A stretch of 64,000 nt of DNA, taken from NCBI RefSeq assembly GCF_002159975.1, contig NZ_NFJR01000001.1, forward strand, positions 372,001 to 436,000. Reading direction: 5' to 3'. Source of the DNA: Barnesiella sp. An22. Lineage in GTDB: Bacteria; Bacteroidota; Bacteroidia; Bacteroidales; Barnesiellaceae. Below the pieces are notes generated by a model. It worked only from the letters and a program-made list of their open reading frames with translations, was not told where the DNA came from and ran no database searches. Below are positions 1 to 64,000 of the stretch, one piece after another; the stretch's first letter is position 1, and the number at the start of each line of letters is the position of its first letter. The position numbers and the translations under genes were made by a program.

Positions 1-353
1 TTCTTCAACATCCCCTCCATGATTTTACCGTAATGACGGTATTTGATGGGGGTCGTGTGGTAAGGTATAGCATCGGGGTGCGTATGCAGATTCTCCTTTT
101 TGACAATCTCGTAGGGATAGTCGATGTCGAGCTTGAAGTCGGACATGATGGCCAGGTGGTCCCACAACTTGTGCTTGAAGTCGTCGATGTCGCGCAAGTG
201 AGGAAAGAGGTTACCCATAATATTGATAATGGTATTGGCGCAACGGGTACGTTCGGCACGATCCTCGATAGTCATGCAGTGGTCGACCATCTGTTGCACG
301 TTACGCCCATACTCAGGCAGTATCAGTTTCTTTAAGTCCGAGGTATATTGCAT
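1..353 (-). CDS. DUF4290 family protein (partial, C-terminus outside window)
   Basis: A reading frame runs leftward from an ATG at 353 and leaves the window without a stop, so about 117 N-terminal residues are visible. The translation begins MQYTSDLKKLILPEYGRN and contains CMTIEDRAERTRCA and NIMGNLFPHLRD. I recognise this as the DUF4290 family, a conserved Bacteroidota protein of unknown function. It lies directly downstream of tsaB on the same strand with a 25-bp gap, so the two are probably co-transcribed. No function can be assigned from sequence. Confidence 0.85.
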   Translation of the reverse strand, partial: MQYTSDLKKLILPEYGRNVQQMVDHCMTIEDRAERTRCANTIINIMGNLFPHLRDIDDFKHKLWDHLAIMSDFKLDIDYPYEIVKKENLHTHPDAIPYHTTPIKYRHYGKIMEGMLK

Positions 354-378
354 AATCTCTCTATATGATTTTCTTTAT

Positions 379-1071
379 TTACAATACTTTGTTTTTGGGA
401 GTGGTGGCGATGAACTCTTTCAGGTAGAAGGGCTCGAAATAGGCCACATCCTCAAACTGACCTTGCCGGTAAGCCCGCTCGGCAAGTGCCAGCATATCGG
501 TAGCCAGGGGTACGATGTCGTCGACAAAGATGGCATTCTCGTGGCGGATGACCTCCTTGCACTTGGCGGCTCCGTTGCCCGAGAAGACGACGCGACGGTC
601 GGCCAACAAGTCGGCAAAGGAGTTTTCGTCGACCACACAGGCCTGCACGGGACGCACGGCGTTGAGCGCATTGTCGTAGACGGCGGTATAGACCTCCATG
701 CGACGGGCGTCGATCATGGGACAATATAACACATCTTCGTCGAAATAGGTTTTAAACATGGTGGCGCAAGCCAGCAGTTCGAGGGTGTGCACGGCAATAA
801 GGGGCACCTTCAGCCCGAAGCAAAGCCCCTTGGCCTCGGAGACCCCGATGCGCAGCCCCGTGTAGGAGCCCGGGCCGCTGCTCACCGCTACGGCATCGAC
901 CTTTATCGACTTGTCGCGGGCAAAGGTCATCAACTCTTTTACATAGGCTCCCAGCAGCGAAGCGTGCGAGGGGCCGTCGAAGTTCTCGAAATGGCATTGT
1001 ACCACTCCGTCGGAAGAGAGCGCGGCCGAGCAGACCGACGTAGAGGTCTCTATATGTAGAATATTCGGCAT
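379..1071 (-). CDS. tsaB: tRNA threonylcarbamoyladenosine biosynthesis protein TsaB
   Basis: TsaB is the inactive-kinase-like partner of TsaD in the cytoplasmic complex that makes t6A37 in tRNAs reading ANN codons. The protein begins MPNILHIETSTSVCSAAL and has the ASKHA-type nucleotide-fold signature SSGPGSYTGLRIGVSEAKGL near residues 70-90, typical of TsaB. Length (230 aa) fits the family. I chose the ATG at 1071 because the family starts directly at PNILHIET; an ATG six codons upstream (1089) is possible. The gene is divergent from yicC and reads toward the DUF4290 gene. Confidence 0.93.
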   Translation of the reverse strand: MPNILHIETSTSVCSAALSSDGVVQCHFENFDGPSHASLLGAYVKELMTFARDKSIKVDAVAVSSGPGSYTGLRIGVSEAKGLCFGLKVPLIAVHTLELLACATMFKTYFDEDVLYCPMIDARRMEVYTAVYDNALNAVRPVQACVVDENSFADLLADRRVVFSGNGAAKCKEVIRHENAIFVDDIVPLATDMLALAERAYRQGQFEDVAYFEPFYLKEFIATTPKNKVL

Positions 1072-1185
1072 AATTTTATCGGTAAACATACTGCCTCTCT
1101 GCCCTTTCCCCGGGCAAAAAGGTAAACAAACGTATTACAATCGCGTTAATGAGTGTACAAAAATAGCTCTTTTTTTTCAATAATA

Positions 1186-1217
1186 TTGCTTTGGCATCGG
1201 AAATAAGATTAAATTTG
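1186..1217 (+). promoter_or_regulatory. Bacteroidota-type promoter of the yicC-gmk-nadD run
   Basis: TTG at 1186-1188 is followed after 21 bp by TAAATTTG at 1210-1217, a full match to the Bacteroidales -7 consensus TAnnTTTG. The yicC ATG lies 17 bp further on. This is pattern recognition only. Confidence 0.6.
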
Positions 1218-1234
1218 CAAAAACATTTACAGAC

Positions 1235-2107
1235 ATGATACAATCGATGACCGGTTTCGGTAAGTCCGTGGTGGAACTGCCGCACAAAAAAATAACCGTT
1301 GAAATAAAATCGTTGAACAGCAAGCAGCTCGATTTGTCGACCCGCATTCCCCAACAATACAGAGAGCTGGAGATGGAGATTCGCTCGGAGATTGCCCGGC
1401 GGCTGGAGCGGGGTAAAGTCGACTTTCTGGTATACAGCGAGTCGATAGGCAAAGGAACCTCGGCCCAGATAAACGTGCCGGTGCTGGAGGGCTACTACCA
1501 GCAGGTGAAAGAGGCTTCGGAAAAACTGGGCATTGCCATGCCCGAAGACTGTTTCTCGATTTTGCTGCGCCTGCCCGACGCCCTGAGTACCGATAGCCAG
1601 GAAATCGACGAAACCGAAATCAACGCGCTGAAGAAGGCGGTCGACGAGGCCATCACCCACCTCGAGGAGTTCCGTATCCAGGAGGGGGCCATGCTGCAAC
1701 ACCTCTTTGAAGAGAAGATTGCCAACATTGCCCAGCTGCTGAAGGAGGTGGAGCCCTACGAGAAGGAGCGCATCGAAAAAATCAAGGGACGCATCATCGA
1801 TGCCCTGACCAAAATCGACAACTTCGACTACGACAAAAACCGGTTCGAGCAGGAGATGATTTTCTATATCGAGAAACTCGACATCAACGAAGAGAAGCAC
1901 AGGCTCGACAACCACTTGAAATATTTTCTCGAGACCATGCAGGCCGGCAAGGGCCAGGGCAAGAAGCTGGGCTTCATCAGCCAAGAGATGGGTCGCGAAA
2001 TCAACACGCTCGGTTCCAAGTCGAACCAGGCCGAAATGCAACGCATCGTCGTACGCATGAAAGACGAGTTGGAACAGATCAAAGAGCAAGTATTAAACGT
2101 AATGTAA
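1235..2107 (+). CDS. yicC: YicC family endoribonuclease-like protein
   Basis: YicC family proteins are conserved in bacteria; the E. coli member has been described as an endoribonuclease acting in RNA turnover. The 290-aa protein starts with the family signature MIQSMTGFGKS and ends with the conserved block GREINTLGSKSNQAEMQRIVVRMKDELEQIKEQVLNV (residues about 250-289), which is the DUF1732 C-terminal domain. It overlaps the gmk start by one base (TAATG), indicating translational coupling, and this yicC-gmk order is common in bacteria. Confidence 0.95.
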   Translation: MIQSMTGFGKSVVELPHKKITVEIKSLNSKQLDLSTRIPQQYRELEMEIRSEIARRLERGKVDFLVYSESIGKGTSAQINVPVLEGYYQQVKEASEKLGIAMPEDCFSILLRLPDALSTDSQEIDETEINALKKAVDEAITHLEEFRIQEGAMLQHLFEEKIANIAQLLKEVEPYEKERIEKIKGRIIDALTKIDNFDYDKNRFEQEMIFYIEKLDINEEKHRLDNHLKYFLETMQAGKGQGKKLGFISQEMGREINTLGSKSNQAEMQRIVVRMKDELEQIKEQVLNVM

Positions 2108-2682
2108 TGGAAAAGAGAGGCAAACTGGTTATATTCTCGGCACCCTCGGGGTCGGGCAAATCGACCATCATACAATCGCTGCTGAATCGCGACCTGAACC
2201 TGTCGTTCTCGATCTCGGCCACCAGCCGTGCCCCGCGAGGCACCGAGAAGAACGGCGTAGAATACTACTTCATCTCGCCCGAAGAGTTCAGACAACGCAT
2301 CGCCAACGGCGAGTTTCTGGAGTATGAAGAGGTGTATGCCGGCAAGTTCTACGGCACGCTCAAGAGCGAGGTCGAGCGCATACTCGACAGTGGCCGCAAC
2401 GTCATCTTCGACGTCGACGTGGTAGGCGGGCTCAACATCAAGAAGTATTACGGCGACCAGGCACTGGCCCTCTTCATCCAACCGCCCAGCATCGAGGAGT
2501 TGGAGAAGCGGCTCAAACACCGGGCTACCGATGCCCCCGAGGTGATTGCCAGCCGAGTGGCCAAGGCCGAATACGAACTCTCGTTTGCCCCGCGGTTCGA
2601 CCACATCATCGTCAACGACATTTTAGAAAAAGCCCAGGAAGAGGCCTACCAGACCATACGGCAATTCCTCGACAAACCCTAA
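2107..2682 (+). CDS. gmk: Guanylate kinase
   Basis: Phosphorylates GMP to GDP using ATP in the cytoplasm. The P-loop APSGSGKST lies at residues 12-20, followed by SATSRAPRGTEKNGVEYYF, the GMP-binding region, and the lid/core motif VIFDVDVVGG. At 191 aa it is of normal length. The start codon overlaps the yicC stop (TAATG) and the gene is followed after 4 bp by nadD, so the three form an operon. Confidence 0.97.
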   Translation: MEKRGKLVIFSAPSGSGKSTIIQSLLNRDLNLSFSISATSRAPRGTEKNGVEYYFISPEEFRQRIANGEFLEYEEVYAGKFYGTLKSEVERILDSGRNVIFDVDVVGGLNIKKYYGDQALALFIQPPSIEELEKRLKHRATDAPEVIASRVAKAEYELSFAPRFDHIIVNDILEKAQEEAYQTIRQFLDKP

Positions 2683-2686
2683 ACCC

Positions 2687-3277
2687 ATGCAACCTATCCA
2701 GACAGCTTTCTTTTCAGGCACGTTCAACCCCGTCCACACGGGGCACCTCATACTGGCCAACTACTTGTGCGAGTTCGAGGGGTTCGACGAGGTGTGGATG
2801 TCGGTAACGCCCCAGAACCCCTTGCGGGAAAAGCTGTCGCCCGAGGCCGACCGCCAGCGCCTCGAAATGCTGCGGCTGGCCGTGACCGGCAACCCCAAAA
2901 TCGTAGCGACCGACATCGAGTTTTCGCTCCCCCTGCCCTCCTACACGATTCGCACGCTCGACCACCTCAGGAGCCTCTACCCCGACCGCGAGTTCACCCT
3001 CGTCATCGGGGCCGACAACTGGCTGCTCTTCGACCGGTGGCGCGAGAGCCGGCGCATCGTCGACGAGTATCGGGTATGCATCTATCCCCGCCGGGGCTAC
3101 GACATCGACGAGGCGAAGCTCCCCCCTACCGTGCGGTACTGCCGGGCTCCCCTCATCGAGATTTCGTCGACCCAGGTACGGCAGGGAATCGCCGCCGGCA
3201 AAAACATGAACTATTTTGTACCCCAGTCGGTATATACATACATTATCAACCACAGACTTTATAAAAACAACGAGTAA
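2687..3277 (+). CDS. nadD: Nicotinate-nucleotide adenylyltransferase
   Basis: NadD adenylates nicotinate mononucleotide to deamido-NAD in NAD biosynthesis. The nucleotidyltransferase motif GTFNPVHTGH (residues 11-20) and the C-terminal ISSTQVRQGI motif are both present. The 196-aa length is typical. It begins 4 bp after gmk and overlaps the following DUF5063 gene by one base, so it sits in the middle of a tightly packed operon. Confidence 0.96.
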   Translation: MQPIQTAFFSGTFNPVHTGHLILANYLCEFEGFDEVWMSVTPQNPLREKLSPEADRQRLEMLRLAVTGNPKIVATDIEFSLPLPSYTIRTLDHLRSLYPDREFTLVIGADNWLLFDRWRESRRIVDEYRVCIYPRRGYDIDEAKLPPTVRYCRAPLIEISSTQVRQGIAAGKNMNYFVPQSVYTYIINHRLYKNNE

Positions 3278-3930
3278 TGGACGAACGCATCTATTCCAAA
3301 GATATTATCGAATTTGTCACCGTAGGTGCCGAATATTGCGCTTTCCTCGAACGTACTCCCGAACTGGAAAAAGATGAATTTATCGATAAAATCATAAAAA
3401 TACTTCCGCTGCTCTACCTCAAAGCTACCCTGCTCTCGCCCGAAGAACCCGAAGAGGAGGCCTATACCGAACGTTTCGTGACCGAAAGCATGTACGAGAG
3501 TGTGCGCATGAGCATCGAGAGCCTCCTGGGCGAAGACGACAACTACCTGGAGGTGTTCCAGTCGGGCATGGAATACAGCGAAGGCCCGTTGGCGGCCAGC
3601 ATCTCGGAAGGACTTGCCGACATCTATCAAGACTTGAAAGACTTCATTTCGGTCTATCGCCTGGGCAACGAGCCGCAAATGCTCGAATCGCTCTACATCT
3701 GCTACGAGAACTTTGTCTCCTACTGGGGGCAACAGCTGGTCAATGTACTGCGGGCTCTACACAATGTAAGGTATTCGACGCACGACGACGATGACGATGA
3801 CGACGACACATGCGACTGCGGTCATCATCACCACCACCGGTCATCGGCCGACGACCGCTACACCGATATATTCGGACATCAACAAGGGGACGACGATATT
3901 TTCGACAAACTCAACGATGATGTGGATTAA
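3277..3930 (+). CDS. DUF5063 family protein with Asp8/Cys/His5 tail
   Basis: The 217-aa protein starts MDERIYSKDIIEFVTVGAEYCAFLE and matches my recollection of DUF5063, a helical Bacteroidota family of unknown function. The last 50 residues are low complexity: eight consecutive Asp at 170-177, then TCDCG, then five His at 183-187, then further acidic clusters. Such a run could bind divalent metal ions, but this is inference. The gene is coupled to nadD by a one-base overlap and is followed 5 bp later by an exonuclease gene. Confidence 0.85.
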   Translation: MDERIYSKDIIEFVTVGAEYCAFLERTPELEKDEFIDKIIKILPLLYLKATLLSPEEPEEEAYTERFVTESMYESVRMSIESLLGEDDNYLEVFQSGMEYSEGPLAASISEGLADIYQDLKDFISVYRLGNEPQMLESLYICYENFVSYWGQQLVNVLRALHNVRYSTHDDDDDDDDTCDCGHHHHHRSSADDRYTDIFGHQQGDDDIFDKLNDDVD

Positions 3931-3935
3931 CGCTT

Positions 3936-4574
3936 ATGGATAACGAGACTTCTGACAAAATAAAAATTAGTAAAGAAATCATTGCAACTTTACCTATCGA
4001 ATCATTCCCCGGACGAATCGTCGTGGTCGACAACGAAGCCCAGGTAACCGAAGCTACCAAATGTCTGAGCCACGAGTCGATTATCGGGTTTGATACCGAA
4101 ACCCGACCGACATTCAAGAAGGGACAGAGCAACCACGTGGCCCTCATGCAACTCTCGACCCACGATACCTGCTACCTGTTCCGGCTTAACCGCATCGGGT
4201 TCACCCCGGCCTTGAAACGGTTGCTCGAAGACGAAACCCTGCTCAAGGTGGGTATCTCGCTCAAGGACGACTTCTGCATGCTGGGGCGACTCAACAGCGG
4301 GCCATTCACTCCGCGCAACTTTGTCGAGTTGCAGAAATTTGTCAAACGATACGGCATCGAAGACCAGAGTTTGCAAAAAATCTATGCCATCGTCATCGGG
4401 AAAAAGATTTCGAAAGGACAACGCCTCTCCAACTGGGAGGCCGACCACCTGACCGACAGCCAACAACTCTATGCCGCTACCGACGCCTGGAGCTGCATCA
4501 AAATCTACGAGGCCCTCAAATCGAAAGATTTCCAATTTTCCTCGATATTACAACAACCCCCTACAACACTCTAA
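3936..4574 (+). CDS. 3'-5' exonuclease, DEDDy type (RNase D-like)
   Basis: A single-domain 3'-5' exonuclease of 212 aa. The DEDD motif I is visible as GFDTETRP (Asp and Glu metal ligands, residues about 49-56) and motif III as YAATDAW near residue 179, the YxxxD arrangement of the DEDDy class. There is no HRDC domain, so it is shorter than classical RNase D and resembles the stand-alone exonucleases common in Bacteroidales. Substrate (DNA or RNA) is not evident. It continues the yicC-nadD operon with a 5-bp gap. Confidence 0.88.
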   Translation: MDNETSDKIKISKEIIATLPIESFPGRIVVVDNEAQVTEATKCLSHESIIGFDTETRPTFKKGQSNHVALMQLSTHDTCYLFRLNRIGFTPALKRLLEDETLLKVGISLKDDFCMLGRLNSGPFTPRNFVELQKFVKRYGIEDQSLQKIYAIVIGKKISKGQRLSNWEADHLTDSQQLYAATDAWSCIKIYEALKSKDFQFSSILQQPPTTL

Positions 4575-4588
4575 CTATTTTATTACAA

Positions 4589-4831
4589 ATGAAACGGTAC
4601 GACATTATTGCATTGCTCCTGGTTATCTATCTGGCCGTCATGGCCTACTTCGGTCGAGGTATGTTGCTGAGCGGCAACTATTGGGAATACTTCGGCATCA
4701 TCGGCTTTACGCTCCTGATTATTCTGGCCTTGCGATGGGCCTTGAAACACCGCGAGAAGATTCGTAACGAGCGCCGCCAAAAGCAAGATGTCATGGATCG
4801 CCGTACCATGCGCGACGACCACCACTCATAA
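4589..4831 (+). CDS. Small two-helix membrane protein
   Basis: An 80-aa protein with two hydrophobic segments (about residues 7-26 and 33-52) and a strongly charged C-terminal tail RWALKHREKIRNERRQKQ that would face the cytoplasm. I do not recognise a named family. It lies 14 bp after the exonuclease gene and 23 bp before an outer-membrane protein gene on the same strand, so it is probably co-transcribed with them. Confidence 0.7.
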   Translation: MKRYDIIALLLVIYLAVMAYFGRGMLLSGNYWEYFGIIGFTLLIILALRWALKHREKIRNERRQKQDVMDRRTMRDDHHS

Positions 4832-4854
4832 AAAACTCATTTATCTCCACGACT

Positions 4855-5379
4855 ATGGTAAAAAAAGTTCTTCTTATCCTGTCGGTTATCACAGCGTTAT
4901 CGGGCACCGCATCGGCCCAGATTCTGAAAAATACCTGGATTGTCAACCCCCAAATCAGCGGATTCAACCTGGGCAGCACCCACACCCGCGAGACGGGTAA
5001 CGAAACTTTCGACCTGGGACTGCAGGTCGAAACGGGTAATTTCATCGCCAACAACCTGCTGTTCTATGTAGGAGTCGGCGGCAACTTTTCGTGGAACAAG
5101 GAGTACCGAGACAACAACATAGATCTGAATGTGGGTATCCGATACTATACCCTCACCACCCTATTCATCGGAGTGAATACGGGATATACCCACGCCTGGT
5201 ACAAACCCAAGGACGAATCGTCGGCCTGCGACGACTATCTCTATGTGGGCGCCGAACTGGGTTACGCCATCTTCGTGAGCCACAACATATCGCTCGACCC
5301 GGCTCTCTACTGGAAACACAGCTTCACCGACCAACTCGACCAGTATGGATTGAAGGTGGGCCTCTCGGTCTATTTCTAA
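4855..5379 (+). CDS. Outer-membrane beta-barrel protein
   Basis: The 174-aa protein has a clear signal peptide (MVKKVLLILSVITALSGTASAQ, cleavage after SAQ near residue 22) followed by alternating hydrophobic/polar strands with aromatic girdles such as NNLLFYVGVGGNFSW, and it ends in VGLSVYF. A C-terminal Phe after a beta strand is the usual signal for BAM-dependent insertion. It resembles the small OmpW/OmpX-like barrels of Bacteroidales. Function is unknown. Confidence 0.8.
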   Translation: MVKKVLLILSVITALSGTASAQILKNTWIVNPQISGFNLGSTHTRETGNETFDLGLQVETGNFIANNLLFYVGVGGNFSWNKEYRDNNIDLNVGIRYYTLTTLFIGVNTGYTHAWYKPKDESSACDDYLYVGAELGYAIFVSHNISLDPALYWKHSFTDQLDQYGLKVGLSVYF

Positions 5380-5412
5380 ACAGCGAATCGATAAATCAAA
5401 ACACATAACACA

Positions 5413-6849
5413 ATGACAGAAAAAATGACTCAACTGATGAAGGACATCCCGGCCGTACGATGGACGGCTCTTGTCCTGCTGGCGAGCGCCATGTTTTTCG
5501 GCTATATCTTCATGGATATACTCTCGCCTCTACAAGAATTGTTACAGAACACGAGAGGCTGGTCGCCCGATGCTTACGGCCACTACGCCGGTTCCGAAAC
5601 TTTTCTGAACGTATTTGTATTCTTCCTGATTTTTGCCGGTATCATACTCGACAAGATGGGTGTGCGTTTCACGGCCATACTCTCGGGTGCCGTCATGCTG
5701 GTAGGTGCCTCGATCAACTACTACGCCGTGAGCAATGCCTTCATCGGCAGTGGGGCCGAGGCCTTTATGAACCGCTTTATGAACCTGCCGCTGGAGTGGT
5801 GGAACGTCACCCCGTTCTACGAAGGGATGCCCGCCTCGGCCAAAATGTCGGCCATCGGCTTCATGTTCTTCGGATGCGGTGTCGAGATGGCAGGTATCAC
5901 CGTTTCGCGCGGTATCGTCAAATGGTTCAAGGGTAAAGAGATGGCTCTGGCCATGGGTGTAGAGATGGCTATCGCCCGTGTGGGTGTAGCCGTGGTGGTA
6001 CTGGGTTCGCCGGTACTGGCCAACAAGTTTGCCCCGGTCGACGTATCGCGCCCCGTACTCGTGGCCGTGATTCTGCTGGCCATCGGCCTCATCTGTTTCA
6101 TCACCTACGCCTTCATGGACAAGAAACTCGAGCAACAGATGGGCGAAAGCGGCGAAGAGAAAGACGATCCCTTCAAAATCTCGGACCTCAAATATATCTT
6201 CTCGAGCAAGGTGTTCTGGCTGGTAGCGCTGCTGTGCGTGCTCTACTACTCGGCCATCTTCCCCTTCCAGAAGTATGCCATCAACATGCTGCAATGCAAC
6301 CTGGGCTATACGGCCGAACAGGCCGGCTGGGTGTTCTTCGTCTTCCCGCTGGGAGCCGCAGCCATCACCCCCATCCTGGGCAACTTCCTCGACCATAAAG
6401 GCAAAGGTGCCACCATGCTCATCTTCGGTGCCGTGCTCATGATTGCCTGCCACCTGGTATTCGCCCTGGTGCTGCCCGCCTTGAAAGGTACCGTCACCGC
6501 CGTGATTGTGGCCTACCTCTCCATCATCCTGCTGGGTATCTCGTTCTCGCTGGTACCGGCCTCGCTGTGGCCCTCGGTACCCAAGCTGGTCGACAACAAG
6601 CTGCTGGGCTCGGCCTACGCCGTTATCTTCTGGATTCAGAACATCGGTCTCTACTCCTTCCCCATGATTATCGGTGCCACACTGCGCATGTCGAACCCCG
6701 GTATCACCGACCCGCTGCAATACAACTACACCGTGCCGATGCTCATCTTTGCCAGCCTGGGAGTCTTGGCGCTCATCTTCGGGTTGTGGCTGAAGGTCGA
6801 GGACAAGAAACGGGGATACGGTCTCGAAGAGCCTAACATCCAAAAGTAA
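5413..6849 (+). CDS. MFS transporter
   Basis: A 478-aa integral membrane protein with about 12 hydrophobic segments, consistent with a major facilitator superfamily permease. The loop after TM2 contains GIILDKMGVRFTAIL, the MFS motif A position (G-x-x-x-D-x-x-G-x-R). The region SPLQELLQNTRGWSPDAYGHYAGSETF resembles MFSD1-like permeases, but the substrate cannot be read from the sequence. A 33-bp gap separates it from the upstream OMP gene, and a terminator follows, so it probably ends the operon that starts at yicC. Confidence 0.88.
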   Translation: MTEKMTQLMKDIPAVRWTALVLLASAMFFGYIFMDILSPLQELLQNTRGWSPDAYGHYAGSETFLNVFVFFLIFAGIILDKMGVRFTAILSGAVMLVGASINYYAVSNAFIGSGAEAFMNRFMNLPLEWWNVTPFYEGMPASAKMSAIGFMFFGCGVEMAGITVSRGIVKWFKGKEMALAMGVEMAIARVGVAVVVLGSPVLANKFAPVDVSRPVLVAVILLAIGLICFITYAFMDKKLEQQMGESGEEKDDPFKISDLKYIFSSKVFWLVALLCVLYYSAIFPFQKYAINMLQCNLGYTAEQAGWVFFVFPLGAAAITPILGNFLDHKGKGATMLIFGAVLMIACHLVFALVLPALKGTVTAVIVAYLSIILLGISFSLVPASLWPSVPKLVDNKLLGSAYAVIFWIQNIGLYSFPMIIGATLRMSNPGITDPLQYNYTVPMLIFASLGVLALIFGLWLKVEDKKRGYGLEEPNIQK

Positions 6850-6890
6850 CATAAAGCCTATTCAATCGGCTCATTCCAAACCCCATACAT

Positions 6891-6937
6891 GCGGCAGTCG
6901 GCATCGAAACCGGCTGCCGCATCTTGTTTTCTTTTTT
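6891..6937 (+). terminator. Rho-independent terminator after the MFS gene
   Basis: GCGGCAG...CTGCCGC arms at 6891-6920 form a GC-rich hairpin, followed by a T-rich stretch to 6937. Confidence 0.75.
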
Positions 6938-6941
6938 ATTC

Positions 6942-7022
6942 AACTAAAAAATATAGTTATAAAACTACCCCATTTAGTTTTATTAACTACAAAAATTAGT
7001 TGAATAACTAAAACTTTTAGTT
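6942..7022. promoter_or_regulatory. Four tandem 17-bp BlaI-type operators
   Basis: Four dyads AACTA-N7-TAGTT occur at 6942-6958, 6963-6979, 6985-7001 and 7006-7022. Starts are 21, 22 and 21 bp apart, so all lie on one face of the helix at two-turn spacing. The half-sites are identical in all four copies while the 7-bp spacers differ. The last dyad overlaps the likely -7 element TTTATTTG at 7021-7028. BlaI/MecI repressors bind short dyads in their own promoters, so autorepression of the downstream pair is likely. Confidence 0.8.
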
Positions 7023-7049
7023 TATTTGCAAAGAGAAAAACGAAAACCT

Positions 7050-7415
7050 ATGAAAGGACTTACCGCAAAAGAAGAAGAAATCATGAACTACTTCTGGCAA
7101 AAAGGCCCCCTGTTCGTGAAAGAGTTGCTCGATTTCTACGACGAGCCCAAACCCCACTTCAATACCCTGTCGACCATCGTGCGGGGTCTCGAAGAGAAGG
7201 GTTACCTGGCCCACAAGGCATTCGGCAAAACCTACCAGTACTACGCCGCCGTGAGCGAAGAGTCGTTCCGTCGGGGGACCCTCCGTCAGGTGGTGCGCAA
7301 GTATTTCAACAGCTCCTACCTGGGCGTGGTCTCGTCGCTCATCGAGGAGGAGGACATCTCGCTGAAGGAGCTGAAGGAACTTATCGAGAAAGTGGAACGA
7401 GGAAGTGAAAAATAA
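7050..7415 (+). CDS. BlaI/MecI/CopY family transcriptional repressor
   Basis: A 121-aa winged-helix repressor. The N-terminus MKGLTAKEEEIMNYFWQKGPLFVKELLDF is typical of BlaI/MecI, followed by the recognition region FNTLSTIVRGLEEKGYL. I chose the ATG at 7050 because family members start just before LTxxEEEIM; an upstream start at 7026 would lie on the promoter. In BlaI systems the partner metalloprotease cleaves the repressor and relieves repression; here the gene for an M56 protease follows 12 bp downstream. No beta-lactamase gene is nearby, so the signal is unlikely to be a beta-lactam. Confidence 0.93.
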   Translation: MKGLTAKEEEIMNYFWQKGPLFVKELLDFYDEPKPHFNTLSTIVRGLEEKGYLAHKAFGKTYQYYAAVSEESFRRGTLRQVVRKYFNSSYLGVVSSLIEEEDISLKELKELIEKVERGSEK

Positions 7416-7427
7416 AACCGCCCAGCC

Positions 7428-9368
7428 ATGAGTGCATTTTTTGTCTACATACTCCAGTCGGCCGTCTGCCTGGCGATACTGTTTCTCTTCTACAGCATTC
7501 TGCTGAGCCGGGAGACCTTCTACCGCTACAACCGGGTGGCACTGCTCTGCCTCATCCCCCTCTCGTTTGTGCTGCCGCTGTGCCACTTGCCGCTGTTTAC
7601 CGAGAGCGAAAGTGCAGCCCCCGTCCCCGTCGTGATACTCGACAACCTGTCGGCCTTCAGCTACGTGACCGACGATGTCGAAGCCACAGCCGCCCCGGTG
7701 CCCGTGGCCCTCGTGGCGGCGATAGTCCTCTACTGGACCGGTGTAGTGTTTTTCGTTGCCCGCTACATCGTTACCATCGTGCGCCTGCTGCGACTCATGA
7801 GTAGCGGCCGCCGGGTGACCGACGACGAAGGTCGGCAGATTATCGTCCTGCCCCGGTCTATTGCACCCTTCAGCTGGTTCGGCCGGATTGTCCTCTCCGA
7901 GGAGGACTATGCCGCCCACAGCCGAGAGATACTGCTGCACGAGTCGGCCCACATACGCAAGCGCCACTCCCTTGACCTGCTGGTGGCCGACCTCTGTACC
8001 TGGCTGCAATGGTTCAATCCTGCCGCCTGGCTGCTGAAACGCGAGTTGCAAACCGTGCACGAATACGAGGCCGATGCCGAGGTAATCGACCAGGGCATCG
8101 ATGCCCGGCAATACCAACTGCTGCTCATCAAGCGATCGGTGGGCTCGAAATTCTACTGCGTGACCAATCACTTCAATCACAACAAACTTAATAAACGTAT
8201 TACTATGATGCTCAAAAAGAAATCCAACCGCAAAGCGACCTGGAAGTATCTCTATGTGATACCCGTCGCACTCTGTACCGTCACGGTATTCGCCCGCCCC
8301 GAAGTATCGGAACGCCTCGACGAAATCGCATCGACCGACCTGCTGGCCATGCTCGACCAGGACGATTCGCAATCGGCCACCGACCAGAGCCAAATGGTCA
8401 TCACCGCTGCCAGCAACTCGAACCAGACAAACACCCTGAACGTCAACATCGACGAATCGGGCGACTCGAGCCAGGGGAACAAACTGAAAATCAATATCAC
8501 CGAGAACGGGAAACCGGCCTCGATGGATAGTGCACTCTGCATCGTAGACGGGAAGAAAGTCTCGCGCGAAGAGATCGACAAACTCTCACCCGACCAGATA
8601 AAGAGTGTCACGGTGCTCAAAGGGAAAATGGCTGTCGAGAAGTATGGCGACGAAGCCAAAGGTGGAGCCCTGCTCATCAGTACGAAAGAGTCGGACGATA
8701 CCCAACCGATGAAGATAACCCTCTCGAACGACGGGAAACAGGGCTTCCAAACGAGCTACTATGTCATCAACGGGAAGAAAGTCCCGGCCGAAGTGATAGA
8801 CAATCTCTCGTCAGGCAAGTTCTCCTATATCATCAACGGCAAGGAAGTATCGGCCGAAGATATGGAAAAACTCAACCTGTCGGGCCAGGTCGGAAACATC
8901 TCGATACTCAACGACAACGGAGAGAATACAATCATTATCCATTCGAAAAAGTCGTCGCTGAATAATTGGCAGCAACAGGTAAAAGCCCTGTCCGACTCCA
9001 TTCGTGCAGAGGTGGCCGTCACCAAAGAGGGGAAAGAACTCTCGCCTGAAGCCATGGCTCGCATCGAGGCCCTCTCGGCCCGGATAAGCGCCAATGCCGA
9101 CTCCATCACCCGAGCCATCGACGAGAAAGGCATCAATGCCCTCTCTACCCTCAACCACCACACCGATTCGGTGGCGGCTTACGTCAAACAGATACCCAAT
9201 ATCATCTATGTTGTCGACGGCAAAAAGGTTTCGGAAAAGAAGTTCAACAAGTTAAGCCCCAACGACATTGCCAGTATTACAGTGCTGAAAGGCGGAGAGG
9301 CTAATAAGAAGTACGGAGCTAAAGAGAATGATAATGTTCTCATCATCACGACTCGAAAGAAGAAATAA
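7428..9368 (+). CDS. M56 (BlaR1-like) membrane metallopeptidase with TonB-plug-like repeats
   Basis: The 646-aa protein starts with hydrophobic helices (about 5-25 and 36-55, another near 93-117), then the zinc-protease motif HESAH at about 171-175 followed by the DLLVADLCTWLQWFNPAAWLLKRE block typical of peptidase M56. Another hydrophobic segment lies near residue 270. There is no penicillin-sensor domain. Instead the periplasmic half has repeated modules of the form DGKKVSxEExxKLSPDxIxSVTVLKG (best copies near residues 370-400 and 595-630), which resemble the plug segment of TonB-dependent receptors. This layout is known in Bacteroidota BlaR1-like proteins. It probably senses an envelope signal and inactivates the upstream repressor. 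Confidence 0.88.
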   Translation: MSAFFVYILQSAVCLAILFLFYSILLSRETFYRYNRVALLCLIPLSFVLPLCHLPLFTESESAAPVPVVILDNLSAFSYVTDDVEATAAPVPVALVAAIVLYWTGVVFFVARYIVTIVRLLRLMSSGRRVTDDEGRQIIVLPRSIAPFSWFGRIVLSEEDYAAHSREILLHESAHIRKRHSLDLLVADLCTWLQWFNPAAWLLKRELQTVHEYEADAEVIDQGIDARQYQLLLIKRSVGSKFYCVTNHFNHNKLNKRITMMLKKKSNRKATWKYLYVIPVALCTVTVFARPEVSERLDEIASTDLLAMLDQDDSQSATDQSQMVITAASNSNQTNTLNVNIDESGDSSQGNKLKINITENGKPASMDSALCIVDGKKVSREEIDKLSPDQIKSVTVLKGKMAVEKYGDEAKGGALLISTKESDDTQPMKITLSNDGKQGFQTSYYVINGKKVPAEVIDNLSSGKFSYIINGKEVSAEDMEKLNLSGQVGNISILNDNGENTIIIHSKKSSLNNWQQQVKALSDSIRAEVAVTKEGKELSPEAMARIEALSARISANADSITRAIDEKGINALSTLNHHTDSVAAYVKQIPNIIYVVDGKKVSEKKFNKLSPNDIASITVLKGGEANKKYGAKENDNVLIITTRKKK

Positions 9369-9397
9369 ATAAACGATACCCCCGACTGAAAAAAGAC

Positions 9398-9436
9398 CAG
9401 GGCTGTGCTCGTGAGAACACAGCCCTGATTGTTTTT
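9398..9436 (+). terminator. Terminator between the M56 gene and the sulfatase gene
   Basis: CAGGGCTGTG (9398-9407) pairs with CACAGCCCTG (9418-9427) and is followed by ATTGTTTTTG. Confidence 0.8.
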
Positions 9437-9468
9437 GTTCCTGTCCCTCCAGACGGCAATGCCCCGCC

Positions 9469-10983
9469 CTATTGCGGCAACGTCACCTTGAAGTAGGGGT
9501 TATCAATGTGCTGCTCGAATATGATTCGTTTCATGGCCTCGACCCGCTCGGGATACTGTGCGGCCAGGTCGTGGTCTTCGTGAATATCGTCGGCCAGATT
9601 GTAGAGATGGCACTCGCCCTTCTCGACAAAGAGTTTCCAGTCGCCCTGGCGTACGGCTATCTGGTCGGTCTCGCAAAACTCCCAATAGAGGAAGTCGTGC
9701 TGTTTCTGTTTTTTATCCTTCCCCAACAAGGTAGGTGCAAAAGTGAGGCCGTCGAAATAGTTGGGGCGCCCCTGGGCATACCGTTTCTCATAATTCTTCA
9801 CCCCCGAGAGGTCGCAGAAGGTGGGCAAAATATCGTAAAACGCCAGTTGATGGTCGTTGACCGACACCGGCACATGGCCCGGCCAGCGCACAATGAACGG
9901 AATGCGGATGCCCCCCTCGTGGCACGAACGCTTCAGCCCCTTCAGCTTGCCGTCACGTCCGAAGAAGGTAGGGTCGGCCCCACCCTCCTCGTGCGGGCCG
10001 TTGTCCGACGAGAAGATGACCATCGTATTTTCGTCCAATCCCTTGGCTTTGAGCTTAGCCAAAATCTCACCCACATACCGGTCGAGCCGCTCGATCATGG
10101 CCGCAAACTGCGCATGCGTGTGAGTCACAGGATTGTAGCGGCTCCAGTAGCTGCCGTTGTATATCCCCTTGTCGCCCAACCGCTCGCGGTATTTGTTGAG
10201 CAAAGAGTCTTCGGGCTGTACCAGCTCGGCATGCGGCAAGGTATAGGTGAAGAAGCCGAAGAAGGGTTGGTCGGCCGACTGCCGGTCGAGCCAATCGAGT
10301 GCCGCCCGATGAATGAGGTCGGCCGAGTATTGTTTGCGCTGGCCATAACCGGCGCCCCACATGGGATACCGTATATTCTCGTCGAGCGTAACGCGCACCG
10401 TAGCCGTATCGCCCAGAGCCGGGTTGTAGCGATTCAAGAAATTGGGATAGTACAGATGCGCCTGAAACTGGCAGATGTAACCGAAGAACTCGTCGACACC
10501 CCGCTTGTCGGGCGTAGAGACCGAGCCCTCGTAACCACCGGCCCATTTGCCGAACATGCCAGTCGTGTAGCCGTTGTCCTTCATCACCTCGGTGAGGATT
10601 ACGTGGTCGGGGTCATACGGGTGCTGCCCCACCACGGCATAGTCGGTATTGATGCCATAGCGCACCTCGCCGCTCTCGGGCCAATACTCCTTGTTGCCAC
10701 GCACCTCGCCGTGGCCCGAGTGCTGCCCCGTCATAATGCTGGCTCGTGACGGAGCACTCACGGGACTGCCCGAATAGGCCTGCGTGAAACGCATACCCTC
10801 CGAAGCCATGCGGTCGAGGTTGGGCGTATCGATATATCGCTGCCCGTAACACCCCAAATCGCCATATCCCATGTCGTCGCACAGGATAAAAATAATATTA
10901 GGCTTGTCGCTCTTCTGCGCTAATGCCGGGGAAACGGCGGTCAACAATCCACCGCCCAGGAATAAAAGTCTGCCGTATTTCAT
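9469..10983 (-). CDS. Ser-type sulfatase (arylsulfatase family S1), secreted
   Basis: A 504-aa alkaline-phosphatase-fold sulfatase that removes sulfate esters, probably from host or dietary glycans in the periplasm. A signal peptide (residues 1-23, ending ALAQ) precedes PNIIFILCDDMGYGDLGCYG, which holds the calcium-binding Asp pair. The maturation motif is S76-A-P-S-R80, so the catalytic formylglycine would come from Ser. GKWAGGYEG and SSDNGPHEEGG carry further metal ligands. I chose the ATG at 10983 because the upstream frame lacks a signal peptide and runs through the promoter repeat. Substrate unknown. An anaerobic sulfatase maturase gene lies 0.9 kb away. Confidence 0.93.
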   Translation of the reverse strand: MKYGRLLFLGGGLLTAVSPALAQKSDKPNIIFILCDDMGYGDLGCYGQRYIDTPNLDRMASEGMRFTQAYSGSPVSAPSRASIMTGQHSGHGEVRGNKEYWPESGEVRYGINTDYAVVGQHPYDPDHVILTEVMKDNGYTTGMFGKWAGGYEGSVSTPDKRGVDEFFGYICQFQAHLYYPNFLNRYNPALGDTATVRVTLDENIRYPMWGAGYGQRKQYSADLIHRAALDWLDRQSADQPFFGFFTYTLPHAELVQPEDSLLNKYRERLGDKGIYNGSYWSRYNPVTHTHAQFAAMIERLDRYVGEILAKLKAKGLDENTMVIFSSDNGPHEEGGADPTFFGRDGKLKGLKRSCHEGGIRIPFIVRWPGHVPVSVNDHQLAFYDILPTFCDLSGVKNYEKRYAQGRPNYFDGLTFAPTLLGKDKKQKQHDFLYWEFCETDQIAVRQGDWKLFVEKGECHLYNLADDIHEDHDLAAQYPERVEAMKRIIFEQHIDNPYFKVTLPQ

Positions 10984-11010
10984 CTGTTTCCGATATGTGT
11001 GTGTTAGAAT

Positions 11011-11230
11011 GGGATAAAGATAGTGAAAGGCGAGAGGAGAAGCAAACCGAAATGAAATTTCGAGTTTGATCATCCCGAGCCGACTCCTATCTTCGTGTAA
11101 CAAAGATAGTGAAAGGAGAGCGCAGAGACAAAGAGAAAACAAAGTTTTCATTTTTGACTATGCCGAACCGCATCCTGTCTTCTGAAAAGATAGTGAAAGG
11201 AGAGCGCAATAAAGCCAAACTTGTTTGAGT
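11011..11230 (-). repeat. Promoter-bearing repeat family, locus A (three tandem units, minus sense)
   Basis: Three tandem units point toward the sulfatase. Unit A1: TTTG (11043-11046), 20 bp, TATCTTTA (11015-11022). Unit A2: palindrome GAAAAC-N3-GTTTTC (11135-11149), TTTG (11129-11132), 20 bp, TATCTTTG (11101-11108). Unit A3 is degenerate, with TATCTTTT and a different palindrome CAAAC-N2-GTTTG (11216-11227). A1 has its own palindrome CGAAAT-N3-ATTTCG just upstream of its TTTG. Between units lies a conserved GCGGTTCGGCA box. A1 is 32 bp from the sulfatase ATG, so it is the best candidate for the working promoter. Confidence 0.8.
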
Positions 11231-11242
11231 TTTTTGGCAGGA

Positions 11243-11274
11243 TTCGGAACTTTTCCGTAAAAAAATTATCTTTG
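11243..11274 (+). promoter_or_regulatory. Likely promoter of the DUF1232 gene
   Basis: TTCG at 11243-11246, 20 bp, then TATCTTTG at 11267-11274. The start codon is at 11335. Confidence 0.5.
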
Positions 11275-11334
11275 CGACGATAGATTGTGAGACGGAACAC
11301 ACTCTCTATACACAAACACGAAACGAAAAAGAAT

Positions 11335-11769
11335 ATGTTCACGATCATTTGCATCACCATTTTAGCCTATATGATTATGGGCAAAGATATCAAACGGCTT
11401 CTGGCCCGAGTAAAAAATGTCGATTGGCGCGACAAGATAAACCGCATATACATCAAGTTGCAGCCCTATGCCCTCAAGGTAGGCCGTGTGGCGGCTCGCC
11501 CGTTGCTCCAGTTCTACTACGTGATGAAGGACGAGAAGACCTCGGCCCTCGACCGCATTCTCATCTATGCCGCCATCATCTACACCATTTCGCCGGTAAG
11601 CCTCATCCCCAGTGCCGTGTTCAAGTTCATCGGGGTACTCGACGAAGGGGCCGCCGTGCTCTATGTCTACAAAAAGATAAAGGGCAAAATCACCCCCGAA
11701 ATCAACGCCCAGGTCGATGAAACCCTCGACCAATGGTTCGGCACCCGCTACGAAATGGTGAGGGAGTAA
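11335..11769 (+). CDS. DUF1232 (YkvA-like) membrane protein
   Basis: A 144-aa protein. A hydrophobic N-terminal segment is followed by a basic region and then the DUF1232 core ALDRILIYAAIIYTISPVSLIPSAVFKFIGVLDEGAAVLYV (about residues 73-115), the motif shared by YkvA proteins. The function of this family is not known. ATG 11335 was preferred over a start 16 codons upstream because it follows directly after the 5' region and gives the usual length. It is followed by a hairpin terminator. Confidence 0.8.
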   Translation: MFTIICITILAYMIMGKDIKRLLARVKNVDWRDKINRIYIKLQPYALKVGRVAARPLLQFYYVMKDEKTSALDRILIYAAIIYTISPVSLIPSAVFKFIGVLDEGAAVLYVYKKIKGKITPEINAQVDETLDQWFGTRYEMVRE

Positions 11770-11801
11770 TCCGCTTGTAAGATATTATAAAAATATTTCG
11801 A

Positions 11802-11830
11802 GCGAGGATAGTTTTTCTATTCTCGCTTTT
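11802..11830 (+). terminator. Terminator after the DUF1232 gene
   Basis: GCGAGGATAG (11802-11811) pairs with CTATTCTCGC (11817-11826) with one G-T pair, five-T loop, then TTTT. TATCTTTA at 11834-11841, immediately after, may be the -7 element of the maturase gene. Confidence 0.75.
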
Positions 11831-11875
11831 CTGTATCTTTACAGATGATAAGAAAAACGTCACAGAGACTCGATT

Positions 11876-13123
11876 ATGGAAAAGACACTCTATACCCCAT
11901 TCGACCGAATCATGTATATCATGGCCAAGCCGGTGGGATCGATTTGCAACCTGGCTTGTACCTATTGCTACTACACCGAAAAGGCTAAGCTCTACCACGA
12001 TACGCCTCGCCATATCATGAGCGAGAGTTTGCTCGAGAAGTTTATCAAGGAGTATATCGAGAGCCAGGCGAGCGACCATATCCTCTTCACCTGGCATGGC
12101 GGCGAGACGCTGATGCGCCCGCTCGACTTCTACCAAAAGGTGGTGAAGCTGCAGGCTCAGTATGGCCGGGGCCGTGTCATCGAGAACAGCATACAGACCA
12201 ACGGTACACTGCTGACCGACAGCTGGTGCCGCTTCTTCAAAGAGAACAACTGGCTGGTGGGGGTGAGTATCGACGGCCCGCAGGAGTTTCACGACGAATA
12301 CCGCCTTACGAAACAGGGACGGCCTACTTTCGTGAAGGTGATGCAGGGTATCAACCTGCTCAACAAGCACGGGGTGGAGTGGAACGCCCTGGCCGTGGTC
12401 AACGACTTCAACGCCGATTATCCGCTCGACTTCTATCACTTTTTCAAGGATATTCACTGCAAGTATATCCAGTTTACCCCTATCGTCGAGCGCATCAATC
12501 CGCACGCCGACGGTCGCCATCTGGCGGCTCCCGACGAGGAGACGCGCGACGGGGTGACCGACTTCTCGGTCTCGCCCGAACAGTGGGGCGAATTTCTCTG
12601 CACCCTCTTCGACGAATGGGTGCGCAACGACGTGGGCGAGTACTTCGTGCAGCTGTTCGATGCCACCCTGGCCAATTGGGCGGGGGTGATGCCGGGCATC
12701 TGCACCATGGCCGAAACTTGCGGCCATGCCGGCGTGATGGAGTTTAATGGCGACGTGTACAGTTGCGACCACTTCGTCTTCCCCGAATACAAGCTGGGGA
12801 ATATCTACTCCAAGTCGCTCATCGAGATGATGAACAGCCCGCAACAGATTGCCTTCGGGCAGAACAAGCGCGACGGCCTGCCGGCCCAGTGCAAAGCGTG
12901 CGACTACCTGTTTGCCTGCCACGGCGAGTGTCCCAAAAACCGGTTTGCCCGCACCGCTACCGGTGAGCCGGGGCTGAACTACCTGTGTGCCGGGTATCAC
13001 CGCTTTTTCGAGCATGTGGCTCCCTACATGGATTTTATGAAACACGAGCTCGACAACAAGCGGCCGCCAGCCAACGTGATGCAGTGGATTCGCGAAAACG
13101 AGAAGAACGAAAAGCGACGCTAA
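11876..13123 (+). CDS. Anaerobic sulfatase-maturating enzyme (radical SAM, SPASM)
   Basis: A 415-aa radical SAM enzyme that oxidises the active-site Ser or Cys of sulfatases to formylglycine without oxygen. The [4Fe-4S]-SAM motif is C24-NLA-C28-TY-C31. The C-terminal SPASM region shows C-x-M-A-E-T-C-G (about 280-287), then CDHF, and CKACDYLFACHGECPKNRF near 340-358, which provide the two auxiliary clusters. FTWHGGETLMRP is the conserved GGE motif. Bacteroides thetaiotaomicron depends on one such enzyme for all its sulfatases. All three sulfatases in this window are Ser-type and would be its substrates. Confidence 0.93.
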   Translation: MEKTLYTPFDRIMYIMAKPVGSICNLACTYCYYTEKAKLYHDTPRHIMSESLLEKFIKEYIESQASDHILFTWHGGETLMRPLDFYQKVVKLQAQYGRGRVIENSIQTNGTLLTDSWCRFFKENNWLVGVSIDGPQEFHDEYRLTKQGRPTFVKVMQGINLLNKHGVEWNALAVVNDFNADYPLDFYHFFKDIHCKYIQFTPIVERINPHADGRHLAAPDEETRDGVTDFSVSPEQWGEFLCTLFDEWVRNDVGEYFVQLFDATLANWAGVMPGICTMAETCGHAGVMEFNGDVYSCDHFVFPEYKLGNIYSKSLIEMMNSPQQIAFGQNKRDGLPAQCKACDYLFACHGECPKNRFARTATGEPGLNYLCAGYHRFFEHVAPYMDFMKHELDNKRPPANVMQWIRENEKNEKRR

Positions 13124-13139
13124 CGCTCCTGCCATAACG

Positions 13140-13180
13140 ACAAGCCCCGAAGTGCTGAAGACCAGACTCCGGGGCTTGTT
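13140..13180 (+). terminator. Terminator between the maturase and rlmD genes
   Basis: ACAAGCCCCG (13140-13149) pairs with CGGGGCTTGT; a T-rich tail TCTATTTTCTT follows on the plus strand. The convergent rlmD gene may use the same hairpin. Confidence 0.7.
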
Positions 13181-13212
13181 CTATTTTCTTGATTCTGTTT
13201 CGCGATACTCTC

Positions 13213-14628
13213 CTACTCTTCCTTGCGCTCCAGCAACACCACATTCTCTACATGGTGAGTATGGGGGAACATGTCGACCGGCTGCACGCGCGCCACGCGA
13301 TACTTGGCATCGAGCAGCGACAGGTCGCGCGCCTGCGTGGCGGGATTGCAACTGACATAGACGATGCGACGCGGCTCGGCAAAGAGGATGGTCTTGATTA
13401 CATCGTCGTGCATGCCGGCGCGAGGCGGGTCGGTGATGATGACATCGGGGCGACCGTGTTCACCGATAAACTCTTCGGTAAGAATATCTTTCATATCGCC
13501 GGCATAGAACAGCGTGTTGTCGAGGCCGTTGATACGGGCATTCTCCTTGGCATCCTCGATAGCCTCGGGCACATACTCGATGCCGATGACCTTGCGCGAC
13601 TGCCGGGCCACGAAGTTGGCAATGGTACCCGTGCCGGTGTAGAGGTCGTAGACCAGTTCGTCGCCGGTGAGGCCGGCAAACTCGCGGGCCACCTTGTAGA
13701 GTTCGTAGGCCTGCTCCGAGTTGGTCTGGTAGAACGACTTGGGGCCAATCTTGAAGCGCAGCCCCTCCATGCTCTCCCAGATGTAGTCGCGCCCGCGATA
13801 GAGGTGCACCTCCTGGTCGGTGATGGTATCGTTGGGTTTCTGGTTGACTATATAGAGGAGCGAGGTAATCTGGGGGAACTCGTCGGCCACGTGCTGCATC
13901 ATCGCCTCTATACGCTCCCGGTCGGGCTCGAAGAAAACGACGATAAGCATGATTTCGCCCGTCGAGGCGGTGCGCACGATGATATTGCGCATGAGTCCCG
14001 TCTGCTCGCGCAGGTCGAAGAAGGGGTAATTGTGGTCGATGGCAAACTGCCGTATCGAGAGGCGTATGAGGTTGGAGATGTCGTCCTGGAGCCAGCACTT
14101 CTTGATGTCGAGCACCTTGTCGAACATGCCCGGTATGTGGAACCCCAACGCATTGCGGCTGTCGAACTCCTGAGCCGACTGCAACTGCTCGTAGGTGAGC
14201 CACGACCGATTCGAGAACGAGAACTCGAGCTTGTTGCGGTAGAACTGCTGCTTGGCCGACCCCTTCGTGGGCAACACCTCGGGCAAGGGAATCTTGCCGA
14301 TGCGGGTGAGGTTGTCCTCGACCTGCTGCCGTTTGAACTGCAACTGGAAGTCGTAGGTCACATGCTGCCACTTGCAGCCGCCGCACACCCCGAAGTGTTC
14401 GCAAAAAGGCTGCACCCGCAGCGGCGAATAGCTGTGAAATTTCACGATACGCGCCTCGGCGTAGCTGTGCTTCTTGCGCGTCACCTGTAAATCGACTACA
14501 TCGCCCGGAGCGGCAAAGGGTACAAACACCACCAGGTCGTTCACTCGTGCCAAAGCCTTTCCTTCGGCAGCCACACCGGTTATCTCAATCTGCTCCAGCA
14601 AGGGGAGCTCTTTCTTCTTTCGTGCCAA
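13213..14628 (-). CDS. rlmD: 23S rRNA (uracil-5-)-methyltransferase, RlmD/RumA type
   Basis: A class I SAM-dependent m5U methyltransferase of about 471 aa. An N-terminal TRAM-like domain (GVAAEGKALARVNDLVVFVPFAAPGD) precedes the Fe-S cysteines in FCEHFGVCGGCKWQH. The SAM fold shows DLYTGTGTIANFVA, and VITDPPRAGMHDDV plus YVSCNPATQARDL hold the catalytic Cys. I place the start at TTG 14628, giving the family N-terminus ARKKKELP. The longer frame from 14688 would begin inside the -33 box of the promoter repeat and translate the promoter. Whether the target is U1939 or another uridine cannot be read here. Confidence 0.88.
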   Translation of the reverse strand: MARKKKELPLLEQIEITGVAAEGKALARVNDLVVFVPFAAPGDVVDLQVTRKKHSYAEARIVKFHSYSPLRVQPFCEHFGVCGGCKWQHVTYDFQLQFKRQQVEDNLTRIGKIPLPEVLPTKGSAKQQFYRNKLEFSFSNRSWLTYEQLQSAQEFDSRNALGFHIPGMFDKVLDIKKCWLQDDISNLIRLSIRQFAIDHNYPFFDLREQTGLMRNIIVRTASTGEIMLIVVFFEPDRERIEAMMQHVADEFPQITSLLYIVNQKPNDTITDQEVHLYRGRDYIWESMEGLRFKIGPKSFYQTNSEQAYELYKVAREFAGLTGDELVYDLYTGTGTIANFVARQSRKVIGIEYVPEAIEDAKENARINGLDNTLFYAGDMKDILTEEFIGEHGRPDVIITDPPRAGMHDDVIKTILFAEPRRIVYVSCNPATQARDLSLLDAKYRVARVQPVDMFPHTHHVENVVLLERKEE

Positions 14629-14656
14629 AACAAATAAGTATAAGAATAATAATGGT

Positions 14657-15115
14657 GCAAAGATAGTGAAAGGTAAGAGTAGAGGCAAAGGAAAACGCAG
14701 TTTTCAACTTTGACTCTGCCGAACCGCCATCTATCTTCTGAAAAGATAGTGAAAGTCGAAGGTAGAAAAGCAAGCTTGCTTGATTTTTATACTGAGACGC
14801 ATCCTATCTTCGTGTAGCAAAGATAATGAAAGGTGAGAGTAGAGGCAAAAGAAAACGCAGTTTTCAATTTTGACTCTGCCGAACCGCATCCTGTCTTATC
14901 CAAAGATAGTGAAAGGTGAGCGACAAGCAAAGAGGCTTGCATTATTTGCTTGGCCGAACCGCATCCTGTCTTCTGAAAAGATAGCGAAAGGTGAGAGTAG
15001 AGGCAAAAGAAAACGCAGTTTTCAATTTTGACTCTGCCGAACCGCATCCTGTCTTCTGAAAAGATAGCGAAAGGTGAGCGCAGAGGCAAAGGAAAACGCA
15101 CCCTTTTCAGCTGAC
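14657..15115 (-). repeat. Promoter-bearing repeat family, locus B (six tandem units, minus sense)
   Basis: Six units begin (at the -7 end) near 14658, 14741, 14818, 14901, 14976 and 15059, giving periods of 83, 77, 83, 75 and 83 bp. Units 1, 3, 5 and 6 are type 1, with palindrome GAAAAC-N3-GTTTTC (decayed in unit 6). Units 2 and 4 are type 2, with AAGCAAGCTTGCTT at 14768-14781 and CAAGC-N6-GCTTG at 14924-14939. TTTG and the -7 box are exactly 20 bp apart in units 1, 3, 5 and 6, and 19 bp in unit 4. The -7 boxes are TATCTTTG in units 1, 3 and 4 and TATCTTTT in 2, 5 and 6. The unit nearest rlmD is intact. No gene is present in this 500-bp interval. Confidence 0.85.
14658..14705 (-). promoter_or_regulatory. 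rlmD proximal promoter (unit B1)
   Basis: On the minus strand: palindrome GAAAAC-TGC-GTTTTC (14691-14705), TTTG (14686-14689), 20 bp, TATCTTTG (14658-14665). The expected transcript start is about 20 nt before the TTG start codon at 14628. Confidence 0.7.
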
Positions 15116-15127
15116 CATGCACGGGGG

Positions 15128-16024
15128 TTACTCGCGCAGACGGAACTCGTTGGGGGTGCAACCCACCACCCGCTTGAACATGCGGCTCATGTGCTGGGGA
15201 TACTGGAACCCCAGGCTGTATGCAATCTCGCTCATCGACTTCGAGGTTGAGAGCAGCAGCTCCTTGGCACGGGCAATCAGTTTCTTCTGGATGTGTTCCG
15301 ATACGGTCATTCCCGTCTGTTTCCGAATCATATCGCCGAAGTAGTTGGGCGACAGATATACCTGTTCGGCAAAATACTTCACGGTAGGCAGCCCTATCTC
15401 CTGCGGAGCCTTGCTGTCGAAATACTCGTCGAGCAAGCGCTCGAAACGCACGATAATATCTTTGTTGGGGAGTTCGCGGGTAGTAAACTGCCGCTCATAG
15501 AAACGCATGCAGTAATCGAGCAACAGCCCTATGTTGGCCGTAATGAGCCGACGGCTGTGTTTGTCGATATTGTGCCGCAACTCGGCATCGATCTTCTGCA
15601 GGCAATCCATGATGGTATCGCGCTCGCTCTCGGAGAGGTGCAGCGCCTCGCGCGTCTCGTACGAGAAGAACGAATACTTCTTAATCTCCTGCCCCAGCAT
15701 GGTGCCCCGAATGAAATCGGGATGGAAGAGCAACCCGTGAGCCTTGGGACGAGCATCCTTCGCCATATCTACCTCGGCCACCTGACCGGGAGCAAAGCAG
15801 ACAATTGTACCCTCGCCATAATCGTAGGGCTGACGGCCGTAGGTAATATCGCCACATTTCGTCTCTTTCAAGAACAGCGCATATACGCCATAACTGATTT
15901 TAAGGTGTTCGGGCCATTGAGTAGCTTGCGACAAGTCGATTACCGCCACCATCGGGTGCAAGGTTTCCAAGCCAAAAATCTTGTTATACTGATCTACACT
16001 ATCCAATTTGATCCACTCTTCCAT
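15128..16024 (-). CDS. AraC family transcriptional regulator (AraC-1)
   Basis: A 298-aa regulator with an N-terminal sensor region and a C-terminal double helix-turn-helix: YFAEQVYLSPNYFGDMIRKQTGMTVSEHI is the first HTH and SMSEIAYSLGFQYPQHMSRMFKRVVGCTPNEFR the second. I chose ATG 16024; an upstream in-frame start at 16111 would overlap the operator. It is divergent from the CMD-cupin/alcohol dehydrogenase genes, with two copies of a direct-repeat operator between. It is a paralogue of the regulator at 19606 (shared segments around LHLSxxER and LLLDYxxRFYxRQF). Likely activator of its divergent neighbours. Confidence 0.92.
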   Translation of the reverse strand: MEEWIKLDSVDQYNKIFGLETLHPMVAVIDLSQATQWPEHLKISYGVYALFLKETKCGDITYGRQPYDYGEGTIVCFAPGQVAEVDMAKDARPKAHGLLFHPDFIRGTMLGQEIKKYSFFSYETREALHLSESERDTIMDCLQKIDAELRHNIDKHSRRLITANIGLLLDYCMRFYERQFTTRELPNKDIIVRFERLLDEYFDSKAPQEIGLPTVKYFAEQVYLSPNYFGDMIRKQTGMTVSEHIQKKLIARAKELLLSTSKSMSEIAYSLGFQYPQHMSRMFKRVVGCTPNEFRLRE

Positions 16025-16047
16025 AACACAAAATTTAATCGTTACGG

Positions 16048-16055
16048 CAAATATA
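16048..16055 (-). promoter_or_regulatory. -7 element of AraC-1
   Basis: Minus-strand TATATTTG at 16048-16055 is a full TAnnTTTG match, 24 bp before the ATG. No clear -33 box is present, and operator module 1 begins 38 bp upstream of it. Confidence 0.5.
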
Positions 16056-16092
16056 CTATTATAATTCGATATATCCTCGACTCGGCCGTCGT

Positions 16093-16131
16093 ATCCATGA
16101 TTCGGGTACAACTATCCGTAATCGGTATACA
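16093..16131. promoter_or_regulatory. AraC-type direct-repeat operator, module 1
   Basis: Two 18-bp half-sites start 21 bp apart at 16093 and 16114. Both follow the pattern ATCC-TgATCGG-GTACA (second: ATCCGTAATCGGTATACA). Head-to-tail half-sites two helical turns apart are typical AraC family targets. Probably used for autoregulation of AraC-1. Confidence 0.7.
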
Positions 16132-16209
16132 AGATTTTGTCCGAGAAGCTCCTAACTCTCTTTCTATTACAAATATAGCATCTCACGTCAAGTAAAGCCA
16201 ACCGCCAAA

Positions 16210-16248
16210 ATCCACGGTTCGGGTAGAAACATCCGTAAATCGTATACA
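16210..16248 (+). promoter_or_regulatory. AraC-type direct-repeat operator, module 2, adjoining promoter
   Basis: Half-sites at 16210-16227 and 16231-16248 (second: ATCCGTAAATCGTATACA), again 21 bp apart. The -7 element TAATTTTG follows at 16270-16277, with 21 bp between operator end and -7, so the proximal half-site occupies the -33 position. This is the layout of an activator-dependent promoter for the CMD-cupin gene. Confidence 0.72.
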
Positions 16249-16315
16249 GAAATTCAGGTACACCCCTGCTAATTTTGTACCGGAAAAAAATCGAAACCAT
16301 AAAAACAGATAAGGT

Positions 16316-17146
16316 ATGAAAAAAAGAGTAATCTTTGCGCTTGTCGCACTATGGGTATTTAATAATGGTATAACAATTATGGCACAAGAAAACACAAAAC
16401 AAACGGCTGGCCGCGACCAGCTCGGGGAGTTTGCCCCCAAATTCGCGGAACTTAACGACGACGTACTCTTCGGCGAGGTCTGGAGCCGCACCGACCGTCT
16501 GGGACTGCGCGACCGCAGCCTGGTTACCATCACCTCGCTCATCAGCCAGGGTATTACCGACAGCTCGCTCACGTACCACCTGCAAACGGCCCGAAAGAAC
16601 GGAATCACCCGCACCGAGATAGCCGAAATCATCACCCACATCAGCTTCTATGCCGGATGGCCCAAAGCCTGGGCCGCTTTCCGTCTGGCCAAAGAGGTAT
16701 GGGCCGACGACACGACCGGCGAGGATGCCAAAGCCGCATTCCAGAAAGAGATGATTTTCCCCATCGGCGAGCCCAACACGGCCTATGCCCGATATTTCGT
16801 CGGGAACAGCTACCTCGCCCCCATCTCGCGCGAACAGGTGATTGTGTCGAACGTCACCTTCGAGCCCGGCTGCCGCAACAACTGGCACATCCACCGGGCC
16901 ACCAGCGGCGGCGGTCAGATGCTTATCGGCGTAGCCGGCCGCGGTTGGTATCAAGAGGAAGGTAAACCGGCCGTAGAGATTCGGCCCGGCACGGTTATCC
17001 ACATCCCGGCCAACGTCAAACACTGGCACGGAGCAGCCGCCGACAGCTGGTTTGCCCACCTGGCTTTTGAAATCCCGGGCGAGTCGGCCTCGAACGAATG
17101 GCTCGAGCCCGTCACCGACGACGAATATAACAAACTGAACCAATAA
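16316..17146 (+). CDS. Secreted carboxymuconolactone decarboxylase-like / cupin fusion protein
   Basis: A 276-aa protein. The N-terminal signal peptide ends near ITIMAQ (residue 24). Residues about 30-135 are an AhpD/CMD-like domain (RSLVTITSLISQGIT, then LTYHLQTARKNGITRTEIAEIITHISFYAGWPKAWAA) without the CxxC of peroxidase members. Residues about 160-255 are a cupin with likely metal ligands in NNWHIHRA and the second motif near VIHIPANVKHWHGA. CMD-cupin fusions are known in bacteria but their reaction is mostly undefined. It precedes an alcohol dehydrogenase by 13 bp and is preceded by an AraC-type operator. Confidence 0.85.
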   Translation: MKKRVIFALVALWVFNNGITIMAQENTKQTAGRDQLGEFAPKFAELNDDVLFGEVWSRTDRLGLRDRSLVTITSLISQGITDSSLTYHLQTARKNGITRTEIAEIITHISFYAGWPKAWAAFRLAKEVWADDTTGEDAKAAFQKEMIFPIGEPNTAYARYFVGNSYLAPISREQVIVSNVTFEPGCRNNWHIHRATSGGGQMLIGVAGRGWYQEEGKPAVEIRPGTVIHIPANVKHWHGAAADSWFAHLAFEIPGESASNEWLEPVTDDEYNKLNQ

Positions 17147-17159
17147 ACCTAACCCTACA

Positions 17160-18341
17160 ATGGAAACCAGACTGAAATACAACATGTTTGTTCCTACCCG
17201 CGTCATGTTCGGGGCAGGAGCACTGAATAAACTGGGCGACCAACCCATGCCCGGTAAAAAGGCACTGATCATCATCTCGAACGGTAAATCGACCCGGGCC
17301 AACGGATACCTGGCCCGCACCGAAGAGCAGCTGAAACGGGCCGGTATCGAAACCGCCCTCTTCGACGGCGTAGCCCCCAACCCCACAGTGGCCAACGTCG
17401 ATGCCGGAGCACAGGCTGCCCGCGACAACGGGTGCGACTTTCTGGTAGCTCTGGGCGGCGGCAGCGTGATGGATTGCGCCAAAGCCATCGCCGTGATGGC
17501 TACCAACGACGGCGTGCTGTGGGACTACGTAGCCGTAGGCTCGGGCAAAGGACATCCCATCGCCCACACCCCGCTGCCCATCGTCGCCATCACCACGACG
17601 GCCGGTACCGGGTCGGAGACCGACAACGCCGGAGTCATCACCAAAGAGGATACGTTCGAAAAGGCCTTCATCGGCGACCCCTCTCTGTATCCCCACCTGG
17701 CTATCGTTGACCCGGAACTGATGCTGAGCGTGCCGGCCGGATTCACTGCCTTCCAGGGATTCGATGCCCTCTTCCACAGTGTCGAAGGCTACATAGCCAA
17801 AGGGGCCAACCTGATGAGCGACATGTATGCCTTGACCGCCATCGAGAATCTGGCCCAATACCTGCCCCGCGCCGTGAAAGACGGCAACGACCTCGAGGCC
17901 CGTACCCACGTGGCCTTCGCCAACACGCTGTCGGGGGTAGTGATGTGTCTGACCCTCCTCACCAGCGAGCACGGCATGGAGCACGCCCTCTCGGCCTACC
18001 ACCCCAACCTGCCGCACGGTGCCGGCCTCATCATGATCAGCCGGGCCTACTATGCCTACTTCGTGCGCAACCACGCTTGCGACGAGCGCTTCATCCGCAT
18101 GGCCCGCGCCCTGGGCATGCCCGAGGCCGACAAGCCCGAAGACTTCCTGACGGCTCTCACCCGCCTGCAAGAGGCTTGCGGCGTGGCCGACCTGAAGATG
18201 TCGGACTACGGCATCACGCGCGACGAGGCCGAGAAGTTCATGCTCAACGCCCGCGAGGTCATGGGCATCATGTTTACCAGCGACCGCATTGCCATGAGCG
18301 ATGCCGACATCGTAGCCATCTACGAGGAGTCCTGGCGATAA
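17160..18341 (+). CDS. Iron-containing alcohol dehydrogenase (YqhD/BDH-like)
   Basis: A 393-aa group III alcohol dehydrogenase. The NAD(P)-binding GGGSVMDCAKAIA motif lies near residues 98-110 and TTTAGTGSE near 143-151. Metal ligands are visible in the family pattern: Asp of GSETDNAG, His of FDALFHSVEG, and His residues of SEHGMEHALSAYHPNLPHGAGL. It probably reduces or oxidises a short aldehyde/alcohol pair in the cytoplasm. The gene follows the CMD-cupin gene by 13 bp and ends at a strong terminator, so the two form one AraC-controlled transcript. Confidence 0.93.
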   Translation: METRLKYNMFVPTRVMFGAGALNKLGDQPMPGKKALIIISNGKSTRANGYLARTEEQLKRAGIETALFDGVAPNPTVANVDAGAQAARDNGCDFLVALGGGSVMDCAKAIAVMATNDGVLWDYVAVGSGKGHPIAHTPLPIVAITTTAGTGSETDNAGVITKEDTFEKAFIGDPSLYPHLAIVDPELMLSVPAGFTAFQGFDALFHSVEGYIAKGANLMSDMYALTAIENLAQYLPRAVKDGNDLEARTHVAFANTLSGVVMCLTLLTSEHGMEHALSAYHPNLPHGAGLIMISRAYYAYFVRNHACDERFIRMARALGMPEADKPEDFLTALTRLQEACGVADLKMSDYGITRDEAEKFMLNAREVMGIMFTSDRIAMSDADIVAIYEESWR

Positions 18342-18366
18342 CGACCCATCGTTTCTTTTGAATACA

Positions 18367-18420
18367 GGGACTGTACCCGAACTCGATACACGAGGGGTGG
18401 GTACAGTCCCGCTTTTTTTT
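18367..18420 (+). terminator. Strong terminator after the alcohol dehydrogenase gene
   Basis: GGGACTGTACCC (18367-18378) pairs perfectly with GGGTACAGTCCC (18399-18410); GC and eight T follow. Confidence 0.9.
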
Positions 18421-18441
18421 ACCGGAAGAAGACGTCACGGC

Positions 18442-18505
18442 CAAGTCAAAGTTGAAAACTGCGTTTTCCTTTGCCTCTGCGCTCACCTTTCGCTACTTTT
18501 GTAAC
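18442..18505 (+). repeat. Promoter-bearing repeat family, locus C (single unit, plus sense)
   Basis: One unit: palindrome GAAAAC-TGC-GTTTTC (18454-18468), TTTG (18470-18473), exactly 20 bp, TACTTTTG (18494-18501). The AraC-2 start codon follows at 18524. Upstream part TCAAAGTT matches the type 1 units of loci B and E. Confidence 0.8.
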
Positions 18506-18523
18506 CGAATAAACGAATCGGCT

Positions 18524-19435
18524 ATGAATCACAACGAGAAATTCGGCATATATACCGACCAAACGGAGAAACAGATCTCTTTGCTGAAATACTCCAAGAG
18601 TTCGTGTGGCGTGGACTTCCTGCTCAACACGGCCGAGAGTAGCGAGAAACGGGGCTGGTTCGATGCCGACAAACGATACAAGACCGATTTCTTCGAGTTC
18701 TATTTCTTCCGGCAGGCCGAGGGCTACCTGTTCCTGACGGGCGAAAAGATAGAACTGCACCCCGGCATGGTGCTGATTATCTCGCCTTTTCAGTGGCAAG
18801 AGTGGCATGTCGACCTCGACAAGCTGGACTATACCTTCCTGATATTTCAAGAGGAGTTTATCAACAACTTCCTCTCCGACAAATACTTCATGTACCGCTT
18901 GCTGTACTGCTACCAGCACGACTACCCTACCCACTTCGACCTGGAGGTGACGGCCATGGCTCCCTACCTCGACCTGCTCTCGAAGATGAAGCACGAGCTG
19001 CACGAACCCGTTGCCGACAGCTACCACATGATCGTGGCCTACCTCTATCAGTTTCTGTTGCTCCTCAACCGGCTGTATGCCGGGTTATTCGGCCTGCCGT
19101 TCGATGCACCGCTCAACAACTATGCCTACCAGTACAAAGAGCTGCTCGAAAAACACATCGCCGAGATGACTCACGTGAGCGACTACGCCGATGCGATGAA
19201 CATCAGCCGCATATCGCTCAACAAGGCGGTCAAACGCGAGTTCGGGCTGTCGGCCGTCCACCTGCTGAAACAGCGTCTGCTGCAAGAGGTGAAGAACGAA
19301 TTGCTCTTCTCGGGCCGCTCGGTGAAAGAGATTGCCTTCAGGCTGCACTTCTCGGAACCGAACCACCTGATGCGATTTTTCAAACAGATGACCGGGCAGA
19401 CCATTGGCGAGTTCTTGGCCTCACGATTATCATAA
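18524..19435 (+). CDS. AraC family transcriptional regulator (AraC-2)
   Basis: A 303-aa protein with an N-terminal cupin-like sensor (GYLFLTGEKIELHPGMVLIISPFQWQEWHVD) and a C-terminal double HTH (YADAMNISRISLNKAVKREFGLSAVHLLKQRLL and SVKEIAFRLHFSEPNHLMRFFKQMTGQTIGEF). The start is ATG 18524; the frame continues upstream through the promoter repeat, which explains a misleading longer reading frame from 18452. It is not closely similar to the other two AraC proteins nearby. Targets unknown. Confidence 0.9.
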   Translation: MNHNEKFGIYTDQTEKQISLLKYSKSSCGVDFLLNTAESSEKRGWFDADKRYKTDFFEFYFFRQAEGYLFLTGEKIELHPGMVLIISPFQWQEWHVDLDKLDYTFLIFQEEFINNFLSDKYFMYRLLYCYQHDYPTHFDLEVTAMAPYLDLLSKMKHELHEPVADSYHMIVAYLYQFLLLLNRLYAGLFGLPFDAPLNNYAYQYKELLEKHIAEMTHVSDYADAMNISRISLNKAVKREFGLSAVHLLKQRLLQEVKNELLFSGRSVKEIAFRLHFSEPNHLMRFFKQMTGQTIGEFLASRLS

Positions 19436-19463
19436 CAGACCTGTATCGACCTCATCGCAGCAA

Positions 19464-19502
19464 ATCCGTAATCGGGGTACATAATGCGAGGATTTGTATA
19501 CC
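19464..19502 (+). promoter_or_regulatory. AraC-type direct-repeat operator, module 3
   Basis: First half-site ATCCGTAATCGGGGTACA at 19464-19481; the second, at 19485-19502, is degenerate but keeps GTATACC, offset by 21 bp. TACTTTTG follows at 19524-19531, again 21 bp after the operator end, the same geometry as module 2. It therefore probably drives the AraC-3 gene under the same regulator. Confidence 0.62.
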
Positions 19503-19605
19503 GCACACCCTCTTTGCAAGCTCTACTTTTGTATCGTGATTCCTGTCGGCCCCGGAAGTCACCGGGCACTCAGGGAGACCATGAGGCTGCAAGGCTGTTG
19601 TGAAG

Positions 19606-20526
19606 ATGAAACCACTAACTGTAAAAACGATTGCCCGATGCAACCAGCTGTTGTCGACCCAAACGTCCAACCCGCTGGTGAGTGTCATTCGGTTGTCCGA
19701 GACAACCGACCGGCCCGACCTGTTTCAATTCGGGTTCTATACCATATGGCTGAAAGCGTGGTGCGGCTGTTGTCCGTCGACTCTCGGATGGCGGGCGTGC
19801 GATTTCAGCGACGGGATACTCTTTGCCCTGCAGCCGGGACGCCCCATGGCTCGGGAGCTGTGGCAGTGCGATGCCGGTAAGGCCGAAGGACGACTGCTCT
19901 GCTTTCACGCATCGGTCTTAGACCCGCTGCGGGCGAAAGGTGATGGTCATTATACCTTTTTCAACTACAATACCGATGAGTGCCTGCACCTCTCTCGACG
20001 GGAGCGACTCCTCCTGGAGCGGGAGATAGACGAAATCGAGGAAGAATTGAACTGGGGCATCGACGAATACAGCTACACGATTCTGGCCGAAAGAATCAAG
20101 TTACTGCTCGACTACATTACCCGCTTCTACCACCGCCAGTTTATCTTGCGGCACGATGCCAACCTGCGGCTGGTCGAATGGACCGACCGGTATGTCGACG
20201 ACTTTTTCAGGTCGGGCCGGGCCCGCTGCCATCCGTTGCCCACCACGGCCACGCTGGCCAGCCAACTCGGTTGCTCGCCCGACTACCTCAACGACATGTT
20301 GTGCCACGAAACCGGCAAATGTACCGCCGACTACATCAGGCTGAAACAGATTGCCCGGGCCGAACAGCTATTGAAACAGGATACCCGAAGTGTAACCGAC
20401 ATAGCTCGAGAACTTGGCTTCCCCACGGGGCAGGCCTTCTGTACCCTGTTCAAGAAACTCAAAGGGCAGACACCCGAAGATTTCAGGCTCTGCCCGGGCT
20501 CAGGACCTTTGAACCTCAACAACTGA
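19606..20526 (+). CDS. AraC family transcriptional regulator (AraC-3)
   Basis: A 306-aa paralogue of AraC-1: both have LHLSxxER, a DE-rich helix and LLLDYxxRFYxRQF ahead of the DNA-binding domain. The double HTH is LASQLGCSPDYLNDMLCHETGKCTADYI and SVTDIARELGFPTGQAFCTLFKKLKGQTPEDFR. The start is ATG 19606 or GTG 19600, two codons upstream. It lies behind operator module 3 and ahead of the DUF3737 operon, which it may control. Confidence 0.88.
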   Translation: MKPLTVKTIARCNQLLSTQTSNPLVSVIRLSETTDRPDLFQFGFYTIWLKAWCGCCPSTLGWRACDFSDGILFALQPGRPMARELWQCDAGKAEGRLLCFHASVLDPLRAKGDGHYTFFNYNTDECLHLSRRERLLLEREIDEIEEELNWGIDEYSYTILAERIKLLLDYITRFYHRQFILRHDANLRLVEWTDRYVDDFFRSGRARCHPLPTTATLASQLGCSPDYLNDMLCHETGKCTADYIRLKQIARAEQLLKQDTRSVTDIARELGFPTGQAFCTLFKKLKGQTPEDFRLCPGSGPLNLNN

Positions 20527-20640
20527 TTCATCGTAAAAACAGGAGAGACAAATTACCGAGATGAATATCGGGATTCAACATCCCCACAGTTGGAGAACCC
20601 GTAATCTTAGCGACTAAACAACTCTAAAAACATATAACCT

Positions 20641-21507
20641 ATGAAACGCATCCAAAATACCGAATTCGGTGGCGAGCGCCCGTTGTTCGCTTCGCACGAT
20701 TTACAACTCGACCATGTCACCATCCACGCCGGTGAATCGGCTCTGAAAGAGTGCAGCCACATCGTGGCCGAAAACTGCCGCTTCGAAGGCAAGTATCCGT
20801 TCTGGCATGTCGACGGATTTACCATAAAGAACTGTCTGTTCACCGAGGGGGCCCGCGCCGCCCTGTGGTACTCGCGCAATCTGGAGATGACCGACACCCG
20901 GGTCGAAGCCCCCAAGATGTTTCGCGAGATGGAGGGCATCAAGCTCGAGAACGTGGAGATACCCGATGCGCAGGAGACGCTGTGGCACTGCAACAACGTG
21001 CACCTGAAAAACGTACGGGTAGACCATGCCGACTACCTGTTCATGCACAGCGGGAATATCGAAATCGAAGACTACGTGCAGAACGGTAACTACTCGTTCC
21101 AATACTGCAGGAATGTGGTTATCCGCAACGCGGTCATCAACTCGAAGGATGCCTTCTGGAATACCGAAAACGTGACCGTCTACGACTCGGAGATAAACGG
21201 CGAGTATCTGGGCTGGCACTCCCACCACCTGCGTCTGGTCAACTGCAAAATATCGGGTACCCAACCGCTGTGCTATGCCCACGACCTGGTGATGGAAAAC
21301 TGCACCATGGCCCCCGACTGCGACCTGGCCTTCGAATACAGCAGCGTGCAGGCGACCCTGAACGGAGCCATCCGCAGCGTGAAGAACCCCCGCACGGGCA
21401 GCATCACGGCCGACCGCTTCGACGAGATTATCCTGGACGAGAACATCAAGGCTCCCGGCGACTGCAAACTCACGGCCCGGGAGACGACAGCCGATTCCAA
21501 CCTGTAA
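20641..21507 (+). CDS. DUF3737 family protein (right-handed beta-helix)
   Basis: A 288-aa protein with repeated short strands of the form NxxLKNVRVDHADYLF, NVVIRNAVINSKDAFW, NVTVYDSEINGEYLGW and LRLVNCKISGTQPL, which suggests a parallel beta-helix with about 20 residues per coil. I recognise it as DUF3737, whose function is unknown. No signal peptide is present, so it is likely cytoplasmic. It leads an operon with a PatB-type lyase (4-bp gap), a transporter and a DUF418 protein. DUF3737 and PatB genes are often neighbours in my recollection, but I cannot verify that. Confidence 0.85.
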   Translation: MKRIQNTEFGGERPLFASHDLQLDHVTIHAGESALKECSHIVAENCRFEGKYPFWHVDGFTIKNCLFTEGARAALWYSRNLEMTDTRVEAPKMFREMEGIKLENVEIPDAQETLWHCNNVHLKNVRVDHADYLFMHSGNIEIEDYVQNGNYSFQYCRNVVIRNAVINSKDAFWNTENVTVYDSEINGEYLGWHSHHLRLVNCKISGTQPLCYAHDLVMENCTMAPDCDLAFEYSSVQATLNGAIRSVKNPRTGSITADRFDEIILDENIKAPGDCKLTARETTADSNL

Positions 21508-21511
21508 GCCT

Positions 21512-22687
21512 ATGTACTACGATTTCGATGAAATAATACCTCGGCGGAATACCCGGTCGTACAAGTGGGACAGCACGGACGACGACCGGGTGCTCCCCCT
21601 CTGGGTGGCCGACATGGACTTCCGCACGGCACAGCCCGTTGTCGATGCCCTGGCCCGACGCGTGCAACACGGCATATTCGGGTATGTGCGTGTGCCCGAC
21701 GAATACTATGCGGCAGTGACCGGGTGGTTCGCCCGTCGCCACGGCTGGCACATCGAGCGCGAGTGGATTGTCTACACCTCGGGGGTAGTCCCGGCCCTCT
21801 CGGTCATCATCAAGGCACTGACCCGTCCGGGCGACGGCGTGGTGGTGCAGACCCCGGTATACAACTGCTTCTTCTCTTCGATTCGCAACAACGGTTGCCG
21901 CGTGGTGACCAACCCGCTCCTGTACGAGGCGAATACCTACCGCATCGACTTCAACGACCTGGAGCGCAAAACGGCCGACCCGAGCGTCAAGCTCATGCTC
22001 CTCTGCAATCCACACAACCCGGCTGGCCGGGTGTGGAGCCGCGATGAGTTGCGCCGCATCGGCGAGATATGCCGGCACAACGGCGTGAAGGTAGTCGCCG
22101 ACGAAATTCACTGCGAACTGGTATACCCGGGTCACACCTATACCCCCTTCGCATCCATCGACGAGAGCCTCCTGCAAAACTCCATCACCTGCCTGTCGCC
22201 CAGCAAAGCCTTCAACCTGGCCGGCCTGCAGATTGCCAACATCGTCTCGTGCGACGAAGCGGTGCGCCAGGCCATCGACCGGGCCATCAACATCAACGAG
22301 GTGTGCGACGTCAACCCCTTCGGCATCGAGGCCACCATAGCCGCCTACAACGAGGGCGAAGAGTGGCTGACCCAGTTGCTCGACTACCTGAAGGGCAACT
22401 ACAACTTCATGTGCCGGTTTTTCCGCACCTTCCTGCCCCAGATTCCCGTCACGAAACTCGAGGGCACCTATCTGGTGTGGACCGACTGCCGGGCCCTGCG
22501 CCTCGACTCGGACACGCTGCAGGCCCGCCTGCTGGAGCAAGCCGGACTGTGGCTCAACAGCGGCACGATGTATGGCGCCGAGGGCGAAGGGTTCGTGCGC
22601 TGGAATATCGCCTGCCCCCGCTCGGTACTGCACGAAGCCCTGATGCGCTTCCGCTCGTTTGTCGAATCGTTGTCTGCAAACCGTTAA
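21512..22687 (+). CDS. PatB/MalY family C-S lyase (PLP-dependent aminotransferase fold)
   Basis: A 391-aa fold-type I PLP enzyme. NPHNPAGRVW (about 168-177) and SPSKAFNLAGLQ (about 229-240, with the PLP-binding Lys) are typical of PatB/MalY, which cleave cystathionine or cysteine conjugates to thiol, pyruvate and ammonia. The N-terminus YYDFDEIIPRRNTRSYKWDS is also characteristic. It lies between the DUF3737 gene and an EamA transporter gene with gaps of 4 bp on each side. Confidence 0.92.
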   Translation: MYYDFDEIIPRRNTRSYKWDSTDDDRVLPLWVADMDFRTAQPVVDALARRVQHGIFGYVRVPDEYYAAVTGWFARRHGWHIEREWIVYTSGVVPALSVIIKALTRPGDGVVVQTPVYNCFFSSIRNNGCRVVTNPLLYEANTYRIDFNDLERKTADPSVKLMLLCNPHNPAGRVWSRDELRRIGEICRHNGVKVVADEIHCELVYPGHTYTPFASIDESLLQNSITCLSPSKAFNLAGLQIANIVSCDEAVRQAIDRAININEVCDVNPFGIEATIAAYNEGEEWLTQLLDYLKGNYNFMCRFFRTFLPQIPVTKLEGTYLVWTDCRALRLDSDTLQARLLEQAGLWLNSGTMYGAEGEGFVRWNIACPRSVLHEALMRFRSFVESLSANR

Positions 22688-22691
22688 CCGC

Positions 22692-23639
22692 ATGGGGCGC
22701 ACGACACATACACGACACGGAGCGGCCGTTGTGCTGGCCTACTTCCTCATCTATGTAGTGTGGGGCTCGACCTACTACTTCATCGGTGTGGCTCTGCACG
22801 ACATCCCCACCTTTCTGCTGGGGGCCCTGCGCTTCTCAGCAGCGGGGCTCCTGCTGCTGGCGCTCTGTGGCTGGCGGGGCGAGCGGGTGATGCGCCCGCA
22901 GCTCATCAGGCGGTCGGCCGTGAGCGGTATCGTGCTGCTGTTTGTCGACATGGCCGTCATCATGCTGGCCCAACGCTACGTGAGCAGCAGCCTCGTGGCG
23001 ATTGTCGCCTCGTCGACAGCCATCTGGATCATGCTGCTCGACGTGCCCATGTGGAAAAGAAACTTTCGCAGCCTACGCACGATTGCAAGCCTGCTGGCCG
23101 GATTTGCCGGCGTGGGGCTGCTCTACCTGGAACAGCTGGCTGCCGACTCCCACACCTCCATGCACCACGAGTACGGCATCCTGATTCTGGTGGCCGGCTG
23201 CATATCGTGGGCACTCGGCACGCTCTATGCCAAATACCGGTCGGCTGAAGCCGAGGCGGTAAACGCCTTTGCGGGGGCGGCGTGGCAGATGATTTTTGCC
23301 AGCATCCTGTTCTGGCTCTGTGCCTGGGCTGCTGGCGACACGACGCGGGTCGACTGGGCAGCGGTCTCGACCGGCTCGTGGCTGTCGTTGCTCTACCTCA
23401 TACTCTTCGGCTCGCTGCTGGCCTATACCGCCTATGTGTGGCTGCTGAAGGTGCGGCCCGCCACCGAGGTGGCCACCCACGCCTATGTCAATCCGGTGGT
23501 AGCGGTAATCATCGGGGTATATATCGGCCACGAAGAGGTGAGCCTGCTGCAACTGGCCGGACTGGCCATTATCCTCGCCAGCGTGATACTGGTCGAAATG
23601 CGAACTCCACAATCTCCGAAACGACATGACAAACAATAA
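22692..23639 (+). CDS. EamA family (DMT) transporter
   Basis: A 315-aa protein with about ten hydrophobic helices arranged as two EamA repeats. The N-terminal repeat contains VVWGSTYYFIGVAL and the C-terminal one ATEVATHAYVNPVVAVIIGVYIGHEEV, both typical of drug/metabolite transporters that export amino acids or metabolites. ATG 22692 was chosen over an upstream in-frame codon because it gives the normal topology and a 4-bp gap after patB. It may export a thiol or amino acid product of the operon; that is inference. Confidence 0.9.
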   Translation: MGRTTHTRHGAAVVLAYFLIYVVWGSTYYFIGVALHDIPTFLLGALRFSAAGLLLLALCGWRGERVMRPQLIRRSAVSGIVLLFVDMAVIMLAQRYVSSSLVAIVASSTAIWIMLLDVPMWKRNFRSLRTIASLLAGFAGVGLLYLEQLAADSHTSMHHEYGILILVAGCISWALGTLYAKYRSAEAEAVNAFAGAAWQMIFASILFWLCAWAAGDTTRVDWAAVSTGSWLSLLYLILFGSLLAYTAYVWLLKVRPATEVATHAYVNPVVAVIIGVYIGHEEVSLLQLAGLAIILASVILVEMRTPQSPKRHDKQ

Positions 23640-24870
23640 CCTCTCCCCCATACGTTCGTCCGAACGGTATGTGATACTCGACGCCCTGCGCGGCTTCGCC
23701 ATCCTGGGCATCGCACTGGCCAACTTTCCCGAGTTTTCGCTCTACACCTTCCTCCCGGCCGACGATGCGGCCCAGTTGCCCGCCTCGGGTGGCGACCGCG
23801 GCCTTCGCTACCTGCTCTATCTCCTGGTCGACGGCAAATTCTACACCCTCTTCTCCCTGCTGTTCGGCATCGGCTTTTCCATCATCCTGAGCAACGTGAC
23901 CCGCAAGGGCGGGAATGCCCTGCGCGTGTTTTACCGGCGTATGGTCCTGCTGGCTCTCATCGGCGGGCTGCACCTGATATTTCTCTGGAGCGGCGACATC
24001 CTACTGCTCTATGCGCTGCTGGGCATGCTGCTCCCGCTGTTTCGCCACCTCTCCGACCGCCGGCTGCTGGCCGCGGCTCTGGCACTGCTCTTCATCCCCG
24101 TGTGCATCGATACCGTGTGCGAACTTACCCACACCAACCCCTCGGCCCGGGTGGTAGAGCTGCAGCAGATATATTGTGCCCGGTTCGGCATCACCGATGC
24201 CAACTTTGCCTATTGGCTGCACGATGCCACCGGCTACAACGAGGTGTTTCAATTCCTGATTCAGGGAGCCCTGGTGCGGATGCAGGAGTTTATCGACGGC
24301 AACCGCTACTTCAAGGTACTGGGGCTCTTTCTCATAGGCTACTACATCGGGCGGCAACGACTCTATGCCCGACTGGAAGAGAATAAGCCATGGCTGAAAC
24401 GGCTCTTTGCCGGTGGTCTGATGGTCGGACTCCCCCTCTCGCTGCTCTACGCCTGGAGTTCGATGAACGCCCATCCCTGGGGGCTCTCCATCCACAGCCT
24501 GCTCTACTTCGTGAGCGTCTATCCCATGGCATTTGCCTACGCCTCGGGGTTTGGTCTGCTCTATCTCGCACGCCCCCGTCTGAAGGCATTCACCTGGCTG
24601 GCCGCACCGGGACGCATGGCCTTGAGCAACTACATAGGGCAGTCGCTGGCGGGCATGTTCATCTTCTACGGCATCGGGCTGGGACTGGGCTCCACCATCA
24701 GTCTGGCCACGACCGAGCTGATTGTACTGGTCGTGTTTGTCGTGCAGCAGGCCTTCAGCCGCATGTGGCTGAACACCTTCCGGTTCGGGCCGCTCGAGTG
24801 GATCTGGCGCATGCTCACCTATGGCCACTGGATAGCCTGCCGCAAACCCCGGTCGGGCGTGGAACCTTAG
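23626..24870 (+). CDS. DUF418 family membrane protein
   Basis: A 414-aa multi-pass membrane protein starting with the family signature RYVILDALRGFAILGIALANF and containing the C-terminal DUF418 region AAPGRMALSNYIGQSLAGMFIFYGIGLGLG followed by FRFGPLEWIWRMLTYG. DUF418 proteins are thought to be transporters or acyl-transfer-like proteins but are not characterised. The start overlaps the end of the EamA gene by 14 bp, indicating coupling. It is the last gene of the DUF3737 operon. Confidence 0.9.
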   Translation: MTNNNLSPIRSSERYVILDALRGFAILGIALANFPEFSLYTFLPADDAAQLPASGGDRGLRYLLYLLVDGKFYTLFSLLFGIGFSIILSNVTRKGGNALRVFYRRMVLLALIGGLHLIFLWSGDILLLYALLGMLLPLFRHLSDRRLLAAALALLFIPVCIDTVCELTHTNPSARVVELQQIYCARFGITDANFAYWLHDATGYNEVFQFLIQGALVRMQEFIDGNRYFKVLGLFLIGYYIGRQRLYARLEENKPWLKRLFAGGLMVGLPLSLLYAWSSMNAHPWGLSIHSLLYFVSVYPMAFAYASGFGLLYLARPRLKAFTWLAAPGRMALSNYIGQSLAGMFIFYGIGLGLGSTISLATTELIVLVVFVVQQAFSRMWLNTFRFGPLEWIWRMLTYGHWIACRKPRSGVEP

Positions 24871-25005
24871 AAGCTCCACGCTATCCGAATGAGCCAGACT
24901 GTTAAAAAACAGGATATACCGCATCGATTCCACCCCTCGGACCTTCTGCCCGAGACCGTAATACAAATAAAAAATACATAGCGTTAAAATTTGTAGCAAA
25001 ATATT

Positions 25006-25035
25006 TTTGTTGTTTGCGCGAATCCTATATTTTTG
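25006..25035 (+). promoter_or_regulatory. Likely ppdK promoter
   Basis: TTTG at 25006-25009, 18 bp, TATTTTTG at 25028-25035; the ATG is at 25120, leaving an 80-nt leader. The rest of the 250-bp gap is AT-rich with no gene. Confidence 0.5.
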
Positions 25036-25119
25036 CATAATGTTTTATGCCGGTTTACCAATCGGGTCATGAAGCCGGACACGAAAACAATTATATAAAT
25101 ATCATATACTTATTTATCT

Positions 25120-27834
25120 ATGAAAAGAGTTTATACTTTTGGCAACGGTAAAGCAGAAGGCCGTGCCGACATGAAAAACCTGCTGGGAGGCAAAGGCGCC
25201 AACTTGGCAGAGATGAATCTCATCGGTGTTCCTGTACCCCCGGGATTCACCATCACCACCGAGGTTTGTACAACATATACTCAACAAGGGCGTGAAGCCG
25301 TCGTTAAGGAGATCCAAAACGACGTAGAGCAAGCCATCGCCCACATCGAAAGCCTCACCGGCACGAAGTTCGGCGACGCCACCAACCCGCTGTTGGTATC
25401 GGTTCGTTCGGGTGCCCGCGTCTCCATGCCGGGTATGATGGATACCGTGCTCAACCTGGGTATGAACGACGAGGCCGTAGAAGCCATCGCCAAGAAATCG
25501 GGCAATCCCCGTTTCGCTTGGGACTCGTACCGTCGTTTCGTACAGATGTATGGCGACGTGGTATTGGGCATGAAACCCAAGACCAAAGAAGACATCGACC
25601 CCTTCGAAGAGGTGATGGACAAGGTGAAAGAGGCCAAAGGCATCAAGAGCGACACCGAGCTGCAGGTCGAAGACCTCAAAGAGCTGGTTCGCCTCTTCAA
25701 AGCCGCTGTCAAGGAAAACACCGGCAAAGACTTCCCCACCTCGCCCTGGGAGCAACTGTGGGGTGCCATCTGCGCCGTATTCGATAGCTGGATGAACGAA
25801 CGCGCCATCCTCTACCGCCGCATGAACCAGATCCCCGAAGAGTGGGGTACGGCCGTGAACGTACAGGCCATGGTATTCGGCAACATGGGCAACACGTCGG
25901 CTACCGGTGTAGCCTTCACCCGCGACGCCGCTACCGGCGAAGACATCTTCAACGGCGAATACCTCATCAACGCACAAGGCGAGGATGTGGTTGCCGGTGT
26001 ACGCACACCCCAGCAAATCACCCTCGAAGGCTCTCGCCGCTGGGCTGCCCTGCAAGGCATCAGCGAAGAGGAGCGTGCCAGCAAATACCCCTCGCTCGAG
26101 GAGTCGATGCCCGAGTGCGCCAAAGACCTCATCGAGACCCAACAGAAACTCGAAGACTACTTCAAGGATATGCAAGACCTCGAGTTTACCATCCAGGATG
26201 GCAAACTGTGGTTGCTCCAAACCCGTAACGGCAAACGCACCGGTGCCGCCATGGTAAAAATCGCCATGGACATGCTGCGTGCCGGCATCATCGACGAGAA
26301 GACCGCTCTGAAACGTATGGAAGCTCAGAAGCTCGACGAGCTGCTGCACCCTGTATTCGACAAAGACGCCGTAAAACGCGTGAAAGTCGTGGCTAAAGGT
26401 CTGCCCGCATCGCCGGGTGCCGCTACCGGCCAAATCGTATTCTTTGCCGACGACGCCGAAGCCTGGGCCGAGAAACGTAAAAAAGTGATTATGGTCCGTA
26501 TCGAAACCTCGCCCGAAGACCTGCGCGGTATGAACGTGGCTCAAGGTATCCTCACCGCCCGCGGTGGTATGACCTCGCACGCTGCCGTTGTGGCCCGCGG
26601 TATGGGTAAATGCTGCGTATCGGGTGCCGGCGAAATCAAGGTCGACTACAAGGCCCGCACTGTAGAGATGGCCGGCAAGGTATACAAAGAGGGCGACTGG
26701 ATTTCGTTGAACGGTTCGACCGGCGAAGTATACGACGGACAAGTTCCCACCGTCGATGCCGACATGAGCGGCGACTTTGCTGCCATCATGAACCTGGCCG
26801 ACAAATATACCAAAGTAGACGTTCGCACCAACGCCGATACGCCGCGCGATGCAGCCGTAGCCCGCAAGTTCGGTGCCCGCGGTATCGGTCTGTGCCGTAC
26901 CGAGCACATGTTCTTCGAAGGCGACCGCATCAAAGCCATGCGCGAAATGATTCTTTCGAAAGATGAAGAAGGCCGTCGTCACGCCCTCGACAAACTGTTG
27001 CCCATGCAACGCGGCGACTTCGAAGGCATCTTCGAAGCCATGGACGGTCTGGGCGTAACGATCCGTCTGCTCGATCCCCCCTTGCACGAGTTCGTACCCC
27101 ATCAACTCGCTACGCAGAAAGAACTGGCCGAAGAGATGGGCATGAGCATCGAAGAGGTAAAACTCGCCTGCGACTCGCTGGCCGAGTTCAACCCCATGCT
27201 GGGACACCGTGGCTGCCGTCTGGGTTGCACCTATCCCGAAATTACCGAGATGCAGGCCCGCGCCATCATCGAGGCCGCCCTCAACGTGAAAGCCCGCGGT
27301 ATCGACGTTCACCCCGAAATCATGGTACCCCTCGTAGGTGTGGTTGAGGAGTTGAGAATGCAGGCCGATGTCATCAACCGCGTAGCCGCTCAGGTATTCG
27401 AAGAGCGCGGCGATACGGTAGCCTACAAGGTAGGTACGATGATCGAGGTACCCCGTGCCGCCGTTACGGCCGACCAGATTGCCGAGGTAGCCGACTTCTT
27501 CTCGTTCGGTACGAACGACCTCACGCAGATGACCTTCGGTTACTCGCGCGACGATGCCGGCAAGTTCCTCAAGATCTACAAAGAGAAAGGTATCCTCAAA
27601 ACCGACCCGTTCGAAGTGCTCGACCAGAAAGGCGTGGGCCAACTCGTTCGCATGGGTGTAGAGAAAGGCCGTTCGACCAAACCGACCCTCAAGGTAGGTA
27701 TCTGCGGTGAGCACGGTGGCGAACCCTCGTCGGTTAAGTTCTGCGCCAAACTGGGCATGAACTACGTATCGTGCAGCCCCTACCGCGTGCCCATCGCCCG
27801 CGTAGCTGCCGCCCAAGCTGCCATCGAGGATTAA
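25120..27834 (+). CDS. ppdK: Pyruvate, phosphate dikinase
   Basis: PPDK interconverts pyruvate + ATP + Pi and phosphoenolpyruvate + AMP + PPi. The 904-aa protein has the N-terminal ATP-grasp region (LGGKGANLAEM, then SVRSGARVSMPGMMDTVLNLG), the swivelling phosphohistidine domain with GGMTSHAAVVARGMG (catalytic His at about residue 487), and the C-terminal PEP-binding barrel (GLCRTEHMFF, GVCGEHGG-like GICGEHGGEPSSV). Its codon use looks distinct from its neighbours, with many CGT and GGT codons, as expected for a highly expressed gene. A terminator follows. Confidence 0.97.
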   Translation: MKRVYTFGNGKAEGRADMKNLLGGKGANLAEMNLIGVPVPPGFTITTEVCTTYTQQGREAVVKEIQNDVEQAIAHIESLTGTKFGDATNPLLVSVRSGARVSMPGMMDTVLNLGMNDEAVEAIAKKSGNPRFAWDSYRRFVQMYGDVVLGMKPKTKEDIDPFEEVMDKVKEAKGIKSDTELQVEDLKELVRLFKAAVKENTGKDFPTSPWEQLWGAICAVFDSWMNERAILYRRMNQIPEEWGTAVNVQAMVFGNMGNTSATGVAFTRDAATGEDIFNGEYLINAQGEDVVAGVRTPQQITLEGSRRWAALQGISEEERASKYPSLEESMPECAKDLIETQQKLEDYFKDMQDLEFTIQDGKLWLLQTRNGKRTGAAMVKIAMDMLRAGIIDEKTALKRMEAQKLDELLHPVFDKDAVKRVKVVAKGLPASPGAATGQIVFFADDAEAWAEKRKKVIMVRIETSPEDLRGMNVAQGILTARGGMTSHAAVVARGMGKCCVSGAGEIKVDYKARTVEMAGKVYKEGDWISLNGSTGEVYDGQVPTVDADMSGDFAAIMNLADKYTKVDVRTNADTPRDAAVARKFGARGIGLCRTEHMFFEGDRIKAMREMILSKDEEGRRHALDKLLPMQRGDFEGIFEAMDGLGVTIRLLDPPLHEFVPHQLATQKELAEEMGMSIEEVKLACDSLAEFNPMLGHRGCRLGCTYPEITEMQARAIIEAALNVKARGIDVHPEIMVPLVGVVEELRMQADVINRVAAQVFEERGDTVAYKVGTMIEVPRAAVTADQIAEVADFFSFGTNDLTQMTFGYSRDDAGKFLKIYKEKGILKTDPFEVLDQKGVGQLVRMGVEKGRSTKPTLKVGICGEHGGEPSSVKFCAKLGMNYVSCSPYRVPIARVAAAQAAIED

Positions 27835-27860
27835 GCGATTGTAAATTCTATTCCTTAATA

Positions 27861-27892
27861 AAAGAGCCATGCCGGTGCCGGCATGGCTCTTT
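27861..27892 (+). terminator. ppdK terminator
   Basis: AAAGAGCCATGCCGG (27861-27875) pairs with the complementary arm ending at 27892, giving a long GC-rich hairpin. Confidence 0.75.
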
Positions 27893-27960
27893 CTGTATTC
27901 GGCAGACGGCTCGTCCCCCCCTCCCCGCCTCCGATGACTTCTGGATAACCGCGTCGCAGC

Positions 27961-28068
27961 ACGGTATGACAAACGAGTCACCCCGCACCCCGATGCGGGG
28001 TCCACTGAACCAGGAACAAAGGGTAATTCACGACAAACTGGATTCCACATCGAGTGCGGAATGACACG
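27961..28068. repeat. Intergenic palindromic repeat-like element
   Basis: Two adjacent hairpins: CCCCGCA-N6-TGCGGGG at 27981-28000, and ATTCCaCA-N5-TGcGGAAT at about 28042-28062, bordered by GGTATGACA and GGAATGACA. The combination of ATTCC...GGAATGACA with a GC-rich palindrome resembles extragenic repeats scattered in many bacterial genomes. Only one copy is present here, so its repeat status is not proven. Confidence 0.4.
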
Positions 28069-28120
28069 AGCTACCAACGACACTTGAATGCCACGGCAGG
28101 TACAAGAATTTGAAACACCA

Positions 28121-28142
28121 TTGTCACAGAGATTTCACAGAA
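28121..28142. promoter_or_regulatory. Candidate Pho-box-like direct repeat
   Basis: TTGTCACAGAG followed directly by ATTTCACAGAA: two 11-bp repeats with 8 of 11 positions identical. PhoB boxes are 11-bp direct repeats with TGTCA cores. It lies 29 bp before the -7 element TACTTTTG (28172-28179) of the alkaline phosphatase gene, rather far upstream for a classical box. Confidence 0.35.
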
Positions 28143-28233
28143 TCGGCCAAGCGGGAGACGGGGGCTTTCGCTACTTTTGCTGGAGTGAAACGGGCGGGGG
28201 TATCTGCAACCTCCATCCATAAACGCGACAGGT

Positions 28234-29610
28234 ATGACAAGAAGATGGTTTCCCCTGCTCTTGGGGCTGGCGATGGCCACCGTCTGGGCGGCACAGGCTG
28301 CCGGGCCCAAGTATGTGTTTTACATCATCGGCGACGGCATGGGTGTGAACGAGGTGAATGCTACCGAACTCTTTTATGGCGAGCTGGCCGGCCGGCAAGG
28401 ACCGGAACGGCTGCTCTTCTCGCAATTTCCCCACTCGGCTTTCGTGAATACCGGCTCGGCCAGCAGCGACATTACCGACTCGGCTGCGGCGGGCACGGCT
28501 CTGGCTTGCGGAGTGAAGACCCGGAACAAGATGGTGGGGGTCGATGCCGACAGTGTACCGGTATACAGCATAGCGGTGAAGGCTCAACAGCAGGGGGCAG
28601 CTGTGGGTATCGTGACCAGCAGCGAAATCGACGATGCCACGCCGGGGGCCTTCTATGCCCACCAGGTGAACCGCAACAACCGCTACGAGGTGGGGCTCGA
28701 CCTGCTGGCGACGGGGTTCGACTTCTACGCCGGCAACCGATTCAAGCAACCGTCGCTCCCCGGCAGGGAGTCGCTCTACGACCTGCTGCCCAAGCGGGGA
28801 TATGTGCTGGCTACCAGTGTAGACGATTACCAACGCAAGGCCCAGAAGGCCGGGAAGATGGTGCTGTTTCCCGAGCGAAGCATCACCTATGCCATAGACC
28901 GCCAGCCCGGCGACATGCGGCTGGCCGACCTCACCCGCTGCGCCGTGGATTTCCTGTCGCGCAACGAGCGGGGCTTCTTCCTGATGATCGAGGGCGCCCA
29001 GATAGATTGGGCGGGACACACGCGCGACGGAGCGACCGACCTGCGCGAGGTGAAGGACCTGGAGGAGTCGGTACAGATTGCCTGTGACTTTTACCGGGCT
29101 CACCCCGACGAGACCCTTATCGTCGTTACGGCCGACCACGAAACGGGCGGTGTGGTACTGGGCACGGGCGAATATGCCCTCAACCTGCAGGCGCTCCAGT
29201 ACCAGACGATGAGCGGCTCGACCTTCACCCGGCAGATTGCCGACTGGCGACGGGCTGGAGAACCGGTTTCGTGGGAGAGGGTGAAAACGGCTCTGTCGCA
29301 GGCCTTCGGCTTCTGGTCGCACCTCACCCTTACGGCCGAACAGGAGGCCCGCCTCAAACGGGTATACGAGGAGACCTTGCTCAACCCCTCGGACACATTG
29401 GTACAGTCGCTCTACGAGGCCAACGAACCGATGACCGAAACGGCCAAACAAATCATCAACGAGATAGCCCGCATCGCCTGGACCTGCGGCTCGCACACGG
29501 CCGGCTATGTGCCCCTCTATGCCATAGGAGCGGGTGCCGAAAAGTTTGGCGGAACCATCGACAACACCGATATTCCCCGAATCGTTTCCGAGATTTTCAG
29601 ATATAAATAA
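28234..29610 (+). CDS. Alkaline phosphatase (PhoA family), secreted
   Basis: A 458-aa periplasmic phosphomonoesterase. The signal peptide is residues 1-23 (ends AAQAAG). Metal-binding IIGDGMG (Asp34) precedes the catalytic motif TDSAAAGTAL (Ser83). IEGAQIDWAGHTRD and VTADHETGGVVLG supply zinc ligands, and CGSHTAGYVPLYAIG holds the last His. It resembles the monomeric PhoA-like enzymes of Bacteroidota. It is transcribed alone; a Pho-box-like repeat lies upstream. Confidence 0.95.
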   Translation: MTRRWFPLLLGLAMATVWAAQAAGPKYVFYIIGDGMGVNEVNATELFYGELAGRQGPERLLFSQFPHSAFVNTGSASSDITDSAAAGTALACGVKTRNKMVGVDADSVPVYSIAVKAQQQGAAVGIVTSSEIDDATPGAFYAHQVNRNNRYEVGLDLLATGFDFYAGNRFKQPSLPGRESLYDLLPKRGYVLATSVDDYQRKAQKAGKMVLFPERSITYAIDRQPGDMRLADLTRCAVDFLSRNERGFFLMIEGAQIDWAGHTRDGATDLREVKDLEESVQIACDFYRAHPDETLIVVTADHETGGVVLGTGEYALNLQALQYQTMSGSTFTRQIADWRRAGEPVSWERVKTALSQAFGFWSHLTLTAEQEARLKRVYEETLLNPSDTLVQSLYEANEPMTETAKQIINEIARIAWTCGSHTAGYVPLYAIGAGAEKFGGTIDNTDIPRIVSEIFRYK

Positions 29611-29631
29611 ATAGCTAATCTTCAGCGGAAT

Positions 29632-29667
29632 ACAAAAGACACAGTCTCTTTTGTGTAAGATTTTTTT
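29632..29667 (+). terminator. Weak terminator after alkaline phosphatase
   Basis: ACAAAAG (29632-29638) pairs with CTTTTGT (29648-29654); a seven-T run ends at 29667. Confidence 0.5.
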
Positions 29668-29675
29668 AGAAAAAC

Positions 29676-29707
29676 ATTGTGAAATTAGGACAAAGGATAT
29701 AACTTTG
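29676..29707 (+). promoter_or_regulatory. Promoter of the riboswitch leader
   Basis: ATTG at 29676-29679, exactly 20 bp, TAACTTTG at 29700-29707. The transcript would start just before riboswitch helix P1. Confidence 0.65.
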
Positions 29708-29715
29708 TCCCCCGT

Positions 29716-29893
29716 AATCGGTTTGCCCCGTCCGAATCGGCCGAGGCAATGAAAAGGGAATCGGGTGCAAATCCCGAACAGGCCCGCTGCTGTGAGTTTC
29801 GTATGAGTTTTCAGACAAATACTGCAATGCCACTAATCCAGACTCGATTGGGAAGGCGTCTGAGAGGGAGACAAGTCAGAAGACCTGCCGATT
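29716..29893 (+). ncRNA. Cobalamin (vitamin B12) riboswitch
   Basis: The closing helix P1 is AATCGG (29716-29721) with CCGATT (29888-29893). Inside are GGGAATCGGGTGCAAATCCC, the GCCCGCTGCTGTGAG region, the B12-box core GCCACT (29829-29834), GGGAAGGCG and AGTCAGAAGACCTGCC (29874-29889). These match the cobalamin riboswitch consensus. A GC hairpin at about 29911-29936 could form the kissing-loop arm. The regulated gene starts at 30048. Binding of adenosylcobalamin or methylcobalamin would be expected to shut off that gene. Confidence 0.93.
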
Positions 29894-30047
29894 GCGTAGA
29901 AACAACTGTTGCCGGCTCCGTGGACCGAGCCGCCGGTCGAAAGAAAATTTTTCGGAAAAAAGAGATTTTTTGCTTGAGCAATAGGAGTAGGCGTCGCGTG
30001 GGCGACTCTATTCCGCCATTCAGTATTTAACTAAAAAAGAAAAGATT

Positions 30048-31139
30048 ATGGCAAGAAAAATTCCTTTTAGTGTAGATATAACGGGGAGCTTCGTATACTC
30101 CGAGCCCCTCGTCGAAGCCCGCAAACTGTATCACGACGGGGTGTGGAGTTCGGCCAAGCTGCACGAAATCGAAGATAAAGAGATTTATCGCATTGTCGAG
30201 AAGTGCAAAGAGATAGGGCTGAAGTGTGTAACCGACGGCGACTACAAGTCGACCAACTATCTCGACTTTTTCCACCACTTGGAGAATATCACGAAACAGG
30301 AACCGGCTCAACCCGAAGAGGTGAAGGAGTCGGTTATCTCGGGCAAAATCGGATTTGACAACGCCTACCCCTCCACGCCGAAGGTGACCCAGCGCTTCAC
30401 CTACCTGACGGGTATCATCGGGGGCGACATGTATGCCAAGGTGCTGCTCCCCTCGCCTGCTACACTGCTGGCCGAGCTGCTCCGCCCCGAGAACCGCTAC
30501 AATACCGGGCGCTACTACCCCGATATGGATTTGCTCGTGCACGACATCGCCCAAACTTACCAGACGGTCATCAGCGAGTTTTACGACATGGGGTGCCGAT
30601 TCCTGCAACTGAGCGACTACGCCTGGAACCTGGCCGGCAACAGCGACCTCGAGCAGGTGGCCCAGGCCGCACACATCGACCTGCTTTCGCTGGTGGCTAC
30701 CTCGGCCAAACTCACCGAGGCTTGTCTGGCTCAGAAACCCGACGACATGTGCATCTCGCTGCAGTTCCACGAGAAGTGGTGGCGCGTGGGCGACAAGGAG
30801 AAGACGGCCGAGCTGCTGCTCTCGACCCGGGCCGATGCCATTGCACTCGACTTTGGCGACCGCGAAAACGAGAACATCGACCTCTCCATGCTCAACTACT
30901 GCCAGGGCAAAGAGGTGATTCTGGGATTGATTTCGACCTCGAGCCTGCAACCCATATCGACCAGCAGCATCACGCTGCACATCGAGAATGCAGCTCGTCT
31001 GCTCCCGCTCGAGTCGCTCCACCTGAGCAGCCAGGGCGACTTCCGCGACAACGAGGGCAACAGCATCGTCTCGGAACAGATGATGTGGAGCAAAATCGTA
31101 ACGATGAAAAATATTGCGAAGAGCGTTTGGGGCGAATAA
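30048..31139 (+). CDS. MetE C-terminal-like (YxjG-type) protein under B12 control
   Basis: A 363-aa single-barrel protein of the cobalamin-independent methionine synthase superfamily. It begins with the FSVDITGSFVYSE motif and ends WSKIVTMKNIAKSVWGE, both typical of the YxjG/MetE-C group. The full MetE N-terminal domain is absent. The positions of the zinc ligands are altered: where YxjG-like proteins have HVCRGN this one has QFHEKW (about 239-244), and where they have SPQCGF it has SSQGDF (327-332), so both zinc cysteines are missing. Regulation by the upstream riboswitch suggests that it is needed when B12 is scarce. Its reaction is uncertain. Confidence 0.85.
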   Translation: MARKIPFSVDITGSFVYSEPLVEARKLYHDGVWSSAKLHEIEDKEIYRIVEKCKEIGLKCVTDGDYKSTNYLDFFHHLENITKQEPAQPEEVKESVISGKIGFDNAYPSTPKVTQRFTYLTGIIGGDMYAKVLLPSPATLLAELLRPENRYNTGRYYPDMDLLVHDIAQTYQTVISEFYDMGCRFLQLSDYAWNLAGNSDLEQVAQAAHIDLLSLVATSAKLTEACLAQKPDDMCISLQFHEKWWRVGDKEKTAELLLSTRADAIALDFGDRENENIDLSMLNYCQGKEVILGLISTSSLQPISTSSITLHIENAARLLPLESLHLSSQGDFRDNEGNSIVSEQMMWSKIVTMKNIAKSVWGE

Positions 31140-31171
31140 ATCGTTCGCCTGAACGACTACTCCCGACCTGT

Positions 31172-31221
31172 GAGCCGATAGTCGATGCGGTCAACATGCA
31201 CCGGCTATCGGTTCTCTCTTT
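31172..31221 (+). terminator. Terminator after the MetE-like gene
   Basis: GAGCCGATAG (31172-31181) pairs with CTATCGGTTC (31205-31214) including G-T pairs, followed by TCTCTTTC. Confidence 0.6.
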
Positions 31222-31248
31222 CCAATCTCTATCTTGAAAGAAGAGAAT

Positions 31249-31325
31249 GGGCGGCCCGGCTCTGCCAAATGTCGAAAACTTCGTTTTCCATTTGCCACTG
31301 CTCTCGCCTTTTGTTATCTTTGCAC
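31249..31325 (+). repeat. Promoter-bearing repeat family, locus D (single unit, plus sense)
   Basis: CGGCTCTGCCAAATGTC box, palindrome GAAAAC-TTC-GTTTTC (31274-31288), TTTG (31291-31294), exactly 20 bp, TATCTTTG (31315-31322). The ThrE gene starts at 31355. Confidence 0.8.
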
Positions 31326-31354
31326 GCTGAAACATTGGTCAATACTACAATAAG

Positions 31355-32122
31355 GTGAACAACGTACACGAAGAACTGAAATCGGTATCGCAATTTCTTA
31401 CGGAATATGCGACTTGTTTGATGGCATCGGGCGTACATACCTCGCGTATCGTGCGCAACACGGCCCGTATAGCCGAGTCGTTTGGGTTCGAAGCCCACAT
31501 GACCCTCTTTCACAAAACCATCAGCATGACCTTGCGAAGCAAGGACAACGCCCACGTATACAGCACGGTGAGTACCGCAAAATCGGGGGCTATCAATTTT
31601 GAGTTCAACTCCGAGTTGAGTGCTCTCAGTTGGGAAGCCTACGACAACCATCTCCCGCTCGACACGCTGTGGGAGAAGTTCCACGCCATCACAAGCAAAC
31701 CTCGCATGAACCCGTGGGCGGTGTGGATTCTGGTGGGCTTTGCCAATGCCTCGTTCTGCCGGCTCTTCAACGGCGACTGGATAGCGGTAGCCGCCGTATT
31801 TGTGGCTACGCTCGTGGGATTCCGCATCAAACAAATATTGCACTTCAACCACTATTTCGTATTCACCATATCGGCATTTGTCGCATCGCTCATCGCCTCG
31901 ATTACCATGTGGCAGCACTGGGGTACCACCCCCGACATCGCTATCGGTGCCAGCGTGCTCTACCTCATACCGGGCGTGCCCTTGATTAACGGGATTATCG
32001 ACATTATCGAAGGTCATGTGCTGGCCGGTACCGCCCGCCTCATCAACGCCCTGCTGCTGATTGTCTGCATTGCCTTCGGTATGGGTATTACACTTTTAAT
32101 GATGGGAGGGAAACTGTTATGA
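31355..32122 (+). CDS. Threonine/serine exporter, ThrE N-terminal half (DUF1212)
   Basis: A 255-aa membrane protein with a soluble N-terminal region containing CLMASGVHTSRIVRNTARIAESFGFEA, the DUF1212 signature, followed by five or so membrane helices from about residue 120. Together with the next gene it corresponds to a ThrE exporter split into two chains. The start is GTG at 31355; there is no nearby ATG. The next gene overlaps by 4 bp (ATGA type). Confidence 0.9.
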   Translation: MNNVHEELKSVSQFLTEYATCLMASGVHTSRIVRNTARIAESFGFEAHMTLFHKTISMTLRSKDNAHVYSTVSTAKSGAINFEFNSELSALSWEAYDNHLPLDTLWEKFHAITSKPRMNPWAVWILVGFANASFCRLFNGDWIAVAAVFVATLVGFRIKQILHFNHYFVFTISAFVASLIASITMWQHWGTTPDIAIGASVLYLIPGVPLINGIIDIIEGHVLAGTARLINALLLIVCIAFGMGITLLMMGGKLL

Positions 32123-32640
32123 TCGACTGGCAAATATTAGGCTCGGTCATTGCCGACGCCATCGGAGCTGCCATTGCAGCCATAGGCTTCGCCGTTATCT
32201 CCAACCCGCCCCGCCGGGCCATTCTGTATGCCGCATTACTGGCTGCCGTAGGTCACAGCATCCGGTTCGTACTGCTGAAATATGCAGGCCTCGACCTGGC
32301 CTCGGCTTCGTTTGTCGCCGCCTTCTCGATAGGTATGCTCAGCCTGGCTGCCGGATACCGCATCTTCTGCCCGGCCACGGTACTGTACATACCGGCCCTG
32401 CTCCCGATGATTCCCGGTATGTATGCCTACCGCACGGTATTCTCGCTCATTCGATTCCTGCAAAGCAGCGGGAACGACAACGAGGCCATACACTACCTGC
32501 TCGAGATTTTCAAGAACGGTATCACCACAGCCTCGGTACTCTTCTCGCTGGGTGTTGGTGCCACCATACCCATATTCATATTTTACAAACGGGCCTTCAG
32601 CATGACCCGCGCAGCCAACCGCCCGAAGCGGCAAGCCTGA
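32119..32640 (+). CDS. Threonine/serine exporter, ThrE C-terminal half (DUF3815)
   Basis: A 173-aa protein with about five membrane helices and the family sequence PATVLYIPALLPMIPGMYAYRTVFSLI near residues 90-115. It belongs to the DUF3815 (ThrE_2) half of split amino acid exporters. The start overlaps the stop of the DUF1212 gene, so the two are translated together and probably assemble. Confidence 0.9.
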   Translation: MIDWQILGSVIADAIGAAIAAIGFAVISNPPRRAILYAALLAAVGHSIRFVLLKYAGLDLASASFVAAFSIGMLSLAAGYRIFCPATVLYIPALLPMIPGMYAYRTVFSLIRFLQSSGNDNEAIHYLLEIFKNGITTASVLFSLGVGATIPIFIFYKRAFSMTRAANRPKRQA

Positions 32641-32663
32641 CCCGCCCGATACGACACGATACA

Positions 32664-32707
32664 AATGCCCGCTCCCCCTTCGGTCCACCGCTCGAGGAGT
32701 GGGCATT
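32664..32707 (+). terminator. Hairpin after the ThrE pair
   Basis: AATGCCC (32664-32670) pairs with GGGCATT (32701-32707) with CTCC/GGAG inside; no strong T-run follows. Confidence 0.45.
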
Positions 32708-32809
32708 AACATGTTTTATGGAGCGAGAGTCCTGAATAATCGAGATTTTCGTTATCATTGTAATCATTTTCGGTCTTCCCGAGAAAACTCATATAATACC
32801 AAGCACAAC

Positions 32810-34375
32810 ATGAAAAAGAATTTTTCCCTGAAAAGCACCCTGCTGCTGGCTTCGCTTGCCGGCACCGGTCTCATACAAGCACAACAACAGCCCAACATCG
32901 TTCTGTTTCTGGTCGACGATATGGGCTGGCAAGATACATCGGTTCCGTTTTACTCCGAGTCAACTCCCCTGAACAACCGCTACCGTACCCCCAACATGGA
33001 GCGGTTGGCCCACATGGGGGTGAAGTTTACCGAGGCTTACGCCTGTGCCATCTCGTCGCCCACGCGGTGCAGCCTGATGTCGGGCATGAATGCGGCCCGT
33101 CACCGGGTGACCAACTGGACCCTGAACTACGACCAGAAGACCGACGCCTCGAGCGACGTGATTCAACTGCCCGAGTGGAACTACAACGGCATACAACCGG
33201 CACACACGACCCTGACCGCCGACCTGAAAAACTCGACCCGTATCACCTCGTTCCCCCAGATTCTGCACCAGAACGGCTACTACACGATACACTGCGGCAA
33301 GGCGCACTTCGGCGCCAAGGGTACATCGGGGGCCGACCCCTCGACCATGGGTTTCGACGTGAACATCGGCGGCGGGGCCAACGGGGCACCGGGCAGCTAT
33401 CTGGGCACGCGTAACTTCGGCCAAGGCTCGCCCTTCGAAGTGTTGGGCCTGGAGAAATACCACGGGCAGAATATATTCCTCACCGAAGCACTCACACGCG
33501 AAGCCATCGAGGCCCTGAAACAGCCGATAAGCCGGCAGCAACCTTTCTACCTCTACATGTCGCACTATGCCGTGCACTCGCCCTACGACGACGATGCCCG
33601 ATTCAGCGACTACTACCGCAACCGCTACGATATCCAACTCGATGCGCCGCTCAACGAAAACGAAGCCCGGTATGCCGCACTGGTCGAGGGCATGGACAAG
33701 AGCCTGGGCGACCTGCTCGACTTTCTCGAAAGCCAGCCCGAGGTGGCTGCCAATACCATCGTCCTCTTCATGTCGGACAACGGTGGACAGGGGCTGAACA
33801 ACGTACGCCAGGGCCGTGAAAACCGCGACCAGAACTACCCGGCACGTGCCGGCAAGGGGTCGGCCTTCATGGGTGGCGTGCGCGAGCCGATGATGGTCTA
33901 CTGGCCCGGCGTGACCAAGGCCGGCAGCGTGTGCGACCAACGGGTAATGATCGAGGACTTCTTCCCCACGATTCTCGAGATGGCCGGTGTGAAGGAGTAC
34001 TCGACCGTACAGACGACCGACGGCGTGAGCTTTGCCGACGTGTTGCGCAACCCTTCGACCCGTCACGAGCGCAGCATCGTGTGGCACTTCCCCAACCTGT
34101 GGGGCGAAACCCAGAATACCGAGGAGGGCTACGGAGCCTACTCGTCGATTCTGAAAGGCGACTATCACCTCATCTACCATTGGGAAACGCAGCAACGCCG
34201 CCTCTACAACGTGCGTGCAGATATAGGCGAGCAGCACGACCTGGCTCTCGAGCAACCCGCGATTGCCGAAGCTCTGGCCCGGGAACTGACCGACTACCTG
34301 AAATCGACCGACGCCCAACGCCCGACCTACATCGCTACGGGCGAAGCCTGCCCCTACCCCGACGGCTCGAAATAA
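32810..34375 (+). CDS. Ser-type sulfatase, secreted
   Basis: A 521-aa sulfatase with a signal peptide ending near LIQAQ (residue 25). PNIVLFLVDDMGWQDT carries the metal-binding Asp pair. The maturation motif is S82-S-P-T-R86, Ser type. GKAHFGAKGT and FMSDNGGQG contain further active-site residues. It ends with TGEACPYPDGSK. I chose ATG 32810 because it directly precedes the signal peptide; the frame extends further upstream without one. The last 37 bp of coding sequence are repeated at 36874 behind the next gene. Confidence 0.92.
   Translation: MKKNFSLKSTLLLASLAGTGLIQAQQQPNIVLFLVDDMGWQDTSVPFYSESTPLNNRYRTPNMERLAHMGVKFTEAYACAISSPTRCSLMSGMNAARHRVTNWTLNYDQKTDASSDVIQLPEWNYNGIQPAHTTLTADLKNSTRITSFPQILHQNGYYTIHCGKAHFGAKGTSGADPSTMGFDVNIGGGANGAPGSYLGTRNFGQGSPFEVLGLEKYHGQNIFLTEALTREAIEALKQPISRQQPFYLYMSHYAVHSPYDDDARFSDYYRNRYDIQLDAPLNENEARYAALVEGMDKSLGDLLDFLESQPEVAANTIVLFMSDNGGQGLNNVRQGRENRDQNYPARAGKGSAFMGGVREPMMVYWPGVTKAGSVCDQRVMIEDFFPTILEMAGVKEYSTVQTTDGVSFADVLRNPSTRHERSIVWHFPNLWGETQNTEEGYGAYSSILKGDYHLIYHWETQQRRLYNVRADIGEQHDLALEQPAIAEALARELTDYLKSTDAQRPTYIATGEACPYPDGSK
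34336..34372 (+). repeat. Direct repeat, left copy (sulfatase 3' end)
   Basis: A 37-bp sequence encoding the last residues of the sulfatase (TGEACPYPDGSK). The copy at 36874-36910 matches at 35 of 37 positions. The two copies flank the outer-membrane receptor gene. Confidence 0.8.
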
Positions 34376-34418
34376 ATCACTTGGTGACATGTGATTACAT
34401 ACGATACAATAGGACATT

Positions 34419-36695
34419 ATGAATCTCATAAAGACAGCATTCTGCCTGATTATTCTCATTTGCAGTTCAATCCCTGTCTGGAGTCAAACAACAGGAAAAA
34501 TAGTAGATACCGACCGGCAGCCGGTGGAGGGTGCAACCGTCGTCATGCAGCTGCCCGATTCGACCTACCTGGGCGCAGCCATCTCTGCAGCCGACGGTAC
34601 ATTCAGCCTTGAACCCATGGCAGACCGCTATCTGCTCATCGTCCAGCATCTGTTTTATCAGTCCCAGGTGGTAAAGGGTCAGACGCGTGACGCCGGCATC
34701 ATCGTACTGGAGCCGAAAGAGCATAGCCTGGCCGAAGTGGTTGTCGAGGGAGAACGCCCTTTGGTAACCGTGGAACAGGGTAAACTGAGTTATGATATTT
34801 CGGCCATCTCAAAAAAGCATATCGTCAACAATGCTTACGAGGCTATCTGCAAGCTGCCGGGAGTACAGGACCGGAGCGGCAAGCTCTCACTGATCGGGGC
34901 AAAAGATGTGACGGTAATCCTCAACGGCAAGGCCAGTACCCTGACCCAGGAACAGCTGATTGAAATGTTGAAGAATACCTCTGCCTCGCAGGTTCAGACG
35001 GCCGAAGTGATGTATAACACGCCGCCCGAATATCATGTGCGCGGTGCCGCCATCAATATCGTGACGGCCAAGGCTGCCGACAATACGCTCCAAAGCGAAC
35101 TCTCGGCGACTTACAGCAACCAGTATTTCGGCAGTTACAGCGGCAATGTAAACTTTCTGTTGACAAAAGGCAAGTCGTCGCTGAATGTCTCATACAACCC
35201 CGGCTATTCGCACATCATGACCGTGATGGATCTGGCCTCCATGCACCAGTATGACGGGCAAGTATATGACATCACGCAGCGGCAGAAAATCAACACGAAG
35301 GGGTGGAAGCATAACATCTATGCCGAGTATGGCTATCAGATAAACGAGGATAATGCGCTGAGTGTGGGATACAACGGTGCCCTGTCGGGCAACGGCAAGG
35401 GGACCATCGATGTAAACGGGAATTTTCAGAACAGCCACAACGACAAGGTGCAGGACAGCTGGCTGCACAATGTCTTTGCCCGCTACTCCTCGGGCTTCGG
35501 GCTGGACCTCGGCGTGGACTATACGGACTATTCGATGAACGACTACAACCACCTGGAGAGCGAACTGACAGGCCATACGCGCCAACTGCTTGACTATACT
35601 TCGGACCAGAAGATACGCAAGGTCTCGGTATATGCCGACCAGAGCCACAGCCTGGCCAACGACTGGACCTTGAAGTACGGTGTCCGATATGACTATACCG
35701 ACAACCGAAACAGTCAGCTCTTCAATCAGACGGAAGGAAAGGACAATGTGGACAACTCCTCCTCGCGCCTTTACGAGCAGATAGCCAACTTGTATGCCGG
35801 CTTCGACAAGGAGTTTGCAAACGGTTTGTACCTTTCGCTCTCGGCAACCGGCGAATATTACTCCATCGGGAACTATCACAAGTGGTCGCTCTATCCGCAG
35901 GCCAGTCTCAGCTATTCGCCGTCGGAAAAGCACACCTTCATGCTGGGCGTTTCGTCGGAAAAGGAGTACCCCACTTATTGGGACATGCAGACCAGCACCA
36001 CCTACATGAATGCCTACGAAGAGATTCAGACTATCGAAGGGCTACGGCCTGCCAATGTGTATAGCGTGAATGCCAACTACCTCTTCCTGCAGAAGTATAT
36101 GCTGTCGCTGTTTTATGAGCGCATCGACGATTATTTCACGATGGAGATGTATCAGGCGAAAGACCGTCTGGCTCTTGTGTACCGCACGCAAAACTGGAAC
36201 TACTACCAGTCCTTCGGCATGAGTGCCAACATTCCGTTCAGCATCGGGAACTGGCTCTCCTCGCAGGTAAATGCCACCGTGGTCAATGACCGCAACCGCT
36301 GTGACCACTTCTGGGATATTCCCTTCGACCGGAACAAATGGGCCTGCATGCTGTCCATGCAGAACCATTTCTCGGTAGGGTCCCAACTGGGTTTCGACTT
36401 GGACGCGATGTACCGCTCAAGCATGATTTCCGGTATCAGCGATACGAAACCGGTCTTTATGGTCAATGTGGGTGCCCAATGGAACTTCCTGAAGGATAAA
36501 GCCAGTCTGAGCCTGAACTGCTCCGACCTGTTCGATACCATGCGCATGAAGGTGAAAAACCGCTATGCCGGGCAACACATCGACTTGAATATGGGACAAT
36601 ACAGCCGCACGGTTTCCGTAAAACTGGTGTACCGCTTTGGCGGAAGTATCACCAAGGAAAAGAGAGAGGTGGACTCTTCTCGTTTCGGACATTAG
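34419..36695 (+). CDS. TonB-dependent receptor-like outer-membrane protein (OMP_b-brl_3 type)
   Basis: A 758-aa outer-membrane protein. The signal peptide ends near VWSQ (residue 23), followed by a carboxypeptidase-regulatory-like domain (GKIVDTDRQPVEGATVVMQ, about 26-95), a plug-like region (LAEVVVEGERPLVTVEQGK and DVTVILNGKASTLTQ, about 104-215), and a long beta-barrel. It is shorter than SusC and no SusD gene follows, so it is probably not a classical PUL receptor. Its codon choice appears different from its neighbours (less TCG/CTCGA), and direct repeats flank it, which hints at acquisition. Ligand unknown. Confidence 0.85.
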   Translation: MNLIKTAFCLIILICSSIPVWSQTTGKIVDTDRQPVEGATVVMQLPDSTYLGAAISAADGTFSLEPMADRYLLIVQHLFYQSQVVKGQTRDAGIIVLEPKEHSLAEVVVEGERPLVTVEQGKLSYDISAISKKHIVNNAYEAICKLPGVQDRSGKLSLIGAKDVTVILNGKASTLTQEQLIEMLKNTSASQVQTAEVMYNTPPEYHVRGAAINIVTAKAADNTLQSELSATYSNQYFGSYSGNVNFLLTKGKSSLNVSYNPGYSHIMTVMDLASMHQYDGQVYDITQRQKINTKGWKHNIYAEYGYQINEDNALSVGYNGALSGNGKGTIDVNGNFQNSHNDKVQDSWLHNVFARYSSGFGLDLGVDYTDYSMNDYNHLESELTGHTRQLLDYTSDQKIRKVSVYADQSHSLANDWTLKYGVRYDYTDNRNSQLFNQTEGKDNVDNSSSRLYEQIANLYAGFDKEFANGLYLSLSATGEYYSIGNYHKWSLYPQASLSYSPSEKHTFMLGVSSEKEYPTYWDMQTSTTYMNAYEEIQTIEGLRPANVYSVNANYLFLQKYMLSLFYERIDDYFTMEMYQAKDRLALVYRTQNWNYYQSFGMSANIPFSIGNWLSSQVNATVVNDRNRCDHFWDIPFDRNKWACMLSMQNHFSVGSQLGFDLDAMYRSSMISGISDTKPVFMVNVGAQWNFLKDKASLSLNCSDLFDTMRMKVKNRYAGQHIDLNMGQYSRTVSVKLVYRFGGSITKEKREVDSSRFGH

Positions 36696-37068
36696 CGGTA
36701 TCTATGACAGTCTGGCCCAATATCCGGTATCTGTGTAATTCCATGAATTTGTGGAGCCCGCAATTCCATCACACCGTCGGGTTCGACATTGACCCCACTA
36801 CCCGTCAATCGCGAAAACGGGGTTACCTTTTCGATGCGGGTAAGAACACAATCGACAAACGACTCGCTGCTAATACGGGCGAGGCCTGCCCCTACCCCGA
36901 CGTCTCGAAACAAGGCAACGACTCCTCGCGGTTCTTTTTCCATACAGTTCCCAATCATGCAAGTGGGGCAACCATCTGCATTGAGGAAATATTGCACACT
37001 TTTTCAGACTATTCGATAACGAATAATGGAACAAAAATAACGACTTTCGCACCCAAGAAAAGCATCGT
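36696..37068 (+). other. Intergenic region with relic of a sulfatase 3' end
   Basis: This 370-bp gap has no convincing gene. Positions 36874-36910 repeat the sulfatase 3' coding end; translated in frame it reads TGEACPYPDVSK followed by QGNDSS, without the stop codon. Upstream of that no sulfatase similarity is visible to me. The last 60 bp are AT-rich and probably hold the ftsH promoter. Confidence 0.6.
36874..36910 (+). repeat. Direct repeat, right copy (sulfatase tail relic)
   Basis: Second copy of the 37-bp sequence at 34336-34372, two mismatches. It lies 179 bp after the receptor gene stop. Confidence 0.8.
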
Positions 37069-38925
37069 ATGAAAAAAGAACAAAATCAACCCCCCAAACG
37101 GGTCAATCCCTACACCGGTTTTTTAGGGAGTATTTTAATCCTCTTACTGCTGAACGGATTGATTATGCCCAGTCTGTCGGGAAACCGAATTGTCACAACC
37201 GACTACGGCACTTTTGTCGAAAAAGTAGACAGCGGTCTGGTAAAAGAGGTCGCTATCAAGAGCAATCAAATCTACTTCATAACTCAAGAAAAAGACAAAG
37301 AGATAACCTACCAAACCGGCGAAGCCAACGACCCCCAACTGGTAGACCGACTGCTGCATGCCAGCAGTCCCAACGACAACGGCAAAATAGAATTTACCCA
37401 AATCGTTCCTCGCGAAAACTCACCCCTGCTCGATTTCCTGTTGATGTGGATTCTGCCGGGTCTGCTCTTCTATATTCTCTGGAGACAAATCGGAAAGAGT
37501 CTCCAGAACCGGATGAAATCGGGCGGTAACTTCATGTCATTCGGTAATAGCGGTGCCAAAATCTATGCCGAGTCGGACATCAAGACCACCTTTGCCGATG
37601 TGGCCGGACAGGAGGAGGCCAAAGAGATGTTGGCCGAAATCGTAGACTTTCTGCACAACCCCGGGAAATATGCCGAGATTGGAGCCACCCTGCCCAAGGG
37701 AGCCCTGCTGGTAGGCCCTCCGGGAACCGGCAAAACCCTTATCGCCCGAGCCGTAGCCGGCGAGGCCAAGGTGCCCTTCTTCGCCATATCGGGTTCGGAG
37801 TTTGTACAGATGTTCGTCGGTATGGGTGCAGCCAAGGTGCGCGACCTCTTCAAACAGGCCGGTGAGAAAGCCCCCTGCATCATCTTCATCGACGAAATCG
37901 ATGCCATAGGCAAACGCCGCGACACCGGACTGGGCGGCAACGACGAACGGGAACAGACCCTGAACCAGCTGCTCACCGAGATGGATGGCTTCGACGGCCG
38001 CAAAGGTGTGGTGATACTGGCCGCCACCAACCGCCCCGACAGCTTGGACAAAGCGTTGCTGCGACCGGGCCGGTTCGACCGCCGGGTACAGATGGAACTC
38101 CCCGATCTGGAGGGACGGAAAGCCATTCTCGAGGTTCATTTGAAAAAAGTACGCCACGGCAATATCGACGTCGACCTGGTGGCCCGTGCCACCGCCGGCT
38201 CGTCGGGTGCCGAACTGGCCAACATCGTAAACGAGGCCGCCCTGCGGGCCGTACGCATGGGACGCAAGCAAATTACCACGGCCGACCTGGAAGAGAGTGT
38301 CGAAACCGTCATTGCCGGTGCTCAAAAGAAAAACAAAATCCTGTCGGACGACGAGAAGAAGATTGTCGCCTATCACGAAATAGGGCACGCTCTGGTGGCC
38401 GCCTTGCAGACCCACTCGGCCCCGATACACAAAATCACCATTATCCCCCGTACCTCGGGTGCTTTGGGCTACACCATGCAGGTCGACCGCGGGGAGCAGT
38501 CGCTCTTGAGCCGCGAAGACCTCTTCAACCGCATCGTCACCCTCACGGGCGGACGCTCGGCCGAGGAGGTGATGTTCGGTATCGTCACTACCGGAGCCTC
38601 GAACGACATCGAACAGGCCACCAAACTGGCCCGTGCCATGGTGACCCGCTACGGCATGAGCGACCGCTACGACATGATGGAACTCGAAACGACCAGCAAC
38701 GCTTATCTGGGCGGAGACAACTCGCTCATCTGTTCGCCCAGCACGGCCGCCGACCTAGACAAAGAGGTATTGCACCTCATCACCTCAGCTCACGAGAAAG
38801 CCAAGGAGATGATCAAGAGCCACACCGAAATCATGCACCGGGCCGCAGCCTACCTGACCGAACGGGAGACCATCACCGGCGACGAGTTCATGAAGATTGT
38901 CGAAGAGTGCACCGCCAAAGATTAA
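37069..38925 (+). CDS. ftsH: ATP-dependent zinc metalloprotease FtsH (divergent)
   Basis: A 618-aa membrane AAA+ protease. Hydrophobic segments lie at about 17-35 and 119-138, with a periplasmic domain between. Walker A is GPPGTGKT (216-223), Walker B IIFIDEID (271-278), the second region of homology [19 protein letters not shown], and the zinc motif HEIGH (436-440). It degrades membrane and short-lived cytoplasmic proteins. Deviations from the common form are HEIGH for HEAGH and [15 protein letters not shown] for SGADLANLVNEAAL, and a shorter C-terminus. It may be a second FtsH of the genome. A terminator follows. Confidence 0.93.
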
Positions 38926-38959
38926 AAGACAGACTGTTATTGCGTTTCATATTCGACCG

Positions 38960-39004
38960 GGCGAAACCGTATGGAGATTTTTCTCCGAATCGGTTTCGCC
39001 TTTT
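38960..39004 (+). terminator. ftsH terminator
   Basis: GGCGAAACCG (38960-38969) pairs with CGGTTTCGCC (38991-39000), then TTTTC. Confidence 0.8.
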
Positions 39005-39006
39005 CT

Positions 39007-39843
39007 TTATTCCTCCTTCATACGACGGTAGCGCAACGGAGAGACGCCGATATGAGTCCTGAAAAACCGGACAAAGGAAGAAGCATTAGGGAAATGCAAC
39101 TTTTCAGAAATCTGCTGTACCGTCAAATCGGTAGCCCGTAACGCCCGCTTGGCTTCGAAAAGCACAGCCTCGTTAATCCACGTCTGTACCGAATAGTGGG
39201 TAATCGACTTTACAGCCCCCGACAGGTATTTGGGGGTTACGCACAATTCACCGGCATAGAACGCAACGGTACGTTCACGCTCGAAGTGTTGCAGCAGCAA
39301 ATCGAAAAAACGCCTCGTGATAGACTCGGCCCGCGAGCATGACAGATTGTCGACCCTCGCCGAATTTTCAAATGTCGATGCCACAATCAACAGCAACGAC
39401 AGGACCAACGAAGTTCTAATCTTTTCCGACATCCCTGCTCCATCGTTATACCGCTCGATCATTGCATAGAGCTCGACCAGGTCTTTTACCTTCTCGTCGC
39501 TCAGCGATACGTAGGGCCACGAATTTATATTCTTCAGCCAATCGAAATCGGGGGTCACAGGGATATGACGGACAAAATCGAGCGAAATAAACAGGACCTT
39601 CGCCTCGAAATCGGGCGAATAATGCAACACCGAGAATATCTGCTTCGGCGTAACGACCAACAGATCTTTGGTCGAAACCTCATACTCACTGTAATTGAGC
39701 CGTATCTTCATCGACCCGCTGGTGCAAAGGTTAAATATGAAACCCTCGGAGATAAACGACTGTCCCTGAAAATCGCGTCCAAGCACCTCGGTCAACTCCT
39801 TAAATGCAAATTCGCCCTCGTGATTCAATATTCTTTCGTCCAT
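39007..39843 (-). CDS. AraC family transcriptional regulator (AraC-4)
   Basis: A 278-aa protein. The N-terminal half (residues 1-150) looks like a cupin sensor with GFIFNLCTSGSMKIRLNYSEYEVSTKDLLVV. The C-terminal double HTH is FYAGELCVTPKYLSGAVKSITHYSVQTWI and TVQQISEKLHFPNASSFVRFFRTHIGVSPLRYR. It is divergent from an HdeD-like gene 132 bp away, which it may regulate. Note the shadow of low GC spacing between the two genes; no direct-repeat operator like modules 1-3 is visible. Confidence 0.9.
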   Translation of the reverse strand: MDERILNHEGEFAFKELTEVLGRDFQGQSFISEGFIFNLCTSGSMKIRLNYSEYEVSTKDLLVVTPKQIFSVLHYSPDFEAKVLFISLDFVRHIPVTPDFDWLKNINSWPYVSLSDEKVKDLVELYAMIERYNDGAGMSEKIRTSLVLSLLLIVASTFENSARVDNLSCSRAESITRRFFDLLLQHFERERTVAFYAGELCVTPKYLSGAVKSITHYSVQTWINEAVLFEAKRALRATDLTVQQISEKLHFPNASSFVRFFRTHIGVSPLRYRRMKEE

Positions 39844-39975
39844 ACCGACCGCCCAGTTTCTAAATTTCTACGACAAAAATAAGAAATAATGCACATTTTT
39901 AGAACTACAATGATAATAAGAATGCAACCTATCCCGTCTATCTTTATCGCCGTTAATTCTAAAAAACAAAGTCCT

Positions 39976-40551
39976 ATGTTAAATGAAATGCGTTTACATC
40001 AAAAGCCCTTCAAATACTGGTGGATATCCCTGCTGGCAGGTATACTGAGTATTGTCGGTGGTATCCTTTGTTTTTCCACCCCTATCGATTCGCTGGCCGT
40101 ACTCACCCTCTTTTTCGTTGCCATCCTTATTGTCGGGGGTATCTTCAATATTGCATCGGCCTTTACAAACCGTAAGTGGAACGACTATTGGGGTTGGGAC
40201 CTGGCCCGCGGTATCATAGAACTCTTACTGGGAGTATGGCTCTACATGCTGCCTCTGGTACTTGTGACAACCACTATCGTCTACGTATTCGGATTCTGGA
40301 TGCTGTTCCACTCGATTATCGGCATCTGCGAGTCGTGCGAACTTGCCCGCCTGCCTATAAAAGGTTGGGGGTGGCTGCTGGCCTGCAACATACTGAGCCT
40401 GATCTGCTCGTTCCTCTTCCTCACCACACCTATCTTTGGCGGACTGTTTATTCTCGTCTACATCGGGGTATCGTTCATTCTGTATGGAATATTCCGTATC
40501 GTATTGGCATTTAAGATGCACAGCTTCAACCGCGCCCTGCAAGAAGAATAG
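39976..40551 (+). CDS. HdeD/DUF308 family membrane protein
   Basis: A 191-aa protein with six hydrophobic helices arranged as repeated pairs, e.g. WWISLLAGILSIVGGILCFSTPIDSLAVLTLFFVAILIVGGIFNIASAF, the pattern of HdeD-like DUF308 proteins (acid-resistance membrane proteins in enterobacteria). The start is ATG 39976; ATG 39988 is also possible, and a longer frame from 39889 has no support. A terminator follows. Confidence 0.87.
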   Translation: MLNEMRLHQKPFKYWWISLLAGILSIVGGILCFSTPIDSLAVLTLFFVAILIVGGIFNIASAFTNRKWNDYWGWDLARGIIELLLGVWLYMLPLVLVTTTIVYVFGFWMLFHSIIGICESCELARLPIKGWGWLLACNILSLICSFLFLTTPIFGGLFILVYIGVSFILYGIFRIVLAFKMHSFNRALQEE

Positions 40552-40601
40552 GCTCTCTATCATCCTTTGAATATGCCGTTATGCAACAACGGCTCTCTAC
40601 G

Positions 40602-40647
40602 AAAGAGGTTATGACGATACGAAAATCATCGTCATAGCCTCTTTTTG
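40602..40647 (+). terminator. Terminator after the HdeD-like gene
   Basis: AAAGAGGTTATGACGAT (from 40602) pairs with ATCGTCATAGCCTCTTT (to about 40645) with a G-T pair, followed by TTG. Confidence 0.8.
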
Positions 40648-40736
40648 TACAAAAAAGATAGCCGACATTCGTCGATGCAATGAGAAAATTGTACTATCTT
40701 TAGTACCTGTTTTACTCACGCCTCATAAAATTGTAT

Positions 40737-42314
40737 ATGAAACGTCTGCTTTTCGTTCCTCTTGTGCTGGGCCCGGCCAGCTTTTCTGTCACTGCCCAGG
40801 AGACAACCGCCCCCAATATCGTATTGATCATGTGCGACGATATGGGATTTTCCGATTTAGGTTGTTACGGGAGCGAAATACAAACACCGCACATAGACAG
40901 CCTCGCCAGCCAAGGCATGCATTTCAGCCAATTTAAGAACACGGGGCGAAGCTGCCCCTCTCGGGCCTCGCTTCTGACGGGCCGCTATCAACATCAGGCC
41001 GGCATGGGATGGATGACAGCCGTCGACGAACATCGTCCCGGATACAGAGGTCAGATCTCGAAAGAGTATCCTACCATAGCCGAGGTGATGAAAGCCAACG
41101 GCTACGGCACATACATGAGCGGCAAATGGCATGTGACGGTCGACGGAGCCTTCGATGCCCCCAACGGCAGCTATCCCGTGCAACGCGGATTCGACCGCTA
41201 TTACGGTTGCCTCTCGGGAGGAGGCAGTTACTACTCTCCCACGCCGGTATATAACGACTTGACTCCAGTTACCGACTTCCCCGACGACTATTACTATACC
41301 ACAGCCATATCAGACTCGGCTACCAGCTTTATCCGCCAGCATCCAGCCCAGATTCCCATGTTTCTGTATGTTGCCTACTATGCACCGCACCTCCCCTTGC
41401 AAGCTCCGGCCGACCGGGTAGAGAAGTGTATGGAGCGCTACCGGGCAGGCTACGATGTTTTGCGCCGGCAGCGATTCGAGAAACAAAAGGCCATGGGGCT
41501 CGTTCCCTCGGATATGGAGTTGCCGGAATACGACCGAGAGTTCGGCGGTAAACGCCCCTCCTGGGAGGAGCTGAGCGAGGATCAACGCCGACAATGGGTA
41601 CAGGATATGGCCACCTATGCAGCCATGATTGAAATCATGGACGACGGTATAGGCCAAATTGTCGAAGCGTTCCGTGAAAAAGGGACCCTGGAAAATACCA
41701 TATTCCTGTTCCTTAGCGACAACGGTGCGACCCTGGAGGGCGGCTATCTGGGACAGCTGATGGCCGATCTCTCCAACACGCCTTACCGCAGTTACAAGCA
41801 ATGGTGCTATCAGGGAGGGACAAGTACCCCCTTTATTTTCACGTTTGGCGATACCGACAAGAACCCCGTAAAGGGTGGCATCTGTCGACAACCGGCTCAC
41901 ATCATCGACCTTCTGCCTACCTGTATGGATTTGGCCTCGGCCATCTATCCCAGCCGACAATTCGACCATGCCCAACTGCCGGGTATCAGCCTGCTGCCGG
42001 CTATCGAGGGAAAAGAGATACAACCGCGCACCCTGTTTTTCGAACATCAAAGTTCGTGTGCCGTCATATCGGGACATTGGAAACTGGTACGAAACAACCG
42101 GAACGAACCTTGGGAGTTGATTGATCTCGATGCCGATCCGTTCGAACAACACGACCTCTCCACCCGTTTCCCCGAAAAGGTAAAGTCGCTGGAAAACGAA
42201 TGGAATCGTTGGGCCGAAGCACACCTGGTCCTCCCCCTGGAGGATAAACCGTGGCACGAACGCATCGACTTCTACAAAAATCTAAATGACGACCAAAGCG
42301 GTCGCGAAGAGTAG
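40737..42314 (+). CDS. Ser-type sulfatase, secreted (S-C-P-S-R motif)
   Basis: A 525-aa sulfatase with a signal peptide ending SVTAQ (residue 21). NIVLIMCDDMGFSDLGCYG holds the metal-binding Asp pair. The maturation motif is S72-C-P-S-R76: the residue in the formylglycine position is Ser, with Cys in the variable place next to Pro. SGKWHVTVDG and FLSDNGATLEGG provide more active-site residues. It resembles arylsulfatases of about this length (AtsA-like). ATG 40737 is preferred over TTG 40731. Three promoter repeats lie just downstream, pointing to nfo. Confidence 0.92.
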   Translation: MKRLLFVPLVLGPASFSVTAQETTAPNIVLIMCDDMGFSDLGCYGSEIQTPHIDSLASQGMHFSQFKNTGRSCPSRASLLTGRYQHQAGMGWMTAVDEHRPGYRGQISKEYPTIAEVMKANGYGTYMSGKWHVTVDGAFDAPNGSYPVQRGFDRYYGCLSGGGSYYSPTPVYNDLTPVTDFPDDYYYTTAISDSATSFIRQHPAQIPMFLYVAYYAPHLPLQAPADRVEKCMERYRAGYDVLRRQRFEKQKAMGLVPSDMELPEYDREFGGKRPSWEELSEDQRRQWVQDMATYAAMIEIMDDGIGQIVEAFREKGTLENTIFLFLSDNGATLEGGYLGQLMADLSNTPYRSYKQWCYQGGTSTPFIFTFGDTDKNPVKGGICRQPAHIIDLLPTCMDLASAIYPSRQFDHAQLPGISLLPAIEGKEIQPRTLFFEHQSSCAVISGHWKLVRNNRNEPWELIDLDADPFEQHDLSTRFPEKVKSLENEWNRWAEAHLVLPLEDKPWHERIDFYKNLNDDQSGREE

Positions 42315-42363
42315 ACTCCAGTTGGCTGCTCCGAATGGTCTCCTTCTTTTTCGGGGAGAGGCG

Positions 42364-42600
42364 GCTCGGCACTGTCAAAGTTGAAAACTGTATTTTCCTT
42401 TGCCTCTGCCCTCGCCTTTCACTATATTTCCAGAATACAGGAGGCGGCTCGGCACTGTCAAAGTTGAAAACTGTGTTTTCCTTTGCCTCTGCTCTCGCCT
42501 TTCACTATATTTCCAGAATACAGGAGGCGGCTCGGCACTGTCAAAGTTGAAAACTGTGTTTTCCTTTGTCTCTGCTCTCGCCTTTCACTATATTTGTACA
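42364..42600 (+). repeat. Promoter-bearing repeat family, locus E (three tandem units, plus sense)
   Basis: Three type 1 units at an exact 83-bp period. TTTG boxes: 42399-42402, 42482-42485, 42565-42568. -7 boxes: 42423-42430, 42506-42513 (both TATATTTC) and 42589-42596 (TATATTTG). The spacer is 20 bp in all three. Palindromes are GAAAAC-TGT-(A/G)TTTTC. Only the unit closest to nfo has the consensus final G; the two distal ones share the same change to C. Confidence 0.85.
42565..42596 (+). promoter_or_regulatory. nfo promoter (unit E3)
   Basis: TTTG, 20 bp, TATATTTG (perfect TAnnTTTG), 30 bp before the nfo start codon at 42627. Confidence 0.75.
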
Positions 42601-42626
42601 GATAAAAAAACGAAACAGACAACGAT

Positions 42627-43475
42627 ATGAAATACATTGGAGCTCATGTAAGTGCTTCGGGTGGCGTGGAGAACGCCCCGGTAAACGCACACACCATCGG
42701 AGCGAAGGCTTTCGCTCTCTTTACCAAGAATCAACGGCAATGGCAGTCGGCACCCTTGTCGGAGAAGAGTATACAACAGTTCCGCGAGAACTGCGCACAA
42801 TATGGTTTTGCCCCCGAACACATCCTGCCTCACGACAGCTACCTCATCAACCTGGGACACCCGCAGGCCGAGGGGCTGGAGAAGAGCCGGAAGGCTTTTC
42901 TCGACGAGATGCAGCGCTGCGAACAGTTGGGGCTGAAGCTGCTGAACTTCCACCCGGGCAGCCACCTGAAGGAGATTTCGATCGACGAGTGCCTCTCGCG
43001 CATCGCCGAGTCGATAAACCTGACGCTCGAAAAGACGCAGGGGGTAACGGCCGTCATCGAGAATACGGCCGGACAGGGCAGCAACGTGGGGTTCCGCTTC
43101 GAACATCTGGCTGCCATCATCGACCAGGTGGAGGACAAGAGCCGCGTGGGGGTGTGCATCGACTCGTGCCACGCCTTTGCCGGCGGCTACGACCTGGCTA
43201 CGCCCGAGGGGTATGAGCAGACGTGGAAAGAGTTTGACCGGATAATCGGATTCAACTATCTGCGGGGCATGCACCTGAACGATGCCAAGAAGGGATTGAA
43301 CTCGCGCGTCGACCGCCACGACAGTCTGGGGGCCGGCGTGCTGGGCATCGGCTTCTTCGAGCGGCTGATGCAGGACCCGCGTTTCGACAACATCCCCCTC
43401 ATTCTCGAGACGCCCGACGAGAGCCTCTGGCCGCAGGAGATTGCCCGCCTCTACGAACTGGCTGCCGCCCGATAA
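42627..43475 (+). CDS. nfo: Endonuclease IV (AP endonuclease)
   Basis: A 282-aa zinc-dependent AP endonuclease for base-excision repair. It begins [18 protein letters not shown] and shows the family motifs NFHPGSHL (about 110-117), [12 protein letters not shown] (about 145-156), [15 protein letters not shown] (about 172-186), [24 protein letters not shown] (about 214-237), and LETPDE near the C-terminus; these hold the zinc-binding His, Glu and Asp residues. Normal length. The gene lies behind three tandem promoter repeats. Confidence 0.97.
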
Positions 43476-43522
43476 CGTGCAGCCCCCTATCTGATTGTAG
43501 AACTACAAAAACGACTTGAACA

Positions 43523-44470
43523 ATGAAAAAGATAGCTAAAAGTCTGACCGACCTGATTGGGAACACTCCGCTGCTGGAGCTCTCGAACTACAACCGCACA
43601 CACGGGTTGGAGGCTACGGTCATTGCCAAACTGGAGTATTTCAACCCGGCCGGCAGCGTGAAAGACCGGGTAGCCCTCTCGATGATCAACGATGCTGAAC
43701 AGCGGGGCATACTGAAACCGCATGCCACCCTCATCGAACCCACGAGCGGCAACACCGGCGTGGGGCTGGCCTTCGTGGCTGCGGCCCGGGGGTACCACCT
43801 CATCCTCACCATGCCCGAGACCATGAGCCTCGAGCGTCGCAATCTGCTCAAAGCCCTGGGGGCCGAACTGGTACTCACCCCGGGAGCCGAAGGGATGACG
43901 GGTGCCATCAAGAAGGCACAGGAGCTGAACGAGCGCATCGAGGGCAGCGTGATTCTGCAACAGTTCGAAAACCCCGCCAACCCGGCTGCCCACGTAAAGA
44001 CGACGGCCGAAGAGATATGGCGCGATACCGACGGCGAGGTGGACATATTCGTGGCTGGCGTAGGCACCGGCGGCACGGTGAGCGGCGTGGGCCGGGGGCT
44101 GAAGAGCCACAACCCGGCCATCCGCATCGTGGGGGTAGAGCCGGCCGGCTCGCCTGTTCTGTCGGGCGGTAAACCCGGGCCGCACAAGCTGCAAGGCATC
44201 GGTGCCGGATTCGTGCCCAAGACCTACGACGCTTCGGTAGTCGACGAGGTTATCGCCGTGACCGACGACGACGCCATCCGCACCAGCCGCGAGCTCACCT
44301 CGACCGAGGGGATGCTGGTGGGTATCTCGTCGGGGGCTGCCGCATGGGCCGCTACCCAACTGGCCCAACGCCCCGAGAACCGAGGCAAGAAGATTGTGGT
44401 GCTGCTGCCCGACACGGGCGAACGCTACCTCTCGACCGTACTCTACGACTTCGAGGGGTACAAGCTCTAA
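43523..44470 (+). CDS. cysK: Cysteine synthase A (O-acetylserine sulfhydrylase)
   Basis: A 315-aa PLP enzyme that makes cysteine from O-acetylserine and sulfide. The PLP lysine lies in [11 protein letters not shown] (about residues 40-50), the substrate loop is [10 protein letters not shown] (about 72-81), the phosphate-binding loop [12 protein letters not shown] (about 178-189), and the C-terminal [12 protein letters not shown] (about 268-279). It ends before a terminator and is 48 bp behind nfo. Confidence 0.95.
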
Positions 44471-44525
44471 TCCCGGCGGTTGTCCGGGGCAACCCGGGCT
44501 ACCCATAAGAACATAAGAAACAGAG

Positions 44526-44569
44526 AGGCCATGGCGCACTCGATTACCGAGCATTGCCATGGCCTTTTC
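44526..44569 (+). terminator. cysK terminator
   Basis: AGGCCATGGC (44526-44535) pairs with GCCATGGCCT (44556-44565), then TTTT. The convergent glucanotransferase gene ends at 44612 and may use it from the other side. Confidence 0.75.
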
Positions 44570-44611
44570 TTATCTCTTTCCTGTATCGTTGCGCAAGCGC
44601 TCTGCCCCGGG

Positions 44612-47293
44612 CTATCTCCCGCTACGGGCAATCATCTCCTGCAAACGGGTGTTGAATACCCCCTCGGCCAAAAGTTGCTCGAGCGAGAGATGCATGCGGT
44701 AACGCCAATAGTAGTGCGGGCATGCGGGTATGTTGATGCGCTCCTCGTCGGGGTTCTTGCGGCGCAGGCGGCCATCGATCGAGAGCCAGTCCTGCAAGGG
44801 CAGAATAGCCAGCATCGAGGGAGCCGAGAGCGTCAGCTCGACCATGCGCTCGCAAATCCAAGGCTCGCAGGTAGCGGGTGCCTGGCCCGACTCGCCCAGC
44901 ACCTCGTTGAAGTAGCGCTGCGTGCGCGCGGGATCCTCCTGCCACCACCCTCTGATGCCCGACATGTCGTGGGTCGAGGTGGTACATACCGACCGCACGG
45001 GATAGCGGCTCACGTCGCCAAACTCGCAGTTCCACTCCTTGGGCATGCGCTGTATCTCGAGCGAGAGAATCTGCAACTGCTTCATCACCTCGGGCACACA
45101 GCCGGGTATCATACCCAGGTCTTCGCCGCAAACCAGCATATCGGTCGAGGCTACGAGCACGGGCAGTTTGCGCAGGGCTTCGGCTTTCCAGAAATCGTTG
45201 TGACGCCAGTAAAAGAAATCTTCGTAAAGGCGGTCGAAGCAGGCCTTCTGCTCATCGTCGAGAGCCTGGTAGGCCTGGGTGCGGTTGCCCATAATGCGGG
45301 GGTGATAGTATCCCGGCTGGTCGGGGTCTTCGAGGAAGAGCACCTCGTCGAGCAGCTTCAACAGGCCATCGCGAATCAGTACGTTCATCTCGTCGTCGGC
45401 CCCCGAAAAATAGTCGACCACCTTGCGCTGGGTATCCATCATCACATTCAGGTCCCAGCGGCCGTTCCCCTTGTCGACCAGGAAGCGCGTCTTCACCTCG
45501 TCGGTATAGGCCCCGAAGATGTCGTGCAACGACTCTTCCCGCACATAGGGGACCGTCTGCCACGAAGCATCGAACCGGAATCCCTTCTGCGCCAGCTCGT
45601 CGGGCGAGAGCGGCATGGCCGAGTGGAAGTGGCCCAGCAGACCGTGAACGGCATCGAGCGGAATCTCCCAGATGCGGAAGAAACCCAGGATGTGGTCGAT
45701 GCGGTAGGCATCGAAATAGCGCGACATGTGACGCAAGCGGGCTTTCCACCAGGCATAGCCGTCGCGCGCCATCACCTCCCAGTCGTAGGTGGGGAATCCC
45801 CAGTTCTGCCCCTCGATCGAGAAGTCGTCGGGGGGAGCACCCGCCTGACAATTCATGCGGAAGAGATCGGGGTTGACCCACGCGTCGACACTGGTGCGGC
45901 TGATGCCGATGGGGATGTCGCCCTTCAGCACCACTCCGGCCCGGTGAGCATAGTCGCGCACCTCGGAGAGCTGCAGGTGCAGGTGATACTGTATGTAGTA
46001 GTAGAGGGCAACCGAACGGTACCACGGGCTCCACACGGCACAGTAGTCGGCAATCATCGACTCGTCGTAGCTGGCAAACTCGCCCCAACGGGTGAAGTCG
46101 GCCGTCTTGAAACGGTCGCGCAAGCTGCTGAAGGCGGCATAGGGCTGCAACCAGAACTTGTTCTCCTTGAAAAACTGCTTGAACCCCTCGCTCGACAGGG
46201 TGTCGTCGCCCTGCTCGTCGAAGAGCAGGTTCAGGTACTCCATCTTGGCGCGGTTCACCCGCTCGTAGTCGACATCGGGCTGCATGTTCAGCTCCCGCTG
46301 CAAGGCGTCGAACTGGGCCTGCCGGGCCTCATCGCTCAACCGGCCCACCTCCGAGAGGCGCAGATACTGCGGGTGCAGGGCAAAGGTCGAGTTGGCGTTA
46401 TAGGGATAGGAGTCGCACCAACTACCCGTCAGGGTGGTATCGTTGACCGGGAGCAGCTGGATAAACGATTGCCCCGTGCGCAGCGCCCAGTCGACCAGAT
46501 ATTTCAGGTCGAGGAACTCGCCCGTACCGAAACCGTAATCGGTACGCAATGAGAATACCGGGATGGCCGTACCAGCCCCTTTCCAGGGACGTTCGGGCCC
46601 GTTGAAGAGCAACCCCGACACGACGACTGCCGTCGAAGGCGAGAGCTCCGAATCGGTATATACCCTGTTCGCACCCGTCTCCCACGCCACGACTTCGCGC
46701 TGCTGCGTGCGCACCACCACAAACTTGTATTCAAAGGAGGGGCCCAGTTGAGCCGCATCGAGGGTAAGATGCCATTCGGGAAAGTCGGTATCGTCGAGCG
46801 CCGGAGCCTGGCTCGGCTCCCAGTTGCCCAGAGCCGGCACACTGCCCACCAGGAGCAACTGCTCGTCGGGGCGCAGCTGCGGAGCGAAGATTTTGAACGT
46901 CACCGTACCGGCCGCCGGTACCCCGGGTTGCGGCTGGGGATGCTGACGGAAAAAGATGCCCTGGGTAAATGCCGAAGAGTAGAACGGCAGGTCGGCGGGA
47001 GTGTCGCGCCAGCGGTCGAGCAACCGATATTCGGTGGCCTTCTGCCCCGGCACGAAGCGGTGCGGACGGTTCCACTCCCGGCGCACCGAGTCGCCCGACT
47101 TGACCAGATAGCGATACTCAAAGGCGGCTATCGTCGCGGGCACCTCGATGGTGTAGCTCCACAGGTCACCGCCGCGGCAATCCATCACCACGGCCCGGCT
47201 CTCGTCGCCCGAGCCCAGTTGCTCGGTCTCGCCCGAAAGCATGAGCGACTCGCCCCAACGGGTGTGGTAGTATATCTCAAATGTTATTTTCAT
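44612..47293 (-). CDS. malQ: 4-alpha-glucanotransferase (DPE2-like, two N-terminal CBM20 domains)
   Basis: An 893-aa GH77 amylomaltase that transfers maltosyl units among alpha-1,4-glucans. Residues 1-100 and about 127-225 are two starch-binding CBM20-like modules (LMLSGETEQLGSGD and LLLVGSVPALGNWEPSQA). The GH77 catalytic region follows from about 235: IPVFSLRTDYGFGTGEF, AYRIDHILGFFRIWEIP (catalytic Asp), and CGEDLGMIPGCVP (catalytic Glu), with STHDMSGIRGWW near the end. This two-CBM layout is that of plant DPE2 and Bacteroidales enzymes, and no signal peptide is present, so it acts in the cytoplasm on glycogen or maltooligosaccharides. Confidence 0.93.
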   Translation of the reverse strand: MKITFEIYYHTRWGESLMLSGETEQLGSGDESRAVVMDCRGGDLWSYTIEVPATIAAFEYRYLVKSGDSVRREWNRPHRFVPGQKATEYRLLDRWRDTPADLPFYSSAFTQGIFFRQHPQPQPGVPAAGTVTFKIFAPQLRPDEQLLLVGSVPALGNWEPSQAPALDDTDFPEWHLTLDAAQLGPSFEYKFVVVRTQQREVVAWETGANRVYTDSELSPSTAVVVSGLLFNGPERPWKGAGTAIPVFSLRTDYGFGTGEFLDLKYLVDWALRTGQSFIQLLPVNDTTLTGSWCDSYPYNANSTFALHPQYLRLSEVGRLSDEARQAQFDALQRELNMQPDVDYERVNRAKMEYLNLLFDEQGDDTLSSEGFKQFFKENKFWLQPYAAFSSLRDRFKTADFTRWGEFASYDESMIADYCAVWSPWYRSVALYYYIQYHLHLQLSEVRDYAHRAGVVLKGDIPIGISRTSVDAWVNPDLFRMNCQAGAPPDDFSIEGQNWGFPTYDWEVMARDGYAWWKARLRHMSRYFDAYRIDHILGFFRIWEIPLDAVHGLLGHFHSAMPLSPDELAQKGFRFDASWQTVPYVREESLHDIFGAYTDEVKTRFLVDKGNGRWDLNVMMDTQRKVVDYFSGADDEMNVLIRDGLLKLLDEVLFLEDPDQPGYYHPRIMGNRTQAYQALDDEQKACFDRLYEDFFYWRHNDFWKAEALRKLPVLVASTDMLVCGEDLGMIPGCVPEVMKQLQILSLEIQRMPKEWNCEFGDVSRYPVRSVCTTSTHDMSGIRGWWQEDPARTQRYFNEVLGESGQAPATCEPWICERMVELTLSAPSMLAILPLQDWLSIDGRLRRKNPDEERINIPACPHYYWRYRMHLSLEQLLAEGVFNTRLQEMIARSGR

Positions 47294-47390
47294 GACAATC
47301 CTCTTTGTTAAAAATTGGAGTCATAAAGATAGAAAACTTTATACAGAAACCGATACCCGTCGTCCCCCTTTTTCGCGAAAAGTTTTTGAT

Positions 47391-48239
47391 TTAAAATGAA
47401 TCTTCCCGATTCTGTTTCAGGCAATGCAGGGGCGAATAGCCATACTGCTTCTTGAAGGCTTGTGAGAAGTGCGACCGGTTCTTGAACCCGACCCGATAAC
47501 AGACATCCTGTGCCGATACGCCCCCTTCGAGAAGCAGCCGCCGGGCCTCCTCGAGCCGCCGCTCCGTAATCCAGCGTTGCGGCGACAGGGTGCTGATTTT
47601 GGCAAAATCGCGCTTGAAGGTGGCCAGGCTCCGCCCGGTGTAGGAGGCAAACTCGTCCAGCGTAAGGTCTTCGGTATAGTTGCTCTCCATGAAATCCAGA
47701 AGGTCGATTTTCCACGCCTCGTTGAAGTCGAACAAAGTCGGATAGAAACGGTCGTCTATGGCAAGCAGACACATCACGGCCTCGTGCACCTTCAGCCGCA
47801 ACCACTCGTCGGAAGGTGTCTCGCCGCTATCGGTATAGGGCAGAAACGAGTCGAAGAGGCTCTTCAAGGCAACCGTCCGGGGCAGCACATTCACCGTTTT
47901 GCCTATCGGGCCGAGGCCATGCAGCCGCTTGCAGGTGGCAGCCACCCGGTTGTAATACTCCTTCAGCTCCTTGCGGGGCAGAGAGAAATTGATACCCCGG
48001 TAGGGATGCCCGTCGAGCGGCTCCTTGGTGACGTTGACCGAGCAGTCGCGGCGGACAAACACGAAGTTGTCGGCCATGACCTCGTCGGTCGTCTCCCGCC
48101 CCTCGATAACCAGCTTGCCGGAGCGCACGAAAATAATGGAGTGTGCAGGCATGCGATGCTCCAGGTGCATGTCGTGGGGGATGCTGCAACTCAGCAGGAT
48201 ATTGCCGTAGTTAATCAGATGGTCTATCGTTTCGTTCAT
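47391..48239 (-). CDS. AraC family transcriptional regulator (AraC-5)
   Basis: A 282-aa regulator. The N-terminal cupin-like region has SIIFVRSGKLVIEGRETTDEVMADNFVFVRRDC; the C-terminal double HTH is TLDEFASYTGRSLATFKRDFAKISTLSPQRWI and SAQDVCYRVGFKNRSHFSQAFKKQYGYSPLHC. The start ATG at 48239 lies only four bases after a minus-strand -7 element TATCTTTG (48244-48251), so the mRNA may be leaderless. A longer upstream frame is out of context because it crosses the amidohydrolase gene in another frame. Targets may include the amidohydrolase upstream on the same strand. Confidence 0.9.
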   Translation of the reverse strand: MNETIDHLINYGNILLSCSIPHDMHLEHRMPAHSIIFVRSGKLVIEGRETTDEVMADNFVFVRRDCSVNVTKEPLDGHPYRGINFSLPRKELKEYYNRVAATCKRLHGLGPIGKTVNVLPRTVALKSLFDSFLPYTDSGETPSDEWLRLKVHEAVMCLLAIDDRFYPTLFDFNEAWKIDLLDFMESNYTEDLTLDEFASYTGRSLATFKRDFAKISTLSPQRWITERRLEEARRLLLEGGVSAQDVCYRVGFKNRSHFSQAFKKQYGYSPLHCLKQNREDSF

Positions 48240-48243
48240 GTAG

Positions 48244-48251
48244 CAAAGATA
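48244..48251 (-). promoter_or_regulatory. -7 element immediately before the AraC-5 start codon
   Basis: Minus-strand TATCTTTG, consensus match. Transcription would begin at or within a few bases of the ATG at 48239. Confidence 0.5.
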
Positions 48252-48259
48252 ATACAGAG

Positions 48260-49672
48260 TTACTTTACACGCTGCATCTTGCGAAATATTTCGGGCATGG
48301 CAGCCGGGTTCATCGGTATCATGTCGACCAGGTCGAGTGTCTTGACCATGTGCAGCGTACCCTGCTTGTAGGTCTGGAAATGGGCGGTACCGATGTGATG
48401 GCGATAGGCCTCGGGGCTGGCATATATCTCGAGGATGCGCACCTGGCAGGAGTCGCGTTGCTGAATCATGGGGAATATGGCTATTACTCCCGGCTCTTCG
48501 CGAACCGAGGTAGCCCCCACCTCCAACGCCGCCTCGAGATAGGCATCCCGGTATTGGGGATAGATCTCTATCTCGGAGATGCGCACCAGCATGGCGGTAT
48601 CGACCTCGGCCTCGACAACCGACGAACGCTCGGCCAATGCAGTACCCGCCTCGCCCTCCGACGGCAAATCGAAAAGCCGGGCGGCATTCTCGTGCAAGAA
48701 GAGATCGGCATAGGCCGACAGCTCCCCATCGGCTTCCAGAGCCTCCTCCAACTGCCGCAGGTTGCGAGTGAGCACCTCGGCCGGCTGGTAGGGATAGTCC
48801 GAACCGTACAGGATATGGTCGGGCGTGGTAATGGTGAGCAGAGTGCGGATAACGGCCGGAGAAGCGGCACCGGCCAAATCGTAATAGAGCCGGGAGAGGT
48901 TGGCCTCCATATCGACCTCGCCCATCGAGCCGCGAGCCTGCAAGGCCGGCATTATCGCCTTCATGCGAGGAACAGCCAACGGCAGGAACGAGCCGCAATG
49001 CGGCACAACCACCTTTACATGAGGATAACGCACCAGCAGGTTGCGTGCCAGCATGTTCATCAGAGCCCGGGTCGTTTCGGCCAAATACTCACAGGCGGCC
49101 AGAGGAACCCGCCCGGTCAACGGCTCGTTGACCGGGACCGGCTTGTGCGGATGAATGAGGATGACGGCCCGCCGGCTATCCAACACCTCCATCAGGGGGT
49201 CGAGAGCCTCGTCGCCCAGGTATTGCCCCCGGCTGTTGGTCGCCAGTTTCACCCCATCGGCCCCCAGTGTATCGAGGGCATAGATGGCCTCGGCCACGGC
49301 CGACTCCACATCGGGCAGAGGGAGGGCAGCACAAAAGCGGAAGCGATCGGGATAGGCCGCTTTCAGTCGGGCACCATATTCGTTACAGGCCCGTATCACC
49401 TGCCGGCACTCCTCGCTGTCGCCGAAACTGGGTTGCGGAGCCGGCATCGACAACACCGTGCAGGCAATGCCGGCACTGTCCATAAACGACAAGTGCGAAT
49501 CGACATCCCAGGCAGGGAGCGGGAACCCCTCTTCCAGCTCGGCATGATGCCGGGCAAGCACCTGCCGATAATCGGGCAGAATGTTGTGGCTATGCACATC
49601 GACTACCTGTCGGGCATGGCCGGTGAAATTGCCAATCATAAGGAGAATCACAAGATACAACCACCGTTTCAT
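48260..49672 (-). CDS. Secreted amidohydrolase fused to an ABM-like domain
   Basis: A 470-aa protein. The signal peptide (MKRWLYLVILLMIGNFTGHA) is followed by an ACMSD-like amidohydrolase (amidohydro_2) of about residues 21-345, with metal ligands in VDVHSHN, VVPHCGSF and LYGSDYPYQPAEV. The C-terminal 100 residues (VRISEIEIYPQYRDAYLEAALEVGATSVREEPGVIAIFPM) resemble an antibiotic biosynthesis monooxygenase (ABM) domain. A fusion of these two domains with export is uncommon. I chose ATG 49672 because it begins the signal peptide and leaves a 4-bp gap to the flavin reductase gene; ATG 49696 would overlap it. Substrate unknown. Confidence 0.87.
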   Translation of the reverse strand: MKRWLYLVILLMIGNFTGHARQVVDVHSHNILPDYRQVLARHHAELEEGFPLPAWDVDSHLSFMDSAGIACTVLSMPAPQPSFGDSEECRQVIRACNEYGARLKAAYPDRFRFCAALPLPDVESAVAEAIYALDTLGADGVKLATNSRGQYLGDEALDPLMEVLDSRRAVILIHPHKPVPVNEPLTGRVPLAACEYLAETTRALMNMLARNLLVRYPHVKVVVPHCGSFLPLAVPRMKAIMPALQARGSMGEVDMEANLSRLYYDLAGAASPAVIRTLLTITTPDHILYGSDYPYQPAEVLTRNLRQLEEALEADGELSAYADLFLHENAARLFDLPSEGEAGTALAERSSVVEAEVDTAMLVRISEIEIYPQYRDAYLEAALEVGATSVREEPGVIAIFPMIQQRDSCQVRILEIYASPEAYRHHIGTAHFQTYKQGTLHMVKTLDLVDMIPMNPAAMPEIFRKMQRVK

Positions 49673-49676
49673 AGGC

Positions 49677-50240
49677 CTATGCTTGACTCGCTTCATACTG
49701 TTTTCCGGCTTCGGTACAGAGCCCTATGACACTGCCCGTGCGCAGATACTGATAGGTAGGAAACTCGAACAGCACCGGTTTGAGCCGGTTGTAGTCGATT
49801 TTATCCCGGTCGTTGAGTATGCTCTCATCGGCATAGGTGTGGGCAATGCTGCAAATAAAGTTTTCGAAACCGTTGCACACATACACATCCTCGACCCGAC
49901 ACTCCATGGTCAAGGGCGATTCGTTCACCATAGGTGTCCCCTCCTCGCCTGCCGTCGACTCGAACAGGGTGCTTTTGTCCTGCTTGTGCCCCGACACGAT
50001 ACCGCAGTAATCGGCTTTCGGCAGCCACTCTTCGGTAACGATATTGACCGACAGCCGGCCACTCTCCTTAATGCCCCGGTTGATGTAGTGCGAGGCATGC
50101 AGACTGACAAGCAGCCTGTCGTGAGCCACAATGCCTACATGGGCTACCAGAGTCCACGTGGCTTTTCCCTCTACCTGGGCACCCACCACAACCGCAGGGG
50201 TGGGATAAAGTGCCATTGAATTTCCGATATTCTTTTTCAT
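49677..50240 (-). CDS. Flavin reductase family protein
   Basis: A 187-aa FMN-binding split-barrel protein. MALYPTPAVVVGAQVEGKATWTLVAHVGIVAHDRLLVSLHASHYINRGIKESGRLSVNIVTEEW is the typical flavin reductase-like N-terminal region. It precedes the amidohydrolase-ABM gene by 4 bp on the same strand, so the pair is an operon in which it may provide reduced flavin or act as an oxidoreductase. Exact reaction unknown. Confidence 0.9.
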   Translation of the reverse strand: MKKNIGNSMALYPTPAVVVGAQVEGKATWTLVAHVGIVAHDRLLVSLHASHYINRGIKESGRLSVNIVTEEWLPKADYCGIVSGHKQDKSTLFESTAGEEGTPMVNESPLTMECRVEDVYVCNGFENFICSIAHTYADESILNDRDKIDYNRLKPVLFEFPTYQYLRTGSVIGLCTEAGKQYEASQA

Positions 50241-50450
50241 AACGATAAATATATGTTGGTTTTCTGTTGCAAAACTACAGCAGCGAAATTAAAAGCGCGT
50301 TAGTTTACGGCTCATTTATCGTTATCGAAAAGCTCAATACTACCGTTACCGAGCTATACGACAACCGTAACTCCCCGAACACGGTCGGTATCCTGCCCTA
50401 CTCCCGACCGACATCTCCATCCCCCACACCCGGAGAAAGAGCTTCCTCGG

Positions 50451-50492
50451 GAAAAAACAACCGGGGCGGACCCTTTGCAGAATCCGCCCCGG
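50451..50492 (-). terminator. nrdJ terminator
   Basis: On the minus strand CCGGGGCGGA and TCCGCCCCGG (50483-50492 and 50461-50470) form a perfect 10-bp stem, followed by TTGTTTTTTC. Confidence 0.9.
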
Positions 50493-50523
50493 AGCTTTCA
50501 TTTCTTATCGTAGGTAACCAAAA

Positions 50524-53055
50524 TTATCCGCAACGCGAAGTACCGCACGAAGTGCAGATGAGGCATCCCTCCTGATAGATGAGGGTCTCGTTACCACAAT
50601 TCGGACAGGTCTGCCCACTGGCTTTGGTGCCGTTGGGCAGGTATTTCTTCAGAGCGCGCTCTACACCGTTCTTCCAGCTGTTGATCGACTGGCTGTCGAG
50701 TTCGAGGCTCGATACCAGCTTGAGCACTTGCGGGATGGGCATGCCGTAGCGAAGTACTCCCGAGATGAGTTTGGCATAGTTCCAATACTCGGGGTTGAAC
50801 TTGTCGGAGAGTCCCTCGATGGTGGTCTTGTAACCGCGCTTGTTGGAGAACTGGAAGTCGTAACGCTTCGTACCGTCGGGGTTTACGGCCTTCACAATCT
50901 TACCCTTCACTACATTCTTGGGGCAGAAGATACCGTCGTCGTCGTCGGCAAGACCGGTGAAGATTTCGTAAGGCTTGCCATCTTTCAGACCCACGAAGGC
51001 AATCCACTTCTCCTTGTTGTTCTGGAAGCGAACCACATCGGCCTCGAGCTCGATGGGGCGTACCAGCGTTTCGGCTTGTGCGGGAACCACGGGTTTCTTC
51101 TCTTCCTTCTTGGCCGAGATGAGCACACCCGAGCGAGAGCCGTCGCGATAGACCGTACAGCCTTTGCAACCCGAGCGCCAAGCCTCGACATAGAGCTGAC
51201 CCACCATCTCTTCGCTCACGTCGGAGGGAAGGTTGATGGTAACGCTAATCGAGTGGTCGACCCACTTCTGGATGCGGCCCTGCATGCGCACCTTCTGCAA
51301 CCAGTCGATGTCGTTGGCCGTAGCCTTATAGTAAGGAGAGCGAGCCACCAGGGCATCGACCTCTTCCTGGCTATAATTCTTTTTCACCTCGATACCGTTT
51401 ACCTGCATCCAGGTGATGAATTTATGGTGATAAACCACATACTCTTCAAAGGCATCGCCCGTCTCGTCGACATAGTCGATATGTACGGCGGGATCGTTGG
51501 GGTTCACCTTGCGGCGACGGCGATAAACCGGCATGAATACCGGCTCGATGCCCGAGGTGGTCTGGGTCATCAGACTCGTAGTACCCGTGGGTGCAATGGT
51601 GAGGCAGGCAATGTTGCGACGCCCGTACTTGCACATGTCGGCATAGAGCTCTTCATCTTCGTGTTTCAACCGTTTGATGAAGGGGTTGTTGGTCTCGCGG
51701 TCGGCATCGAAAATCGAGAAGGCGCCACGCTCCTTGGCCATCGTCACCGACGAACGGTAAGCGGCCAGTGCCAAAGCCCGATGTACCTTTTCGGAGAAGT
51801 CGGTAGCCTCTTCGGTTCCGTAGCGGAAACCCATGGCGGCAATCATATCGCCCTCGGCCGTGGTGCCCACACCGGTACGACGGCCTTGCAGGGTACGTTT
51901 CTGTATCTTGTACCACAGGTTGAGCTCGGTGCTCTTCACCTCGTCGGTCTCGGGGTCGGCCTTGATTTTCTCGATAATCTTGTCGATCTTCTCCATCTCA
52001 AGGTCGATAATATCGTCCATGATGCGCTGTGCCAGCATCACATGTTTACGGAAGAGGTCGAAGTCGAAATAGGCCTCCGGGGTAAACGGATTGACTACAT
52101 AGGAGTAGAGGTTGATGGCCAACAGACGGCAGCTGTCGTAGGGACAGAGGGGAATCTCGCCGCAAGGGTTGGTCGATACGGTCTTGAAGCCCAGGTCGGC
52201 ATAGCAGTCGGGTACCGACTCTCTGATGATGGTATCCCAAAAGAGTACGCCGGGTTCGGCCGATTTCCAGGCATTGTGCACAATCTTTTTCCAAAGGGCT
52301 TGCGCGTCGATCTCCTTCGTCACCTTGGGATCGGGCGAGTCGATGGGGAACTGTTGGATGTAGGGCTTGCCTTCGATAGCAGCCTCCATAAAGTCGTCGT
52401 GAATCTTCACCGACACGTTGGCACCCGTCACACGTCCCTCGACCATCTTGGCGTCGATGAACGACTCGGAGTCGGGGTGTTTGATCGATACCGAAAGCAT
52501 CAGCGCACCGCGACGGCCATCCTGAGCCACCTCGCGGGTCGAGTTGGAGTAACGCTCCATAAAGGGTACCAGCCCCGTAGAGGTGAGGGCCGAGTTCTTG
52601 ACGGGCGAACCTTTGGGGCGGATGTGCGACAGGTCGTGACCTACACCACCGCGACGTTTCATCAGTTGCACCTGCTCTTCGTCGATTTTGATAATGCCGC
52701 CGTACGAGTCGGGGGCACCATCGAGCCCAATCACAAAACAGTTGGAGAGCGACCCCACCTGATAGTTGTTACCAATGCCACTCATGGGGCTTCCCTGCGG
52801 CACGATGTAGCGGAACGATCTCATCAAATCGAACAGCTCTTGCGACGAAAGCGGGTTAGGATACCGTTGCTCGATACGAGCAATCTCATTGGCGATACGC
52901 CAGTGCATATCGTCGGGAGTCTTTTCATAGATATTCCCATACGAATCTTTCAGAGCATATTTGTTTACCCACACACGGGCAGCCAGCTCATCTCCCTTGA
53001 AATACTCCAACGACGCCTGATAAGCCTCGTCATAAGTATAAATAGTTGGTTCCAC
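50524..53055 (-). CDS. nrdJ: Adenosylcobalamin-dependent ribonucleotide reductase, class II
   Basis: An 843-aa B12-dependent reductase that makes deoxyribonucleotides without oxygen. The N-terminus DELAARVWVNKYALKD is typical. VGSLSNCFV carries the first redox Cys, STNPCGEIPLCPYDSC (near 310) the thiyl-radical Cys, and IAPTGTTSLM is the conserved loop. The C-terminus ends with a zinc-ribbon-like CPNCGNE...CLICTSCG, probably involved in reduction of the active site. The start is GTG at 53055; no ATG exists upstream in frame. A strong terminator follows. The enzyme makes the cell dependent on B12. Confidence 0.95.
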   Translation of the reverse strand: MEPTIYTYDEAYQASLEYFKGDELAARVWVNKYALKDSYGNIYEKTPDDMHWRIANEIARIEQRYPNPLSSQELFDLMRSFRYIVPQGSPMSGIGNNYQVGSLSNCFVIGLDGAPDSYGGIIKIDEEQVQLMKRRGGVGHDLSHIRPKGSPVKNSALTSTGLVPFMERYSNSTREVAQDGRRGALMLSVSIKHPDSESFIDAKMVEGRVTGANVSVKIHDDFMEAAIEGKPYIQQFPIDSPDPKVTKEIDAQALWKKIVHNAWKSAEPGVLFWDTIIRESVPDCYADLGFKTVSTNPCGEIPLCPYDSCRLLAINLYSYVVNPFTPEAYFDFDLFRKHVMLAQRIMDDIIDLEMEKIDKIIEKIKADPETDEVKSTELNLWYKIQKRTLQGRRTGVGTTAEGDMIAAMGFRYGTEEATDFSEKVHRALALAAYRSSVTMAKERGAFSIFDADRETNNPFIKRLKHEDEELYADMCKYGRRNIACLTIAPTGTTSLMTQTTSGIEPVFMPVYRRRRKVNPNDPAVHIDYVDETGDAFEEYVVYHHKFITWMQVNGIEVKKNYSQEEVDALVARSPYYKATANDIDWLQKVRMQGRIQKWVDHSISVTINLPSDVSEEMVGQLYVEAWRSGCKGCTVYRDGSRSGVLISAKKEEKKPVVPAQAETLVRPIELEADVVRFQNNKEKWIAFVGLKDGKPYEIFTGLADDDDGIFCPKNVVKGKIVKAVNPDGTKRYDFQFSNKRGYKTTIEGLSDKFNPEYWNYAKLISGVLRYGMPIPQVLKLVSSLELDSQSINSWKNGVERALKKYLPNGTKASGQTCPNCGNETLIYQEGCLICTSCGTSRCG

Positions 53056-53461
53056 GAGACAAATATTTTTTCTATTATGTTAATTAGTTAATTTTAGACA
53101 AAGATTTTTCAGCAGAAAGATTTACGGTGCAAGTTTATAAAAAACATTCTACATACACAAATAATATCATTTTTAAATATCAACAATTTTCAAAGTTTCC
53201 CAATTTAAAACGAACAATATTTGATTATCAGATATTTACATTTTCACCTATAACAAAAAGTTTTCCGTTTTTGAAAATCGAGCAATCCACCGAGAGAAGC
53301 ACAAGGTAAAATCGACATCGTCGACAGTCCTCAATTATTGCCGCTTTCAAGCACTTGCAGGACAAATTCGTGGGCAATCAGCTCAACTACCATACCGCCG
53401 TTGTCAAATATTTTCATTATCTTTGCTACTACGAACTTATCACTTCAAATCCCCATTACCT
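53056..53461. other. AT-rich intergenic spacer between nrdJ and the nitroreductase gene
   Basis: About 400 bp, markedly AT-rich from 53100 to 53290. It must hold the divergent promoters. TATCTTTG at 53418-53425 is a good -7 element for the nitroreductase gene, though I see no -33 partner. I looked for DnaA boxes (TTATCCACA and close variants) and saw none. No coding sequence is supported. Confidence 0.5.
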
Positions 53462-54211
53462 ATGATAAAGAGTTTGAAAGAGAGAAGAACGATACGGCAA
53501 TATCTCGACAAGGAGATAGATGACCGTCTGCTCAACGAACTTCTCGAAACGGCATTTCGTGCCCCCACAACGGGCAACATGCAGGTGTACAGCGTCGTCG
53601 TTACCCGCACTCGGGAGAACAAAGAGCGACTGGCTCCGGCCCACTTCAACCAACCTACCGTCACCCACGCGCCGGTGGTACTGACCTTCTGCGCCGACTT
53701 TAACCGGTTTGTAAAATGGTGCGAGCTGAACCACGCCCAACCGGGCTACGACAACTTCCAGTCGTTCGTTACGGCAGCCATCGACGCCCTGCTCGTGGCT
53801 CAGCAGTTCTGCACCGCAGCCGAGCTTTCGGGTCTGGGCTGCTGCTATCTGGGCACTACCACCTACAACGCTCCCCAGATTGCCGAAGCCCTGCAACTGC
53901 CCCGTCTGGTGATCCCCATTACCACCCTCACCGTAGGTTATCCGGCCGACATGCCCGCCCAGGTAGACCGCCTGCCCCTCGAGGCGATTGTTCACCACGA
54001 GAGCTACCGCGACTACACGCCCGAGGATATACAGCGCCTCTATGCCGAAAAAGAGAGTCTGCCCGAGAACCGGCAATTCGTAGCCGAGAACCACAAGGAG
54101 ACTCTGGCTCAGGTATTCACCGACGTGCGCTACACGCGCGAGAACAACGAACTGTTCTCCAAAATCTTCCTCGACTTCATTGTGAAACAGGGCTTCAAAA
54201 TGCCCGAATAA
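53462..54211 (+). CDS. NADPH-dependent oxidoreductase, nitroreductase family
   Basis: A 249-aa FMN enzyme of the NfsA/FRP type. MIKSLKERRTIRQYLDKEIDDRLLNELLETAFRAPTTGNMQ is the flavin-binding N-terminus, with SGLGCCYLGTTTYNAPQIAEALQLP and PITTLTVGYPADMP further on. It reduces nitro compounds, quinones or flavins using NAD(P)H. ATG 53462 begins the family N-terminus; a longer frame from 53423 overlaps the promoter. It converges with dnaA on a shared terminator. Confidence 0.93.
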   Translation: MIKSLKERRTIRQYLDKEIDDRLLNELLETAFRAPTTGNMQVYSVVVTRTRENKERLAPAHFNQPTVTHAPVVLTFCADFNRFVKWCELNHAQPGYDNFQSFVTAAIDALLVAQQFCTAAELSGLGCCYLGTTTYNAPQIAEALQLPRLVIPITTLTVGYPADMPAQVDRLPLEAIVHHESYRDYTPEDIQRLYAEKESLPENRQFVAENHKETLAQVFTDVRYTRENNELFSKIFLDFIVKQGFKMPE

Positions 54212-54251
54212 GAGACGGAGAGAGTTCAACACCCTCCCCTGCAACGATACG

Positions 54252-54287
54252 AAAGAGGCCCGGAACAACAGCGTTCCGGGCCTCTTT
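54252..54287. terminator. Bidirectional terminator between the nitroreductase gene and dnaA
   Basis: AAAGAGGCCCGGAAC and GTTCCGGGCCTCTTT form a perfect 15-bp stem with a six-base loop; A- and T-runs on the two sides let it work in both directions. Confidence 0.9.
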
Positions 54288-54311
54288 CGTTATTCTGTAT
54301 CCCTATGGAGG

Positions 54312-55712
54312 TTATCCTTGTATCCGTTGCTCAATCTCCTCGAGATCGCTCCGCAACTTCTTGTCTACCCCTATCTGTTCGGTGATGGTCTTGCAGGCGT
54401 GCAGCACGGTAGCGTGGTCTTTCTTGCCCAGCACGTCGCCGATACCGGCCAGCGAAAGGCTGGTGTATTTCTTGGCCAGGTACATGGACATCTGACGGGC
54501 CACAACCACCTCTCTCTTGCGCGTGCGCTCGAGCAGGCGCGAGGTATCCAGGCCGTAATAGCCGCAAACCGCCTCTTTGATGGTATCGATGGTAATCTGC
54601 TTCTGCACCATCTTCACGCTGGCAGCCAGCACCTGATCGGCCATTTCGATGGAAATCTCCTTCTTCAAGACGCTCGAACGTACCATGAGCGAAACGATAA
54701 CCCCCTCGAGGTCGCGCACGTTGTCGGTCACGTTGCGGGCGATGTAGTCGATTACCGACTCGTCGATGGTCAAGCCGTCGCGGTGTACCTTGCTCATGAG
54801 AATATCGTAGCGCAACTTGTAGTCGGGACGCTCCACCTCGGCTGTCAAACCCCATTTGAAGCGGGTCAACAGACGCGAAACCATGCCCACCAGCTCGACC
54901 GGCGGACGGTCGCAGGTGAGTACCAGTTGCTTGTTGCTCTGATGCAAATGGTTAAAGATGTGGAAGAAGGTATTCTGGGTCTGGGTCTTCCCGGCAAACT
55001 CCTGAATATCGTCCATCAACAGTACGTCGATGCTTTGATAGAAGCCGATAAAGTCGTTCACGCGATTGTTGCGCACGGCATCGGTATACTGCACCAGAAA
55101 GTCGTGAGCCGACAGGTAAAGCACCCGTTTGGCCGGCATGTTCTCTTTGATGCGCAAACCTATGGCCTGAATCAAGTGGGTCTTTCCCACCCCCGACTCA
55201 CCGAAGAGAAACAAGGGGTTGAAGGTATTGCGACCGGGATTCTCGGCAATCGATTCGGCAGCCGCACGCGCCAACATGTTGCTTGCCCCCTGATAATAAC
55301 TTTCAAAAGTGTAAATCGGGTTCAGACGGGGGTCGAGCTCATCGTATACGCGTTGTTTGAACGGGTCCAAAAGGTCGGGCATCGCCTGCTGCATTTTCTT
55401 GACAGCGGTCGACTTGGTCGTAGCAGAGAGGTCGACCGTAGCCTCGGGCTGACGGACAATCTGCACACGATACACCAACTTGACGTTTGCCCCATAGATG
55501 CGAGGCAAAACCTTTTTCAGCAGGTTGAGGTAGTGCTCCTCGATCTGCTCTATCACGAAATGTGAAGGGACAAGCAAAGTCAACACATTATCGCCATCAA
55601 CACCCAACGAAGTAATCGGCTTGAACAGACTCTCAAACGCCTCGGGGGCTATGTTGTCTTTGATAATTGTTAGACATTGGTCCCACAACTGAACATGTTG
55701 TTCTGAACCCAT
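54312..55712 (-). CDS. dnaA: Chromosomal replication initiator protein DnaA
   Basis: A 466-aa AAA+ initiator. Domain I is residues 1-80 (LWDQCLTIIKDNIAPEAFESLFKPI), domain III has Walker A GESGVGKTH and Walker B VLLMDDIQ, and domain IV the DNA-box-binding helix-turn-helix with SLSLAGIGDVLGKKDHATVLHACK. ATG 55712 (MGSEQHVQLW) is chosen; an ATG seven codons upstream is possible. It lies next to the nitroreductase and nrdJ genes. No DnaA-box cluster is visible in the flanking spacers, so an adjacent oriC is not supported. Confidence 0.96.
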   Translation of the reverse strand: MGSEQHVQLWDQCLTIIKDNIAPEAFESLFKPITSLGVDGDNVLTLLVPSHFVIEQIEEHYLNLLKKVLPRIYGANVKLVYRVQIVRQPEATVDLSATTKSTAVKKMQQAMPDLLDPFKQRVYDELDPRLNPIYTFESYYQGASNMLARAAAESIAENPGRNTFNPLFLFGESGVGKTHLIQAIGLRIKENMPAKRVLYLSAHDFLVQYTDAVRNNRVNDFIGFYQSIDVLLMDDIQEFAGKTQTQNTFFHIFNHLHQSNKQLVLTCDRPPVELVGMVSRLLTRFKWGLTAEVERPDYKLRYDILMSKVHRDGLTIDESVIDYIARNVTDNVRDLEGVIVSLMVRSSVLKKEISIEMADQVLAASVKMVQKQITIDTIKEAVCGYYGLDTSRLLERTRKREVVVARQMSMYLAKKYTSLSLAGIGDVLGKKDHATVLHACKTITEQIGVDKKLRSDLEEIEQRIQG

Positions 55713-56060
55713 TTTATGTAAATCTTCTATCAAAAAACTTTTGCGTGTACAAAATTCAAATTATTTTTCCGCAAAAACAAATCGCAAAATATTTGCTTTT
55801 TACATTTCAGTTACAAACGGTTGATTTCAAAGTTCTTATAAAATATCGTCTCTCGAGATATTTTTTCCGTTTTCACAATCTATCATCACTTTATCTTTCA
55901 AGCGATTACAAACCTTTATATGTTTTTCGGCACATTTCCAGCACCTCTCTCCCATTGGGTAAACACACCCCTATAAGGGTAGCTTTGGGAATATTACAAA
56001 AAAATTGCAGATTCCTCCTTATTTATATCGATTCTAAATAAGGAAAATCTGTTACTCTTC
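55713..56060. other. AT-rich spacer upstream of dnaA
   Basis: About 350 bp between dnaA and the MCE gene. It is AT-rich in its first 200 bp and must contain the dnaA promoter, but I see no perfect TAnnTTTG element and no DnaA boxes. The segment 55920-55985 is more GC-rich and shows nothing recognisable. Confidence 0.4.
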
Positions 56061-56945
56061 TCAGAACAGCGAGAAGTGTACATATCGCTTGGGATTAAGC
56101 CGCAAGTCGATCATGAGCGAATCGACACTGCCCAGCACACCATTGGCCCGATCGTAAAGCCCCCGGTCGTTCAACAACAGCCCCAGACTGTTGTCGGGCG
56201 AGGTAAGCCGCGAGGTGATTTGCTGCAGATTGTAACTGGTCTTCTGCACCGATGCCATGGTCGACTGCAACGGCAGCGCATTGAGGGTATCGGAGAATTG
56301 GTTGATCTGCGCCGTAATGCCCTGCACGTTGTCGAGTATCACGGGGACATCGTTTTGCATCATGCCCGAGAGTTGTACCGACGAGCGTTCCAGATTGGCC
56401 GTAATGCGATCGAGCCGTTTTACCGACGAGACCAGAGCCGGATCGTTGACCAGGGTTTGCAACCCCGACAAGATGCTGTCGAGTTTGGGCAACAACACGA
56501 CAACCTGGGGCAGCAGCTCGCTCTGGAGGCTCTGCATCAGCCCCGACTTCACTTCGCCCTGCAGCAAGGCTCCGTGCTCGTAGTATTCGCTCACGTGGGG
56601 ATTCAGGTCGATTACCACCGACGAGGTTCCCAACATATCGGTCTCGAGGTAGACCCGGCTGTCGACCGGAATCTTCAGTTTCTTATCGAGATTCAACAGT
56701 ACCTTGATGGTCTGATTCGTGTCGTAGTCGTACACAATCTCCTGCACGAGCCCCACCTTGTAGCCGTCGATCATCACCGGGGCCGACTGGGCCAACCCGC
56801 CCACGCTGGGGAACTGCACATAATAGTAATTAGAGGGTTTCATCACGTTGATGCCCTTCAAATAGTTGATGCCTACATACAGAATGAGGATGCTAATCAG
56901 CACCGAGAGGGCAATCTTTGCTTCTTTTCCAAACCACTTTTTCAT
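56061..56945 (-). CDS. MlaD/MCE family protein
   Basis: A 294-aa single MCE-domain protein with an N-terminal membrane anchor (about residues 10-28, IALSVLISILILYVGINYL), the MCE core VQFPSVGGLAQSAPVMIDGYKVGLVQEI (about 44-71), and a long C-terminal helical region. MCE proteins bind lipids in transport between inner and outer membranes. The Mla ATPase and permease genes are not in the window. The gene follows the amidase gene by 34 bp on the same strand. Confidence 0.92.
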   Translation of the reverse strand: MKKWFGKEAKIALSVLISILILYVGINYLKGINVMKPSNYYYVQFPSVGGLAQSAPVMIDGYKVGLVQEIVYDYDTNQTIKVLLNLDKKLKIPVDSRVYLETDMLGTSSVVIDLNPHVSEYYEHGALLQGEVKSGLMQSLQSELLPQVVVLLPKLDSILSGLQTLVNDPALVSSVKRLDRITANLERSSVQLSGMMQNDVPVILDNVQGITAQINQFSDTLNALPLQSTMASVQKTSYNLQQITSRLTSPDNSLGLLLNDRGLYDRANGVLGSVDSLMIDLRLNPKRYVHFSLF

Positions 56946-56979
56946 ATTATTCTTTTTAGTTGGGCGATCGTCTTGTTTC

Positions 56980-58140
56980 TCACTTTACACGCTTTCCGTC
57001 ACGGAACTGGATGATAAAGGCATCGCGAAACAACGATTTCACCTTTTTATATTGTTGCTGTATACCATTTCGATCGGTCGATTTCCCATAGGTGTATTTA
57101 TACATGCTCCCCTCTTTGTAGCATTCGACAGGCGAGAGGCCTTTGAACTCCTTGGAGTTGGCCGGCAACTTGCGGGGGAGCGCCATAAACTGCACCTTGT
57201 AATAGGTAACACCCGAGGCGTCGTCTTGTTCGGCCTTGCCGGTTTGAGTTTTGGCGGGGGCCGGTTTCTCTACTTCGGCAGGTGCAGGAGCCGGAGCAGG
57301 AGCCGGAGTCGACGAGGTGACCGCAGGGGCCGAACCCTTGCGCGAGTTTTGCTTGCGATCGTAATCCGATTTGTATTTGACAAAGGCATTGTAAATGGCC
57401 TGGGCCATCTTGGTCTGCCCGCTCTCCGAGGTGAGGAACCGCTCTTGCGTGGGGTTGCAGATGAAGTCGAGCTCGACCAGAACCGCCGGCATGCCGGTCT
57501 TGGCCAGCACCCAGAATCCGGCCTGCCGCACCCCGCGGTCCACGCGGTTGGCTACCGATACAAACTCGTGCTGTATGTCCGAGGCAAAGTTGATGCTCTG
57601 CTCCATATGCTTGTACTGCATGAATTCAAAGATAATGTACGACTCGGTCGAGTTGGGGTCGAACCCTTCGTAACGGGTAGAGAAATCGTTCTCGAGATAG
57701 ATAACCGAGTTCTCACGCTTGGCCACCTCGAGGTTCTCTTTGCTGCGGTGCAGACCCAGCGTCCAGGTAGAGGCACCGGCCACGGTCTTGCGGTTGGGCG
57801 ATTTCTTGTCGATCGAGTTGGTGTGTATCGAGATGAAGAGGTCGCCCTCCACCCGGTTGGCCTTATCGGCCCGCTCCTGCAAGGTGAGGTAGACATCCTT
57901 GTCGCGGGTATAGACCACCTTCACCCCCGGCACATTGTTGGCCACCATGCGCCCCAGCTTCAGGGCTACCCCCAGGTTGATGTCCTTCTCCTTGGCCTTG
58001 TTGCCAAGGGCACCCGCGTCGCGCCCTCCGTGACCGGCATCGATGACCAGCACGAAGTCTTTGGCCGAAACGACCGAGAGCCCGAGCACAAATGCAAAAA
58101 GGAGGGAGAGCACCCGCGTAAAGCAATATGAATGTTTCAT
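56980..58140 (-). CDS. N-acetylmuramoyl-L-alanine amidase
   Basis: A 386-aa zinc amidase (amidase_3, AmiABC type) that cleaves peptide stems from peptidoglycan at septation. The signal peptide ends near VVSA (residue 26). VIDAGHGGRDAGALG supplies the first zinc ligand, FISIHTNS another, and VLVELDFICN the catalytic Glu. A Pro/Ala-rich linker (about 273-300) precedes a C-terminal segment (YYKVQFMALPRKLP) that resembles a SPOR-like domain. ATG 58140 begins the signal peptide; a longer frame from 58248 has no support. Confidence 0.93.
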   Translation of the reverse strand: MKHSYCFTRVLSLLFAFVLGLSVVSAKDFVLVIDAGHGGRDAGALGNKAKEKDINLGVALKLGRMVANNVPGVKVVYTRDKDVYLTLQERADKANRVEGDLFISIHTNSIDKKSPNRKTVAGASTWTLGLHRSKENLEVAKRENSVIYLENDFSTRYEGFDPNSTESYIIFEFMQYKHMEQSINFASDIQHEFVSVANRVDRGVRQAGFWVLAKTGMPAVLVELDFICNPTQERFLTSESGQTKMAQAIYNAFVKYKSDYDRKQNSRKGSAPAVTSSTPAPAPAPAPAEVEKPAPAKTQTGKAEQDDASGVTYYKVQFMALPRKLPANSKEFKGLSPVECYKEGSMYKYTYGKSTDRNGIQQQYKKVKSLFRDAFIIQFRDGKRVK

Positions 58141-58388
58141 AAACCAGTATCTGCTATCATTAACACAAGACCCGGCCCCGCCGGAATCCTGACAAATTGC
58201 CAAACAGGCGGCGTACCATCCGGGCCTATTTCGCAGTTTCAAATGCAAAGGTATAAATAAAGCTCGAAAAAGATGTCAATTTCAAGGAGATTTATTGCCT
58301 TATACTCAAATCGTAAAACTGGATTCGCACCGATGGCTTTCTCGAAAGAAAAAAGTATTTTTGCAAAAGCGAGACAAAAAGCGTGTAT

Positions 58389-59402
58389 ATGATACGACAC
58401 CTGAAACAAAACAGCTATGCCATGGCGATATGCCTGCTGACGGCGGCCTTCATCGCCTGCAACGGAAAAGCTTCGGAGGCCCGGAGCTCCGTAACCCGAC
58501 ACCCCGTGACCATCGAACGGTTCGACCGCGAACTCCCGGCCTACGTGCAACAGACCGACACCGCCGCGGCGGCCGGCTTCAGGGAGAAATACGCCCCCTT
58601 CTTCTCCGTCTACTGCCGGCAGATTCTGGGGCTGGGCGATGCTCCCGACTTCCGCGAGGGGCTGAACCTGTTTCTCACCCACGAAGCCATTGCCCAACTC
58701 TATGCCGATACCGAGTCGCACTTCGCCAGCGACACCGCCTGGATTGCCGCCCTGCAACAGGGCTTCGACCGGTACAGCGAGCTCTTTCCGCAGGCACCGC
58801 GTCCCCGCCTGCTCACCCATGTGTCGGGGCTGAACCAGTCGATTGTTACGGTCGACTCGCTGCTCTCCATCTCGCTCGACTGCTACCTGGGGGCCGACTA
58901 CCCGCTCTACGAACAACGCTATTATATATATGAACGGGGGCTGCACGAGAGCGGCCGCATAGCCTACGACGCTCTGGAGGTGTGGCTGCGCACCCGCTAC
59001 CCCTACGAATCGAAACGCAATGCTCTGCTCGACCGCATGGTCTACGAGGGGAAGATTCTCTATGCCCTCGCCTCGATATTCCCCGAGGCCGACGAATACC
59101 GCCTGCTGGGCTACACCGACGAGCAGGCGCAGTGGTGCCAGACCAACGAGGCCGAAATCTGGCACCAGGTGGTGAGCAAGAAGCACTTGTTCAACACCGA
59201 GTCGATGCTCATCCACAAATATGTGGAACCGGCCCCCTTCGTGGCCGTGCTGCATCAGGACTCACCGGGCCGGCTGGGCCGCTGGATCGGCTACCAGATA
59301 GTCAAGCGATATGCCCAGGAGAAGAAGAGAAGTGCGGCCGAACTGCTGACCTCGCCCGACGATGCCGGCGAGATATTGGCCGAATCGAAATACAACGGAT
59401 AA
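58389..59402 (+). CDS. GldB-like lipoprotein
   Basis: A 337-aa protein with a lipoprotein signal (LLTAAFIAC, lipid-bearing Cys near residue 24). VTIERFDRELP is the typical GldB opening and FREGLNLFLTHEAIAQLYAD, LLTHVSGLNQSIVTVDSLLSISLDCYLGADYPLY and MVYEGKILYAL are family motifs. In gliding flavobacteria GldB is essential for motility; homologues in non-gliding Bacteroidales have an unknown envelope function. ATG 58389 follows TATTTTTG (58356-58363), a -7 element. It is followed 15 bp later by aroE. Confidence 0.9.
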   Translation: MIRHLKQNSYAMAICLLTAAFIACNGKASEARSSVTRHPVTIERFDRELPAYVQQTDTAAAAGFREKYAPFFSVYCRQILGLGDAPDFREGLNLFLTHEAIAQLYADTESHFASDTAWIAALQQGFDRYSELFPQAPRPRLLTHVSGLNQSIVTVDSLLSISLDCYLGADYPLYEQRYYIYERGLHESGRIAYDALEVWLRTRYPYESKRNALLDRMVYEGKILYALASIFPEADEYRLLGYTDEQAQWCQTNEAEIWHQVVSKKHLFNTESMLIHKYVEPAPFVAVLHQDSPGRLGRWIGYQIVKRYAQEKKRSAAELLTSPDDAGEILAESKYNG

Positions 59403-59417
59403 ACTGAAACGATAGCT

Positions 59418-60164
59418 ATGAACCACGTATACGGACTGGTGGGGTATCCCTTGGGACACTCGTTTTCCCGCTCGTTTTTCCACGCGAAATTCGAACGTGA
59501 GGGGATAGCGGCCACCTACGAAAACTTCGAGATGCCCGACCTCTCGACTCTGCGGCAACTCATTGCCGACCGCCGGGAGCTCTGCGGGCTGAATGTAACG
59601 ATACCCTATAAGACGGAGGTTATCGCGCTGCTCGACGAGCTGGACCCGCAGGCCCGCGCGATTGGGGCCGTCAACGTCATACAGATAACCCGGCAACCCG
59701 ACGGCCGCGTATGGCTCAAAGGCTACAACAGCGACATCATCGGGTTCACCCAATCGATTGCCCCGCTCATCGACGAGGGCATGCAACGGGCACTCATCCT
59801 GGGAACGGGCGGCGCCTCGAAAGCGGTCTATGCCGGACTGAAGTCGCTGCACATCGAGCCTGCCTTCGTCTCGCGGCAACGGCGCGGCGACATCATCGCC
59901 TACGACGACCTCACCCCCGAGCGGATGGCTTCCCACCGCATCATCGTCAACACCACGCCGGTGGGCATGTATCCCCACACCGACGAGGCTCCCCGCATCC
60001 CCTACGAATGCCTTACCCCCGAGCACCTCTGCTACGACCTCATCTACAACCCCGAGGTGACCCGCTTTCTCGAGTTGGCGGCCCGCCAGGGGTGCAAGAT
60101 CAAAAACGGTACCGAGATGCTGCACCTGCAGGCCCTGGCCGCCTGGGATATTTGGAATCGATAA
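59418..60164 (+). CDS. aroE: Shikimate dehydrogenase
   Basis: A 248-aa NADP-dependent enzyme of aromatic amino acid synthesis, converting 3-dehydroshikimate to shikimate. YPLGHSFSRSFF is the substrate-binding motif near the start, NVTIPYK holds the catalytic Lys (about residue 66), LILGTGGASKAVYAGL is the nucleotide-binding loop, and NTTPVGMYPHTDEAP follows. It is a little shorter than E. coli AroE but normal for Bacteroidales. It lies between the gldB-like gene and a LysR gene. Confidence 0.95.
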   Translation: MNHVYGLVGYPLGHSFSRSFFHAKFEREGIAATYENFEMPDLSTLRQLIADRRELCGLNVTIPYKTEVIALLDELDPQARAIGAVNVIQITRQPDGRVWLKGYNSDIIGFTQSIAPLIDEGMQRALILGTGGASKAVYAGLKSLHIEPAFVSRQRRGDIIAYDDLTPERMASHRIIVNTTPVGMYPHTDEAPRIPYECLTPEHLCYDLIYNPEVTRFLELAARQGCKIKNGTEMLHLQALAAWDIWNR

Positions 60165-60183
60165 CGCCATAAGCCCCTCCACC

Positions 60184-61071
60184 ATGATAGACTTCAGACT
60201 AAAAGTTTTTTGCAGCGTAGCCCACAACCTCAGTTTTACCAAAGCCTCGAAAGAGCTGTATGTGAGCCAACCGGCCATCAGCAAGCACATCCAGGAGCTC
60301 GAGGCCGAGTACAGCACGCGACTGTTCGAGCGGATGGGTACCCACATTACCCTCACCCCCGAGGGTGAACTGCTGCTCTCGCATGCCGAGAAGATACTCG
60401 CCCACTACAAGCAGCTCGACTTCGAGATGAACCTGCTCACCCAGCGCCACATGGGCGAACTGCGACTGGGTGCCAGCACCACCATCGCCCAGTATGTGCT
60501 ACCCTCCTATCTGGCTACGTTCAGCCAGAAGTTCAAGCAGATAAAGCTGTCGCTCGTCAACGGGAACACCCGTGCCATCGAGCGGGCCGTCGAAGAGAAC
60601 CGCATAGACCTGGGGCTCATCGAAGGGGTGAGCCGCCAGCCCCACCTGCACTACACCCCGTTCATGCGCGACGAGCTGGTGTGCATAGCCAGCACCCGCA
60701 GCAAGCTGGCGCGGTACGACGAGGTTTCGCTCGACCAGCTGCGGCAACTGCCGCTGGTCATTCGCGAGAGCGGCTCGGGCAGCCTCGAGGTCTTTGAAAA
60801 GGCGCTGGCGCAAAAGCAGCTGAAGCTGTCGCAATTCAACATTGCCATGCAGTTGGGCACGACCGAGGGCATCAAACGGTTCCTCTACAACACCGACAGT
60901 GTGGGCATGATGTCGATACAGGCGGTTTCGACCGAGATTGCCGACGGTCGGCTGAAGGTAATCGAGATTGCCGATTTCACCTGCGAGCGGGAGTTCTGCT
61001 TCGTCCAGAATGCCGGACAGAACGGCGGCCTCGCCTCGGACTTCATGCGCTACATGACCCGCCGATTCTAA
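60184..61071 (+). CDS. LysR family transcriptional regulator
   Basis: A 295-aa LysR regulator. The N-terminal winged HTH is MIDFRLKVFCSVAHNLSFTKASKELYVSQPAISKHIQELEAEYSTRLFERMG, with the typical S-Q-P-A-I-S-K recognition helix. The effector-binding domain starts near residue 90 (GELRLGASTTIAQYVLPSYL). The region GSLEVFEKAL and similarity to CysB/CbbR-like members do not fix a ligand. It is 19 bp after aroE, in the same direction. Confidence 0.93.
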   Translation: MIDFRLKVFCSVAHNLSFTKASKELYVSQPAISKHIQELEAEYSTRLFERMGTHITLTPEGELLLSHAEKILAHYKQLDFEMNLLTQRHMGELRLGASTTIAQYVLPSYLATFSQKFKQIKLSLVNGNTRAIERAVEENRIDLGLIEGVSRQPHLHYTPFMRDELVCIASTRSKLARYDEVSLDQLRQLPLVIRESGSGSLEVFEKALAQKQLKLSQFNIAMQLGTTEGIKRFLYNTDSVGMMSIQAVSTEIADGRLKVIEIADFTCEREFCFVQNAGQNGGLASDFMRYMTRRF

Positions 61072-61134
61072 GCGAACACGGGTGCTTTTACACCGCTCGC
61101 CTACCTTGTCTGACACACCGAAAAACATACTGCC

Positions 61135-63243
61135 ATGACCCGAAATCCCCTGTCGGCTGCCCGTACTCCATTCATTCGACTGCTGCTCCCGCTGCTGGCG
61201 GGAATCGTGGGGCAGGCCCTGCTGCATCTCCCCTTGTGGGGCTGTCTGTTGCCGGGGCTGGGCGGACTCGTGCTGTGGGGGTTGCAGACCAAGCGGGGCA
61301 CCATCGAGGAGCAATACCGCAAGCGCGAATTCTTCGGGTGGGGACTCTTCCTGATTCTCCTATCGGCAGGAGCCACCCTGCACTACCTGCAACAACGCCC
61401 CTACCGGCTGCCCGAGGGCTTCTATCCCATAGCCGTCGCCCACATCGACCACAAAGCGGTCGAGAAAGAGGGGGCCTACTACTGCCCCGCCTCGATTACC
61501 GGGTTGGTCGATACCCTGGGCCACACGGTACCCTATCGCGAAAAGGTGGCTCTCTACTTCGAAAAGAGTCTGTCGGCCGGCCGGCTCGACTACGGCGACC
61601 GGGTAGTTTTTGAATTTCGACTGCGCCCCATTGCCGGGATTGGGAACCCGGGCGACTTCGACCGGGCCACCTTCATGCGCTACCAGGGCATCGCCCGCAA
61701 CCAATACCTTGCCGACGAGCGATGGCGGTACATCGGCCACGAACCCCGCTCGGAATTTCGGGCCTGGGCAGCCATGCAGCAAACCGCACTCGCCCACCGC
61801 ATCGACACCTGCCACCTCGCGCCCCACAGCGCCCTGCTGCTGAAAACCCTTCTGCTGGGCGACCGAGCCGATTTTCCGCCCGACCTGCGACAGTCGTTCT
61901 CGGCCTCGGGACTCTCGCACATACTGGCCGTAAGCGGGCTGCACATGGGAGTCATTGCCTCGCTGGTCTACCTGCTGCTCTTCCCCCTGGCCTGGAGCGA
62001 GACGGGCCGCAAGTTACGCCCCCTGCTCACGCTGCTCGTGTTGTGGATTTATGCCTGCATCACGGGGTTGTCCCCCTCGGCCGTGCGGGCCAGCATCATG
62101 GCGTCGTTCCTGTTGACAGCCGAGTTTCTGGAACGACGTAACAGTTCGCTCAATGCCCTGTTTGCCGCCGCCTTCTTCATGCTGCTCTACGACACCCGCC
62201 TCGTGTTCGATGCCGGATTCCAGATGAGTTTCGCCGCCGTCGCCGCCATCCTGCTCTTCTACCGCCGACTAAACGTCGGGGGAAAGTCGCCCTACCGCCT
62301 CGTGCGCTGGGCGAGTTCGTGTACGGCCGTGTCGATAGCCGCACAAGCGGGCGCCCTGCCCATCGCCATCTACTACTTCCACACCCTGCCCCTGCTCTTT
62401 CTGGTTGGCAATCTGGTGGTACTGCCGCTCCTGCCCGTCATCTTCGGGCTGGCCCTGCTCATGCTGCTGCTCACCGCCCTGCATCTGCCCTACCTCTGGC
62501 TGGCAACCGCCACCGACCTGCTGCTGCGATTTATCGAAGGGCTGAGTCTCGCCATCGACCACCTGCCGGGCAGCCACCTCGAGGGGGTGTGGCTGGAACC
62601 CCGCTACCTGTGGGGCTACTTTATCGGGGGAATCCTCATCTACCTGACGGTGAAGCGGCGTTCGAAGCGACTGCTCGGGCTTACGCTGGGGGCCGCCATT
62701 CTCTTTCTGGCTGCCGACCTGGCTACCCATCGGGCTCCATGCCCTGAAATAGTAGTCTATGAAGACCCCCAATCGACCGTGGTGCAACTGAGCGACCGGG
62801 GACACTGCTACCTGTTACTACCCGATACCTTGCCGGTCGAGGGGCCACTGCCCGGCGAGCCCTATCGCCAACAAAACGGCTACGCAAGCTACACCCTGAT
62901 ACAACCGGGGACCACTCCGGTCGAAGGGCCGCAGCTCCTTGTCGACTATCCCTTTGCCCTCTTTCACGGCAAACGGCTGCTCCTGCTCGACACCCCCGGC
63001 CGGAAGGGCTCCGACACCCAACTACCAGGCGAACGGCTGTCGATCGACTATGCCGTGGTCGACCGGCAATTCGACGGACGACTGGCCGACGTGGTCCGGC
63101 TCTTCGACATCGGACAGGTTATCATCGGGGCCAACGTGCATCCGTCGCGGGCCCGCCTGTGGCTGAACGACTGCTACAAGCAGGGCATCGCCTGCCACGA
63201 CGTGCGCACGGAGGGAGCCTGGACATACAGACCCGCACGCTGA
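61135..63243 (+). CDS. ComEC/Rec2 family membrane protein (without clear metallo-beta-lactamase domain)
   Basis: A 702-aa protein. The N-terminal hydrophobic segments (about 13-80) precede a DUF4131-like region with AHIDHKAVEKEGAYYCPASITG and YGDRVVFEFRLRP, then the Competence membrane domain with FSASGLSHILAVSGLHMGVIASLVYLLL (about 258-285), LSPSAVRASIMASFLL and VFDAGFQMSFAAVAAILLFY. ComEC forms the DNA-uptake channel. The last 160 residues do not show the HxHxDH motif of the metallo-beta-lactamase domain of full-length ComEC, a common shorter form in Bacteroidales. Confidence 0.9.
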   Translation: MTRNPLSAARTPFIRLLLPLLAGIVGQALLHLPLWGCLLPGLGGLVLWGLQTKRGTIEEQYRKREFFGWGLFLILLSAGATLHYLQQRPYRLPEGFYPIAVAHIDHKAVEKEGAYYCPASITGLVDTLGHTVPYREKVALYFEKSLSAGRLDYGDRVVFEFRLRPIAGIGNPGDFDRATFMRYQGIARNQYLADERWRYIGHEPRSEFRAWAAMQQTALAHRIDTCHLAPHSALLLKTLLLGDRADFPPDLRQSFSASGLSHILAVSGLHMGVIASLVYLLLFPLAWSETGRKLRPLLTLLVLWIYACITGLSPSAVRASIMASFLLTAEFLERRNSSLNALFAAAFFMLLYDTRLVFDAGFQMSFAAVAAILLFYRRLNVGGKSPYRLVRWASSCTAVSIAAQAGALPIAIYYFHTLPLLFLVGNLVVLPLLPVIFGLALLMLLLTALHLPYLWLATATDLLLRFIEGLSLAIDHLPGSHLEGVWLEPRYLWGYFIGGILIYLTVKRRSKRLLGLTLGAAILFLAADLATHRAPCPEIVVYEDPQSTVVQLSDRGHCYLLLPDTLPVEGPLPGEPYRQQNGYASYTLIQPGTTPVEGPQLLVDYPFALFHGKRLLLLDTPGRKGSDTQLPGERLSIDYAVVDRQFDGRLADVVRLFDIGQVIIGANVHPSRARLWLNDCYKQGIACHDVRTEGAWTYRPAR

Positions 63244-63340
63244 CCGAAGTCCCCGGGTAGCACCTCTCTCAAAGAGAGATAAACGACCGGCCATCCAACC
63301 GCCCCAACCCTATTCAGCCTGGCCTCCCGACCCGGCAAAA

Positions 63341-63376
63341 AGAGAGGGGCCGCGACTCGAACGAGTCACAGCCCCT
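63341..63376 (-). terminator. Terminator of the DUF5606 gene
   Basis: On the minus strand, GGGGC...GACTCGTTCGAGTC...GCCCC forms a hairpin (63346-63376) followed by TCTCTTTTT. Confidence 0.7.
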
Positions 63377-63427
63377 TGGTTTATCTGTTCGCCGTGCGAT
63401 GGAATCGCACCTGATCGATACCTTGGT

Positions 63428-63880
63428 TTATTTGCTTTCGGCCTTGTCGGCAGCAGCCTCCTTTTCAGGTTCGGCATCGGCCTTCTTCTCCTCTACGAAA
63501 TCGGTGTTGCCCGTCTCGACCAGCAGGTTGTACCAGCTGATGAGTTTCTTGATGTCGGTTACATACACTCTCTCGCGATCGAAGTTGGGGAGCACGTCGG
63601 CCAGATAGGCACGCAGCGCCTCGGCATCGGCTTTCTTCGTATCGAGCGACACTTTGCCACCGTTTTCTTTCTTCTTGATCGATTCCAATACTTCGCCCAG
63701 AGGCACATCGTCTTCGTCGGTAAAGATGGCGATGTCGCCCAGCGAGATGATTTTTTCATGGGCATAGGCAGGCAGACGTTTACCGGTTTGCAAAGATTCG
63801 ACAATCAGCATATTCTTGGCTTGAGATACCAACTTATACAAACCCGGTTTCCCAGAGATAGATAAAATCGTTTTCAACAT
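63428..63880 (-). CDS. DUF5606 family protein
   Basis: A 150-aa protein starting MLKTILSISGKPGLYKLVSQAKNMLIVESL, which I recognise as DUF5606, a Bacteroidota family of unknown function with an SH3-like first domain. The middle part (about 66-110) continues KKKENGGKVSLDTKKADAEALRAYLADVLPNFDRERVYVTDIKKLISWYN. The C-terminus is a charged Ala/Glu/Lys tail. A minus-strand -7 element TATTTTTG lies at 63925-63932, 45 bp before the start. Confidence 0.88.
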   Translation of the reverse strand: MLKTILSISGKPGLYKLVSQAKNMLIVESLQTGKRLPAYAHEKIISLGDIAIFTDEDDVPLGEVLESIKKKENGGKVSLDTKKADAEALRAYLADVLPNFDRERVYVTDIKKLISWYNLLVETGNTDFVEEKKADAEPEKEAAADKAESK

Positions 63881-64000
63881 AAAAATTGGTGTTTTATATT
63901 TAATGACTTAATCAATTTGTCGTGCAAAAATAATATACTTGTCGGGTTTAACCGATTTATCGGGCGAAATTTTTTCTCACCGCGGCTCTTCCAAGAGCGA
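63881..64000. other. Window end: upstream region of the DUF5606 gene
   Basis: Holds the -7 element TATTTTTG (63925-63932, minus strand). The last 60 bases show no recognisable gene. Confidence 0.4.

Follow-up and report, generated by a model that had tools for sequence, protein, structure and literature searches.

The window analysed here, a stretch of DNA of 64,000 nt, carries related short repeat units in front of several genes, raising the question of what kind of element these units represent and how they came to lie there. The original prediction listed 14 units at five places, each upstream of a gene in the same direction, and viewed them as a promoter-like unit spread through the genome rather than as an ordinary regulon. 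All 14 are present, 13 being recovered by a covariance model trained on 61 units (A, three; B, five; C and D, one each; E, three) and the fourteenth being a right-half unit in B. Each of the five places faces a gene, and the target genes named at the time were borne out by Pfam (sulfatase, TrmA/RlmD-type methyltransferase, AraC-type regulator, ThrE and, for nfo, AP_endonuc_2). The features are as follows:

11015..11257, minus strand: array A, three units (11015-11093, 11101-11181 and the degenerate 11185-11257), facing the sulfatase gene 9469-10983
14658..15100, minus strand: array B, five full units (starts 14658, 14741, 14818, 14901 and 14976) and the right-half unit 15059-15092, facing the RlmD-type gene 13213-14601
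18425..18501, plus strand: unit C, with a decayed left end, 22 nt upstream of the AraC-type gene 18524-19435
31241..31322, plus strand: unit D, upstream of thrE (31355-32122)
42356..42596, plus strand: array E, three near-identical 83-bp units, upstream of nfo (42627-43475)
42517..42523, plus strand: left arm of unit E3, AATACAG, pairing imperfectly with the flanking CTATATT boxes (sequence and pairing analysis)
42565..42568, plus strand: putative -33-type TTTG of E3, within the right arm of the palindrome (sequence; role assigned from the available text of PMC7366714)
42589..42596, plus strand: -7-type TATATTTG of E3, which includes the flanking 7-mer's right copy and lies 20 bp past TTTG (sequence)

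The degenerate A unit was matched by the covariance model at E 0.0086 only, the sixth B unit keeps the right half alone, palindrome types are mixed among the units of array B, and the left flank of unit D is still CTATCTTgaaag.

Genome-wide distribution and promoter boxes

The covariance model (E ≤ 0.1) placed 131 units in 74 arrays across the genome, a lower bound because 150 of 1529 candidates were scored, 2 of the 131 being second-strand doubles. The units are about 65-90 nt long, non-coding and present as many dispersed copies, as in a MITE; a blast search of the 3.35-Mb genome with unit E3 alone gave 64 matches, and the right-end pattern, with up to three mismatches, gave 166 genome matches versus 23 for the reversed pattern. 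A co-directional gene is faced by 72 of the 74 arrays (71 via the gene caller and one by eye), and in tandem gene contexts 28 arrays face the gene and one is reversed (p 1e-7). The orientation bias reported from the window is thereby extended to the whole genome, and copy number and orientation together support the spread of a promoter-like unit as first proposed. Units were found in all nine genomes of the genus examined; in the order, taken to be Bacteroidales, 132 genera were sampled and 11 carry the unit. Phage and plasmid searches returned nine records without annotation, eight of them scaffolds carrying a phage label and one a Phocaeicola massiliensis plasmid; four of the nine were inspected. 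A viral search returned one viral contig, and all these matches may represent misfiled bacterial DNA. A scan of the genome contigs for nfo gave 80 loci.

Promoters of the Bacteroides type have TTTG at -33 and TAnnTTTG at -7 according to the available text of PMC7366714, and the right end of the unit together with its flanking 7-mer is predicted to form such a promoter. TTTG lies 19-20 bp before TAnnTTT in 75 of 115 good units genome-wide. The spacer, initially counted as exactly 20 bp in 11 units and 19 bp in B4, does have 20 bp as its commonest value (66/115), although this is not a rule: it is 19 bp in 9 units and 21-23 bp in 10, and the remaining 30 have no TTTG 17-23 bp before TAnnTTT. Among 14 unit-free regions upstream of nfo, rlmD or thrE in the genus, 12 show TAnnTTTG; none was seen in the thrE upstream regions of genomes G005 and G006.

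Hairpin pairing and covariation

The unit of about 80 nt is an imperfect hairpin whose centre varies in sequence yet stays palindromic, with at least five unrelated palindrome sequences distinguished by eye. In a sequence-only alignment, paired positions held 112 doubly changed cells compared with 31.9 in shuffles, mismatches including both G-T and A-C, and the folding energy is low in most of the seven units examined. The palindrome itself includes the -33-type TTTG, and the ends of the unit pair as well (AAGATAG with CTATCTT). What is conserved is the ability to pair, rather than a site, as in the structure-conserved hairpin with variable tip of attC. Since the centre changes while the palindrome is kept, a fixed regulator site is unlikely, and the suggestion that a protein binds the inverted repeat beside sigma finds no support in a unit whose palindrome contains TTTG, whose ends also pair and which shows compensatory changes; a regulator site of fixed sequence was rejected in view of the several unrelated palindromes. 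Local homogenisation, or copying, between neighbouring units was also seen, and could mimic part of the covariation.

Apparent insertion at the -7 box

In most cases TAnnTTT is found on both sides of the unit. A perfect left TANNTTT borders 33 of 59 outermost units (shuffled mean 7.3, maximum 17 in 500), sites that are not independent native ones throughout, since in some cases the outermost left flank is what is left of an older unit. In 26 of these 33 the left 7-mer is the same as the right one (permutation mean 16.0, the observed value being reached in 0 of 20,000), and the informative boxes other than TC comprise five TA/TA and two TT/TT pairs versus three unlike pairs. The linker following a perfect left 7-mer, taken over all such units, measures 4 nt in 62 of them and 8 nt in another 18. 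The left arm corresponds exactly to the left box in 37 of 77 units with agreeing boxes; where the boxes differ (eight units), two have an arm that fits the left box and six an arm that fits neither. The unit ends pair only when the flanking 7-mer is included; with the 7-mers set aside the ends do not match by eye, and the unit appears to lack ordinary terminal inverted repeats.

The insertion point can be read exactly at three sites. In genome G008, an 83-bp unit splits a 47-bp CRISPR repeat exactly after TATCTTT, in a type II-C-like array adjoined by Cas9-like, Cas1 and Cas2 genes (Pfam) in which 15 unbroken identical repeats accompany the split one in the fetched locus. The CRISPR repeat of G000 is split at the same point by a 74-bp unit, and the two splits may reflect one old event. 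At locus L229, in the comparison of the related species G008 and G001, a second, different unit lies at the -7 box of the unit shared with L264, with growth at the gene-proximal end. Locus L236 holds two units and its counterpart L269 none, nor any right-end remnant; the L269 site reads TTTTTCGTATCTTTA and the left flank of L236 reads TTTTCGATCTTTG, one base of the box being changed. Between these species, unit number differs in 19 of 27 ortholog pairs by the model, and eight of the 27 are scored present/absent. Five of the eight 'absent' sides (L265, L273, L276, L279 and L280) retain a right-end-like stretch and three (L269, L270 and L271) do not; filled and empty sites with a repeated target are found, as for MITEs, although clean empty sites are few. 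The pair L224/L265 was dropped as an empty site because L265 keeps such a stretch; L224, for its part, has a decayed left edge. Across the genus, full units upstream of nfo, rlmD and thrE range from 0 to 5 (by eye), and one identical unit (80/80) occurs in two unlinked arrays. The unit appears to behave as a mobile insertion targeting the -7 box, an aspect missing from the earlier reading.

The explanation we consider likely is that the unit is a MITE-like mobile element, inserting one way just 3' of a -7 box and rebuilding the promoter, with a folded single strand handled by a recombinase; in this model, promoter activity, the mobility mechanism and the enzyme are what we infer. A small non-coding element of about 70-86 bp would insert in a single orientation, immediately 3' of the TAnnTTT that serves a promoter as its -7 box, leaving the 7-mer on both sides as a target duplication or recombination overlap. 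The right end of the element would bring TTTG at the spacing that turns the right-hand 7-mer into the -7 of a new promoter. Insertion would separate the gene from its old -33 but supply another, and the gene could therefore stay transcribed. Further units would enter the same box, giving tandem arrays of mixed sequence. Such strong pairing of the entire unit with itself points to a folded single strand as the form handled by a putative recombinase.

Alternative explanations and related systems

An unlikely alternative is an integron-like process: the folded single-stranded unit would act as an attC-like site whose paired terminal box, AAnATAG/CTATnTT, recombines with matching -7 boxes via a tyrosine recombinase, host Xer or other. 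As in attC, structure is conserved over sequence, end boxes are paired, the tip is variable and arrays share a box at their junctions; spacers are unpaired, box and target show a tendency to have the same sequence, and growth at L229/L264 is gene-proximal. The box sequence differs, however, from GTTRRRY, the box of attC, which was not seen here, and there are no cassette genes. Matches to the TIGR02249 integrase model fell below its cut-off in 15 of 15 carriers and were taken as other tyrosine recombinases, which occur nearly everywhere, so that their presence proves nothing; with 0/15 above the cut-off, an integron integrase is disfavoured as the mover. A reverse transcriptase is likewise disfavoured, PF00078 being unmatched in 8 of 15 carriers, including G036, G076 and G096.

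It is improbable that the promoter was copied and amplified solely by homologous recombination, unequal crossing-over and gene conversion, with no insertion chemistry. The near-identical tandem units (98% in array E; identical pairs within L024 and within L067) and the homogenisation of neighbours are what such processes would leave, but a CRISPR repeat interrupted internally by a unit contradicts recombination as the sole process, at L229/L264 the -7 of an older unit has received a foreign one, and within multi-unit arrays 44 of 78 units are most similar to a unit of a different array. Pure tandem duplication was rejected on the same three observations.

A cis-acting RNA element or regulatory palindrome, with a protein site beside sigma, selected at many genes, is very improbable. 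Strong covariation and low folding energy would suit it, but palindrome sequences are several and unrelated, unit number varies between related species, and the single-unit hairpin ends at -7 and therefore lies upstream of the expected start. Rfam gave no unit match, whether in the window at the gathering threshold or in three unit loci at E 0.5; the sole match in the window is a cobalamin riboswitch away from the units.

The least probable origin, palindromes of the REP/REPIN kind mobilised by a Y1 transposase of IS200/IS605 type (RAYT), would account for palindromic, dispersed units inserted 3' of a short motif, probably as a single-strand hairpin, and PF01797 is matched in 5 of 14 unit-bearing sampled genomes (G016, G027, G038, G129 and G149). 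These, however, have 1-5 unit matches only, and the family, found in 97 of 149 genomes, is unmatched in the other nine carriers, including all six reaching 31 units, which disfavours a Y1 transposase as the mover. Insertion of a Y1 element would also not, to our knowledge, be expected to leave the target repeated on each side.

Among known systems, the MIRU of mycobacteria resemble the unit in their dispersed and tandem copies, single orientation relative to genes and precise functional target, which is the stop/start overlap of genes there and would be the promoter -7 box here. The Correia/NEMIS elements of Neisseria, which are MITEs, are also small, non-coding, dispersed and gene-adjacent, with hairpins, filled/empty sites and promoters (predicted here), as described in PMC10969869 and PMC2229807; they have TA termini and clear terminal inverted repeats, whereas the unit here would target a -7 box in fixed orientation, without ordinary inverted ends, its promoter being completed by the target. 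The BrickBuilt MITE and putative mobile promoters of Porphyromonas gingivalis share residence in Bacteroidota, intergenic position, tandem units and promoter activity (predicted here), with empty sites between strains (PMC4596501), but BrickBuilt consists of a 23-nt minisatellite between IS5-like ends, with variable-length target duplications and bidirectional promoters. In the fusion or hybrid promoters of insertion sequences, an outward -35 of the IS joins a host -10 (covered in part by the available text of PMC9330008), the element similarly giving the upstream box and the target the downstream box; an IS produces such a promoter only on occasion when it inserts, whereas here it would follow from target choice at most copies.

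As a tentative possibility, the unit could be mobile DNA of a new class, in which a single strand folded into a hairpin moves, using the -7 box as attachment site, recognised by identity with its own terminal box and regenerating a working promoter each time, with promoters as genome-wide landing sites. If insertion does rebuild promoters, the unit would be a low-harm mobile element, since target choice and right end restore the broken promoter, which would explain its high copy number in intergenic DNA. Many genes would have been given a shared, exchangeable promoter, promoter turnover between related bacteria would be directly visible, and the finding would point to a defined recombination activity to be sought in this bacterial order.

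The repeat unit and its distribution

An imperfect-hairpin repeat unit of about 80 nt is dispersed through the genome, differs in its insertions between species and lies inserted in a single orientation directly 3' of a TAnnTTT box, with TAnnTTT usually flanking it on both sides. The original prediction placed 14 such units at five places in the window, and all of these are present in the sequence as stated; the genes named as their targets carry the matching domains, namely Sulfatase, tRNA_U5-meth_tr (RlmD type), HTH_18 (AraC), ThrE and AP_endonuc_2. A covariance model, R1, based on a sequence alignment of 61 units with the structure supplied explicitly, recovered 13 of the 14 window units, the fourteenth (15059-15092) being a right half alone. 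The palindrome types below were sorted by eye.

Left part: linker, then AAGATAGGA, then GCGG(C/T)TCGGCA
Centre: a palindrome, of several types
Palindrome type: TCAAA..GAAAAC/GTTTTC..TTTG
Palindrome type: AAATATCGAAAC/GTTTCGATATTT
Palindrome type: AAAAAACTCAAAC/GTTTGGCTTTTTT
Palindrome type: CAAGCAAA/TTTGCTTG
Palindrome type: AAAAATCAAGC/GCTTATTTTTT
Right part: TCTGCTCTC(R)CCTTTCAC, then TAnnTTT(G)

A single long imperfect hairpin was obtained for six of seven units folded, and z-scores across the seven ranged from -0.81 to -4.40 when folded as DNA and from -1.71 to -4.75 when folded as RNA; the seventh (L021) folded partially, and as DNA at its centre alone. In a sequence alignment of 59 distinct units, whose relatedness means that the shuffle comparison is not a probability, 89.8% of cells paired (82.8% in shuffles), changes on both sides occurred at 17 of 30 pairs (10.7 in shuffles) and 112 cells were doubly changed (31.9 in shuffles, and 3-35 when the partner was slid by 1-3 columns). 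The clearest pairs are the change of GGC/GCC to GGT/ACC (28 CG, 21 UA) and the end boxes AAGATAG/CTATCTT, AATATAG/CTATATT and AAAATAG/CTATTTT; the end-box pair at columns 6/81 is unpaired in 28 of the 59 units.

Across the 3.35-Mb genome (56 contigs), the third unit of window array E gave 64 blast matches and R1 gave at least 131 at E <= 0.1 (150 of 1529 candidates scored), two of them second-strand doubles. Blast placed units in all nine genomes of the genus examined, at 25-64 each among the matches listed. An order-wide sample of 149 genomes from 132 genera, searched under stricter filters with a cut-off of E <= 0.001, gave matches in 14 genomes and 11 genera; six of these genomes (G000, G004, G029, G036, G076, G096) had at least 31 matches each and the remaining eight 1-9 each. 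R1 had 64 matches in 20 stretches, and 40 of these were compared across genomes. In the units of G096, G076, G029 and G142, and in most from G036, the left box resembles GCGG(C/T)TCGGCA and the right end resembles CTC(R)CCTTTCAC-TAnnTTTG, some G036 units diverging further. Four G036 loci (L111-L114) carry a shorter form of 64-65 nt, often with an 11-nt linker, in which several internal units read CACTTCTTTG and proximal ones CACTATCTTTG, as if the -7 box were retained only next to the gene. A single unit (L286, OY726013.1 16435-16515) lies in a record labelled Phocaeicola massiliensis plasmid, flanked on both sides by CTATCTTTG. Other features of the window are as follows.

6934-7023: AT-rich tandem repeat, 43-bp period, 2.1 copies
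29702-29906, plus strand: Cobalamin riboswitch (RF00174, 110 bits)
34336-34375 and 36874-36913: near-identical 40-nt stretch in two copies (93%)

Orientation and the target box

With antisense duplicates removed, the units, at least 131 in number, form 74 arrays, none within a called gene. The bias towards co-directional downstream genes that was foreseen for copies genome-wide is present: the gene caller found such a gene for 71 of the 74 arrays, and inspection by eye added L064, where the caller had chosen a false gene. The other two are L076 (minus strand), the sole reversed array, whose -7 box is decayed, and L062 (plus strand), near a contig end, where no gene was called. Among arrays scoring at least 45 in tandem gene contexts, 28 face the gene and one is reversed (p 1e-7). 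Array-to-start distances are approximate, since the starts come from our own gene caller and may be off; their median is 62 nt, with 64 of 71 at or below 150 nt. One three-unit array (L059, G000:C12:75240-75478) stands directly 5' of a gene matching tyrosine recombinases (G000:C12:74309-75100).

Target analysis used 115 good units, 59 of them outermost in their array. A perfect left TANNTTT precedes 33 of the 59 (shuffled mean 7.3, highest of 500 shuffles 17), and a further 20 have it with one mismatch; of all good units preceded by a perfect 7-mer, 62 have a gap of 4 nt before the left arm and 18 a gap of 8 nt. In 26 of the 33, the 7-mer on the left is the same as that on the right (permutation mean 16.0, reached in 0 of 20,000); most matches are TATCTTT/TATCTTT, the informative cases being five TA/TA and two TT/TT against three unlike. 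Position by position, the two sides agree in 30-33 of the 33 units within the seven-base box, in 13-19 at the three preceding bases, and in 21 and 10 at the two following. Bases -6 to -4 before the box (TTT) also agree (28-29 of 33), and native promoters near gene starts are likewise T-rich ahead of the box. Immediately after the right box, 60 of 63 proximal units have a G but just 26 of 52 internal ones do, so the eighth left base is probably derived from the element.

TTTG and the right box are separated by 20 bp in 66 of the 115 units and by 19 bp in nine. The published promoter form has TTTG at -33 and TAnnTTTG at -7 (PMC7366714), and by that form the right end of the unit together with the second box makes a complete promoter.

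Filled and empty sites

Two related species, G008 and G001, each represented by 19 unit loci drawn from the matches listed, gave 27 pairs once 20 ortholog places were added. At E <= 0.001 with R1, unit number was equal in eight pairs and different in 19, eight of the latter being present/absent; as pairs were selected for units on at least one side, some were aligned at one flank only, and a right-end-like stretch persists in five of the eight 'absent' sides, decay and loss contribute and the difference rate is not genome-wide. The L236/L269 pair is filled and empty at a native TATCTTT, one base of the L236 left box being changed, and at L229/L264 an older unit is common to both species and a different unit is inserted at its -7 box. 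By eye, regions upstream of nfo (8 genomes), rlmD (9) and thrE (9) hold 0 to 5 full units, and TAnnTTTG is present in 12 of the 14 unit-free regions, the two lacking it being those of thrE in G005 and G006; thrE of G001 and G008 retains decayed remnants and was excluded from this count. Two unlinked arrays share an identical unit, and of the 78 units that belong to multi-unit arrays, 44 have their nearest relative in another array.

In G008, a CRISPR array with 47-bp repeats and 29-30-bp spacers neighbours Cas2, Cas1 and a Cas9-like protein that carries RuvC_III and HNH domains. One repeat is interrupted after TATCTTT by 83 bp that start with CAAGAAGATAGG and finish with CACTATCTTT, beyond which the repeat resumes with GACTTATT. 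In G000, a CRISPR repeat is split at the matching point by a 74-bp unit of a different palindrome type. The left part of each split repeat is two bases off the main repeat, and the two may share ancestry. This case suggests that a TAnnTTT box suffices as target and that a gene start is not needed. The G008 array (L230, L283; about 573.2-578.2 kb) is II-C-like with more than 50 repeats; its repeat itself holds TATCTTTG, a promoter-like -7 box, and another broken repeat end precedes the split one.

Candidate movers and putative mobile promoters

The Y1 domain PF01797 was found in 97 of the 149 order-sample genomes, among them five unit carriers (G016, G027, G038, G129, G149) with 1-5 unit matches each; it had no match in nine of the 14 unit-bearing genomes, including all six high-copy ones. 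Reverse transcriptase (PF00078) had no match in eight of 15 carriers searched, and no integron integrase scored above cut-off in any of the 15, all of which gave sub-cut-off matches taken as other tyrosine recombinases. A host or other recombinase may be the mover, and its substrate would be the folded strand.

No description of the unit was found in a literature search by title and abstract opening, whose coverage mostly excludes subscription journals. Promoter propagation is an existing line of work, and a 'Putative Mobile Promoter' is named in PMC4596501. For the units described here, the promoter completed by the right end would be in use and would allow the downstream gene to survive the insertion; insertions at other sites may be selected away, or may never happen.
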